Assembly (NCBI GenBank): GCA_018985225.1
Contig: JADGIF010000006.1
Span: 1 to 48,057 of the forward strand
Direction: 5' to 3'
Origin: Amoeboradix gromovi
Taxonomy: Eukaryota > Sanchytriomycota > Sanchytriomycetes > Sanchytriales > Sanchytriaceae
Length of the DNA stretch: 48,057 nt
The translations under genes and the position numbers were made by a program. Shown piece by piece: positions 1 to 48,057 of the stretch. The notes beneath the pieces are model-generated. The model had not been told where the DNA came from. It did not search any database and was given only the letters and a program-made list of their open reading frames with translations. Numbering within the stretch: the first letter of the stretch is position 1; each line of letters opens with the position of its first letter.

Positions 1-45
1 CTGATGCGATAAAATTGCACCTAGTCGTAGATCTGCAAAGTGTTG
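1..45 (-). mobile_element. Short relic of Ty3/gypsy gag-pol
   Basis: Bases about 17-40 (GCACCTAGTCGTAGATCTGC and neighbours) closely match bases about 12347-12371 of the Ty3-like element further along, in the zinc-knuckle to protease junction. Orientation is the same (minus). Only a few dozen bases are inside the window, so the rest of this copy, if any, lies to the left. Confidence 0.5.
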
Positions 46-169
46 AATTGTGACAAAATACCAGTACCAATAAAAAGAAGTCCTATGATATTGAGTGTTG
101 TTTATTTTTTGTCTTTTTCACTTTCACGTCTAGCGGCTTAATTTCTAAAACACCTTTTTAATTTTTAAA

Positions 170-1294
170 ATGTTTAGTTGCTACATATGCCTTGAATCAT
201 TAAAGAATGCAGAGATGTGTGTAAAATGTACTAAGATGGCATGCTCAGATTGTTTGAAGAAGTGGAATCATCATCAGTGTCCTCATTGCAGACAACTCCT
301 GCAGTCTATTAAAGTTCCTTGGGTTGCTGACATTCAGTTAAGACTGAAAGATATGTGCCATCACAATGCACCTCTTAATTACTATTGCTGTACTTGCAAT
401 TGTTGTGCTTGTGCCGAGTGTGTTTTGCAGACTCATCGAAGCCATGTGATGGAGCGAGTTTCCACTAGATATGAGTTGGAAAAAGAGAATCTGGAAATGC
501 ACAAATCTCAGTTACTGCAGCTCTACAACATATATTCTGTATTTGTGGAAGAGCAGCTAAAAATTAAAAACGCGATTTCTTCGATTTCTGATTTATTGCT
601 ACAGTCTCCTCCTCAGCTTTTAAATAATGCACGCGATATCATTCAAGACATTCAAAGCACAATACTAGATGTCTCCACCGATCACGTTGTACCAAAAGAA
701 TCTTTTAACTTTAACTATTCAAATTCTGATGGCGAGCTATTATATTCCCCCACTTTTACCTCAATAACGGGCCTGGAATGGAGATTGAAAATATATCCAA
801 AAGGAAACACACAAGTTAGTGGAAAGTCTGTATCAATATTTCTTGAGCTAGTGAAGGACCCTTTTAACATCTCCAACTCTCGTCAGATCTCTTATTTTAT
901 AAAAATGAATCAGCATCAACGTCATTTTACTAGCGCATTTAGGGCTGGCGAATCCTGGGGGTATAACAAGTTTGCTAAAATTACAGAGTCAGGTGAACCA
1001 AATTTTCCGATAATAGTTCAAGTTGAGCTTTTTTACGCCAATATAATGGAGTACTGCAGAGACGCAACATTGAGATTGAAGAACAAGACGGTGGAATTTG
1101 AAGGAGTGAGAAAAAGTATTGAACATCATGTAGATAAGTCAGATTCAAATGTTGAGAGCTTGAATTCGTATGAATTAGGATTAGCGTATCAATACGAGGC
1201 AGAAGAAGAAAGTATAGAGCAAGACTACCCAATGTTCGACCTTACAGGACTGCTATTGGATCAAGTGTCAACTGAAAGTTTTGATGAAAATTAG
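170..1294 (+). CDS. TRIM37-like RING/B-box/coiled-coil/MATH protein
   Basis: A 374-residue protein with the domain order of animal TRIM37. A RING finger (CYIC..C..C..CSDC...CPHC) fills residues about 4-42, a B-box zinc finger (CHHNAPLNYYC...C..C...H) about 62-95, a helical coiled-coil stretch about 98-140, and a MATH domain about 180-290 with the segments GLEWRLKIYPKG and AGESWGYNKFAKI. TRIM37 is a ubiquitin E3 ligase that in animals restrains centrosomal protein assembly and acts on peroxisomal import. The acidic C-terminal tail is much shorter than in animals. The ATG follows an AT-rich leader and the ORF is continuous. A role at a centriole or spindle pole is inference from the family. Family call is strong, exact function is not. 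Confidence 0.82.
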   Translation: MFSCYICLESLKNAEMCVKCTKMACSDCLKKWNHHQCPHCRQLLQSIKVPWVADIQLRLKDMCHHNAPLNYYCCTCNCCACAECVLQTHRSHVMERVSTRYELEKENLEMHKSQLLQLYNIYSVFVEEQLKIKNAISSISDLLLQSPPQLLNNARDIIQDIQSTILDVSTDHVVPKESFNFNYSNSDGELLYSPTFTSITGLEWRLKIYPKGNTQVSGKSVSIFLELVKDPFNISNSRQISYFIKMNQHQRHFTSAFRAGESWGYNKFAKITESGEPNFPIIVQVELFYANIMEYCRDATLRLKNKTVEFEGVRKSIEHHVDKSDSNVESLNSYELGLAYQYEAEEESIEQDYPMFDLTGLLLDQVSTESFDEN

Positions 1295-1681
1295 GTTTAT
1301 TTCGTGGATTTCAATAAATTCGGTATTATATTCTGATAAATTTCAATTTCTTCAAATGGAATTGATTCTAGAATGTTTGAATTAGTATTGGAATGTTTTT
1401 GAGGCGATCTTGCTGACTGAGAACTATGCTGATACATTTGTGATACAAGGAAAATATAACACAGCAAACCTATAAAAATGAAAGACGACAGCCATTAGGT
1501 CAGCATATAAGTCAGTAAATATAAATGATGAATCACGCAAAGCATATCTTTCTTGAAGCTACAGATTGTGTATACTTTTCCATCTCTTTTTATACCCGTC
1601 ATGGTCACATGTATAGTGATACCATCACGGTTATTTCAATGTGGCTTAAGAGTAAAAATCTCCCAATTCAAGTGATTTAAC
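1295..1681. other. Intergenic stretch with a possible small antisense ORF
   Basis: On the minus strand a 46-codon ORF runs from 1437 to 1297 (MYQHSSQSARSPQ...). The same frame stays open upstream with a hydrophobic run (FIFIGLLCYIFLVS), so it could be the last exon of a small single-pass membrane protein that ends 3 bp from the TRIM37-like stop. I cannot find a convincing first exon. Nothing else is recognisable. Confidence 0.22.
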
Positions 1682-2497
1682 ATGCTGAGGTTGGATGCAC
1701 CGACAGTGCTGATCCTTATGCTTTTAGGAATGGACTATTTTATGTTTTTTTCAGGCCTGAGCAAGGCCTTTTTTGTATTCAAACGAAAAAGAAGCCACAT
1801 CTTCATGCTGATCGTTGGTGGAATGGTGGCAACGCTGGTCGAAGTGACAGCTAGCTATGCATGGCTATACCTTGACACAGGAAGCTACGAGGTGTTTCTG
1901 GGATTTATAACATGCGTTTCTTGGCATCTGATGCTGCAGATACCCTGCTGGATATACTGCTTAAGGATACAAAGCTTGGTGGGGTATGACTATAAAATGG
2001 TAAGATATGCACGAGCAGCACCATTTATACTTGGAGTTGCCCAGTTGCCGAGTGCAATATCCTTTGTGTTTGCCATGTTCGACTATTCGTTATGGCCTTT
2101 CTTTGTGATAACCTCTGCAGTAACAACGATTGTAGCATGCGGCGTGGAGATAACAATGTATTTTGTGCTGCTAAAAAGAGTGAATACAATGTTCCAGTAC
2201 AGGAGAACAGTTAAAAAACAGATGGCCATGGAGCTGACAATGAGCATGGTGTTATTGATCGCACTGGATGTTTCACTTGTGGTAGTAAAGCTCACAGGGA
2301 GCAGTCTGCGGCCACTCACGTTACCCTCGCCGGTGCCGCAGATGGACAACGCCCTTCGACCGTTTTCATATTTCTTGCGAATCAACATAGCGATAAGGTT
2401 TTTTGACGACCTGGTCGAAAAGGTGAACAATCGGCCAAAGACCACCGAGTCATACGCTCGATGGTTTAATAGTAGCAATAGCGAGGACAATAAATGA
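1682..2497 (+). CDS. Seven-helix integral membrane protein, family not recognised
   Basis: A 271-residue protein with about seven hydrophobic segments (roughly residues 7-30, 40-64, 70-95, 110-132, 137-165, 183-206, 225-245) and a polar tail ending in NSSNSEDNK. The layout resembles a GPCR-like or transporter-like seven-helix protein, but no diagnostic motif such as DRY or NPxxY is seen. It ends only 21 bp before the NDUFAF5 start on the same strand. Third codon positions are richer in G and C than in most other genes of the window. Plasma or internal membrane location is inference. Confidence 0.7.
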   Translation: MLRLDAPTVLILMLLGMDYFMFFSGLSKAFFVFKRKRSHIFMLIVGGMVATLVEVTASYAWLYLDTGSYEVFLGFITCVSWHLMLQIPCWIYCLRIQSLVGYDYKMVRYARAAPFILGVAQLPSAISFVFAMFDYSLWPFFVITSAVTTIVACGVEITMYFVLLKRVNTMFQYRRTVKKQMAMELTMSMVLLIALDVSLVVVKLTGSSLRPLTLPSPVPQMDNALRPFSYFLRINIAIRFFDDLVEKVNNRPKTTESYARWFNSSNSEDNK

Positions 2498-2518
2498 ATT
2501 GGTTTTACTCCGCTTTTC

Positions 2519-3358
2519 ATGGCCATTTTCAATAACTTGAAATTGCTGGCGCAGAAACAATACGCAGCAACGCACCCGAGCACGTTGCAAGCGCAGTACT
2601 TGTACAAGCATTCCGCAGCGCAGATTATAGAACGGCTGATGGACATAAAAAAGCCGTTTGCAACAATAACGGACTATCTTTCGGGACATGGCCATGTAAG
2701 CAGTCTACTAGATGAGGGTGCGGGGGTCGAACAGGTCCTTATGTACGAGCCTATCAAGGCTTATTACCCTCATCAGCTGGAAAGTACTGCAAATAGCCAG
2801 TTTGTAGAGACGCTGCCAATGAGTGAGTGCATTACGACAAACCTAAGGCTTCATTGGGAAAATGATCTGTTGGCACAGTTCAAGCTGCTCAACTCACATC
2901 TCACACCAAACGGGTGTCTCTTAGGATCCATTCTGGGTGGAGACACGTTATATCAGCTTCGAAGTAGCTTACAGCTAGCGGAGCAAGAGCGGCTAGGCGG
3001 CTTCAGTCCAAACCATACTTCACCAATGACTACCTTGAGGGACGTAGGATCCCTCCTTACAGAGTCCAGCTTTGTGCTGCCGACCGTGGACTACGAGGAG
3101 GTGACTGTTAACTACCCGTCTATATATGAGCTTCTCGTAGACCTGGAGCTTATGGGTGAGAGAAACGCTCTAAACGATTCAAAAGCGACGTTAAGAAAAG
3201 ATGTTCTGGTTGCTGCCGGTAGTATCTACACAGCCATGTATGGAAAAGAAACACCTGCAACGTTCCAGATCATATATTTTATTGGATGGAAGAGGGGCAC
3301 AGAGCAGATCCCCAAAAAAAAAGGTACACCAAAGACCAGGATCTCGGAGCTTCTTTGA
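2519..3358 (+). CDS. NDUFAF5: NDUFAF5-like complex I assembly methyltransferase-fold protein
   Basis: A 279-residue protein of the NDUFAF5 family, which hydroxylates an arginine of subunit NDUFS7 during assembly of mitochondrial complex I. The family pattern is seen: an N-terminal stretch IFNNLKLLAQKQYAA, a Rossmann-like core (LSGHGHVSSLL) with a degenerate SAM site, the conserved LHWENDLLAQFKLLNSHLTP segment, a GGDTLYQLRSSLQLAEQERLGG loop, and the C-terminal FQIIYFIGWK. The first ATG gives little presequence, so the mature form starts almost at once or an upstream exon is missing. Presence of this gene implies a working complex I. Together with the preceding gene it forms a GC-richer block. 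Confidence 0.88.
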   Translation: MAIFNNLKLLAQKQYAATHPSTLQAQYLYKHSAAQIIERLMDIKKPFATITDYLSGHGHVSSLLDEGAGVEQVLMYEPIKAYYPHQLESTANSQFVETLPMSECITTNLRLHWENDLLAQFKLLNSHLTPNGCLLGSILGGDTLYQLRSSLQLAEQERLGGFSPNHTSPMTTLRDVGSLLTESSFVLPTVDYEEVTVNYPSIYELLVDLELMGERNALNDSKATLRKDVLVAAGSIYTAMYGKETPATFQIIYFIGWKRGTEQIPKKKGTPKTRISELL

Positions 3359-3435
3359 AAAGACCCAGCAACAGGGTACTATGGGCCTAGTAAATAAATG
3401 GTTTGAGATATGCTTTTATTTTCACAAGGCCGTAG

Positions 3436-3941
3436 ATGGTGACCTATGCATTTGTTGGAGAGTGCCAGTGCGGTAAATCTACCTTCATCAGAAACTTTTT
3501 TGACAGTGAGAATGTTGAGTCCTATGCAACTGTTGGTATAGACTTTGGTAGAGTCAAGGAGAAGGACAGAGTAGTTGAATTTTGGGAAATCGCTGGACAC
3601 GAGTATAGCCAGTCTTTTAAGAGGATCGCAGAGCCATTCATTGCATCGCATTTGCACTCGATAGATGTGCTCTTTACTGTGTTCAACAGCAGCGACCCTG
3701 CCTCTCTTTCTGCAAGTCTGAAATACATAGAATGGCTTCAGATGCATCATTCAATCATCGGCAAGGTACTTCTTGTTGGTACTAAATCAGACCTGGGTAT
3801 CCATTCTGTGTACTCGGGGACTGACTGCATCTTTACAAACAAGAACCAAAAAATAAATATAATTCCTTGAACGAGTCTTTTCGATGCTACGAGTTTGATG
3901 GCAAGTGTAGAAAGAGTTTGAATCAAAGCTTGATAAAGTAG
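3436..3941 (+). CDS. Small Ras-superfamily GTPase (Rab-like), two exons
   Basis: Exons 3436-3796 and 3844-3941 give 152 residues. GTPase motifs: P-loop GECQCGKST near residue 8, a switch II WEIAGHE in place of WDxAGxE, and the base-binding VGTKSD near residue 117. Without splicing the ORF ends in an unrelated tail at 3870; removing 47 nt that start GTATCC and end ACAAG continues the reading in another frame to TAG at 3941. It resembles RABL3/RABL5-like atypical Rabs more than classical Rabs and has no C-terminal prenylation cysteines, so subfamily is open. It is convergent with the zuotin gene (30 bp between stops). Confidence 0.65.
3797..3843 (+). other. Candidate 47-nt spliceosomal intron in the GTPase gene
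   Basis: GT-AG boundaries; it contains CTGAC and ends ACAAACAAG. Among the GT sites at 3797, 3808 and 3810 only 3797 restores an open frame after joining to the AG at 3843. It is longer than the other introns of the window, so it is less certain. Confidence 0.5.
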
Positions 3942-3971
3942 AAATTTCTCAACGTGTTTTTGGATTGCGAT

Positions 3972-5480
3972 TTATTTTTTCTGGTTCAGTTTGGATTTTA
4001 ATTCAACAACTCTCTTTACCACTGATTTTTTGTCTTGCCCATCCACCATTTCTGCTATTTTTTCCCATCTATCTTTATCAGACTTGTCACTGTATTTCTT
4101 CATTGCTGCTTCCAGTTGTTTTTGTTGTTCTTTGGTCCATTCAGCAGTCATTTCTGCTTTACGGTCATAGTCAATTGTTGCCTCTGTTACATCTCCTGAT
4201 TTATCCACTTTAGTCTGCAAATCTTTGATCCCTTCATTGTCTCCATTTTTAATCAGCTTCATTTTTTCAATCACATCAGCTTTTGTTCTCAAGTGCAACG
4301 TTTTGCATTGCTTTTTAATTTCTTGTGCTATTTTGTCAAATCTATTCGTGGCGCCACCAGGAATCTTCTTTATAGCTTGAATTAGAGCTGCACTCTCCTC
4401 CTTGGTCCAATCTGGTAGTTTCTCAGGCTTGCTTGCAGGCTTAACCACTTGTTTAATAACCACTTTTTTAACAGGTGCTTGCGGTAGCTTACCACCATTT
4501 CTAGCCTTTGCCATAGCAATCTTACGATCTCTAATTTCGTTCTTTTTACGTTCCTTTTCAGCTAATTCTTTTTCCTTCAACTTTTGACATCTTGGGTCTA
4601 ATTGCATGCTCTTTTGAATGGTCTCACTGATCTCGACAGCAGCAATTTTACGATTCTTTTCCCATTCCTTTTGTAGCTCTTTCTGGCGATGTCTTCGTTC
4701 ATCCCTTCCACCAGAAGTATTTCTTAGTTCAATTATGGAATCTAAATCAAATGTTCTCCAACTGGTGTACTTCAGCCAAGAGCTGTAAAAAATACCAACT
4801 TTTTCTTCCTTTATGTCACTGAATGCAGGCATCTTCTTTTTGTCAGAAAAGTGGGCTAGCTGGTTAAAGTATTTGCTGAAAACTTTGTTAAACTTTTCCT
4901 CGTCGACTTGTTCACCATTCATGTACTCCTCAGGCAAAGGAGTATGAATAGCATAAAATGGGTCCATGGAATCATAAGATCTTCTAGTTTTAACATCGCT
5001 AAGCAGTTCATGAGCTAAAGTAATTGCTTTAAACATCTCATCTTTTATACCCAAGTGATGGCATTTATCAGGATGAAATCGTAAAATCATTTGCTTGTAG
5101 TGAGCCAACAGCTCATCATTAGTAGCATTGTATCGTTTTGGGCACTCCAACAGCGAATACAAATCCACCGTGGACAACGGTTCACCTCTTTCAATTTTCA
5201 TTGCTTCTTCAATTAAATGAGTGACATTCTCTTCGATTTTAGCACCCTGTTTTTCAACCTTAACAATGCTCTGGTAATATTCCTCGTCATATTCCTTGAT
5301 GGATTTATGCAAATCAGTTGGATCTAAAAAATAAAAAGTAATTGGATTCAAAATCATACTCCTCTGTCTTGGGTAGTCTGCAAAAATTAGTAAACTACAA
5401 TTCGGGGATAGTCCCCTGAGATAATGTCTCATAACTGTGACCCATTCATGCACTTTGCTAAAGCTTAGTGTTTTATGCAT
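3972..5480 (-). CDS. ZUO1: Zuotin/MPP11-type ribosome-associated J-protein
   Basis: A J-domain chaperone of the ribosome-associated complex that stimulates Hsp70 on nascent chains. Seen: a J domain with LRFHPDKCH (HPD about residues 136-138), the zuotin homology region (KVGIFYSSWLKYTSWRTF), a highly charged helical stretch with EKEREK-like repeats, and two C-terminal SANT/Myb-like domains (LPDWTKEESAALIQAIKK and AEWTKEQQKQLEAAMKKY). The two SANT domains are as in animal DNAJC2/MPP11 and unlike yeast Zuo1. The start is unsure: ATG at 5480 gives 502 residues, ATG at 5357 (MILNPITF) gives a start closer to the family; the ~40 residues between are not conserved as far as I can tell. Confidence 0.85.
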   Translation of the reverse strand: MHKTLSFSKVHEWVTVMRHYLRGLSPNCSLLIFADYPRQRSMILNPITFYFLDPTDLHKSIKEYDEEYYQSIVKVEKQGAKIEENVTHLIEEAMKIERGEPLSTVDLYSLLECPKRYNATNDELLAHYKQMILRFHPDKCHHLGIKDEMFKAITLAHELLSDVKTRRSYDSMDPFYAIHTPLPEEYMNGEQVDEEKFNKVFSKYFNQLAHFSDKKKMPAFSDIKEEKVGIFYSSWLKYTSWRTFDLDSIIELRNTSGGRDERRHRQKELQKEWEKNRKIAAVEISETIQKSMQLDPRCQKLKEKELAEKERKKNEIRDRKIAMAKARNGGKLPQAPVKKVVIKQVVKPASKPEKLPDWTKEESAALIQAIKKIPGGATNRFDKIAQEIKKQCKTLHLRTKADVIEKMKLIKNGDNEGIKDLQTKVDKSGDVTEATIDYDRKAEMTAEWTKEQQKQLEAAMKKYSDKSDKDRWEKIAEMVDGQDKKSVVKRVVELKSKLNQKK

Positions 5481-5490
5481 AACTGAATAA

Positions 5491-5715
5491 CTAAGCACGA
5501 TTTTTATATGCCGGCAGTTCCAAATAGACAGACACGATGTATTTTATATCTGTTTCTGAGGGATTTGAGTGCAAACGTGGCAAAGAATCGTGGATTTCAG
5601 GAAGAATGTTTATTAGGTTGAGAACAATCGGGTCTAATGCGGAAACATTCTCTTCTACTCCTCTGCTAAGCAGTGCTTCGTTCAACTTCTTGGAAAATCC
5701 GTAATAATCATGCAT
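5491..5715 (-). CDS. Hypothetical small protein or upstream exon
   Basis: A 74-codon ORF (MHDYYGFSKKLNEALLSRGV...) directly upstream of, and on the same strand as, zuotin. Its stop falls 11 bases before the ATG at 5480. It could be a separate small gene, or an exon that splices into the unexplained first part of the zuotin ORF. No family recognised. Further upstream on the same strand a GTAAGTATAC donor-like site follows an open stretch starting near 5964, which could be an earlier exon. Confidence 0.3.
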   Translation of the reverse strand: MHDYYGFSKKLNEALLSRGVEENVSALDPIVLNLINILPEIHDSLPRLHSNPSETDIKYIVSVYLELPAYKNRA

Positions 5716-5967
5716 TGAGTGTAAGCATTCATAGTGAACAACGTAACTGGTTGGTAATGCAAATGGACTGTCATGGCTTATCAGCTACTGTAGAGTGTAC
5801 AATTGCAAACTCGAAAACATTAGCTTTACAATACAAGCGACTCTAATGAAACCCAATGTGGAGACATGAAAAAACATAAATTTGAAGTGGAGAGCGAGCA
5901 CACGGCAACAATGGCGTATAACAGCATGTATACTTACTCGATCCAGTCTTAGGTGTGGAAGCATGAT
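5716..5967. other. Intergenic, no recognisable gene
   Basis: About 250 bp. A minus-strand open stretch (MLPHLRLDRV...) is interrupted by a donor-like GTAAGTATAC; it may be a first exon of the ORF at 5491-5715 but nothing supports this beyond the splice motif. Confidence 0.3.
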
Positions 5968-6125
5968 GCGGGATTGAATAAGAATACACATTAGATTACT
6001 AGTAAGTGCTTTATTACATTCAACTGACGTCTTCTCTCTTTACATTTGAATTTCAAATGTTTTTTGATTGCTTAATGAGACATTCTTGATATACATCTAG
6101 TTTTCCCATTCTTGCAACCGTTTCT
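5968..6125 (-). mobile_element. Fanzor family I relic, copy G (badly decayed)
   Basis: On the minus strand the order is the same as in better copies: a KFKCKERR-like stretch (compare KFKCKQRGK in copy D), a degenerate CNEAFTS-like segment, then the TTATTCAATCCCGC sequence that follows the ORF in other copies. The zinc ribbon and RuvC-III are lost by deletion. Confidence 0.6.
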
Positions 6126-6209
6126 CAAAGTCAACGATGGGTGTATACCATATTTACTTTTTATTTCTTTAGATCTGATATATTCAGGTTTGCGGTTTAG
6201 AAACACATA

Positions 6210-6685
6210 AGGGACATCAAATATAAAAACTGGACTAACTTTCTGTAACAGCTTGGAACATTATTTCAGTTTTATTAATTTATGGATTTAAGAGGCGAGT
6301 GGACATTGAGCTAGTTGCGGAGTTGACGAGTATAAAAGGAAAATAAATATTCTGTACAGCTTTTCTCTTACTCTATCATCCAATCTTTTTCAAATAAAAT
6401 ATCACTATTACACTTCAAAGAAATAGATAAGAGTAATGATGTTAGTATAGCATTAAATGAAATGAAGAAAGAGTACCGTCCAAGAAAATGCACCTTTTGC
6501 TTAGATGCTCAAAGACCTCATATATTTGAACGAGATTCAGGGTCTTCTACTTTTATTTTGAAAAGAGGAATACAATCAATGAAAGAAAATTGGTATAATA
6601 GAAGATCTTTTATCAATGATAGCATTTCCTCCGTATGGTGCACCTTTAAAAACGAGTTAGTCTGGTTTTATATTTGGTGTCCCAA
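6210..6685 (+). mobile_element. Fanzor family II element, copy 1 (non-autonomous, inverted ends)
   Basis: About 475 bp bounded by inverted repeats: left GGGACATCAAATATAAAAAC, right ending ATATTTGGTGTCCC. It is nearly identical in layout to 36770-37256. Inside is a core-promoter-like TATAAAAGG (6331-6339) followed by AATAAATATTCTGTACAGC, and then an ORF fragment (6462-6704) with RKCTFC and IFERDSGSSTFILKRG. I read this fragment as the last zinc ribbon half and RuvC-III of a Fanzor1-type protein. The middle of the gene is deleted, at the same place as in copy 2, so a deletion derivative rather than an autonomous element was multiplied. Confidence 0.65.
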
Positions 6686-6752
6686 ATCTAGCAGATTTAA
6701 TTAAAAATGTAAATAGGAATATTAATAAAAGGCTTACAGCTAATTTAAATAC

Positions 6753-8741
6753 TTATTTATTAAGCTGTTTAATCTCTTGATGTGCCATCTCATGTTTGTT
6801 GAGCTGGGGAAACAATATCGATATTATATCACTATAATAATCCACAGGTATCCCTACCATTCCCTCTCGTATGCCTTTCTCAATATCCATCCATTCAGCC
6901 ATGTTGTCTCGCGGGAATATTACATTCTTAACTAGTTGGCGTTTAGCACTTATGACTTTTTCCAACAATCCCCCAATCCTCAGCACCTTCCCGCTTAGTG
7001 TTAGTTCGCCTGTCGTCGCATAATCAACTGGTACACTCCTGTTCAGCACCAAAGATAAAATACTCGTGCACATAGTTATACCCGCACTTGGGCCATCTTT
7101 TGGAGTTCCTCCTTCCGGTACATGCAAATGTATTTTGTTCTTAAATATGTCATTTTCAGGGTACTGGCGCAGCACATGTTTGGCATATGTGTATGCTATA
7201 CTAGCTGATTCCTTCATTACCTGCTTTAAATGGCCTGTGATTTGCAATCCTCCGTTCTTGTGGCTGCTTGACATGGTTTCCATTATACTTTCAATGTATA
7301 AAGTACATCCACCTAAACTCGTCCACGCTAGCCCCATAACAACACCTGGCACCAGGTACTCGTATCTCTGTTCGTTGTATTTTGGAATACCAAGATATTT
7401 GGCCAACAAAGACTCGTCTATCGTTATCGACGGATACTCTAGCGGCAGTGTTAGTTTAGGAGGTGAGAGGGATGGAGGTACTACAATTGAGCTATTAATA
7501 GGCGCTGCAACAGGTGCTTCACTCTCTTCTTTAGTCAAGGTCACCTCCCTAATATACTCCTGTCCAATCTTCTCTAGAGACTTCCATAGCTGACGCACTC
7601 CCGCTTCTCTACAATATTCCTTGATCAGAAGCTCGATAGCACTGTCTGGCATTGTGATTTGTAGCCTGTATTGTTTATTAATTTTTGAAATTAACAAATC
7701 CTTTGTCATTTTTATTTTATCGTTTATAGTGTACCCTGATATCTCAATAATTGTACATCTGTCTAATAAAGGTGTTGGAATAGTATCCATGGTATTGGCT
7801 GTTGCAATAAACATGCAATGGCTTAAATCAATTGGAGCATCAATATAATGATCCATGAACTCAGAATGCTGTTCAGGGTCTAATGCTTCCAATAATACAC
7901 TACTAGTATTCATGTTACTGAAGTGCGATCCCAGTTTATCGATCTCATCTACCAAAATGACTGGGTCCATGCACTTGGATCTGATAAGGGAATTGACTAG
8001 TTTCCCGGGCATACTACCGATATAAGTACGCCTATGACCCTTCAATTCACTTGCGTCATGCAGTCCCCCTAAAGGAATGCGAAATAATGGGCGATTTAAC
8101 GCTTTGCTGATACTGGTCACTATGGATGTTATACCAGTACCAGGTGGTCCCACCAAAAGTAAAATATTGGGTTTGTTACTGGTATATTTTAGCAAAGAAG
8201 CATAATTTAGTATCTGCTTCTTGACAGTTGCTAAGCCATAATATGTATTCAATGAGGACTCAATTTTGTTCAGCTTAATAGGAGTTTGAGTGAAATTGGT
8301 AAAAGGAATAGACTTGAGAACAGACAAATATTGTTTGTTAAGGTGATATTCACTATGGTGAGCTTCCAACTGGTTTAGCTTGTTTTGTTCTTTTGCAATT
8401 ATATCACTTATGTGCTGCGGATATTTGTTATCAATTTGTGGAAGCTGGGCTATAGAAGTTGAAGGTTGAGCTAGTGATTTAGAATCATTGTTGCGTTCTA
8501 ATTGAGCAACATGGTTGATAATGAAGTCAAGCCCTTCCTTTTCATTTAGATACATTAATGAGTAAGTAGCAGAATCATTCTTTAAAAGATTGCCTATAAA
8601 AGTAAGGAATAGCTCATAGTTTGCAAAGCAGTTGGGATGACAAAACTGACCGATTAAATGACGATAAGGTGTATGAAATAAAGTGTTAAGAATATGAATA
8701 AAACTGCGATCGTTGTGCAGAGATGGAACAATTGCTGCCAT
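6753..8741 (-). CDS. Lon-family ATP-dependent serine protease with altered Walker A
   Basis: A 662-residue protein with Lon AAA+ and protease domains. AAA+: GPPGTGIT at residues 198-205, Walker B ILVDEID at 262-268, GHRRTYIGSMPGK between. Protease: catalytic Ser553 in PKDGPSAG and Lys595 in GGLLEKVISAKR, the expected 42-43 residue spacing. The N-terminal LAN domain is very short compared with usual Lon proteins (about 800-900 residues). Walker A lysine is replaced by isoleucine (codon ATA), which should cripple ATP binding. Ends in LNK, not a typical peroxisomal SKL; no clear mitochondrial presequence. Compartment therefore open. The ORF is otherwise intact and ends 68 bp from a family II element. 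Confidence 0.88.
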   Translation of the reverse strand: MAAIVPSLHNDRSFIHILNTLFHTPYRHLIGQFCHPNCFANYELFLTFIGNLLKNDSATYSLMYLNEKEGLDFIINHVAQLERNNDSKSLAQPSTSIAQLPQIDNKYPQHISDIIAKEQNKLNQLEAHHSEYHLNKQYLSVLKSIPFTNFTQTPIKLNKIESSLNTYYGLATVKKQILNYASLLKYTSNKPNILLLVGPPGTGITSIVTSISKALNRPLFRIPLGGLHDASELKGHRRTYIGSMPGKLVNSLIRSKCMDPVILVDEIDKLGSHFSNMNTSSVLLEALDPEQHSEFMDHYIDAPIDLSHCMFIATANTMDTIPTPLLDRCTIIEISGYTINDKIKMTKDLLISKINKQYRLQITMPDSAIELLIKEYCREAGVRQLWKSLEKIGQEYIREVTLTKEESEAPVAAPINSSIVVPPSLSPPKLTLPLEYPSITIDESLLAKYLGIPKYNEQRYEYLVPGVVMGLAWTSLGGCTLYIESIMETMSSSHKNGGLQITGHLKQVMKESASIAYTYAKHVLRQYPENDIFKNKIHLHVPEGGTPKDGPSAGITMCTSILSLVLNRSVPVDYATTGELTLSGKVLRIGGLLEKVISAKRQLVKNVIFPRDNMAEWMDIEKGIREGMVGIPVDYYSDIISILFPQLNKHEMAHQEIKQLNK

Positions 8742-8789
8742 ACTCTGCTCTTGAGTAGAATAGACTTATCTTGTCTTGTAGATACACTT

Positions 8790-8868
8790 TTATTCAGAAT
8801 CTTGTATGCCCATTGCCTTGACTATCCAGCCACCTTTGTTATTTGAAATAAGTGTACATTCTTGAATC
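8790..8868 (-). CDS. Possible 3' exon of an unidentified gene
   Basis: After a polypyrimidine-AG (TTTTCCAG) one minus-strand frame reads IQECTLISNNKGGWIVKAMG.. and ends with TAA just upstream of the Lon gene. It looks protein-like and may be the end of the gene at 8972-9613 after an unseen intron. Weakly supported. Confidence 0.18.
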
Positions 8869-8971
8869 CTGGAAAACTAGTTGATTTCTTAGGGTCGGTC
8901 CCAAATAGGAAGCACTATCCGATAAAATAATAATCTTGATTTATTAATATCCGTATCAACCAGTTTCCATA

Positions 8972-9613
8972 TCAACCAATATCCGTTTCTTTTTCCCCAG
9001 ATTTCATTATTTTAGTAAATTCATGGAGATCAGACAAAGTCATTTCTTGCAGATCAGTTTTTGAGAAGTCTGAAAAAAGTTGATCGCATATATGTCGGAA
9101 ATCTTCAAAAGAAGTGCTTTGTTGTTTGAACCAATAACACCAAGTGTATATTAATTTTTCTGGGTCGCCTATTCTTGTTATAGTACTTTGGAATTCTTCT
9201 GCGCTCCGATAGAAATCTTTTAAGTTTAAGTCATATTCCTCGATCCATTCTAAACCGTGATCCCGCAAGTCATCTGGGGTTAAAATACCAGCGGAGATCG
9301 CATTTGTATAGTGATGAGTAATGTCCTTTCCACTAAAGAAATTCTCTTCAATATCTTTTAACTTAAGATCAAAATGATTGAAAAATAAATGAGCTGCTTC
9401 GTTATATTTATCAGGAAATGTCACTCCTCGTGGGTCAATATTTCTAGAAAACGCTTCATTACAAGACGCTTTAACTATAAAATAATTTGTTTTCTTTACA
9501 CCTTGACACCATGACATGAAAGCTTTGTAATTAAATGGCAAATAAATTGAAAAATTATTGGCCAAATGTAACAAATTTTGAGAGGGTAGCATATGTTCAT
9601 ATTCATAGTTCAT
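8972..9613 (-). CDS. Hypothetical protein, 213 residues
   Basis: An intact ORF starting at ATG 9613 (MNYEYEHMLPSQNLL) that stays open to 9655 without an ATG, so a short first exon may exist. Rich in aromatic and acidic residues, mostly helical by eye, no membrane segment or signal peptide, no domain recognised. Sequence segments such as FNYKAFMSWCQGVKKTNYF and LRDHGLEWIEEYDLNLKDFY give no family. Directly after its stop the DNA repeats ACGGATATT and TGGTTGATA units. Confidence 0.55.
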   Translation of the reverse strand: MNYEYEHMLPSQNLLHLANNFSIYLPFNYKAFMSWCQGVKKTNYFIVKASCNEAFSRNIDPRGVTFPDKYNEAAHLFFNHFDLKLKDIEENFFSGKDITHHYTNAISAGILTPDDLRDHGLEWIEEYDLNLKDFYRSAEEFQSTITRIGDPEKLIYTWCYWFKQQSTSFEDFRHICDQLFSDFSKTDLQEMTLSDLHEFTKIMKSGEKETDIG

Positions 9614-9851
9614 GTAGTTGTAAAACAACTCACGGTACTTTGAATAACCTTTCAAGCTTTCTTCTATTTATTCAACCCCATAAGGATTAAAAAACCCGAT
9701 TACTAGATTGCAGCTAACTTTAACTTTTTGAAACAATTTGTCATTCTTGACAAGGTCATTGCACCATAAGTAAAACAGTCTGTTGTTTACGCTAGTGCCC
9801 TAAATTGGAGGAGAAGAAAATATAAGTGCGAGAACAAACAACATTAACAGG

Positions 9852-10061
9852 ATGTCTTTGTTTCACAGTCCTCTGCTCATTTTTTTGTTCGTGATGCTTT
9901 GTGCAAGGTACAAACCCCGAGTTTGTAGCATAGCTGAGGAACCATTGACGTTAATAATTGTACTGTTTAATTGTAACATTTATAATAGGACGCCTTCGAG
10001 GATAAAAGTTAACGTCAAAATGAGCACCTATCAATTACAGCTTCTTCATTTTGTTGAATAA
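9852..10061 (+). CDS. Doubtful small ORF with hydrophobic N-terminus
   Basis: 69 codons starting MSLFHSPLLIFLFVMLCAR, signal-peptide-like, then no recognisable content; its end runs into the left end of Fanzor relic A. A 21-nt in-frame stretch starting GTACAAACC and ending TTTGTAG could be an intron but lacks the TAAY branch motif. Probably not a conserved gene. Confidence 0.2.
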   Translation: MSLFHSPLLIFLFVMLCARYKPRVCSIAEEPLTLIIVLFNCNIYNRTPSRIKVNVKMSTYQLQLLHFVE

Positions 10062-10558
10062 ATTATTTATCGAGAACTAGCACGCATTTTATCTTAACGC
10101 GAATTTTCCAATAGGTTGAATGCTCGAAATTCTTCCTTTTCACAAACAGTACACGGAATGAATGGATTTATCCCGAATATTTTAGATTTAAAGAAATAAG
10201 TAGCAACATCATCTAATATACTTATCATCGTTCAATAAGAGCCAGGTGATAAGTAACTTGTGGAGCAAGGTCGCAAGAAAAACGCTTGAAGTTCAAGTGC
10301 AAGCTGAGAAAGACGATGGGCAAATATAATAAAGTATTAGTAGTCAGACATGTAAAAGGTGTGGTACTCTAAAGAAGAACAATTTAGAAACCACATCTGT
10401 ACAAATTGTCATTGGTATACATAAAGTATATGCATCCTAGTTCAATCCCGCCTCAGGGTAGTGAAAGCGTGAGCAATCACTGCAACGGATCATCTAGCAT
10501 TACAGGTTTCTCTGTAGAATTTCTAGATCTTCTCGGAAGACAGGACTTTTAACGAGGA
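10048..10558 (+). mobile_element. Fanzor family I relic, copy A
   Basis: Same order as copy D: left module TTGAATAAATTATTTATCG.., a degenerate ORF remnant (AAGAAAAACGCTTGAAGTTC, then SDM-KRCGTLKKNNLETTSVQ, a worn zinc ribbon) and the conserved 3' module TTCAATCCCGCCTCAGGGTA ... CAGGACTTTTAACGAGGAG. The RuvC-III motif is lost. Flanks after the right end differ from other copies. Confidence 0.7.
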
Positions 10559-10752
10559 GTAATTGCATCAGAGATGGCAATACTTGTTGACAAAGCCAGT
10601 AGAACCTTAAATTCCTGTATCTGTAGATCCCAATTGAATCCAACATGCTCTCATGCTTTTTTCTCAAGTCAAAGAAAGTTCAGAATATGTTCACATCAAA
10701 ACTTAGACAGTTGATAGGCCTTTACGCAAGTGAAAGGACTATTTGGCAACGT

Positions 10753-12798
10753 TTAAAATCTTTTTGGCACTCTGTAGTCTGGATGCTTCAGCACTGGAGA
10801 CTCGCATAAAGAGCTTTTCAGCTTGTCAAATGCTTCCTGACATGCGTCTGACCATTGGAACCTCGCATTCTTTGATATCAGCTTGGACAACGGACTGGCT
10901 ATATGTGCAAAGCGATACACAAAGTTGCGATAGTACGATGCCATTCCCAGGAATCTTCTGACTCCTCGCACTGTAGTTGGTGGTCGCATATCTCTGATTG
11001 CACTAACCTTTGCATTATCCACTTCGATACCCTTGTCACTGACAACATAGCCAAGATAGTTTATACGTTGCATGCCAATGCTGCACTTCTTTGCTCTCAG
11101 CTTGAGACTTGCACTTGTAAGCTTCTTGAATACGCTATCCATCACTTGGAGTAGCTCTTCCATATCTCTTGCATAGATGAGTATGTCATCCAGATATCAG
11201 CACATTTGACATACTGTGGACTAGTCTGTCCATCATTCGTTGGAATGTAGCAGGTGCAGTCTTCAGTCCAAAAGGCATTACTGTGAACTCGTACAGACCC
11301 AATGGTGTCACAAATGCCGTTTTCTCAACATCTGCACTGTGAATCGGTATCTGCCAGTATCCTGCTGCTAGGTCTAGCTTAGCAAAGTACTTGGCACCCT
11401 TCATCTTGGATAGACACTAGTCTATATTTGGCAGCGGATACTTGTCAGACTTGGTGTGCTGATTCAGCTTCCGATAATCCACACAGAATCTCCAGCTTTT
11501 ATCGATTTTGGGCACTAGTCTACTGGACTGGCATAGCCAGACTGACTGGGTCTGATAATCCCTAAGGACAGCATCTTGTCGATCTCTTCCTCGACCACAT
11601 GTCTCTGTGCCATGCTCAACCGATAGGGCTTGGAACTCACTACTGTTCCATCTGTTACTATCCTATGCGAGACAGCTGTAGTAGTAGACGCACCTCTTCC
11701 TTCATTCTCAAAGTAGCCAAACATGTAGCCATGCTTGTTGATGAACCTGTTGATGCTATCTTTGTCCTTGCTAGACAAGGACGGCTCAACATTAACCTCC
11801 TGTGCTGATCCATGCAAGATCTCGAAGCTCATTGAGGTCTTGGCTACAAGCGGGTCTAACTCAATGTCAGAAGAGTAATAAGTAGTAAATCTTTTAATAG
11901 ATTTGAAGCTTTCCAGCTTCTCGTTGAATGCATCACTCATACGCGCAGCACCGAGACTGACCAGAGCCTCTTTTTGGCTGCAGCTTAGTGAGATGGGCAT
12001 TCCAGCGATCCAGACTAGATCCTGCTCTCTGTCCAAGCGAATCTTCAGCTGATCTTGTCCGTCAATACCTAGCAAGCATTCTGGCACGAGGTCTTTGAAC
12101 ACTAGGAACTTGACCGGAACAGCTTCCATATGCTTGTGGAACTTCATGAGTATGCGCACCACCTCAGGTGCCTTGACCTTTTGCATATGCTTGACACCTG
12201 CTTGCTCAGCAAATTCCAGTGATATGCAATTCGTATCAGCACCGCTGTCAATGGTTACTGGAATACTTGTGAGTCCAACAACTGCCATAACCGTTGATGA
12301 CTTGTTAGTTCTTGTAAACTTAACTTCCTCTTCCAACAGCGTAATTGCACCTACTCGCGTAGATCTGCAATCTTTGGCATAATGACCTGGTTTGTTGCAT
12401 TTGAAGCAGACCAGTGCTTGGGTGCTACCTTGGTTGCTGCGATAGTTTGGTCTTCTGAAATTGGAAGTACTGGATTCATAGACTTTTCTCTCAGAGACCT
12501 GTCTTTCCGGGTTACTCGTACCCAAATGAGGTTTGAAACGCTTTCTTGATCCTTGTTCAGGATCAATCTTTCGTCGAAATGAATTGTGAAAGTCTTGAGT
12601 GACATCCTCATAGATCACAGCATCCTGATAGACCTTCTTGATGTCTGTGGATTCCTCAGATGCCAGCTTCTCTTTGATGCTATCACTATTCAATCCATGT
12701 GTAAAGATAGCCACAGCAAGGTCTGAACTGATTAGCTCAAACTCTTTACCATGTCTTTCACGTGCCATGCCATTTACGCGGCTCATCTTCTTAGACAA
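10753..12798 (-). pseudogene. Broken pol region of the Ty3/gypsy element
   Basis: Three separate open stretches (11515-12798 zinc knuckle, protease and RT start; 11186-11404 RT palm; 10753-11163 RT thumb and RNase H start) belong to one former polyprotein. The DNA between them still reads as RT in other frames (for example [20 protein letters not shown] near 11490 and a YxDD-like stretch near 11180), so damage is by small indels and point mutations. Confidence 0.85.
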
Positions 12799-12822
12799 GT
12801 AATGGTAGTATCCTGTTATCTT

Positions 12823-13374
12823 CTAATTCTTTCCTTGTCGGGCACTGCACAAGTCTTGGATAGACTTCATGTATGCACCCGGTTGGCGGAACTCTCTTAG
12901 AAGCAGGCTCTTCAGTTCCTCGTAGTTGGAGCTGTCTCCCTCTGTTAGCACCATAAATGCTCGACCTCGCACGCTGTTGCCAAGCACATAGGCCTTCTCA
13001 GCCGAGCTCAGGTTATGGGGCTTTAGTAGAAACTCTAACTGGTGGAGCCATTCATTAATGCCAATAGATTCGCTTCCAGTAAACTTGTTTCCAAAAGCAT
13101 TTAGGATCTGCATCAAGATCTTGTATCTTAACTGGTGCAGTGTATTCTGGTTGCTCTTGATGGGTGTCTGAGTGTCATCGAAACTAATACCCAAGGCATT
13201 GTCTCTTGCTAGCTCAGAGTTTAATGGATTATCTGATTGTTCTTGCTTTTGTGGCTCCTTGATTTCTTTCTCTGGAATTTCAGCGAGTGCTACTACCCTC
13301 GCTACCATGTTATGGTCCTCACTAGGGTCTGGAGAGGTTTGGTTCGAATGCGGTGAAGTTGCGTTAGAATTCAT
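12823..13374 (-). CDS. Gag-like protein of the Ty3/gypsy element
   Basis: 183 residues from ATG 13374 (MNSNATSPHSNQTSPDP). The retrotransposon gag core is visible in LRYKILMQILNAFGNKFTGS, INEWLHQLEFLL and LKSLLLREFRQPGAYM. A TATAAAAGAG lies about 25 bp before the ATG. It ends just before a frame break that separates it from the zinc knuckle. Confidence 0.75.
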   Translation of the reverse strand: MNSNATSPHSNQTSPDPSEDHNMVARVVALAEIPEKEIKEPQKQEQSDNPLNSELARDNALGISFDDTQTPIKSNQNTLHQLRYKILMQILNAFGNKFTGSESIGINEWLHQLEFLLKPHNLSSAEKAYVLGNSVRGRAFMVLTEGDSSNYEELKSLLLREFRQPGAYMKSIQDLCSARQGKN

Positions 13375-13575
13375 AAGTTCTTTATTGAGGGCATCGCTCT
13401 CTTTTATAGCCAACGATCTGCTATCATTGGTTGAGCGATATTAATGTGCTGTTAAATGATTGATCTACATATCTTGCACCAATCTTACTCAGTTATCTCT
13501 GACAAATAGTAAATCTCTCATTTACATGAGATCATGCTGTTTGTTCACCAATCAGCCAGAGCCATACTCACAACA

Positions 13576-14026
13576 GTTTGGATGTTCTGAATTCTGGAAT
13601 CATCAGCACAAGAGTTCTTCTTCCCAATGAGTAGATCAACTTCTTGTTTGGAATAGAGCAGTTTCCTCTTCTGTTATGCGTGTAGCTACCATCTCCATAA
13701 TAACGCACTTTCTTTCTTTCTCTGTCATCATACTTCATGCTGGTTTGATAGGTGTAATTGCACTTGGATCGTGCCTCTCGTTTTGAGGGTGGTCTGCTCT
13801 CTTCATCAGCGGAATTGCGCTCTCTTTTCATGTTTTGTAAGTGGCAATCCTCTTCTTTCAACTCTGATTGAATTGTATTTGAAATCATAAAATCAGTAGT
13901 TACCGTACAAATCTAAAATAAAGACTGGATGAAAGGGCAAAAAAATAGCTGTACAGAATATTTATTTTTGAAATTTCGATACAAATTGTCTAGTCTAGTT
14001 TTTACAGAGCATGTCCCAGATGTTAC
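13576..14026 (-). mobile_element. Fanzor family II element, copy 3 (interrupted by Ty3)
   Basis: Starts on the minus strand at 14026 with GGGACATGCTCTGTAAAAAC, carries the AATAAATATTCTGTACAGC leader seen in copies 1 and 2, then an ORF from 13888. That ORF (to 13568) contains YYGDGSYTHNRRG, NKKLIYSLGRRTLVLMIPEF and EFRTSK, the RuvC-II region and following conserved EFRTSK block of Fanzor1-type proteins. Only about 60 codons precede this region, so the N-terminal part is deleted. The ORF ends where the Ty3-like LTR begins. Confidence 0.65.
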
Positions 14027-14457
14027 TTCTAATCTACATGTCTTTCTGTGTTTCGTTACAGACTGAAGAGGCTCTATCCTCTAGTTTTGCCATACTTTTA
14101 TAATTCTAATGCGCGATTAATAAGCCAAGAGTGGCTGAAAGTTTTAAAGTACATACATTCCAAAGTATTATAGGGTTTAAGAATGTGTCTTATGCCCCTA
14201 GATTGAAGGCAGCTTTATCCAATCGTTTACAATGGCATTAGTTCTAGAATAAACTTCTGCTCTGTAGAGTTAATGCTTCCAGCAGTTCATCCCGGTTGGT
14301 CAAAAATTAGGCTAGTGACTACAGACCCGAAACATATACATCACTATTGATCTCACCTTGGGCTTGCAATCACTTTATTACAGGTATAGCTCATCAGCTG
14401 GTCTTGTAAACTTCTCTGTTTAATTTCTACTTCTAGAGAACGCCATGAATTTTAAAG
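14027..14457. other. Intergenic, no recognisable gene
   Basis: About 430 bp between a family II element and COQ2. No coding frame, tRNA or clear repeat seen; several stops in all frames. Confidence 0.4.
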
Positions 14458-15363
14458 ATGGCATTCAATATGGCAAGACTTTTTCAAAACCTTCGGAGAT
14501 TCTTAAACAATACAATGCTGTCTCAATTAGCAAAGTTGAGTCGGTGGGACAAGCCTGTTGGAACTCTGTTACTGTTTGTTCCATGTCAATGGGGATTGTA
14601 TTGCACAGATGCTAATTTGTTAAAGTACACCGCATTATTTGCAATTGGCTCTGTAGCGATGAGAGGTGTCGGGTGCACAATAAATGATATATGGGACTGT
14701 AAATATGATAGGCTGGTTGAGAGAACCAAAGAAAGGCCTATTGCAAATAATAAAATAACAATTAAAAATGCAATTTTGTGGAGCGGGGCTCAGAGTTTAG
14801 TAGGATTGGGAGTTTTGCTACAATTGCCATTTCAAACCCAGATTATAGCACTAAGCAGTGTTCCTCTAGTACTGGCATACCCGCTGTTTAAACGTGTAAC
14901 CTTCTTCCCGCAAGCAATTCTGGGCTGCGCCTTTAATTATGGTGCATTAGTCGGATGCAGCCTAAGTCTACCGATAGACCTAAGTTGCGCTTTACTATTT
15001 GCTAACGGTTGGTGTTGGACCATGATTTATGACACTCTGTATGCGCACCAAGATAAGGTAGACGATTTAAAGATCGGCATAAAGTCAACCGCGTTGAAGT
15101 TTGGGAATGATAAATCATCATTATATTTACTAACCACTGCTCAGTTTTCTTGCTTATGTGGACTGCACTTGCTTCAAGGCACATATTTGATAAGTTATTC
15201 AATTGCCGCTATTCTTTACCAGACTAGCATAATTCATTCTGTCAAACTTGATGTTCCCAAGTCCTGCAAGTCGGCATTTGACAAGTCTGTATTCACAGGA
15301 ATTCTAATTGCTTTAGGGCTACTGCATGATCGCATAAGTAACTCCAAAGATAAAGAACTCTAA
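14458..15363 (+). CDS. COQ2: 4-hydroxybenzoate polyprenyltransferase, mitochondrial
   Basis: A 301-residue UbiA-family enzyme that attaches the polyprenyl tail to 4-hydroxybenzoate in ubiquinone synthesis at the inner mitochondrial membrane. Seen: an arginine-rich N-terminus (ARLFQNLRRFLNN) fit for import, RWDKPVGTLLLFVPCQWGL, the first prenyl-diphosphate motif NDIWDCKYD (residues 76-84), the second aspartate motif in YDTLYAHQDKVDD (about 191-203), and about eight hydrophobic helices. Length is close to the family average once the presequence is counted. No intron is needed. The stop merges with an AATAAA (CTCTAAATAAAC). Confidence 0.93.
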   Translation: MAFNMARLFQNLRRFLNNTMLSQLAKLSRWDKPVGTLLLFVPCQWGLYCTDANLLKYTALFAIGSVAMRGVGCTINDIWDCKYDRLVERTKERPIANNKITIKNAILWSGAQSLVGLGVLLQLPFQTQIIALSSVPLVLAYPLFKRVTFFPQAILGCAFNYGALVGCSLSLPIDLSCALLFANGWCWTMIYDTLYAHQDKVDDLKIGIKSTALKFGNDKSSLYLLTTAQFSCLCGLHLLQGTYLISYSIAAILYQTSIIHSVKLDVPKSCKSAFDKSVFTGILIALGLLHDRISNSKDKEL

Positions 15364-15823
15364 ATAAACAATTTGATGAATTATTTGACTCCTCTATGCA
15401 GTCCTGATTTCATAGAGAAACTGAAAGGCAGTTTATTGCATTAATTGCTCACGCCTCCATTAGCCTGTGGTAGTATAAAAACAAATGCACACTTTCAAAT
15501 TTATATTTTTCACTGCCTTAAGGTCTTTATCTACTTCCTAATAAGCTTTCAACGTTTTGAATAACTTGGTTGTGAAAGAAGTCTTCAGATATAGTATCTA
15601 ATTATCGGCCAATATCCTATTTTTCCTCATCACACGTAACCCTTGTAGTTAAGATAACCTCTGTTGAGTAAAACGTGGAAATACCAAACAACTGTTAGAT
15701 AATCGATTTTCTAGCATTGAGAACCATTTTGCAGACTGTTTTACTAGTGATTATGTTTACTAGTTAATTGCGTTAATTTGACATTTTTGGCTGTGGTCAT
15801 TTGTAATAGATGACAGAGTACCG
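15364..15823. other. Intergenic, no recognisable gene
   Basis: About 460 bp after COQ2 and before Fanzor relic B. AT-rich, no open frame of note and no structured RNA recognised. Confidence 0.4.
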
Positions 15824-16505
15824 ACTCCTCATTAAAAGTCCTGATTTCCGAGAAAATCGAGAATCTCCACGGAGAAACTAATGCTATATCTCCGTTACAG
15901 TGATTGCTGACGCTTTCACTGCCCTTAGGCGGGATTGAATAAGGATGTAGATACTTGATGTATATGTTCCTTGTTGCCATATGATCTCTATCTATCTTCA
16001 AATGACACTTTGTACAGGTTCAGGTTTCTAAACTGGTTTTCTTCAGGGTACCATACCTCGTACATGGCATCGAATATGTTCCTTGGTGCCATGTGGTCCA
16101 TGTCCACTTCCAAACGACACTATGTACATGAATAGCTCTCCAAATTGGGTTTCTTTAGATTTCCACATATTGTACATCTTTGAATAGTAAATGATTCATT
16201 ACATTCGATTATCGTCTTTCCTCTTTGTTTACATTTAAACTTCAAGCGTTACTTGAATAAATTGTACAGATATCGCTGTCTAGGTGTCGAAAGACATCTA
16301 ATTCTTCCACATTTGGACCAGTTCCTCAGTGTTGAAGAATGTATGCTGTACCTACTAGTTATTTCTTTAGAATTGATTTACAATTTGTGAAAAGGAAGAA
16401 TATCAAGTATTCAAGCTAGTAGAAAAATCTGGAAAAGTCATGAAATTATACAAAAATGCATACAAATTCGCGATAAATGATATATTCAAGAAAACAATCG
16501 AGCTG
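15824..16505 (-). mobile_element. Fanzor family I relic, copy B, with two zinc-ribbon/RuvC-III cassettes
   Basis: Minus-strand order: left module (CAGCTCGATTGTTTTCTTGA at 16505), KFKCKQRGKTIIECNESF, first cassette CTICG...SCT-stop-CRLEVDMDHMAPRNI, then a second cassette CTRYG...TCTKCHLKIDRDHMATRNI, then the 3' module with TTCAATCCCGCCTAAGGGC.. and the right end near 15824. Catalytic-type aspartates of RuvC-III are present in both. Each cassette carries one in-frame stop. The first half of a normal gene is absent. Confidence 0.8.
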
Positions 16506-16582
16506 TTATTAGTTGCAAAATCCTGTAAAAAAAGCCTATTTGAGCAATAAAATTCATTTATAGCTATAAATAATTTATTTAT

Positions 16583-16981
16583 TTAAAGCCGATAGCTACT
16601 TATCAGCTTGTATACTTGCTGCACTTCGCTCACGCGAATTCTAATGGACTCCAAAGTTGTCAAAACTTGAAGCTCCATGTTAATTAGTTCCACACATGGA
16701 ATGACTAGCACAGCAGATATATATTTATTAGGGATGGTGTTGTAATTCAACTTATTGACCAGCAGGTAGCAAGCTAAAAACACATCTGACAATTTTCCAT
16801 CCAAGGAATTGCCAAGTCTTTTCAGATATATGATAGTTTGGCAGAATTGAATTGGGTTGATTCTAAGAACTTGGACTGCGTATGATATTCGTTCAACATC
16901 TATTGGGGTGAACTGTAAATATTGAGAAACTATGGGCAATGCTCTCAGCTGCACAAACATGGCATTCATGATCTCTTGCAT
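16583..16981 (-). CDS. Cyclin-like protein (Pho80/PCL type)
   Basis: 132 residues from ATG 16981 (MQEIMNAMFVQLRALP). A cyclin box of the Pho80 type is suggested by the helix pattern TPIDVERISYAVQVLRINP, IYLKRLGNSLDGKLSDVFLACYLL, and PCVELINMELQVLTTLESIRIRVS, where the family has LNxLExxFLxxLxxxLxV. Such cyclins pair with Pho85-like kinases in phosphate and cell-cycle control. Divergent and short, so the family call is moderate. An earlier TTG frame extends it by 7 codons, which I did not use. Confidence 0.55.
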   Translation of the reverse strand: MQEIMNAMFVQLRALPIVSQYLQFTPIDVERISYAVQVLRINPIQFCQTIIYLKRLGNSLDGKLSDVFLACYLLVNKLNYNTIPNKYISAVLVIPCVELINMELQVLTTLESIRIRVSEVQQVYKLISSYRL

Positions 16982-17932
16982 TACAGTTCTCTGCTGTTCC
17001 AAGTTCCCTGTTTTCTTGTCATTTGTATCTAATTACAAATGATCTGATGTAATTGCCAAAACTCATCTAAACAGAAAATGGCGCCATATCTCTAAAATTC
17101 TAGAGGGGTTAAAAATATTGAGACATTAAATTGAGAAAGTAACTAGCTTAAGTTAGCAAGAGAAGTGCCTCACTAGGAAACGGCTTTCTGATACATTACA
17201 CTCCACAATCTCAAGTGTAATTCAGTGTCCGGGAAATCCAGTTGGCTCTAAAAGACTAATGATTTTAGTGAAATTTGCTTATAATAAGGTCGCTGGCGTC
17301 AAACTAGAAAAGAATACGCCTAAGTTATCACATTTATTTTTCTCCTCCCTAATGTTTAAATGCAAAGATCTGAGAAAAAAATAGAGTTCACATTACTTAA
17401 ATATACACAACTCGGGCAGATACCATTTAAACTTATCTCTGCCTGGTTTGATATCTTTTTAGTTCGTGACTGCAGCTACAGCATTCGAATCTTCTCGATT
17501 GTACGCTTTTTGTCAACTGAGAGTTGCATTTAAACACTAAATGGTGGAGTATGCTGGACTGCAGCTACTCAAATTAACTCAATATGTTTTTACTTCGCAT
17601 GAGGCTAATAGATTTTATGCCCAAAACTCAAAGTTGACCAATGTCAGAGATTCGTTCCATTACGATTGTACATAAAAACAGCTCAAAAATCACACGATTA
17701 GTTGAAGAGCTGTTTATTTTTGAAATACATGACTAGAGTCTAGTCGAGAGATATGTCCGTTGGTACCAGTATTTTATCTGAGAGCGAAATAAAAGTAAGA
17801 TTGTTGTGATACAAGTTACCTGAGCAGAACAAGCCAGTTAAAACAAATTGACATATTGGCGAGGCTATTGCGTAACCATTGCCGTGTAATCGCCAGATTT
17901 AGAGTATTTAAGGTATCTGGTTACTGCACATC
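16982..17932. other. Gene-free stretch with an inverted repeat and a worn family II fragment
   Basis: About 950 bp without a convincing ORF. At about 17681-17716 AAACAGCTC and GAGCTGTTT can pair across a loop of about 22 nt. Bases about 17705-17752 (GAGCTG..TTATTTTTGAAATAC..GAGTCTAGTC) resemble the leader and end region of family II copy 3 and may be a short decayed piece of it. The last part is the promoter region of the peroxygenase. Confidence 0.35.
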
Positions 17933-18892
17933 ATGTTAATACAATTAGCTCTTATTCACAGTGTCACTTGTACTTTTGGTCATGCGAGAGCTGAATCAAG
18001 CTGCAAATCCAGAAGTTCTAAATGGGGATTTTTTCGTAACTCAATTCATAAACCTGTGTTCCAAAAACAGGTTCACCAGAGAGGCCCTAGTGCAGAAGTC
18101 GACCCGTTGAATGGGTCATCAAAAAAGGAAGTTTATAAAATACTAAACAATTATTTTTCTGGATCTCGCATCAGTTCAGACGCCAGCGATAAGGAGGCCA
18201 ATGATATCTACGGATACTCCAAAGGCATAAATTTCTCAGAATTAGAATGTTTTACGCCTAAAGATAGTAAAGATAGAAGTCCATGTCCTTTTATTAACAG
18301 TTTGGCTAATTGCCATTTAATCAATTTCAGTGGTAAGGACATTCCCTTACAGCAGCTTAAAGAAGCTGCTATGCATATTGGCAATGTATTCATGGGCGGT
18401 ATTGATAAGGTTGTTGACACGTTTAAGCCCGTTGCTAAAGATAAGGATGGAAAACTTGTTATTGACTTGAATCAGCTTAATGTTCATCGTGATGCTGATC
18501 ATCTACATGCAGTTGAGCATGATTATTCGCTTACCAGGTTAAATTATTTCGAGGGAGACAACCACACACCAAATAACAATTTGATAGAGCAGCTAATGCA
18601 ATTTGCTACCGACGGCTACTTGACACTAAACCAACTAATAAAAGCAAGAACATTGAGGATGCGGCAAACTCGGGCTGATAGTAGACATAAAGCTTTCAAC
18701 GATTGGCTTCCCTCAAGTGTGGAACTTGTATTCTTAGCAACTACATTGGGCAGAGACGATAGAATAAGTGTCCAGGATGCTTATTCATTTTTAAAGTTAG
18801 AGCGATTTCCAAAGAACTGGAGCCCTCGCCCAAAAGTTTTGGGGCAGTTCGAATTTATCAGAAAGTTGGCATATATTTACGTTAAGGAATGA
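17933..18892 (+). CDS. Secreted heme-thiolate peroxygenase/chloroperoxidase family
   Basis: 319 residues. The N-terminus MLIQLALIHSVTCTFGHARA reads as a signal peptide. The heme-thiolate signature PCP (residues 117-119, Cys118 as proximal ligand) and the distal acid motif EHD (195-197, in HAVEHDYSLTR) have the spacing of unspecific peroxygenases and chloroperoxidases, which use peroxide to oxidise or halogenate organic compounds outside the cell. The family conserved NxxNVHxxxxH-like and DxxLxLxQLixARxxR segments are visible (TDGYLTLNQLIKARTLRMRQ). A longer linker of about 95 residues precedes PCP. Stop overlaps an ATGAATAAAT 3' signal. Confidence 0.85.
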   Translation: MLIQLALIHSVTCTFGHARAESSCKSRSSKWGFFRNSIHKPVFQKQVHQRGPSAEVDPLNGSSKKEVYKILNNYFSGSRISSDASDKEANDIYGYSKGINFSELECFTPKDSKDRSPCPFINSLANCHLINFSGKDIPLQQLKEAAMHIGNVFMGGIDKVVDTFKPVAKDKDGKLVIDLNQLNVHRDADHLHAVEHDYSLTRLNYFEGDNHTPNNNLIEQLMQFATDGYLTLNQLIKARTLRMRQTRADSRHKAFNDWLPSSVELVFLATTLGRDDRISVQDAYSFLKLERFPKNWSPRPKVLGQFEFIRKLAYIYVKE

Positions 18893-19059
18893 ATAAATCA
18901 GATCTTGTTACGAGCGCACTTGGCTTAACCGATTTAGCACTTTGAATTTTTGGATTCGCTGTAAAAGTCATATAACGTTAAATATGAGAGTATAACATAT
19001 TTACTCGGACATTTAGGTAATTTTTCGAATGAAACGCATTAGTCCTCAGTTTTGCTGAT

Positions 19060-19920
19060 TTACTTACTCAATCTGGCCATAAAATTAGCGTGATAATTCC
19101 AAAATGGATCTCTTAATACTTGGGACATGCTAGGACGCGATTTGGCATTACGATCGACCATTTTGAGCAAAATATTTACAAACAAAATGTTCAGTCCATG
19201 AATAGTAGGATTTTTATCATTTAGCAACTGAAGCCTTGCACTTGCATTTAAGTTATCTGCTATTCTGTAAGACTCAACCATTTTCATCAAAGTATATCTA
19301 TTCAGCGTATGCTTGTTATCTAAAATTTGTAAAGCCATAATGCCAAGAGAATGAACATCGGCTTTATAACCATTCCACTCGAACCTTTTGTTTGAATTCA
19401 AATTGGCATATAGCTCAGGAGCCATATAAAGTGAAGTACCGAGACTTGTCGAGTGCATATGGCATTGTTTGCGAGAAAGTGAAAAATCGCAAAGCTTGTA
19501 AACATTGTTGCATATCAAAACATTTCCTGGTTTTATATCAAGGTGGCAGAACCCTTTCGAATGCATAAAGTACAGCGCATTAGCTACTTGATAGAAAATC
19601 CTTATGGATTCTAAAATATCAATTTTGCGGTTTGCCAGTCTGTAAGGTAGTGACTGATCGCATTTCTCCATGAATAGCAAGTACTTTTTAGTAGATACAG
19701 CAACAGACCCTTTGTATACAACAATATATTGGTGATTTAATCTTGACATTACCTGCGCTTCGTTTTTGAGAGCACTCAACGCAAATCTAGAACTAGAGTT
19801 CTCTTTCACTACACACTGCTCATTATTTATACTTGCCAGCTTAACTATACCATGCGTCCCTTTTCCTATCACTTTGTTTTCGTAAACGTAGTAACTGCAG
19901 ACAATCGAGAGGAAAAACAT
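19060..19920 (-). CDS. Protein kinase, Wee1/NEK-like fold class not settled
   Basis: 286 residues from ATG 19920, almost only a kinase domain. Motifs: glycine loop VIGKGTHGIV, lysine in QCVVKEN, HLDIKPGNVLI catalytic loop, DFSLS in place of DFG, APELY, and DVHSLGIMALQIL. The HLDIKPGNVL loop resembles Wee1 and some NEK or PEK kinases. DFG is DFS, where the metal-binding Asp is kept, so activity is plausible. The start is unclear: an upstream ATG in another frame (MWFELSKTFSY) could join by a short intron before VYENKVIGKG. Confidence 0.8.
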   Translation of the reverse strand: MFFLSIVCSYYVYENKVIGKGTHGIVKLASINNEQCVVKENSSSRFALSALKNEAQVMSRLNHQYIVVYKGSVAVSTKKYLLFMEKCDQSLPYRLANRKIDILESIRIFYQVANALYFMHSKGFCHLDIKPGNVLICNNVYKLCDFSLSRKQCHMHSTSLGTSLYMAPELYANLNSNKRFEWNGYKADVHSLGIMALQILDNKHTLNRYTLMKMVESYRIADNLNASARLQLLNDKNPTIHGLNILFVNILLKMVDRNAKSRPSMSQVLRDPFWNYHANFMARLSK

Positions 19921-19984
19921 CTGACTTGTAGGAGAATGTTTTGGAAAGTTCAAACCACATTTTGAGCAAATATTTACTAGAACG

Positions 19985-20915
19985 TTACTTCTTCCTTAAT
20001 ACCACGGCCATATAGAATGTGCAGACTTCCCACAAATTTGGTCTCATTAACTCATCATCTACACTCTTTTTCATCATTCTTTGAAACAGCTCTTTGGACT
20101 GAACATCTTTTATCCCATCTTTATGCATTTTATCAAAGCTCTTCTTTACGACAAGCTCAAATCCTGCTTCAGTGAAAAGGTTCGTAAATTCCTGCCATGG
20201 CACTACATATTCAGGGCAATCCTTCGTTAGAAATAAATACATCAACTGCATCCTGCAAACTGAAGAAGTATTGTCTGCCAAAGACAGACTTCCATTCTTG
20301 CTCGACTCGGACGCTGTAAACATCATTACCAAAGACTCTACCATTTTCGCGCTGACTCGCATTTTGCAATCTGTTAACTATGACATCTTCATTTGGAATA
20401 GTAGCTATCCAATATCCACCACTCTTCAGTACTTGGGAAACATTGTACAGCGCGTTTTTGACTTTCTGAACATTCTCAAAGGCATAATGAAAGCAAAACT
20501 GGGAACTGACTAGATCAAATTTATTCGTTGTTAATTTAGACCAGTTGTACGCGAAACAATCTAACGCTATAAACTTGGAGTCAAAAGGCATCTTCATTTC
20601 TTTGTATCTGCCTATGTTGTCCTTGACGCTTTCCTCAGCAATGTCTAGTCCCATGTAGTACTTGATATTATGATTAGCAAACTTACGAAGATCGCCACCT
20701 TTTCCGCAACCTAGATCAAGCACAAATGCATCTTTTACGATGAATTTCATTATTAAACAACTTTTAATCCAGTTATTGAATGTTCTCAAATCGTAAGTAT
20801 CAGAATACTTACGCTGGTTTTGAGTTTGCTGTTTATGTTGATTGTAATGACTAGCAACCCTTTTTGCTATTATGTGGGGAGGACTCTGTTTACGTTTATT
20901 GCCTATTGTAGACAT
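19985..20915 (-). CDS. ABD1: mRNA cap guanine-N7 methyltransferase, two exons
   Basis: Exon 1 20915-20241 and exon 2 20221-19985 give 303 residues. It methylates the guanine cap of nuclear mRNA. Seen: YDLRTFNNWIKSCLI, SAM site LDLGCGKGGDL, LDCFAYNW, SSQFCFHYAF, GGYWIATIPNE, and after splicing the family segment DAVDDCPEYVVPW. The two parts sit in different frames; removing a 19-nt intron rejoins them exactly in that conserved segment. Start chosen at MSTIGNKRKQ, as the upstream in-frame ATG adds only hydrophobic residues not expected here. C-terminus EVCTFYMAVVLRKK fits the family end. Confidence 0.93.
20222..20240 (-). other. 19-nt spliceosomal intron in ABD1
   Basis: Sense sequence GTATTTATTTCTAACGAAG. 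Phase 0, between codons for DAVD and DCPE. It contains CTAAC with the adenosine 5 nt from the 3' end. Length is not a multiple of three, so without splicing the reading frame is lost. Confidence 0.85.
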
Positions 20916-20984
20916 ACAAATGGAGCTCAATATGAAGTAGACTTGGAGCAAAGGAGATGCGAAAAGAAAAAGAATCGGAAAAAC

Positions 20985-21210
20985 AGTTCGATTGCTTTCT
21001 TGAATAAATCATTTATCGCGAATTAGTATGCATTTTTGTATAATTTCAAGACTTTTCCAGATTTTTCCAATAGCTTAAATACTCGATATTCTTCCTTTTT
21101 GCAAATGGTAAATCAATTCTAAAGAAATAACTAGCAGGTACAGCATACATTCTTCAACACTGAGGAACTGGTGCAAGCATGGAAGAATTAGATATCTTTC
21201 GACGCCAGGG
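20985..21210 (+). mobile_element. Fanzor family I relic, copy E (left part only)
   Basis: Plus-strand match to the left half of copies B-D (CTTGAATAAATCATTTATCG, TCAAGACTTTTCCAG, CATGGAAGAATTAGATATCT) ending at GACGCCAGG, where the homology stops. The zinc ribbon and the 3' module are absent. Confidence 0.75.
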
Positions 21211-21418
21211 GTTTTATAGCCAACGAGAAATCCATTTAATTTGATTTGGTTTGACCCATCCAATTTTAAATCTCTGTATACATATTAAGATGAACCCATT
21301 ACTGTTATAGAGCAGTTGCCCTAAAGGCTTACATCTTAAAGTTCCGTCCTGTCTTGATTGGATAAATTTTCATTTTGGAGCTGAAACTTCAAAACGCAAC
21401 GTATTCAGAAATTCACAA

Positions 21419-22276
21419 ATGTCGCTGATGGATTTTGGATTACTATGCTCTAAGAGTACTTTACCAGTCTGTCCGCTATATAAACCAGATGTTATCGCTA
21501 ATTGTTATGCTAGGAATGCTGATCTGGGTTCAGTATTGATATTTCAACCTGCTCTTGGAATGGTCTACTTGGGTGCATTGCTGATGGCCTCAATTATGCT
21601 ATATAATATCAAACAAAAATACACAGCAGTGGGTCGCAGGGAAATTAGCTGGTTTATGTATATTTACATTATTACAATCATTTTGGAGGCTCTGGTGAAC
21701 CATGGATTCTTCCCATCCCAAAATATAGTATACCAAATTATCTGCGCTCTTTATATAGGCCATGTTTTAGGACTATTCGGAGTTTTATTTTACAATGGCC
21801 TGGTGCCTCTCCAACTTATAGAAGATGGCACAAATAAAAGCATGATTATATTATGGACCATATATGCTGTATGTGTTGCTCTGGGTGCTGTGGTGGGATT
21901 TATAACATTCAATAGTAACGGTACGATCGTGTTTCTTTTGATTAATTTGGTTCCACTACTGATAGTTGTACTATATTCATGTATCCAAGTATACATAGTT
22001 CTAACTCGTCTTGATAACAAGTGGCCATTGGGTGCTTTAGTATTTGGATTACTATTTTTTGTAATTGCGATTGGATTTTTATTTACTAGTGACTTGGTAT
22101 GTATTCAAGCATCGCATTATTTAGATGGCCTATTCTTTACCGCCTTATTTATGTTGTTAGCTGTCATGATGTTGTACAAGTACTGGGATTCAATAACAAA
22201 GGAGGATTTGGAATTTAGTGTTGGTGGCAATAATAATTGGGAAACAAAAAGATTAATTGACGACTCATATGAGTGA
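21419..22276 (+). CDS. CHS7: Chitin synthase export chaperone Chs7
   Basis: 285 residues, the ER chaperone needed for exit of class IV chitin synthase from the ER. Strong family segments: CPLYKPDVIANCYARN, LIFQPA, KYTAVGRREI, a LVPLQL-type EDGT motif (LVPLQLIEDGTNKS), DNKWPLGALVFGLLFFVIA, HYLDGLFF and the C-terminal MMLYKYWDSITKEDLEFSVG. Seven hydrophobic helices. This protein is confined to fungi, so it fixes the kingdom. It is followed on the same strand by the RasGEF gene after about 70 bp. Confidence 0.95.
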   Translation: MSLMDFGLLCSKSTLPVCPLYKPDVIANCYARNADLGSVLIFQPALGMVYLGALLMASIMLYNIKQKYTAVGRREISWFMYIYIITIILEALVNHGFFPSQNIVYQIICALYIGHVLGLFGVLFYNGLVPLQLIEDGTNKSMIILWTIYAVCVALGAVVGFITFNSNGTIVFLLINLVPLLIVVLYSCIQVYIVLTRLDNKWPLGALVFGLLFFVIAIGFLFTSDLVCIQASHYLDGLFFTALFMLLAVMMLYKYWDSITKEDLEFSVGGNNNWETKRLIDDSYE

Positions 22277-22347
22277 GCATCAAATGAATAAATGATTTTT
22301 AAATTATACCTTTTTTGTGGGTGGCTCAAAGTCTTTTATTCAATCGA

Positions 22348-24807
22348 ATGATGGATATGAATTTGTCACCAGCATCTGTTGATGGAACCTTGTATTTAGC
22401 AAATACAATTTATCCGTACAAAATCAAGACCAAAGACGCGTCAATGGGATTGTATGTAGATGATGAACAAATTATATTAGACGAAAATCAGATGGCAGTT
22501 TTAAAAAGTAATCTAGACTATGCGAGTAAAGCAATACCTTTGACCACAGACGAAAACAAGGATTTCTTTGCTATAAAAAGAAGATTCAAACTCGATGAAA
22601 TGAAGAAATCTAGAAGTACTAATGTGATTGTGGATAAAGCTGTTTCAAAGAAACACGCACCGGAAGATTCCACTATCTTACTGACCTGCTTAAAAGTTCC
22701 TTTTTTAAGTGGTCAGGTCTATCCAGGTACTAGCAAAGGAAAAAGTCCTATACAGTTAGGTTTAAGTCATAATGTTCTGAAATTATATTCTGTAAATGAC
22801 AAATTGCAAGAGCCTTTTGATGCTTATCCTTTATCAAGTAACGTCAGTAGTTTCTTGGATGAAAATAACCCTAATTTTTTTAAAGTGCTGTTTCCAAAAA
22901 TTACACTAATTTTTGAAGCTTTAACATCACATCAGTCTGCGATGTGGGTATCCCTTTTAAACACTTCTTGTCTCTATTTAAATATATTGGAGGAGTCATT
23001 AAACATTGATGTGAATGTACTGGAGAGAACATATAAAAGCACTTTTCCAGACGCTATGCCAGTTACAGAGCTAGATTCAGATAAAGAATTAGAGCTGCTG
23101 AACACTGTACTAAATGATTACAATATTCCTCCGAACTATGAGTCGCATGCTAATCCAGTTGCCTATGATTTTTTCGCCATTCTTCCAAGCCCAAAGAAAG
23201 CAGTTCATTCTCCCGCCGATGCTCCAAAAGAATTAGAAATATTGATGAACTTGCAATCTGACGAATATCTAGCTAATAGGAACAGTGAGAAGAGACTCAG
23301 CAGGCTTACAAGCATGGTTAGTGAAGAGGTTCATAAAAGTGGTTATGGTAGTCTCAGTAGAAATTCCATTGGAATAAGTGGTAACGAATTGAGAAGTGTC
23401 ACAATTGAGGAAGACGCAGCTATAATTACAATGTCAAGACACAAATCAAAGCCGCGGAACATGCAGGAGCTATCGCCAATTTCATTGACAACGGACCCTA
23501 TAGTTGCTGAGCCATCTGAAAATTTTCAAAATGATGAGATATTAAAGATGTTGATGTTGTTTCCAGATCAGAGAATTGTAGAAAATGTAATAACAGAATC
23601 TACACCTCCTGAAGAGCAGAGCAACCAATTACATTCTATTGCCAAAATCGATGACTTCGGAAGACCAACGATTATTTATACGGTTGAGAACTATGAAAGA
23701 GGAATACTGGCTTGTTCTTTAGACGTTTTAATCGATTTATTGGCGAATCAGACTAAGCCGGCAGAGGAATATTGGCTATGGTTAAGTTTTTTAAATACAC
23801 CAGTTTTTACAAGTTGCCTAGTAATTATGAAGAGATTTATAGCTAGAATAAATACAAGTCCTGATGGAACTGAAGAGCAAAAATTTACAATTAGAGTGCG
23901 TCTACTTAGGGCTTTATTCCACTGGTACGAGTGGTTTCCGAACGATTTCAAGAGTGCAGAAATGGATGTACTTTACACGGCATTTTTGAACCTCATTTCG
24001 AAAGTCCGTAATGAGGAAAATAGTAGAAAGTTGAGCAACACCTGTGAAAAACTCTTGTATGTTTTTGAAAATAAAGTACTTTGCAAATTAACTTAGCTGA
24101 CTGTTAGGACTGAGATGAATCATCATAAAGACAGTATAAAGTTACCAGGAACTGAAATATTGCCTCGCGAGTACTCTCCGCAATTGTTTGCTCAAGAATA
24201 TACAAAACTTGACTTTTACTTCTTTTCTCGAATAAGCCCAAAAGAATTTATATATCAATTACATACCAAAGACAGAGAGGCTATAATGCCGCTCATGAAC
24301 GCAATATCTTTTTTCAACAAAATGACACTTTGGTTTGCGAATTGTTATGAAAATGAGATCTCAGATGCAAAATTAATTTACATTGAATGGCTTGTGTTGG
24401 TAGCGAAAGAATTTGAATATTTAAATAACTTCAATGGCTTGATGGCCGCCATACTAGCTTGGAATCAATTAGAAGTGACGGCAACGTCAGAAGAGCTGGG
24501 GCTGGAAATAAAAAGACTGGAGGACCTAATGAGTTTTCACGCAAATTACAAAAATTATAGAACCTCATTGGAGCAAACAAAAACTCCATGTATACCTTTT
24601 TTAGGTTTATTTATTAAGGATTTGTACCTCATAGAAGAGTATAACAGCTCAATGATTGACAACTTAATAAACATCTCAAAACTAAATTTGATAAGTGAGA
24701 GGTGTAGGCGGCTGAAAATATGGCAATCTGTGCCATATAAATTTCACGACAGCAAGGAAGGACTGGAGCTATACAGCTTGTTAGAATCGATGAAAAACAC
24801 AAAATAA
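22348..24807 (+). CDS. Ras guanine nucleotide exchange factor (Cdc25 family), two exons
   Basis: Exons 22348-24075 and 24097-24807 give 812 residues. The C-terminal catalytic RasGEF domain is clear: FYFFSRISPKEFIYQL, AIMPLMNAISFFNKMTLWFA, FEYLNNFNGLMAAILAWNQL, CIPFLGLFIKDLYLIEEYNS. The RasGEF N-terminal domain lies just before the intron (RGILACSLDVLIDLLANQ..). The first 550 residues are low in conserved motifs. A TAG in frame at 24094-24096 separates the two; it is the last triplet of a 21-nt intron whose removal keeps the frame. It would activate a Ras protein at the plasma membrane. Start at MMDMNLSP chosen as first ATG. Confidence 0.88.
24076..24096 (+). other. 21-nt spliceosomal intron in the RasGEF gene
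   Basis: Begins GTACTTTG and ends ATTAACTTAG; phase 0. Its last three bases are an in-frame TAG, so it must be removed or read through for the catalytic domain to be made. TTAAC places an adenosine 5 nt from the end. Confidence 0.75.
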
Positions 24808-24812
24808 ATTTA

Positions 24813-25094
24813 TTATTTCTCTACTAGTTGCTCTTGAACCGTGATATAAAGAAAGCACATGCTGCTAGTACTCATTAAATACATCCACCGTGGCATCATT
24901 GCGTCGCTTTCTGTCTTTTTACTAGTCATGTAGGCTCTGAAATTGAACATCATTGATAAAAGAAGAAAATAAGGTTGTTTCCCAATAATAGAGAGCATAC
25001 TAGCAAAGAGTGAAAGCATAGAGGTCATATCTGGCAATTCTGGACCCTGTTTTAACCTGTAAAATTGTAATGGTGAAAGAGGAGTTTGATTCAT
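24813..25094 (-). CDS. Asterix-like subunit of the ER PAT complex
   Basis: 93 residues with two to three hydrophobic segments. The layout matches the small ER protein Asterix (WDR83OS): a polar N-terminus with RLKQGPELPDMTSMLSLF, helices SMLSIIGKQPYFLLLSMMF, a loop NFRAYMTSKKTESDAMMPRW, and YLMSTSSMCFLYITVQ. Asterix with CCDC47 helps membrane protein insertion. The match is by pattern and length, so moderate. Convergent with the RasGEF gene, 5 bp between stops. Confidence 0.65.
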   Translation of the reverse strand: MNQTPLSPLQFYRLKQGPELPDMTSMLSLFASMLSIIGKQPYFLLLSMMFNFRAYMTSKKTESDAMMPRWMYLMSTSSMCFLYITVQEQLVEK

Positions 25095-25549
25095 GGTGTT
25101 TTAAATCATCTCCAAATAAACGTAAGCTTTCGTCGAATCAAACACTAAATTCTTAAAAAACTAAACATTTTGCAGCCCGCAATAGTGTTTCATGTGTAAC
25201 ATCGGTATTATATTAATTCTAACTTACTACTAGAACCTTTACTAAGAATTCACAATTGGACAAAAACAAGATAATCCGGCTTTCTTGTCTATGAAAAACA
25301 ACTAAAAAGATATAAGTAGAACGTAATGAATCATTTACCAACATACTATGAAGCTAATGTTCGGAATACACTCATCGCTGTTCAATACCGCTTTAGTGTA
25401 GTAATCGTGAGCTGCCATTTGAACTAACAACTAGTGTTGTCATTTTTTTCTATTGAAATTCTTTATTTTCCACCAAATTAGTGGCTGATGAGAAGTCCGT
25501 TGCTAGAGCTGATAAATTTTTGCACTTGTGCCTCCTTTCATAGCTCTGC
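25095..25549. other. Intergenic, no recognisable gene
   Basis: About 450 bp between divergent genes, expected to hold both promoters. AT-rich. No coding frame or tRNA recognised. Confidence 0.4.
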
Positions 25550-26416
25550 ATGCATTGCATGTAAGTGATTTCAATAAGAATCGAAAACTTGAGTTTGAAA
25601 CAAACCATGCCCATTCTTTTTTCAGAATATCGATCTTCAGCCATCGACTCTTTATTTATCTTAATACATGGCGGTGGATATACCTTAGAAACCTGGTACC
25701 CTATGCTTCAATTTATTTCTGTTGATGTACAATACTTACTCGTTGATCTTCGAAACCATGGTAAATCATTCAATGACGACGATTCCAGTTTGGAAAGCAT
25801 GGCTGCAGATATAAAAGATACCTTTGAATTTTACAACCTCGCGGTCAAAAACGTAGTGGTAATTGGTCATTCTTTAGGTGCAGCTCTTGCAATACATCTG
25901 GCAGTTAATAAATTAATTCCAAACATCATAGGGATCGTTGATGTTGACGTCGTAGAAGGATCAGCAATAGCGGCGCTGAAATACATGAAGGACGTGATTC
26001 GAAAACGACCTGAGCAGTTTAGTTCAATAGAGGAAGCCATTAAATGGGCAACTGAGACAAAATACCTATCAGAGAGTGTGGCCGAGTTGTCATTGTCAAA
26101 TCAACTCATTAGGAATGGTGAAAGTTATATATGGAGGACAAATTTATTGAAAACTGAGATTTTTTGGCAAGACTGGTTCAATGATTTGAGTTCCAAATTT
26201 CTGAATTGCAGATGCGGAAAATTGCTAATACTGGCATCTACCAATAGATTAGATACAACTCTGACAATAGCCCAAATGCAAGGCAAATTTCAATTAGAAA
26301 TACTTCCATATGGCCATGCACTTCATGAAGAATCGCCCGAAGCGTTTGCAGCAATACTCGTGCAATTCTATCAAAGGCAATTGCCAATAAAACTACCCCC
26401 AAAGTTTTACAAATAA
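25550..26416 (+). CDS. PPE1: Protein phosphatase 2A methylesterase 1, probable two exons
   Basis: An alpha/beta hydrolase of about 282 residues that removes the C-terminal methyl group of PP2A catalytic subunits. Seen: oxyanion region LIHGGGYTLETW, DLRNHGKSF, nucleophile elbow GHSLGAALA (Ser), the family-typical DVVEGSAIAALKYM, RPEQFSSIEEAIKWATE, and the histidine region LPYGHALHEESPE. If the ATG at 25550 is used, an 18-nt intron at 25561-25578 is removed; otherwise the next ATG in frame is at 25607 and the protein starts MPILFSEY. The first choice keeps an N-terminal strand found in the family. Confidence 0.88.
25561..25578 (+). other. Probable 18-nt intron in PPE1
   Basis: GTAAGTGATTTCAATAAG: canonical GTAAGT donor and an AAG end. 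It holds an in-frame TAA. Removing it joins a 4-codon first exon to the ORF in frame. The TCAAT is a weaker branch match than in the other short introns. Confidence 0.5.
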
Positions 26417-26425
26417 AACTTTTAT

Positions 26426-26590
26426 TTAAATTTGAAAGCCTTTTGATCTTAAACAGGCCTGATGTGCTAGTATTTCGCCGCCACAGCTGTCCTCTCCTTT
26501 CATTAAAACACATTTATCTCGCAAAGTTCTGGTCAGCTTGCATGCGCAACATGGCTTAGCATCGTCATTATTGGAATCTTTAGAGGACAT
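26426..26590 (-). CDS. COX17: Cytochrome c oxidase copper chaperone Cox17
   Basis: 54 residues. Copper-binding CCAC at residues 14-17 and a twin CX9C fold (Cys17/Cys27 and Cys36/Cys46), followed by LRSKGFQI, where the family ends MRALGFKI. It carries copper to Sco1 and Cox11 in the intermembrane space for cytochrome c oxidase assembly. The sequence KPCCACKLTRTLRDKCVLMK is close to animal and fungal Cox17. Stop codons of this gene and PPE1 are 9 bp apart and share the 3' signal AAATAAAACTTTTATTT, which reads as AATAAA-like on both strands. Confidence 0.95.
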   Translation of the reverse strand: MSSKDSNNDDAKPCCACKLTRTLRDKCVLMKGEDSCGGEILAHQACLRSKGFQI

Positions 26591-26724
26591 TTGGAGTTTT
26601 ATAGCAAGGGGTCAATCTTTCATGGAAATAATGTGCATTGCCAATTTTAAACAAAGTGATGCGTTGACCGGAAATGACTTCAACGTATTAAGAATCATGA
26701 GTATAAAAATAAAATGAAATGCTT

Positions 26725-27222
26725 TTATTTTGCAGGAATTTCTATACTACCGTCAGTAATACCATCGCTAACCTCTTTAGGAGACTTGCCATCAACTGTA
26801 CAACCAACGCTGAATGCAGTTCCTAAAATTTCCTTTACATTTCCCTTAAATTCACGAGCATAGCTCTTGTCTCTCATCTCTCTAGCGATATCCATAATTT
26901 TAGATAATGGCACATCTCCATTATGCAATATATTCTTCTCCTTTTTCTTATCACGGGGAGGTTCATTAAGTGCTTTAATAACAAGAGAGCTGGCAGCCGG
27001 TAGTACACTACAAGTAGCTTGTCTATTTTGAATTTTCAACTGAACAGTAACACGTAATCCTTTCCATTGTGCAGTTGATTTTGCGATATCTTCACCAACT
27101 TTCTTAGGTGATAAACCAAGTGGACCAATTTTAGGAGCTAATGCAGATCCACCCGGAACTTCGCCACCAGTGACTCTTAAATTTACATATATAATCTCAG
27201 TTGGATCAAATTTTGGAGGCAT
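26725..27222 (-). CDS. RPL12: 60S ribosomal protein L12 (uL11)
   Basis: 165 residues, the normal length for eukaryotic uL11. It forms the base of the P-stalk at the GTPase centre of the large subunit. [20 protein letters not shown], the [19 protein letters not shown] region and the C-terminal [17 protein letters not shown] are textbook family segments. No intron. Followed by an AAAATAAAAG 3' signal. Confidence 0.97.
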
Positions 27223-27526
27223 TTCTCAACCTAACGGTCTAGAGCTCGCATGATATATACACGTGTTATGTCCAATCAAACAGCTTTCCCCTTGCAACTA
27301 ATACCTTGTGCATTAATTTAATGATAATTATAGCCGAAAGCAAGCAAAAGGTCAAGTGAACTGTTTCTTTGTCGCGCCTCTTATTGTTTGCTTTAAACTT
27401 AGTGCCGCAGATATCCTGAAATATGTTCATATGTTCACTATGTTTCAAATTTTTAATGTGTCTGGATTTAGCAACATGCTACGCAATTAGAGATGTGTAT
27501 ATAAGAACTTCAGAATCCGATTGCAG
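27223..27526. other. Intergenic, divergent promoter region
   Basis: About 300 bp between RPL12 and a small plus-strand ORF. TATATACA near 27255 and TATATAAG near 27500 may be core promoter elements for the two directions. No convincing gene; a minus-strand open stretch (27266-27448) lacks recognisable content. Confidence 0.3.
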
Positions 27527-27772
27527 ATGATCCCGAACCACATTAAAGCCGTTCAACAATCAATGTCTAAGCTGAAAAATGAAAATATCGAATTGCGGAA
27601 AAAAGCTTTAATAATGACTACCCTTGACAGAATGATGCTGGAACATCCGGTACAATATTGTAAGGCCATTTATACCAAGAATTATAAGAATATACTTTGT
27701 AAGATGATTAAATGCGGAGTCGCAAGTGAAAAATCAATATTGCACGATAAAGTAGTAAATCTTATTCTGTAG
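27527..27772 (+). CDS. Small helical protein, member 1 of a local family
   Basis: 81 residues from ATG 27527. Charged and probably all-helical, with LRKKALIMTTLDRMMLEHPV and AIYTKNYKNILCKMIKCG. The TLDRM..EHP block recurs in the ORF at 30602 (KTLDRMSSEHPE). No known domain recognised. TATATAAG lies about 27 bp upstream, which supports expression. Confidence 0.5.
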   Translation: MIPNHIKAVQQSMSKLKNENIELRKKALIMTTLDRMMLEHPVQYCKAIYTKNYKNILCKMIKCGVASEKSILHDKVVNLIL

Positions 27773-27864
27773 TAACGTCAATACAGTTTTAGGATATTTT
27801 AGAATATCAATTTTGTTATTTTGTCTTTTTTATTCGTGTAAAATTATTTTAGGGGATAAAACAG

Positions 27865-28935
27865 ATGATTAAAACGGTCCCAACTTCCAACTCTCTAGGT
27901 GTGCTTCAATTGTTTGTAAAAGAGGGCGGCTCTAGAAACCTAAAGCCAGGCGTTTCTTCAATGCTAGGATATTTTGGATACAGCGGAAATGAAAACTTAA
28001 CACAATTAAAAATTGCCAGAGAGGCAGAATTGCGCGGTGTAGCATTCTCTTATACAGTTGAACGTGACTACTTAGCGTTTAAAGCGCAGTTTTTAAAAAC
28101 AGAATTATCGTTTGTAATGGATGTTTTTAAAAATTTACAAAATGTTGAGTATGTTGAATACAAGTACAAAGATATCAAGATCAAAGCTGAAAATGAATCT
28201 TGGGGTGCCTTTAGTACAAAGAATACCTTTGTCGAAGAATATTTGCATCTGCTGTCATTTCGTGGACAACCTCTAGGGGAAAGCATTTATCCAAAGTCCC
28301 CAGTTTCTCTATCCGACATTAAATCTGCCGCGTCCAGTGTTTTTAGAAACTCTCAGATTTTAGGTATTGGATTCGAAAAGAGTGAATTAGAGAAATTTGA
28401 ATTGTCTTTAGGAAAAGCAAAACCATCTGAAATAGCTAAATTTGTAGGTGGTGAGACAGTGATTCATAAACCGTTTGCTAGTACCGTTGCAATTGCCATC
28501 CCTATAAGCAATTCCGCAGATGCTGATGCTTTAAGAAATAGCTTGGGTGATACCACTCCGAGAGTCAAGTATGGTAACTCCGCTAGCTTAATGAGCAGAT
28601 CAGCTCCTAAAGATGTTTTAATTACTACTAAAGCCTGTCACCACGAAAATTCTCCATCTTTACTTCAATTTGCCATAACTGCAAATACCGCAGACCAGTT
28701 TAAAGCGAGCTACATCGCAATTCAAGAGGCTCTTGGGAATGTCAAAGAATCCCTACCTGTTTTGCCTAATGATACAGCAAATGGCAAGTTGAAAGAGTTA
28801 ATTAACGAGGAATTAGGCCTTAAACTGGGGAAAGGAAATGTTGTAAAAGGTGCAAAAGAAGCACTGGCAAATATTAAATCCCTTAAGAGCATTGTGTATG
28901 TAGGAGACGTTAATCATATTCCCAAATTTCAATAA
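27865..28935 (+). CDS. QCR2: Cytochrome bc1 complex core protein 2
   Basis: 356 residues of the M16 peptidase fold without the zinc HxxEH motif, hence a core subunit of complex III rather than a processing peptidase. Seen: LFVKEGGSRNLKPGVSSML, REAELRGVAFSYTVERDYL, ENTFVEEYLHLLSFRGQPLG, the glycine-linker region and a second M16 half (GNSASLMSRSAPKD..). Shorter than yeast Qcr2 N-terminal presequence would suggest; ATG 27865 leaves only about 10 residues before the fold. Convergent with OST4; stops 32 bp apart. Confidence 0.9.
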   Translation: MIKTVPTSNSLGVLQLFVKEGGSRNLKPGVSSMLGYFGYSGNENLTQLKIAREAELRGVAFSYTVERDYLAFKAQFLKTELSFVMDVFKNLQNVEYVEYKYKDIKIKAENESWGAFSTKNTFVEEYLHLLSFRGQPLGESIYPKSPVSLSDIKSAASSVFRNSQILGIGFEKSELEKFELSLGKAKPSEIAKFVGGETVIHKPFASTVAIAIPISNSADADALRNSLGDTTPRVKYGNSASLMSRSAPKDVLITTKACHHENSPSLLQFAITANTADQFKASYIAIQEALGNVKESLPVLPNDTANGKLKELINEELGLKLGKGNVVKGAKEALANIKSLKSIVYVGDVNHIPKFQ

Positions 28936-28967
28936 ATTGCCTATTAAACATAGTTATAATTATTTAT

Positions 28968-29093
28968 TTAGTGATTCTTTTCATCTTGCTCGTTAGCTTG
29001 GTATGCATAAAGCATAATTAGAGACATCATTGCAAATCCAACAATGTTTATGAAGAAACCAAGTTGATCATCACTTATTGGAGAGGCGGACAT
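28968..29093 (-). CDS. OST4: Oligosaccharyltransferase subunit Ost4
   Basis: 41 residues: MSASPISDDQLGFFINIVGF followed by a hydrophobic helix and the tail QANEQDEKNH. Ost4 is a single-pass miniprotein (about 36 residues in yeast) that holds Stt3 with Ost3/Ost6 in the ER oligosaccharyltransferase. The ISDxQL start and the position of the helix fit the family. It lies in a region otherwise free of genes and is too short for usual gene callers. Confidence 0.88.
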   Translation of the reverse strand: MSASPISDDQLGFFINIVGFAMMSLIMLYAYQANEQDEKNH

Positions 29094-29935
29094 CTGTGTG
29101 GAAAATTAATGTGCATGCAATTTATAAAGACAAAAACCCTAATATTAACTCCATTAAGCTGTTGCGTCCAATTTGTGATCGCACGCTAACTTGTTAATTA
29201 TTTTTTATGCTCAGTAGGGCATGTTTGACATCTATAACTTTAAGAGATTATAAGGAGACCCTAATTATTTCAACTTTCCCAATGTTTTTTAGTACCTTAA
29301 GTTAAAAATGAAGCCACATTAGATGTATACATGACCTATATGTTGGGATAGGGCTCAAAGGAGAAACACTATCCATTAGTAACTCTATATCGCGGCTTAC
29401 AGTGTTTTCAAGCGAAGTACATACAACTGCAAATATAATTAATAGTTCATCAGTAAATTTTGTAAGTTAAGAAGTACGGAAAAAATTAAATAGAGGTTAG
29501 CAATTTGAATGTTTTGTGGAAAGTGTACTAAGTATAGTAGCGGGTGACAAAAAGAAGAATAGCTAATTATTGGATTTTCCAAACACCATCAAAAAGTGAC
29601 GAAGCTGTAAAAAGTCTTAAAAAGCTATTGCAATAACATTGGGATTATCAGTAATACCAGAATAGTTAATTAAGATTAGTACAAACATGTGAAAAGCTTT
29701 CGTTTCGAAAGATATTGGTTGTGGAATTACAGAGAGAAATTGAAAAAAAGTAATGCACCATATAATCGCGATTACAAACACAATAGAAAGAGCCATTGCA
29801 TGTGATGTAGCTGAGATATAATATTTGTAAAATTAAGACCAAATCGGCAAAAAGATTATGGTAAAACAACTGCCTAATTTATCGGCAGTGAAAAAAGGAG
29901 TACAGGTAAAAACTGATTTTTTTATATTTTCTTTG
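29094..29935. other. Long gene-poor stretch
   Basis: About 840 bp, very AT-rich, many stops in all frames. I see no tRNA, no conserved frame and no clear repeat, apart from the short ends of neighbouring elements. Confidence 0.4.
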
Positions 29936-30505
29936 TCCTCCTCCTTAAAAGTCCAGATTTCCGAGAAAATCGAGAAATTCCACAGAAAAACTAGCAATGC
30001 TAGATCTCAGTTACAGTGATTGCTCACGCTTTCACTACCCTGAGGCGGGATTGAATAAGGATGCATATACTTGATGTATATGTTCCTTGCTGCCATATGA
30101 TCTCTATCTACCTTCAAATGACACTTTGTACAGGTTCAGGTTTCTAAATTAGTTTTCTTTAGAGTACCATACCTCGTACATGGCATCGAATTTGTTCCTT
30201 GGTGCCATGTGGTCCATGTCCACTTCCAAACCACACTATGTACATGAGTAGCTCTCCAAATTGGTTTTCTTTAGAGTTCCACATACTGTACATGGCATCG
30301 AATTTCCGTGTTTGGACCAGCTTATCAGTCTGAGACGAATCTATGCTGTACCTATTAGTTATTTATTTAAAATTGATTTACCGTTTGCGAAGAGGAAGAA
30401 TATCTAGTGTTTAAGCCATTAGAAAAATCTGGAAAAGTCTTGAAATGATACAAAAATATATACAAATTCGCGATAAATGATTTATTCAAGAAAATAGTCA
30501 AGCTG
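29936..30505 (-). mobile_element. Fanzor family I relic, copy C, with duplicated zinc-ribbon/RuvC-III
   Basis: Minus strand. It has the same tandem cassette arrangement as copy B (two runs related to CTxCG..LE..CTxCHLxxDxDHMAxRNI), the left module near 30505 and the right module ending near 29936. The first zinc ribbon is shortened by a deletion that joins GCATCGAATT to the left module, so B and C share one ancestor with the duplication. Confidence 0.8.
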
Positions 30506-30601
30506 TCACGATATCATGAATCTATCAATTTTCTATCAGCCAATCAACTGTCTCATCATTTCTGTTTTCAAGAGCACCTCCTTGAAAATCTCAATTTGGA
30601 A

Positions 30602-30832
30602 ATGATTTGTTGGTCGGATCTATTAGAAAACTCTGATAGTTTCCCGCCATGCAAAGACGAAGTAGAACAGGTTCATTCTATTCAAGTGAGTCTATTAAAG
30701 TTAGCTCGTCCAAGGCATCGAGAGGATTTATTAAAACAAATTCTAATAAGTAAAACCCTGGACAGGATGTCATCCGAACATCCAGAACTAATGAAATATC
30801 ACTACCTCGGTCACAAGTTTAAAATTAAGTAA
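30602..30832 (+). CDS. Small helical protein, member 2 of a local family
   Basis: 76 residues from ATG 30602 (MICWSDLLENSDSFPPCKDE). The C-terminal half LLKQILISKTLDRMSSEHPE matches the ORF at 27527 in the TLDRM..EHP block. Starts 97 bp after the left end of Fanzor relic C. No known domain. Confidence 0.45.
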   Translation: MICWSDLLENSDSFPPCKDEVEQVHSIQVSLLKLARPRHREDLLKQILISKTLDRMSSEHPELMKYHYLGHKFKIK

Positions 30833-31271
30833 ATTCAGATTCCTTTCAATGTTTTGTTCTACAGCTATAGGAACTCAACGCGTGTATCTGAAAATTATTC
30901 TGTGTAATCTCTAAGTTTGACATCCTTCAGCAAAATGAAGTCGCTTTGAGATATAATCAATTAAAGCAAGTGCTTATTGGGCATAGGTCTCGTTGCAAAC
31001 TAAAATCTAACTAGTTTGTTGCAGAGTTGGATTCCTAATTTTGATGCGAATGCCAACTGTTCACAACTAGTAAATCTATAAAGCGAATCAACCCAGACGA
31101 TCTTACTAGTTGATATAAAATATCTCATCAGTAAGCTCTGGAGTCCTATGCAATTCTCAAATGCTGCTGTTTACTTAAACAGATCAAAGAACAGTTTAAT
31201 CTATTTACCTTGTTTTGGTAGCGCTTGATTAATGCTAGTGAATTTACTATACACCAATTGGTTATTTACAG
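30833..31271. other. Intergenic, no recognisable gene
   Basis: About 440 bp between two convergent small ORFs. A few ACTAGTT-like repeats (near 31010, 31065, 31110) are too short to interpret. Confidence 0.35.
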
Positions 31272-31529
31272 CTAGAATTTATTTACATTTTCTTTAAAGT
31301 TGGCTAACAGTTTTAATCTTTCCGAACTTACCATGTTCGGATATACAGCCAACATAAACTCAATTGGGTAGCACCTTTCGATAAAACCTAACAACTGCCT
31401 CGCAAGCACCCGATTTCTTAGAACTTCTGTCTGCTTTTGTTTCGTATTTTCAACTATTCTGTGCACTAGTTCCCATTCATTCTTCTTTTGTGCTGTATGC
31501 GCTGGTAAGAGAGTCGGCTGCTGGTACAT
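31272..31529 (-). CDS. Small helical protein, member 3 of a local family
   Basis: 85 residues from ATG 31529 (MYQQPTLLPAHTAQKKNEWE). LRNRVLARQLLGFIERCYP and FMLAVYPNMVSSERLKLL parallel the LRKKALIMTTLDRMMLEHP and CKAIYTKNYKNILCKM blocks of the ORF at 27527. Divergent; the relation is by pattern only. Confidence 0.45.
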   Translation of the reverse strand: MYQQPTLLPAHTAQKKNEWELVHRIVENTKQKQTEVLRNRVLARQLLGFIERCYPIEFMLAVYPNMVSSERLKLLANFKENVNKF

Positions 31530-31755
31530 TTTCAATTTTTTGATCAGTTCTTCTTTAATAAAATCGCAATATGATTGATTGGACTAGAATTTTAAACTTG
31601 TACCAATTGGTCGGTGTTGAAATTAATTAAAAAGAACCCTGAAAAATCAATTAATTTAGCTACGAGTTAAATGGAATAAGCCGTTTTATTGTTGTATTCG
31701 CTGTATCGCTCCATATTAGTTCTAAATTAATTGTTAAAAGAGACCCAATACAAGA

Positions 31756-32314
31756 CTTCTCGTTAAAAGTCCTGATTTCCGAGAGAATCGAGAATTTCCA
31801 CAAAGAACTAGCAGTGCCAGATGCTCCGTTACAGTGATCGCTCACGCTTTCACTACCCTGAGGCGGGATTGAATAAGGATGCAGATACTTGTATATGTTC
31901 CTTGCTGCCGTATGGTCTCTATCTATCTTCAAATGACAATTGGTATAGGTTTAGATTTCTAAGTTGGTTTTCTTTATAGTACCACACCTTGTACATGTCT
32001 GACTAGTAAATGCTTCATTACATTCAAACATTGTCTTTCCTCTTTGTTTACACTTGAACTTCAAGCGTTCTTTGAATAAATTGTGCAGATATCTTTTTTC
32101 TAGCCTCGAAAGACATCTAATTCTTCCATGTTTTGACTAGTTCCTCAGTGTTGACGAATGTATGCTGCACCTGCTAGTTGTTTCTTTAGAATTGATTTAC
32201 TACTTGTGAAAAGGAAAAACATCGAGTATTTAGGCTGTTGGAAAAGTCTTGAAATTATACAAAAATGCATACAAATTCGCGATAAATGATTTATTCAAGA
32301 AAACAATCGAGCTG
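31756..32314 (-). mobile_element. Fanzor family I relic, copy D (best preserved)
   Basis: Minus strand from 32314 to 31756. Left module, then one reading frame with LFKERLKFKCKQRGKTMFEC, NEAFTSQTCTRCGTIKK, a TAA, TYTNCHLKIDRDHTAARNI, YKYLHPYSIPP, and then the non-coding 3' module. The TSQTC..CG...C..C zinc ribbon followed by DRDHTAARNI is the C-terminal signature of TnpB/Fanzor nucleases (RuvC-III aspartate). The ORF lacks everything before KFKCKQRGK. Right end CAGGACTTTTAACGAGAAG. Confidence 0.85.
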
Positions 32315-32876
32315 CTCCGAAAATAGAGAAGCAAGATGGGTTTTGCGTCTATTCCTATGGGCTTTGATAGCAACTACAAGAAAATGCTCCTGGTACACGT
32401 ATGTCAGATACGGGTTTTAAGAGCAAGAAGGATATTGCTGCATTAAAAAACTCGGGTTTTACGCGGTAACCGATCTCGCTTAGTTGCTATCTGAGCAACG
32501 TTTTATTAATCAATAAACATGTACCAGGGGTCTGAGCATTAATTGTGAACGTACTTGCCGAATAATGCAGCGGCTGTCTTGACTTATAAACGATTCCTGA
32601 GTATGTGATTACAAAATTGACCAACAGTGAACATTAAATGTGTGATACTTTGAAAAATAAACAATTTGGAGACATCAAACACAGACTGTAATTGAAAGCA
32701 AACAGCGACCGTATGACAGTAATCAACATATTTTATGCATGCTTATTAAACCCCGTATTGGGATGGCAAATCTTATACTACTGCATTTCTCAGAAGAAAT
32801 TATTGTTTTTTGGAAAACTAGGACTTTTACACCGTTGAAGATTTAAAATGTATTTAATTTATTTTAAATTATAAAT
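32315..32876. other. Intergenic with two interleaved inverted-repeat pairs
   Basis: About 560 bp. GATAGCAACT (about 32369-32378) pairs with AGTTGCTATC (about 32480-32489), and GCTCCTGGTACA (about 32387-32398) pairs with TGTACCAGGGG (about 32520-32530). The order A-B-A'-B' is that of a pseudoknot if transcribed. No ORF. Confidence 0.4.
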
Positions 32877-35800
32877 CTATTTTTTCTTCCTCAAAGTGTG
32901 GTACTCTTCATCGGAGTCTTTTACAACTGACAGTCTTTTTAAATCATTACCCACCGGAGCATTTTTGTTTGACTTCTGCCGAACCAGTGGTAGATCGTTT
33001 TCTCCACTGTTAGTTCTTCTTCCCATTATTATTACACCGCCACTTGGTAAACCAGCCGATTTAGGGCTATGCTCTCCTAAACTAGATGACCGAGTCTTAG
33101 TCATTGAATAATCGCTGTAATCCGGACTAGATGTACTGCTGTTTTGTCTGTTAAACTTCTTATCTTGACTTTGTCCTCGTTCTAACATGACGCTGCGGTC
33201 TTGACTAGACTTACGACTTTCCTGCAGCCTCTCCTGACTCGCCCTTCTTTCCTGGCTTCCATTTCTCCCCTGCATTTGTTGATGAGATGTCCTCTTCTCT
33301 TGACTAAGCTCTCTTTTAATTTTACTCTCCTGAATAGCACTTTTGTTTTTAAGGCCCGATTGCTTATCAACAGGACTAGTAGGCCAGCTCTGGTCACTGT
33401 AATTGACCAGTCTTGCATTGACTTTGTCATTTGTTTTTCTGTCCGCGTCAAACTCATTCAAGGCATCTTTCAATGAATCAATCGAGGAATCAGATAATGA
33501 TGCTTTTAACTTTGAAAAAACTGAGGATTGCACCGTAGATATTTTTAGATCTTTTTTGTTTGCCGGGGTAAATGGATTAGTAGGCGACGGATTGAAATTG
33601 GGATTAAAGGGGTTTGAAGGGCTAAAAATATGGATTGTTGTAGCATCTGTAGCAGATATTTTGTTGTAATCCAGCTTGGATCCATCGGTTTTGATAAGTT
33701 CAACCTTTGATGGAGACGGTTTAGGTTTAGCATGCTCTGCAGGCTTATTACTTTCAGGAGGATAAATAATCTCAATTTTGGCAGGTTTAGGTTTATCAGC
33801 AGTTACTTTGGGTGTAACAACTTTAGGTTTAAGTTCAGAATCCACATTAGCAACTATTCTGGTTTTACGAGCTACTGCTATGCGAGGCGGTGGCTGCGTA
33901 ATCGGTAATACAGGCGCAACAACTGGTGCTAGATTTTCAGTGCTTTGTTTTAATGTTAAAGTCTCTGCTGGCAAAATCTTCAGAGAAGTCATTTGATCGA
34001 GTTTCAGTCTGGCAGCGTCATTGTCAATAGAATCAGAGTTGTACAACAATTTTGGTGCGTTTCTTTGTATAGATTTCTTGGGCTCCAGTTTCTTCACAAC
34101 CTTTAGAGGCTGCTTCGTTAGATCCCTGCTATCTCTACTTGCAGACCTCGAAACAACTTTTACAGCACCAGGTTCCTTTTTGATTACGGAAACAGTAAGA
34201 TTATTCAGATCTTTGTTTATATCACTTAACTCTTCACCATCTAATTTTCTATCTCCAGAATGCTCTGTATGGGTTTTTAAAGAGTCCTTATCTTTGGTGC
34301 TACCCTCGAAATCTGTCCCATCCCGTGTACCTTGTGTATCTTTTTGTTTCCCGTTGGAATTGTCTCTGTTTTTGACAGCAGAATCATTCTCTAATGTATT
34401 GGGTTTCACGGTTTTTTGCAATTCTTTTTGCTTTATTTCGTTTGATTTTATGTTAGCCTTTGCATCCTTGATGGCTGATTCAGATGCCCTCTTTTTGCTT
34501 ATGTAATCTTGAGAATCAAATTTGTCAGAGAGTGAAACTTGTTGTTTAAGTGGAGATGGGTTGGGAATAGTTTTACTGCGCAGTACAGAAATATCACTAG
34601 ATGCGCTGGAATCCTCATTTGAGTTGTTTTTTGCGTTTTTCCTTGAGACAACAGGTGATTGAGACATCTTAGGATCCTCTACAGCTTCCGAGTCCCGTAA
34701 GTATCGATCAAAATTTGAAATTTTTGGCTCTTTTTTAGCTAGCTTAGTACTGGTGTAGTCTTTTCCAGATACTTCAGTTGTTGCCGCTGCATTTATTGAC
34801 TTGGCATTATTCTCAGCATCAGCATATCTATTTTCTCTAAAATCTTTAAGTGCGCCAATACTAGGTTGTTTAGTCTCTAAATTTGATTGTAACATTTTTA
34901 AGTTCTTCGGTTGTAAAGGTCTTGGTTCGGGTGTTTCATCATCTGTTGACGGAGTTGAACTATTTTTGTTCATTTCAAGCAGGTTTTTTGGGGTTTTATA
35001 AGCAGGAATGGACTTTGGATCTACAGAATATTTCTTTGCATCCACAGTAAATGCCAGGGGTTCGGAATCTGGTTTACGTTTAATTGGACTTTTAAACGAA
35101 TCATTTTTTGGCGCCAAATCAGGAGACTCTTTAACTAATTGAGCCCTGTTTCTATAAGACTCTAACACTTCTTTTTCTCTTAACTTCTCCCTCTCAGTCT
35201 GTTTCTTGTTACCACTGACCTCCACTGCAGCAGTAGCCTCTTTTTTTTGAGAATTCTTGTATTTAGATGGCAGGTTATCTGACGAATCCGACGATTTGCC
35301 TTTAAGCTCTGGTTCGCGCTTTTGCGTTTCAGTGTTACTTGCTTTAGAGCCTATACCTTCCTTCGCAAGGCTGCGTCTTAACATTTCATCGGCGCTTAGT
35401 ACTTTGGCTATAGTTCTTAACACTCTCAATAAATGCGAGGAGTATAAAGTTACTAAGAAGGCCATTATGGATTCTAACAAGACATAATCAGTTACCATGA
35501 TATTGTAGCCGGAAGAGTAAAAGAGCTGTAGTATTAGAATAGCAATGCGTATTAGTGCTAACGCAACAAAAGACAAAAGTGTCGATTTAAACCGGGATTT
35601 TATCTTTTTTTGAGATTTGTATTTCGTCAGTAATAAAAATGCATAACTCAAGATGGCATGGTCTATTATTATCGGAAATAATACTTGAAATACTAGATCC
35701 AGCAGTGGTATATTATGCATTAAGACAGCAGATACGATGAATCCACAAATATTGAAAATAGCTAGTAGAGTCAATGCTCTCCTAAGTTGTATACTTTTAC

Positions 35801-36068
35801 GGGTTACAAAAAGCAAAGACCAGTATATTAGCAAGCCAAGTATAATGTAGATGATTTTAATTTCTATCCAGAATATGGGACCAGAATAAAAAATACCCAG
35901 AACATTCATCACGATTAATAGGATGCAAGGGATTGTCAGATTTGTGCTGAATAACGGAATGTGGGATCTATTGTTATCCTTGATTAAACTATACAATGAT
36001 TTGGACGCGAAATAGAATCCGAAGCTCAATAAAACGTAGTCGGCAGGTTTGGCTTTCAGCTCGACCAT
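32877..36068 (-). CDS. Multi-pass membrane protein with a long disordered, NPF-bearing tail
   Basis: 1063 residues from ATG 36068 (MVELKAKPADYVLLSFGFYF). The first ~230 residues carry about seven hydrophobic helices, ending HLLRVLRTIAKVLSADEMLRRSLAKEG. The remaining ~830 residues are rich in S, K, D, P and N and look disordered. The tail holds two NPF motifs (SNPFNPNF and PTNPFTP), which in other proteins bind EH domains of endocytic adaptors, K/P-rich repeats, and an S/R/Q-rich block (RRASQERLQESRKSSQDRS). No family recognised; a receptor or sensor is inference. Possible regulation by phosphorylation and endocytosis is also inference. Confidence 0.75.
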   Translation of the reverse strand: MVELKAKPADYVLLSFGFYFASKSLYSLIKDNNRSHIPLFSTNLTIPCILLIVMNVLGIFYSGPIFWIEIKIIYIILGLLIYWSLLFVTRKSIQLRRALTLLAIFNICGFIVSAVLMHNIPLLDLVFQVLFPIIIDHAILSYAFLLLTKYKSQKKIKSRFKSTLLSFVALALIRIAILILQLFYSSGYNIMVTDYVLLESIMAFLVTLYSSHLLRVLRTIAKVLSADEMLRRSLAKEGIGSKASNTETQKREPELKGKSSDSSDNLPSKYKNSQKKEATAAVEVSGNKKQTEREKLREKEVLESYRNRAQLVKESPDLAPKNDSFKSPIKRKPDSEPLAFTVDAKKYSVDPKSIPAYKTPKNLLEMNKNSSTPSTDDETPEPRPLQPKNLKMLQSNLETKQPSIGALKDFRENRYADAENNAKSINAAATTEVSGKDYTSTKLAKKEPKISNFDRYLRDSEAVEDPKMSQSPVVSRKNAKNNSNEDSSASSDISVLRSKTIPNPSPLKQQVSLSDKFDSQDYISKKRASESAIKDAKANIKSNEIKQKELQKTVKPNTLENDSAVKNRDNSNGKQKDTQGTRDGTDFEGSTKDKDSLKTHTEHSGDRKLDGEELSDINKDLNNLTVSVIKKEPGAVKVVSRSASRDSRDLTKQPLKVVKKLEPKKSIQRNAPKLLYNSDSIDNDAARLKLDQMTSLKILPAETLTLKQSTENLAPVVAPVLPITQPPPRIAVARKTRIVANVDSELKPKVVTPKVTADKPKPAKIEIIYPPESNKPAEHAKPKPSPSKVELIKTDGSKLDYNKISATDATTIHIFSPSNPFNPNFNPSPTNPFTPANKKDLKISTVQSSVFSKLKASLSDSSIDSLKDALNEFDADRKTNDKVNARLVNYSDQSWPTSPVDKQSGLKNKSAIQESKIKRELSQEKRTSHQQMQGRNGSQERRASQERLQESRKSSQDRSVMLERGQSQDKKFNRQNSSTSSPDYSDYSMTKTRSSSLGEHSPKSAGLPSGGVIIMGRRTNSGENDLPLVRQKSNKNAPVGNDLKRLSVVKDSDEEYHTLRKKK

Positions 36069-36088
36069 ATGATAAGCCACACATTGAA

Positions 36089-36434
36089 ATGGAACAAACA
36101 AATTCTTTTGATAATTATAAATGTAGAGTTAACGATATGCAGAAGCAATTAAAGAAACAAATGACCTTACCAGGCAATTCTCTTGCTAGAAACTCACAAA
36201 TTATATGTTGATATCTGGTTATTTATTGTTGCATCTTGTATTTTACTGTCTTGGTTAAATGTGAATTTATTTAGTTTCCTAAGAAATTTGGAGTTTCTGA
36301 GGTGTGTATTACTTTGCGGAGATCATTTTATCAAGTTTTACACATTGGACATCAAACGTAAAATTAGATTAATTTTGGAAACTTTGAGCATTGTTTCAAA
36401 TGTATATAGTCACTCTAAAACATTGTTCAAGTGA
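36089..36434 (+). CDS. Possible two-exon membrane protein, divergent from 36068
   Basis: One frame from ATG 36089 reads MEQTNSFDNYKCRVNDMQKQ.. and stops near 36208. An overlapping frame continues with YVDIWLFIVASCILLSWLNV and ends at 36434. A 46-nt GT-AG segment (36128-36173) would join them in frame, but its boundaries are not otherwise supported. Starts 20 bp from the divergent membrane protein gene, so the two would share a promoter. No family recognised. Confidence 0.3.
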
Positions 36435-36769
36435 CCTAAATTACTATGATTGTTGTAAGTAAATTATTTCAGTATAACAGATATTACTCCTCAAATTTTA
36501 GAAATAACGATTAAGAAGAGGACTAGTTACTTGAAAAGAGGCAAGAAGATGAAAGTTGAAGACCACGGTAAAGTCGAAGATATCAATGATGATGTCGAAG
36601 AAAAAGTATTAACAATCGGAATAACTAAGAAGAAATTACCGTTCTGCAAGACTAGAATAAGAGATGCGCTTCTTAGACTTTATAAAAATAGACTTCAATT
36701 TCTCTTATTCTGAAATTAGACATAAGATAACAAGAAGTTTGATGAACTTTGAGATGAAGAACATCCATT
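36435..36769. other. Intergenic, no recognisable gene
   Basis: About 330 bp. A 60-codon open stretch rich in lysine (36531-36713) resembles nothing known and is probably chance. Confidence 0.35.
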
Positions 36770-37256
36770 TGGGACATCAAATATAAAAACTGGGCTAACT
36801 TTCTGTAACAGCTTTGAACATTATTTCGGCTTTATTAATTTTATGGATTTAAGAGGCGAGTGGGACATTCAGCTAGTTGCGGAGTTGACGAGTATAAAAG
36901 GAAAATAAATATTCTGTACAGCTATTCTCTTACTCTTTCATCCAATCTTTATTTCAAATAAAATATCACTACTACTCTGTAAAAACTAGAATAGATAAGA
37001 GTAATGATGTTAGTATAACATTACAAAATGACTCTAGAAAAGAGTACCGTCTAAGAAAATGCACCTTTTGCTTAGATGCTCCAAGACCTCATATATTTGA
37101 ACGAGATGCAGGGTCTTCTAGTTTTATTTTAAAAAGAGGAATACAATTAATGAGAGAATCTTGGCATAATAGAAGATCTTTTATTAATGATAGCATTTCC
37201 TCCGTATGGTGCACCTCTAAAAACGAGTTAGTCTAGTTTTTATATTTGGTGTCCCA
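36770..37256 (+). mobile_element. Fanzor family II element, copy 2 (non-autonomous, inverted ends)
   Basis: About 485 bp with inverted ends TGGGACATCAAATATAAAAA and ..TTTTTATATTTGGTGTCCCA. Core-promoter-like TATAAAAGG at 36893-36901. The ORF remnant reads EYRLRKCTFCLDAPRPHIF, ERDAGSSSFILKRGIQ, then stops at TAG before the right end. ERDAGSSSFIL aligns with the RuvC-III aspartate motif of Fanzor1. About ten amino acid changes against copy 1 but only a few silent ones, so the fragment is not under selection as a protein. Confidence 0.68.
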
Positions 37257-37606
37257 TCAATCAAGAGAAAGCGTAAATTCAAGAAGATTGAAATACTGCA
37301 ATTGTTTTCACCAAGACCGCAGATATACCACTCAGGCGAATATTTTAAACGGTAACTACCAAAGTTGTCTACACTTTGGAATTGCGAGTTCTGAATTCTT
37401 ACAGGTCTTCCCATTTAATTTGGCTTTACTATTACCGTAAAAGAAAAAGAGTTCGATTAACTCTGCAAACCTATCACGAGCATTGACTCCGGGTTATAGC
37501 TCGGGTAAACTTCGCAAAGTTTCTATCACTGAATTTTGATGGCTCAGAGCGTGGATCATCAATCTCCTGAAAAATGAAACTGAGCTTGTGAAACAAGTTT
37601 TTTTGA
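37257..37606. other. Intergenic, promoter side of cytochrome c
   Basis: About 350 bp. The first part has worn open stretches without known content, perhaps an older element. The second is the upstream region of CYC1. A TGATGG..CTGA pair near 37541-37570 is reminiscent of C/D boxes but weak. Confidence 0.35.
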
Positions 37607-37962
37607 ATGGGAGATTCAACGAAAGGCGCAAAGTTATTTAAAACCAGATGTGCACAATGCCATACAGTTGAGAAAGGTGGACCACATAAAGTGGGACCAA
37701 ATCTGCATGGGTTATTTGGGAGAGTGGCAGGAACTACCGAAGGATGTAAATTTAATTATTAATATAGACGGGTATACAGCAGCAAATAAGAACAGTGCAG
37801 TAGAATGGGGAGAGAAGACATTGTTTGATTATTTAGAGAATCCTAAAAAATATATTCCAGGAACCAAAATGGTATTTTAAAGTAATTTAGGCGTTTGCTG
37901 GGTTAAAGAAAGCATCTGATCGTGAGGACCTTATTGAGTATTTGAAAGAAAGCACCGCTTAA
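37607..37962 (+). CDS. CYC1: Cytochrome c, three exons
   Basis: Exons 37607-37745, 37768-37871 and 37891-37962 give 104 residues, the usual length. It carries electrons from complex III to complex IV. Heme motif CAQCH at residues 15-19, [34 protein letters not shown], the axial ligand Met81 in [18 protein letters not shown], and the end [14 protein letters not shown]. Without splicing the frame is broken twice. The introns, 22 and 19 nt, restore it exactly at conserved positions, the second directly after the axial methionine codon. Start at [11 protein letters not shown] fits the family. TAA is followed by AATAATAAAT. Confidence 0.96.
37746..37767 (+). other. 22-nt spliceosomal intron 1 of CYC1
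   Basis: Begins GTAAATTT and ends TATTAATATAG. Phase 1, within the codon for Tyr of EGYGY. The adenosine of TTAAT is 5 nt from the end. Its removal shifts the frame by one, as needed. Confidence 0.92.
37872..37890 (+). other. 19-nt spliceosomal intron 2 of CYC1
   Basis: GTATTTTAAAGTAATTTAG, phase 0, after the codon of Met81. GTAAT places an adenosine 5 nt from the end. It contains an in-frame stop and is not a multiple of three. Confidence 0.92.
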
Positions 37963-38158
37963 ATAATAAATTATTTGTAGTGAACACATTCAGCCCAATT
38001 GCAAATTGCTAAGAGATCACTACAAAGTTTCTCGCTCGGATTATCAAAAAGCTGAGCGTTTTCTATTGAAGCTGTGGCTTAAACACCACTTAAAAAGTCT
38101 AATAGTTTGAATGGTATATACGGCCGTTTAGATTCATTTAATTTCAATTTATTTGATT

Positions 38159-39505
38159 TCATTCATCATAATCCCAATACTTAACCATTCTATCAAATCC
38201 ACCAGTATATAACTTGTTTTTCCAGTCTGCACAAGTAATCTTTCCATCATGGGCTTCTTGTGAGAACTCTAGATTCCAATCATTTTCACTCCATATTTTT
38301 ACGGTTTGATCAAATGATACCGTCAACAATGCATTTGGATTTCTTAGCTCCTGAGTATGTAGCTGCATATGTGATATGTTTTGCGAGTGAGCTGGAATTT
38401 CATAAAATTGCTTTAATTGTCGAATATCGTATAATCTTACCACTCGGTCTTCTCCTGCTGTAAACAACCAAAATCCATTTGGATGCCATAAACTGGTTAA
38501 TATCCCACCTCGATCATCGTTTAATAAGCTAATGCTTCTTCCTGTTCTCAAATCCCATATTCTTCCAATTCCACCCAAATCACCGCTATATAGAAGAGAT
38601 TCATCGGGGTGCCCACTTACAGTATATACTTCTCTATCGTGCCCTGACTGCTCATATATGCATTTCATGCTATTTGAGTCCCACACTTTTACAAGTTGAT
38701 CAAAACCACAAGTTATAAAAGTACTGGAATTCAAATGAATTAATTTATTGCATCTTGAAGAATGCGCCTCTAGTTTTGCTAAAGGATCATCTGATTCAAC
38801 ATTATACATGTAGACAATGCCATCATTCCCACAACTTGAAAAATGAGAAACCGAATCGTCCAACAAAGCATATGGATTCCAGTTTACAGAGGCAATACGT
38901 CCTTGGTGTTCACTGGACTCATATATTCCTATTAGCTCATCATTTCTCAGAGTAGAAAGTATCAGTTTACCACCCATATCACCTACAACAATTTTGGACT
39001 CATCTTGCCCACTAACTTGCAAAGCAGTAATTGGTCTAGAAGTTATCGCTGACGATGAGATAGGGAGCATCTTTTTGTACTTCTCTTGGTATTTCTTTTG
39101 ATTATCTTTCCAAACAGAAAGTGGAGTTTGGCTTAACTCCTGTAAATATTCGAGCCTTTTAGAAGCTAGTTGGAGCGACTTAGTAGCTAAATTCCTTCTA
39201 AACATTAGCAAGTGTTTAGATCCGACACTCCAGTATTCTTCGTTGTCATCCGTATCGTTTTTATTTTTATTTTCAAGAATATATTCTACAGTGAAAGGTA
39301 AATTGTTCTTTTTTCTTTGATATAATACTTGTCTCAATTGTTCTTTTCTCTTCTCGGGAGAACTAAGTGGTACCTCCCTCAGTACATCTAGCACTTTTAT
39401 CACGATTTTATCATCATTTGGAACTATAATGCTCCGCAGTATAATTCTCTCTTCTAACTCTTTCTTTTTTAAAGCTGCTCTTTCCGCTAACGTACCTGTG
39501 GACAT
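38159..39505 (-). CDS. PRP4: U4/U6 snRNP protein Prp4 (WD40)
   Basis: 448 residues from ATG 39505 (MSTGTLAERAALKKKELEER). The N-terminal SFM/PRP4 motif is visible in VLREVPLSSPEKRKEQLRQV, then a helical linker and seven WD40 repeats (GHDREVYTVSGHP.. GRIWDLRTGRS, AGEDRVVRLYDIR, GGFDRMVKYWDYDE). Prp4 is part of the U4/U6.U5 tri-snRNP, so it acts in removing the very introns described here. Upstream codons in frame to 39595 are hydrophobic and not family-like. Confidence 0.92.
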   Translation of the reverse strand: MSTGTLAERAALKKKELEERIILRSIIVPNDDKIVIKVLDVLREVPLSSPEKRKEQLRQVLYQRKKNNLPFTVEYILENKNKNDTDDNEEYWSVGSKHLLMFRRNLATKSLQLASKRLEYLQELSQTPLSVWKDNQKKYQEKYKKMLPISSSAITSRPITALQVSGQDESKIVVGDMGGKLILSTLRNDELIGIYESSEHQGRIASVNWNPYALLDDSVSHFSSCGNDGIVYMYNVESDDPLAKLEAHSSRCNKLIHLNSSTFITCGFDQLVKVWDSNSMKCIYEQSGHDREVYTVSGHPDESLLYSGDLGGIGRIWDLRTGRSISLLNDDRGGILTSLWHPNGFWLFTAGEDRVVRLYDIRQLKQFYEIPAHSQNISHMQLHTQELRNPNALLTVSFDQTVKIWSENDWNLEFSQEAHDGKITCADWKNKLYTGGFDRMVKYWDYDE

Positions 39506-40323
39506 TCTCTGTAAAAAGTAGAGTTGGAATGGAAGGGGTGACAAAAAGAAAGAAAAATATCGAAATATAACTAAACTACTGGAAAAGCCCACCAAAAAGC
39601 ACCCAAAACAACAGTTTTTAGGTTAAACCAAATTTTTACGGTAACAACAGCAAGCTCGACTATGGATCGGTTTACACAGCTTTTGATGGAAAGATATTGG
39701 CAAATATTATGAAATACGATACTAAAGGAACAGCACAAGAAAAATATAAGCATGGTTATTATGGCAATGGTAAGCACAGCAGATAAGGCGATTCAGGTAA
39801 ATCAAACAAGATGTTGGTGATTTCACTTGTTAGAAAGACACTTCTTTTGCTTATTGCTGAGTTTGGAACCAAAGAAAAAGAAGTGGTAACAAGAAATTAC
39901 CACCTAAACTCTAAGCGATACATGTAGAACTTTTTAACTGAATGTTGCATTTGATATATGAGACCCATTCTGACAAAATATCCTCATTATCCAAGTAGGA
40001 GAAAAGCCTAGAAACTACACTAGGAATCAGACATCTTCATGTCATCAGATGCGAAAATTTGTTAGGAATAAGAAGGTATGAACTATGAAGATGATAGACG
40101 AAAGAAAGAGATTCAGATGCTGCCTAGTTTGTGAGCAAATCAGGATTACCAACACCAAGACAGAATATGTAATGGTTATCGGTTGAGATGTTGCAACATA
40201 TGCTCAATTTTTTGTTTATCGTCCCCTTTGAGAACTGACCAATCAGCGTCCCATGATTTTTTTCTACTTATAAAACGGTCCCATTTCATTGGAAAGTGGG
40301 CGTTGAATTTTGAATTCTGAATC
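39506..40323. other. Intergenic with a third Fanzor1-type relic
   Basis: On the plus strand (about 39744-39880) one frame reads YKHGYYGNGKHSR-stop-GDSGKSN.. followed by ISLVRKTLLLLIAEFGTKE. This lines up with YYGDGSYTHNRRG..IYSLGRRTLVLMIPEFRTSK of family II copy 3. About 40090-40130 reads ERKRFRCCLVCEQ, similar to the RLRKCTFCLD of copies 1 and 2. Stops and frameshifts elsewhere. So a decayed Fanzor1-type gene probably lay here; no inverted ends seen. The last ~100 bp are the MOT1 promoter. Confidence 0.5.
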
Positions 40324-43300
40324 ATGTCAAAACTCGTGAAACTATTTGGTATTTTGCAATCAAATCAGCCACTTTCTAATAAAATGCTGGCGAGTGACCA
40401 AATAAGTAAAAGTGTGCAAAACCAATATCACTCGATTGGTCAGATTTTGTTACAGTTGAGCGCCTGTTTATTACATGAGCAAAGTGAGTGCAGATATGTG
40501 AGCGAACTGACTTTAGAAAAGATTGTACAGATATGCTACGATCATGAAAAGCATCTAGAGAGAAACATAATTGGGGACAATGAAAAGTATGATGTGCTGG
40601 ACTACTTGGAGATATCAGAACCATTATTAGGCCAGCCAGACCATTTCGCGGAGAATGAGCATGACAATGATGAAATGACTTCCCCATTGACTGGTTCAAG
40701 TGATATGGAGCTTATTAATCTCAGTGCAAGGGAAAGAAACAAATTGAAAAGAAAGTTGAAGCAGAAAACGCCACCTGCGTCTGCATTTCCTAGTCATACA
40801 AATGATTCCAAAGACTCAAACACTCTTGTTTTTCAGGCTAAAAAGACTACACAAGCAGATCCTTTGTTGGGAATTTCCAAATGGGGCTTAGAGCAACTCT
40901 TCAGATACCTATTGGCTAACGTTAATAGTCCTTATTGGTTTGTACGTCATGGTGCTCTGGTAGGTATTCGGAACATACAAAGAGTCGACTTTCAATGGAC
41001 CCAAGAGGAGTTGCAACATACAATGACAAAGGTCTTCAATGTATTATTGAATGATAAGTTTACCGATTTTGTTGGTGACCACATTGTATGTCCTGTTCGC
41101 GAGGCTTGTGCTCAAGTATTTGGTGCTTGCTGTCAGTTTGCCAAAGATGATTTGTTACAGGTCGCTACAAACTGCGCTTTGAAGATGGTTAACGGCGACT
41201 ATCATAGTAGCGCTACAAACGAGACTAAAAAGAAGCGCAAAATTGTTGATAAGGTATCGTGGGATAGCAAACATGCTGGTTTACTCTCTATTCAATACAT
41301 TCTAGTAACAAGACAAGACAAATGGATGACTCTCTGGTCAAGTTGTGGCCCTGTCGTCTTGAAAGGCTTAGAAGATGTGGATGACGATGTCCGTAGTATT
41401 GCGGCTCAAGCATTGTGCCCAATAATTAAAAAATTAAAGTTTGATTTTGAATTAGACATTATGCAATTACTGCACTTGTTATGGGAAGCCTTATTAGATT
41501 TGGATGATTTATCAGCTAGCACTGCATCTATCATGGAGTTACTAAGCACATTGATGGAGTTGAATCAAGTGCAGGAATATTACAAAGAAAACCCCAAGCA
41601 GTTACAAGCCGTTTTACCGCGTATACTGCAGTTCTTTCGTCATGCACTGTACTCTGTCAGGTTAGCTACATTAAGAGTTATTCACAGTTTGAATAATGTT
41701 GATGAATGGGTATCAATTGATTTCATAAACCGCGTTTTTTATAATTTTATTTTAGAGGACAAAACTGAACTTTTGGACATTAATCTGCAGACATGGAATA
41801 GCATGGTTGATCTCTATCCAGATGTCAATAAATACATTCCATTTTGGTTCCAATTAGCGTTTCATCCTATTGGAATCCCATTCGAGAGTAGATTATTAAA
41901 TATTTCAATTTCTTCCATTGATACACCCATGGCTCATCAAGATCTCGGTCTAGTTGATATGGATGTATTTATACACAACCGGCTTATAATTTGTCAGGCC
42001 TTAGCTCATATTTATAATAAAAGTCCGAATTTCAACTTTATCTACCCTTATCTTCATTCCAATGTAGCTATCCAATGCCAATATAGTTGTTATCTTTTAT
42101 CTCTAATGTCCAACTACTCTAAATGGTGCCCTGACGACTTAGTGACACATTTGTTATCTTTGCTGTCTAATGATCACTCTATGTATGAAGAAGTCGAAAA
42201 AGTAACAAGTCGAGTGTTCAATATTGCCGGCAAGTTATTTACTGAATTAGATTTGCAATCCTCCGAAGATTTAAATATTAAATCACCAACAATCCCTCAA
42301 CTGTTAAATCTTTATCCTAGCCTCCCTGATGTTCCACTTGTTAATAACCTAAAAAATGAGTTGGCTTTATTTGATTTAACTGTCAATATCTACAGAATCC
42401 GATGTCATTCCATGATTGCTAATATTTTAATCAACATGCAATATGTGCCTGAAAAGAAGTCTCTGTTGATTAAATCACTTATGAATTCTGTTAAATTTGA
42501 AGAGAACTTGGATCTTCAGACTATAAGTTGTTCTTCGTTGATATCTCTTATCAAACTGATTAAGTCTACAAATCCAAATATTGTGGATAAAATTCTGCTA
42601 AACACATGCGCATTTAGTTGCAGCGATCCTTCTATAACTCTTCTACTCAAAGAGTACGCTGATAATGAAGATATTCATGCTTTTAATATGATTTTAAAGG
42701 AGGATCTGAGCAATAAGAAGCAAAAATCAGAATTCCAGGAATTTAACGTTACCAAGGTTGAAACAATAACTCGCGGTAGCACACGGGTGTTTGAATTGCT
42801 CTTCAAGTCTTTTAAACTGGATGATTTTCCCGTTTTAATACAGCAAATGGAAATTATTGAAAACACCAACATTAATCAATCCACCCTGGATGCTTTTCAA
42901 ATAATTTCAACTATTTGTCCATTTTCAAACTCTCCATTTTTCTTGGATATTTTGCCGCGTTTTATCAAGTTTGTCGGCCACACTAACACTGCTGTTCGCA
43001 ACATGGCTGCCAAATGCATTGCCATGGTTTGTAAATACAACACTACAAAGTGCATGTTGTTTATTAATAGTTCTATCCTTGATCTAATTTCTAGCACAGA
43101 CACTTGCACTCGTTGTGGAGTTATTGAACTAATCCACTATTTAATCACCTTGCTAAACGATGATTTAATTCCTTTCGTTTTGCTGTTTATTTTGCCAGTG
43201 ATGGGTCGTATGAGCGATTTTAATGATTCAATACGTAAAATGAGTTCCACTTGCTTTGCGTCTCTTATTAAACTTGTTCCTCTCGATGATAGTGATGATA

Positions 43301-45009
43301 ATGATATACCCGCCCTTTTATCTGATTCGATTTCAAAGCAACGTGATTTCTTGGATCAGCTATTGGACTCGAGTAAAATAAAGCCATATAATCTACCAAT
43401 CGTCATCAATGCTACCCTGAGACATTATCAGCAAGAGGGTTTGAACTGGCTCTACTTTCTTAATAAGTATAACCTCCATGGGATACTCAGCGATGACATG
43501 GGTTTGGGTAAGACATTGCAGTGTATATGTATAATGAGCAGTGATTTACATGATAAAAGTGCAAATGCAAACAGCGAGAATACCAGTACTGCTGATAAAG
43601 CTGTTTTGAATCTTATTGTATGCCCTTCTACGGTTGTTGGCCATTGGAATCATGAGATCTTGGAGTACTCCACCAATCTTAAACCTCTTTTATACACTGG
43701 CTTACCCTCGGAACGCACAAAGCTGAGGAGTAAATTCCATAATTACAATACACTAATTACCAGCTATGAGATTATAAGAAATGACATCGAGCATTTGAAT
43801 ATGAACTTCAATTACTGCATTTTAGACGAGGGCCACGTTATAAGAAACAGCAAAACAAAAATCACCAAGGCTTGTAAGCTAATTAAAGCTAACCATCGTT
43901 TAATTTTAAGCGGCACGCCTATACAGAATCAGATACAAGAATTATGGAGTCTATTTGACTTTTTAATGCCAGGATTCCTCGGAAGTGAAGCGCAATTTAA
44001 TAGCAGATACAACAACAACAATTTAGAGCTACTGCACAAGCAGATACTGCCATTCCTTCTGCGACGATTGAAGGAAGACGTGTTACAGGATTTGCCTCCT
44101 AAAATCATCCAGGATCATTACTGCACGTTATCTCCAGTTCAGTCATTATTGTACACTCAATATGGTACAAACAATAAGAACAATCTAGAACCGCGACACG
44201 TATTTAGTAGTTTGCAATATCTTAGAAAGTTATGCAGTCACCCGTTGCTAGTTATGTCTAGCGAGCAACAAAAACAGTACGAAGTGGAGCACAGTTGCAA
44301 TCTGCGCGACTTGGAACATGCTCCGAAGCTATTAGCATTACAAGACTTGCTTATTCAATGCGGAATTAATAACGATGATCAGGTAAGTGGCCATAGAGTG
44401 CTGATATTCTGTCAACTGAAGAAAATGATCGAAATAATAGAGCATGACCTGTTTGCTACCAAAATGCCGTATGTTAATTTTAGAAGATTAGACGGGGATG
44501 TGGCATTGAATAAACGACATGACGTAGTAGTGGAATTCAACAGTGATCCGAGTATAGATGTGCTGCTGTTAACCACCAAAATAGGTGGATTGGGGTTGAA
44601 CTTAACTGGGGCAGATACTGTGATATTTGTAGAGTCAGACTGGAACCCAATGCAAGACCTGTAACTCAATGGCTAACTTAGGCAGGCTATGGACAGAGCT
44701 CATAGGCTAGGGCAAACTAAAGTAGTCAACGTCTACAGACTAATAACAAATGGGACATTAGAAGAGAAGATAATGAATGTGCAACGATTTAAGATGAATA
44801 TGGCGAATGAGATTGTAAATCAACAAAATGGAGGACTCGGTAGTATGGATACAGAGCAGTTGTTAGATTTGTTCGAAATAAGTGCGCCTAAAAAGACTGC
44901 GAAAAAGCAAACTGGGGCACCCGGCATATTGCATGACTTGGGAGAATTGTATGACGATGATGAATTCAACGAGGGTGTTGGAGAGTACATGGACAAAATG
45001 AATAAATAA
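40324..45009 (+). CDS. MOT1: Mot1/BTAF1, SNF2-family TBP-removing ATPase, two exons
   Basis: Exons 40324-44660 and 44682-45009 give 1554 residues. Mot1 pulls TBP off DNA. The first ~1000 residues are HEAT-like helices (start [39 protein letters not shown]). The ATPase follows: DDMGLGKT near 1060, [52 protein letters not shown], and [17 protein letters not shown]. The last two are separated by a TAA until a 21-nt intron is removed, which gives [19 protein letters not shown] as in the family. Shorter than yeast Mot1 (1867). Confidence 0.95.
44661..44681 (+). other. 21-nt spliceosomal intron in MOT1
   Basis: Begins GTAACTCAAT and ends GCTAACTTAG, phase 2. It carries an in-frame TAA, so it must be removed for the last helicase motif (VI) to be made. 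CTAAC puts an adenosine 5 nt from the end. Confidence 0.92.
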
Positions 45010-45140
45010 TGAAATCAAACAACCTGCTACTTTAGACTTGATCTCGTTAATAATTATGGAGCAAGTCTTTTAAATGTCAACGCTATCTGTGTTGTACGGT
45101 GCTGATATGTCAAATTATTTATTTTAATGTTATTCTTATA

Positions 45141-47513
45141 CTACGTGTTAAACACTGATAATGAACTCTTGTTATCTCTTGCTTCTTTCAACAATGGTTC
45201 ATTTTTCGTAAGCATTTCCATATTTCTACCATATCTGTTTTTACTTTGTGAGTACTGCGCAGCACTACTGTGGGTAGGATACTGATTGGTTTTGTCTGAC
45301 ATGCTTGGTCTCTGCTGCATACTGGCCATACTATCTTGGCTTGGTCTTGGCTGAATATTCATCTGCATGTTTCCTTGCGTGGACATTCCTTGCTGCTTCA
45401 TGTAGACCTCCCGTAAACTTTGTGTTGTTGGTTCTAAGTAAGGCATCAACAAAGGCTCCATTTTGTCATCCAGCATTGCAACGTCTGGTGTTTTAAAGTA
45501 CAGCGGATGTAAAATACTGAACTTCTCATCTTTCTCATCGTACTGCTCATCTGTTGGTATTTTGAATCGTCGTTTTAACTTGATCTTTTGCATATAGTAC
45601 ACACCTAATGTTCCAAATAACAGAATTACCAACAGCCAGCTCTGTATGTAGGCCATGTACACCCTCAATAGCAATATTAGTATTAACTGACTTGTAAATA
45701 GTGCTGCGTATATCCTATTAAATATTATAGGCCAGAATGATCCAAACGTGTCCACTTGACTGCTGAACACATAAAGCACCTGGTACTTGTACACTATGTA
45801 CGATATAAGGAAGTATAACAGCCCAAATACTAGAATTATGGGATGTATTACGCTGTACAAAATAGCCAAGAAGAACATAAACAGATTACTGACTAGTACG
45901 ATATCGTATCTGAACACAGGTGGTTTAAGAACCGACTGTAGCTGTCTGCTTGTTAAAGATTTGCGTAATTTATATTTAATTAGCAAAAATGGAATAAAAC
46001 GAGCCAAATCAATCGGAATACTACCAGGACCATTAAGAGTAAACCAATTAATCCAGTAGATGCCTTGATATATGATAGCCTCGGCCATATTAGCAGTCCA
46101 AGCATTAAGGACAGTAACAAATGATTCAACGTTACTTATGGACTGCAGTTTGGATACTAAAAACCAAATTGAAGTACTAAATGTAAAAAGCATAAAATAG
46201 CCCAGAATAAAGAACAGAAACAGCTTGCGAAGGGAAGATTTCTGTATTTCACTATTGGTTGGTTCCGCCTGCAAGTTTGCAATAAAGTAGAATATGTCAG
46301 GTATAAATAGCAACAACAATTTGAGTAAAAGTGGCGTAAGAACAGATTGAATAAAAGCAGCAAACTTTGGATAGTCAGAAAGCAGAGGGGCAATGAAAGG
46401 CACATACTGCGTTAACACAGATAAGCGGGTTAAGGGAGCAAGAAATATTATTGGAATTAACCAAAAGAATATAAAACCGATAGATAAGACTCTACCAAGA
46501 AGTCTACGAGATTTTATCTCATTGCTACTCATTTTGACATTATTCCACACGATATCATTGACATCGACTGCATGGTAAGGGGTCCAACTGGCACTACGAA
46601 GGATGGATTTACCAGAACACTTGTAAGCATCAGTTGGGTTATGGAATATACCGAACCCTGATGGTAGATAATTGATGGAAGTCATTCCCAACAGTTGCTC
46701 GTCATGAATTTTAGACTTCAATACGGTCAAATCATTAATCATAGTAACGGCGCGATGAGGATTGTCAGGGTTATCATGGCAATATTGCTCCAACTTACCC
46801 AACAAGGTATTGTACTGGTCAAATAACTTGATTAGAAAACTCGGATCATTCAGTAGAATACCCGTGCAAGCAACTCCAAACTTGTTATATATGTGTTGAC
46901 CGATACAATGCGGCTTATTCTTGTTAGTAATACCTGTATAAAAGACAGTTTTGGACTGGTTGTAGAAATTGTCACAATTTAAAAGTCTAATCTTAATGTA
47001 GTAGTGCCACATATTAATAGTAAAATAGGATACAACAGCAGATATGAAGTACATGATGACAACATGAGCATAAAGGTAGTCAGGAGTATTAATCACAGAT
47101 AACAAAGAAATAGAGAGTAGTGAGTTTCTAGAAATGCCCATAGAATGGATAGGAATTAGAATAACAAGGCAAACTGGAGTCAATATTAAAAACATCTTCA
47201 GAAACATCAAGAGAACCTTTATGGTAAGCAGGCCATCAACGCCAGAGGTTGTTAAAATGACGTTGTCGTCCAGAGTGAATAACTGATATATCCACTTAAA
47301 CGAATAGGATAGTATCGGTGGATGTTTCTCATTCTCAAGGACATAGAAGTTGGGTTGATACACCTTTTTGTTACGAGGACGAAGAACCGTAAATGCAACA
47401 ATTGCAGCAATTCCAGTGACCGAAGCCAGTAAAAACTGAAGAAACAGACCAAATACATCATCAGTAGTGGAACCAGCTTGCAGAGATTTAAATATTTCAT
47501 CAACAGAAGACAT
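45141..47513 (-). CDS. CSC1/OSCA/TMEM63-type mechanosensitive cation channel
   Basis: 790 residues from ATG 47513 (MSSVDEIFKSLQAGSTTDD). DUF221 family: an N-terminal set of three helices with the late-exocytosis region, a cytosolic domain (VACTGILLNDPSFLIKLFDQ.. ), then about eight helices with PIIFLAPLTRLSVLTQYVPF, LPLLLKLLLLFIPDIFYFIA and TFGSFWPIIFNRIYAALF. Members are osmotic or mechanical stress channels at the plasma membrane. The C-terminal tail is polar, with Q/M-rich runs (QQGMSTQGNMQMNIQ). The ORF is intact. Translation start chosen over a TTG seven codons upstream. Confidence 0.9.
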   Translation of the reverse strand: MSSVDEIFKSLQAGSTTDDVFGLFLQFLLASVTGIAAIVAFTVLRPRNKKVYQPNFYVLENEKHPPILSYSFKWIYQLFTLDDNVILTTSGVDGLLTIKVLLMFLKMFLILTPVCLVILIPIHSMGISRNSLLSISLLSVINTPDYLYAHVVIMYFISAVVSYFTINMWHYYIKIRLLNCDNFYNQSKTVFYTGITNKNKPHCIGQHIYNKFGVACTGILLNDPSFLIKLFDQYNTLLGKLEQYCHDNPDNPHRAVTMINDLTVLKSKIHDEQLLGMTSINYLPSGFGIFHNPTDAYKCSGKSILRSASWTPYHAVDVNDIVWNNVKMSSNEIKSRRLLGRVLSIGFIFFWLIPIIFLAPLTRLSVLTQYVPFIAPLLSDYPKFAAFIQSVLTPLLLKLLLLFIPDIFYFIANLQAEPTNSEIQKSSLRKLFLFFILGYFMLFTFSTSIWFLVSKLQSISNVESFVTVLNAWTANMAEAIIYQGIYWINWFTLNGPGSIPIDLARFIPFLLIKYKLRKSLTSRQLQSVLKPPVFRYDIVLVSNLFMFFLAILYSVIHPIILVFGLLYFLISYIVYKYQVLYVFSSQVDTFGSFWPIIFNRIYAALFTSQLILILLLRVYMAYIQSWLLVILLFGTLGVYYMQKIKLKRRFKIPTDEQYDEKDEKFSILHPLYFKTPDVAMLDDKMEPLLMPYLEPTTQSLREVYMKQQGMSTQGNMQMNIQPRPSQDSMASMQQRPSMSDKTNQYPTHSSAAQYSQSKNRYGRNMEMLTKNEPLLKEARDNKSSLSVFNT

Positions 47514-47586
47514 TTGTAGTAAGAAAGGGGACAAAAAGATCAGTGGGGATGATTAGCACGTGTTTGAAGACGTTTAGGACAGCAGC

Positions 47587-47805
47587 TTCTCATACAAAGT
47601 CCTGATTTCCGAGATAACCGAGAATTTGCAGAGAAACTAGCGATGCTAGTAAATTCGTTACAGAGATTGCTCACGCTTTCACCACCCTGACGCTGTATTA
47701 CCTTTTAGTTATCTCTTTAGATTTAAGCACATTCCAGATTTAATTCCATTTGTAATTTGAGGAAAGGAAGAACATCGAGTATTTAAACAATTAGAAAAAT
47801 CGTAA
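47587..47805 (-). mobile_element. Fanzor family I relic, copy F (ends only)
   Basis: Minus strand. The right module (GTCCTGATTTCCGAGATAAC.. TTGCTCACGCTTTCACCACC on the plus strand) is joined directly to the left module (CGAGTATTTAAACAATTAGA). All coding sequence is deleted, so this shows that the non-coding ends persist on their own. Confidence 0.8.
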
Positions 47806-47979
47806 AACACTTTTTTCATCAAGGAATCGTATTGTATCTCGAAAAATGGTTTGTACGATAGATAACACCCGCTATAAAACTAGTTGACCAATTTAACAGA
47901 AGCACATATTTCATCACATATCGATTATGTAGATTACTCGCACTATCATTCGTCTCGGCCAGCTAGGTCTTTTTCTATA

Positions 47980-48057
47980 TGGGACATGCTCTGTAAAAAC
48001 TAGACTAGGGGTAAAAAGCGGGTGACGAGATTTACCCAGTTGAAGTTTTCACAGTAG
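47980..48057 (+). mobile_element. Left end of a further family II element, running off the window
   Basis: TGGGACATGCTCTGTAAAAA followed by CTAGACTAG matches the minus-strand end of copy 3 at 14026-13998 almost exactly. The element continues beyond the window. Confidence 0.6.

Follow-up and report, generated by a model that had tools for sequence, protein, structure and literature searches.

Evidence for minimal spliceosomal introns with an almost constant branch-acceptor end in the fungus Amoeboradix gromovi

The window, which is the whole stretch of 48,057 nucleotides of Amoeboradix gromovi DNA analysed here, carries four genes interrupted by five very short segments. The gene for ABD1, the mRNA cap guanine-N7 methyltransferase, lies on the minus strand at 19985..20915 (exons 20915-20241 and 20221-19985). 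Its spliced frame is open, the spliced protein matches PF03291 (E 6.9e-83), and its relatives P0001, P0002, P0004 and P0005 are gap-free at the junction formed by removal of a 19 nt intron (20222..20240, minus strand, GTATTTATTTCTAACGAAG). P0003, the window’s own unspliced ABD1 ORF, reads into the intron and then stops. The CDC25-like RasGEF gene on the plus strand (22348..24807; exons 22348-24075 and 24097-24807) has a 21 nt intron (24076..24096, plus strand, GTACTTTGCAAATTAACTTAG) that connects an open frame of 591 codons with one of 236. This junction is based on the open frame, with a weak RasGEF_N match upstream (PF00618, E 6e-4) and RasGEF downstream (PF00617, E 3e-30). The cytochrome c gene (37607..37962, plus strand) has three exons, 37607-37745, 37768-37871 and 37891-37962, which encode a protein of 104 aa that finds PDB cytochrome c in phmmer with an E of 1.2e-46. 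Its two introns, of 22 nt (37746..37767, plus strand, GTAAATTTAATTATTAATATAG) and 19 nt (37872..37890, plus strand, GTATTTTAAAGTAATTTAG), both leave junctions that are gap-free to PDB cytochromes, and the unspliced frame is broken inside intron 1. The fourth gene, for a MOT1/BTAF1-like helicase of 1554 aa, is located on the plus strand at 40324..45009 (exons 40324-44660 and 44682-45009). Removal of a 21 nt intron (44661..44681, plus strand, GTAACTCAATGGCTAACTTAG) gives an open frame with one stop, whose last 174 aa match PDB 7z7n (E 5.7e-60) without a gap across the junction. All five segments start with GTA and finish with TAAY-NN-AG. Their places and the effect of their removal are as the sequence-only reading had described them: spliced ABD1, RasGEF, cytochrome c and MOT1 are each open from ATG to a single stop, and the alignment over the junctions is gap-free in three of the four genes (ABD1, cytochrome c and MOT1).

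Introns of the same kind are found by homology outside the window. All 15 broken protein-kinase loci that were inspected are repaired by removing one or two segments of 19-22 nt, giving 17 introns, several of which lie within or adjoin the HRD, DFG and APE motifs. In ten kinase genes whose pieces lie in different frames, no longer intron is required. The SF1 gene has a 19 nt intron within its KH domain, gap-free to human SF1, and in the clathrin heavy chain gene both frame and homology are restored by removing an intron of the class. One kinase (C57) has a GG acceptor together with a TGA at a conserved tryptophan, and is perhaps a pseudogene. One other intron (C77) has a GTT donor.

The 24 introns checked individually are similar in length and in sequence. 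Thirteen are 19 nt long, five 20 nt, four 21 nt and two 22 nt, a narrow distribution of the kind that marks uniform tiny-intron classes (near 15-21 nt). As expected of U2-type introns, they begin with GT (24/24) and end with AG (23/24), and their removal restores the protein in the window genes, SF1, clathrin and 15 of 15 kinase loci. The TAAY-NN-AG end, which had been thought fixed, is nearly so: 19 of the 24 have it exactly, and the five that depart are three with TTAY, all identified through kinase homology, one with TGAT and one with the GG acceptor. All 24 have T at -8, the branch A at -6 and Y at -5, and 20 have A at -7. The branch box is thus TAAY in 20 introns, TTAY in three and TGAY in one, and can pair with the GUAGUA of U2. 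The donor is GTA followed by a T-rich stretch, with T17, A5, C2 and G0 at +5 and T at +6 in 21/24. The distance from G1 to the branch A is 14-17 nt in every case, in agreement with the near-overlap of 5′ site and branch site proposed earlier. U12-type introns have an RTATCC donor and a TCCTTRAC branch. Neither element occurs among the 24 checked introns, and a U12-type assignment was rejected.

Pattern searches of the whole genome show a length peak at 19 nt among the matches listed, as a genome-wide class would require. For GTATTT...TAAYNTAG, 73 of the first 100 matches listed are 19-21 nt long and 48 are exactly 19 nt; for GTAA..TAACNTAG, counted from the coordinates of all 100 listed matches, 35 of the first 100 fall at 19-21 nt. 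About 10 per 100 would be expected if the 31 permitted lengths were equally frequent. Matches of 18 nt number only one and three in the two lists, so that the class first given as 18-22 nt exists, with a range of 19-22 nt and a mode of 19. The GTAA pattern has 167 matches and its backward control 389; since the control is more frequent, only the length peak counts for this pattern. Among its 35 matches of 19-21 nt, one has G at +5. Base counts for the GTAA pattern come from 71 of the 100 listed sequences (49 short, 22 long), the 29 omitted ones including copies of a 29-nt repeat.

Frame-repair tests were made in 248,057 bases, made up of the window and L005-L024, by the rule that at least 60 codons are open before a segment of 10-80 nt and 30 after it. 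GTA..TAAYNNAG gives 18 repairs, 12 of them at 19-21 nt, which represent 11 distinct introns. Under the same rule and in the same 248 kb, seven other motifs with a wrong donor, branch or acceptor give none at 19-21 nt. The TTAY variant gives none and TCAY one at 19-22 nt, and branch-to-AG spacings of 0, 1, 3 and 4 were rejected, as the 60/30 rule yields no repairs for them at 19-22 nt. The frame-repairing class at 19-21 nt is not due to chance. The motif by itself is unspecific, with about 5.4 chance matches per length in 248 kb and a raw excess at 18-22 nt of 14, against 10.4 for TTAY and 9.9 for a spacing of 6, the others ranging down to -13.6; raw counts for other branch-to-AG spacings scatter too widely for further inference. 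A generic GT-AG test that ignores the branch motif gives 27 matches at 17-24 nt, against 17-31 for five decoy pairs, and at 25-120 nt its matches do not exceed those of the decoys. This test lacks power, being blind to the short class itself, so that longer introns with other signals may exist. At no length do its counts stand out clearly from the decoys, and the kinase loci are more informative on longer introns.

Fourteen introns are recognised in the 248 kb (the 11 of the repeat frame-repair count, the one in ABD1 and the two in cytochrome c), which in the single 6.78 Mb assembly of 366 contigs corresponds to roughly 400 genome-wide. The motif excess gives a similar but noisy total, and the genome looks intron-poor. 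In clathrin and ABD1 trees with EukProt and ENA sequences, the lineage forms a long branch with full support; these trees do not resolve its position among fungi. The ADP/ATP translocase that marks rozellids and microsporidia has no match in the genome, in a search whose control likewise matched nothing anywhere. Contamination as the source of the contig that carries U2 was rejected, its codon-use correlation of 0.886 lying inside the 0.69-0.97 range of other loci.

Together, the genome-wide and homology evidence strongly supports what the sequence-only reading had proposed, namely that minimal spliceosomal introns form a class here and that their branch-acceptor end hardly varies. These are very probably real U2-type introns in a fungal nuclear genome that is compact and poor in introns, and whose detectable introns would have shrunk to 19-22 nt with a mode of 19. 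At the 3′ end, the sequences suggest a fused module, T-A-A-Y-N-N-A-G, with T or G at times in the second position and the branch A at -6. The TAAY box would be read by SF1 and then by U2, and the AG two bases beyond it would be taken by proximity, as a polypyrimidine tract has no room between them. Donor choice may depend mainly on the GU, on pairing with U6 and on distance, with U1 pairing presumably weak because the +5 G is missing. A lariat loop of about 14 nt would form as usual.

Of the snRNAs and branch-site proteins to which the earlier reading had pointed, U2 snRNA, SF1 and a U2AF65-like protein are encoded in the assembly, as are U6 snRNA and U1-70K. The exception is U1 RNA, which a profile search of the assembly did not find; U1C gives matches below the cut-off only. 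U2 retains GUAGUA and U6 retains ACAGAGA. U2 has one inserted nucleotide between its U6-pairing segment and its branch-pairing box. In SF1, Phe replaces the ULM Trp, the SPSP linker is absent and there is one zinc knuckle fewer. By sequence comparison, the U2 insertion and the SF1 changes are compatible with an adapted spliceosome, and a spliceosome adapted to the tiny spacing of branch and donor is plausible. A bolder proposal, that intron recognition has been rebuilt on the single fused module, is tentative. U1-donor pairing would then be largely abandoned, as the lack of +5 G suggests, SF1 would not dock on U2AF65 via the tryptophan, and the extra U2 nucleotide might be the slack that lets the 5′ site and branch helices coexist 14-17 nt apart, compared with about 50 nt in human.

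The chances are only a little short of even that the introns are real and tiny and the spliceosome has no special adaptation, the strict 3′ end being a convergence of intron-poor genomes. The small number of introns and the canonical core motifs of U2 and U6 fit this account, as does the report by Irimia and Roy of intron-poor species with strong branch sites and a constrained branch-to-AG distance (PMC2483917). However, that report describes strong donors as usual in such species, and here the +5 G is absent in 24/24. Human extract is reported to lose splicing altogether when 5′SS and branch are 46 nt apart, and by estimate the human B complex requires no less than 52 nt (PMC6692369), far from the 14-17 nt found here. 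The base inserted in U2 beside the branch-pairing box and the features lost from SF1 also speak against an unmodified machinery.

Since TAAYNTAG carries stops in two frames, retained introns would truncate proteins, and the introns could act as switches that are often left in the RNA. The intron in the KH domain of SF1, itself the branch-site reader, fits such a role, but it is unlikely for the class when several members interrupt housekeeping genes, such as that for cytochrome c, which need efficient removal. Lengths far under the usual spliceosomal limits might point to programmed DNA elimination or to a tRNA-type splicing enzyme. Such a route is very improbable in view of the GT and AG ends, the branch-like box at one fixed place, a motif whose orientation follows the coding strand, and the genes for spliceosome components that the assembly contains. 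Errors of assembly, or pseudogenes that carry short insertions, for which the reliance on a single assembly of 366 contigs and the single degenerate-looking case in 24 (C57) could be cited, can be practically discounted, because errors would not be expected to have a donor and a branch box in common, with a 19-nt mode, in 73 of 100 listed places of one pattern, nor to separate so precisely the intact halves of cytochrome c, MOT1, SF1 and kinase motifs.

Uniform tiny introns are already known in heterotrich ciliates, mikrocytids and a nucleomorph. In Stentor coeruleus and other heterotrichs, introns are reported to be 15-16 nt long, with the branch A at position 10 of 15 (90.9%) or 11 of 16 (5.0%) in Stentor (PMC9505925, PMC9942806). 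Stentor and A. gromovi share uniform tiny GT-AG introns, a branch A at -6, and the retained U2 and U6 motifs, and the common position of the branch A may point to a physical constraint, the same in both, on how far branch and acceptor lie apart. Stentor, however, is a ciliate with thousands of introns and a branch region described as lacking a strong consensus, whereas the fungus has some hundreds, with TAAY in most. Mikrocytids (Rhizaria) also combine a few hundred introns (224 in M. mackini) of one narrow length and conserved sequence with a small genome, but they are an unrelated lineage with introns of 16-17 nt and a spliceosome described as strongly reduced (PMC10245619), while A. gromovi retains cytochrome c, SF1 and a U2AF65-like protein. 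The Bigelowiella natans nucleomorph is similar in length range (18-21 nt) and in keeping the U6 ACAGAGA, but neither a branch nor a donor motif is reported to be obvious there, and introns number about three per kb of coding sequence (PMC6461891), in contrast to the few introns and near-invariant branch module here. The 24 checked introns do not share the weak or missing consensus at the branch that is reported for Stentor and B. natans. Encephalitozoon cuniculi, a microsporidian and thus a fungal relative, has few introns, a TAAY branch motif and a compact genome, but its introns are given as 22-76 nt with a strict GTAAGT-like donor (PMC3629993, PMC2483917), a donor type that the checked introns do not have. 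The karyorelict ciliate Loxodes is close in size (mean 19.3, mode 17 nt), with a wider reported spread (PMC11441545).

What is new is that the host is a fungus and that branch and acceptor form a rigid module. A. gromovi combines two trends reported as opposed in a survey of 50 species, very short introns, which there lacked a branch signal, and strict 3′ ends, which there went with longer introns. In practical terms, gene calling that does not expect such short introns breaks genes, as the unspliced ABD1 ORF illustrates. The human splicing machinery has its limit far above 19-22 nt, and A. gromovi is a natural test of minimum intron size. The question at stake is how splicing proceeds when an intron is smaller than the footprint of the spliceosome, and a fungal case would bring this question close to yeast, where swaps of snRNAs and proteins are routine.

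The five short segments that begin with GTA and end in TAAY-NN-AG, one each in the ABD1, RasGEF and MOT1 genes and two in the cytochrome c gene, have the placement and ends that the sequence-only reading had assigned to them, and their removal does repair the genes exactly, each spliced frame running from an ATG to one stop. Spliced cytochrome c aligns without gaps with PDB cytochromes over both junctions, spliced MOT1 is gap-free over its junction against a solved Mot1-like helicase structure, and spliced ABD1 is gap-free at its junction against four relatives (65-80% identity). The unspliced ABD1 ORF (P0003) runs into the intron and then meets a stop. The RasGEF junction is based on open frames and domains on both sides.

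The same repair is found in protein kinase genes elsewhere in the assembly (6,779,989 bases in 366 contigs). Its 90 Pkinase matches include ten genes split between reading frames and three others whose strong match is interrupted by a stop; C345, a weak match with a stop, was left out of the sample, while C19 and C14 were added because a pattern match adjoined the kinase match, the homology there being mainly one-sided. Removal of segments of 19-22 nt repairs all 15 kinase loci, as established by script at 11 and by eye from the frames at four; at three loci the script also gave longer or shorter alternatives, which fit the kinase sequence more poorly. Second introns in C296 and C77 account for stops that the first left unexplained there. 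Twelve of the 17 kinase introns have the canonical TAAY-NN-AG end. A TTAY branch variant occurs in the intron of C86 and the second introns of C296 and C77, and TGAT in that of C358. The C57 kinase (L034), perhaps a pseudogene, has a TAAC-TT-GG end, with GG as acceptor in place of AG, and a TGA at a conserved tryptophan. Several kinase junctions lie in or beside the HRD, DFG and APE motifs. Two further introns, in clathrin heavy chain and SF1, are supported by homology.

The 24 checked introns are uniform in length (13 of 19 nt, five of 20, four of 21 and two of 22), and the distance from G1, the first base, to the branch A is 14-17 nt. At the donor, G1 and T2 are invariant, A3 is present in 23 introns and T6 in 21, while the +5 base is T in 17, A in five, C in two and never G. 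The TAAY-NN-AG end, which had been described as fixed, is exact in 19 of the 24 and departed from in five; counting back from the last base (-1), T-8, the branch A-6, Y-5 and G-1 hold in all, A-2 in 23, T-3 in 22 and A-7 in 20.

Chance is a poor explanation of these repairs. In the window and 20 further stretches of the assembly (248,057 bases), GTA..TAAYNNAG segments of 10-80 nt that join otherwise broken frames, with 60 codons open before and 30 after, gave 18 matches. Twelve of these are 19-21 nt long and represent 11 introns, because one intron in stretch L009 matches in two frames. In the same test, seven other motifs, altered at the donor, branch or acceptor, had no match of 19-21 nt, and TAAY-to-AG spacings of 0, 1, 3 and 4 had none of 19-22 nt; when 30 codons on each side sufficed, no decoy motif or spacing had more than one match at any length from 19 to 21 nt. 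Raw GTA..TAAYNNAG counts have an excess of 14 at 18-22 nt (other rows of the table, -13.6 to +10.4), and their TAG-ending part an excess of +12.6. When GT-AG ends were required but no branch motif, matches did not exceed those of five decoy pairs at 25-120 nt, nor did they clearly do so at 17-24 nt (27 versus 17-31); since this generic test is blind at 17-24 nt too, it has too little power to exclude other intron classes.

Over the whole genome, where the sequence-only reading had proposed a length check, GTATTTN{3,33}TAAYNTAG has 163 matches versus 86 for its backward control, and the first 100 listed peak at 19 nt (48, with 17 of 20 nt and eight of 21, among 31 possible lengths). Among the first 100 matches listed for GTAAN{5,35}TAACNTAG, 35 have lengths of 19-21 nt, although the backward control exceeds the pattern overall, 389 to 167. 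Under a crude null in which all lengths are equally used, the two peaks have p ~1e-51 and ~6e-12. Scaling from 14 introns recognised in 248 kb, a non-random sample of long contigs with kinase matches, gives roughly 400 introns in the genome, with a wide error and with the TTAY and TGAY variants left out. Eight listed places (contigs C49, C94, C111 (twice), C118, C147, C204 and C210) share the 29-nt sequence GTAATTTGAGAGCTTCACATTTAACGTAG, exactly or nearly so, which is probably part of a repeat element. The window itself has scattered repeat copies with 62-94% similarity, some of them inverted (15880-16506, 20979-21208, 29996-30506 and 31893-32325), and duplicated stretches, 91-97% identical (6301-6669 and 36863-37240).

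Among the spliceosome parts singled out for inspection by the earlier reading, U2, SF1 and a U2AF65-like protein are present in the assembly; U1 RNA was not found there, with 41 of 79 candidates scored. U2 snRNA (102 bits; L003:1501-1695, the only gene found) has an intact GUAGUA, and U6 (65 bits) an intact ACAGAGA. In the Infernal alignment, U2 carries one extra nucleotide between GAUCAA and UGUAGUA, where capitals in the Rfam consensus mark conserved positions. SF1, the branch-site reader, has its own 19-nt intron within the KH domain (L025:1373-1391, minus strand), and the spliced protein is gap-free at that point against human SF1 and yeast BBP; such an intron would allow self-regulation. 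Its SF1-HH domain is a weak match. In the alignment, the tryptophan of RRSRW or a similar motif, the residue that binds U2AF65, is present in five of five other fungi and replaced by F in this SF1 and in its relative P0241; these two proteins also have no SPSP linker and one zinc knuckle fewer. The U2AF65-like protein, at 167 bits, falls short of the cut-off of 310 and has one clear RRM in Pfam; its best PDB matches are U2AF65, including a weak C-terminal match. U1-70K is present, and U1C gave matches below the cut-off only.

Such short distances pose a real problem, because the human B complex is estimated to need ~52 nt between 5' site and branch site and a test intron in which they were 46 nt apart failed to splice in vitro (PMC6692369). 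Beside the observed sequence architecture and parts list, a mechanism can be proposed in which SF1 and U2 would read the TAAY box, the AG would be chosen by its proximity to that box, and donor choice would rest mainly on GU, U6 and distance.

The host is, by its protein sequences, a fungus: the window encodes the chitin synthase export chaperone Chs7 (21419-22276; E 7.8e-73), a fungal protein, and those of the 120 SF1 matches listed that name an organism name fungi. The nearest sequences are ENA and EukProt proteins, and the lineage is on a long branch. There is no break at the intron points in ABD1 of three ENA relatives (P0001, P0002 and P0004), SF1 of P0241 or clathrin of P0122, in searches that favour unbroken proteins. 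Should these proteins have been predicted by an intron-unaware caller, the relatives would lack the introns, which tentatively points to recent gain or loss.

Uniform tiny introns are of a kind already known from heterotrichs (PMC9505925, PMC9942806), mikrocytids (PMC10245619) and a nucleomorph (PMC6461891); Loxodes (PMC11441545) and further literature (PMC10946202, PMC8371127, PMC12862383) were also compared. Fungal introns this short were not met among the matches listed in searches of open-licence full-text literature, the nearest being those of E. cuniculi, from 22 nt (PMC3629993). Irimia and Roy (PMC2483917) set short-intron genomes, with no branch signal, against intron-poor genomes, with strict signals and longer introns. 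Unlike either group, the fungus here combines short introns, a strict 3' end and a weak donor; the mikrocytids, whose introns are described as highly conserved, may likewise join short length with a strict signal.
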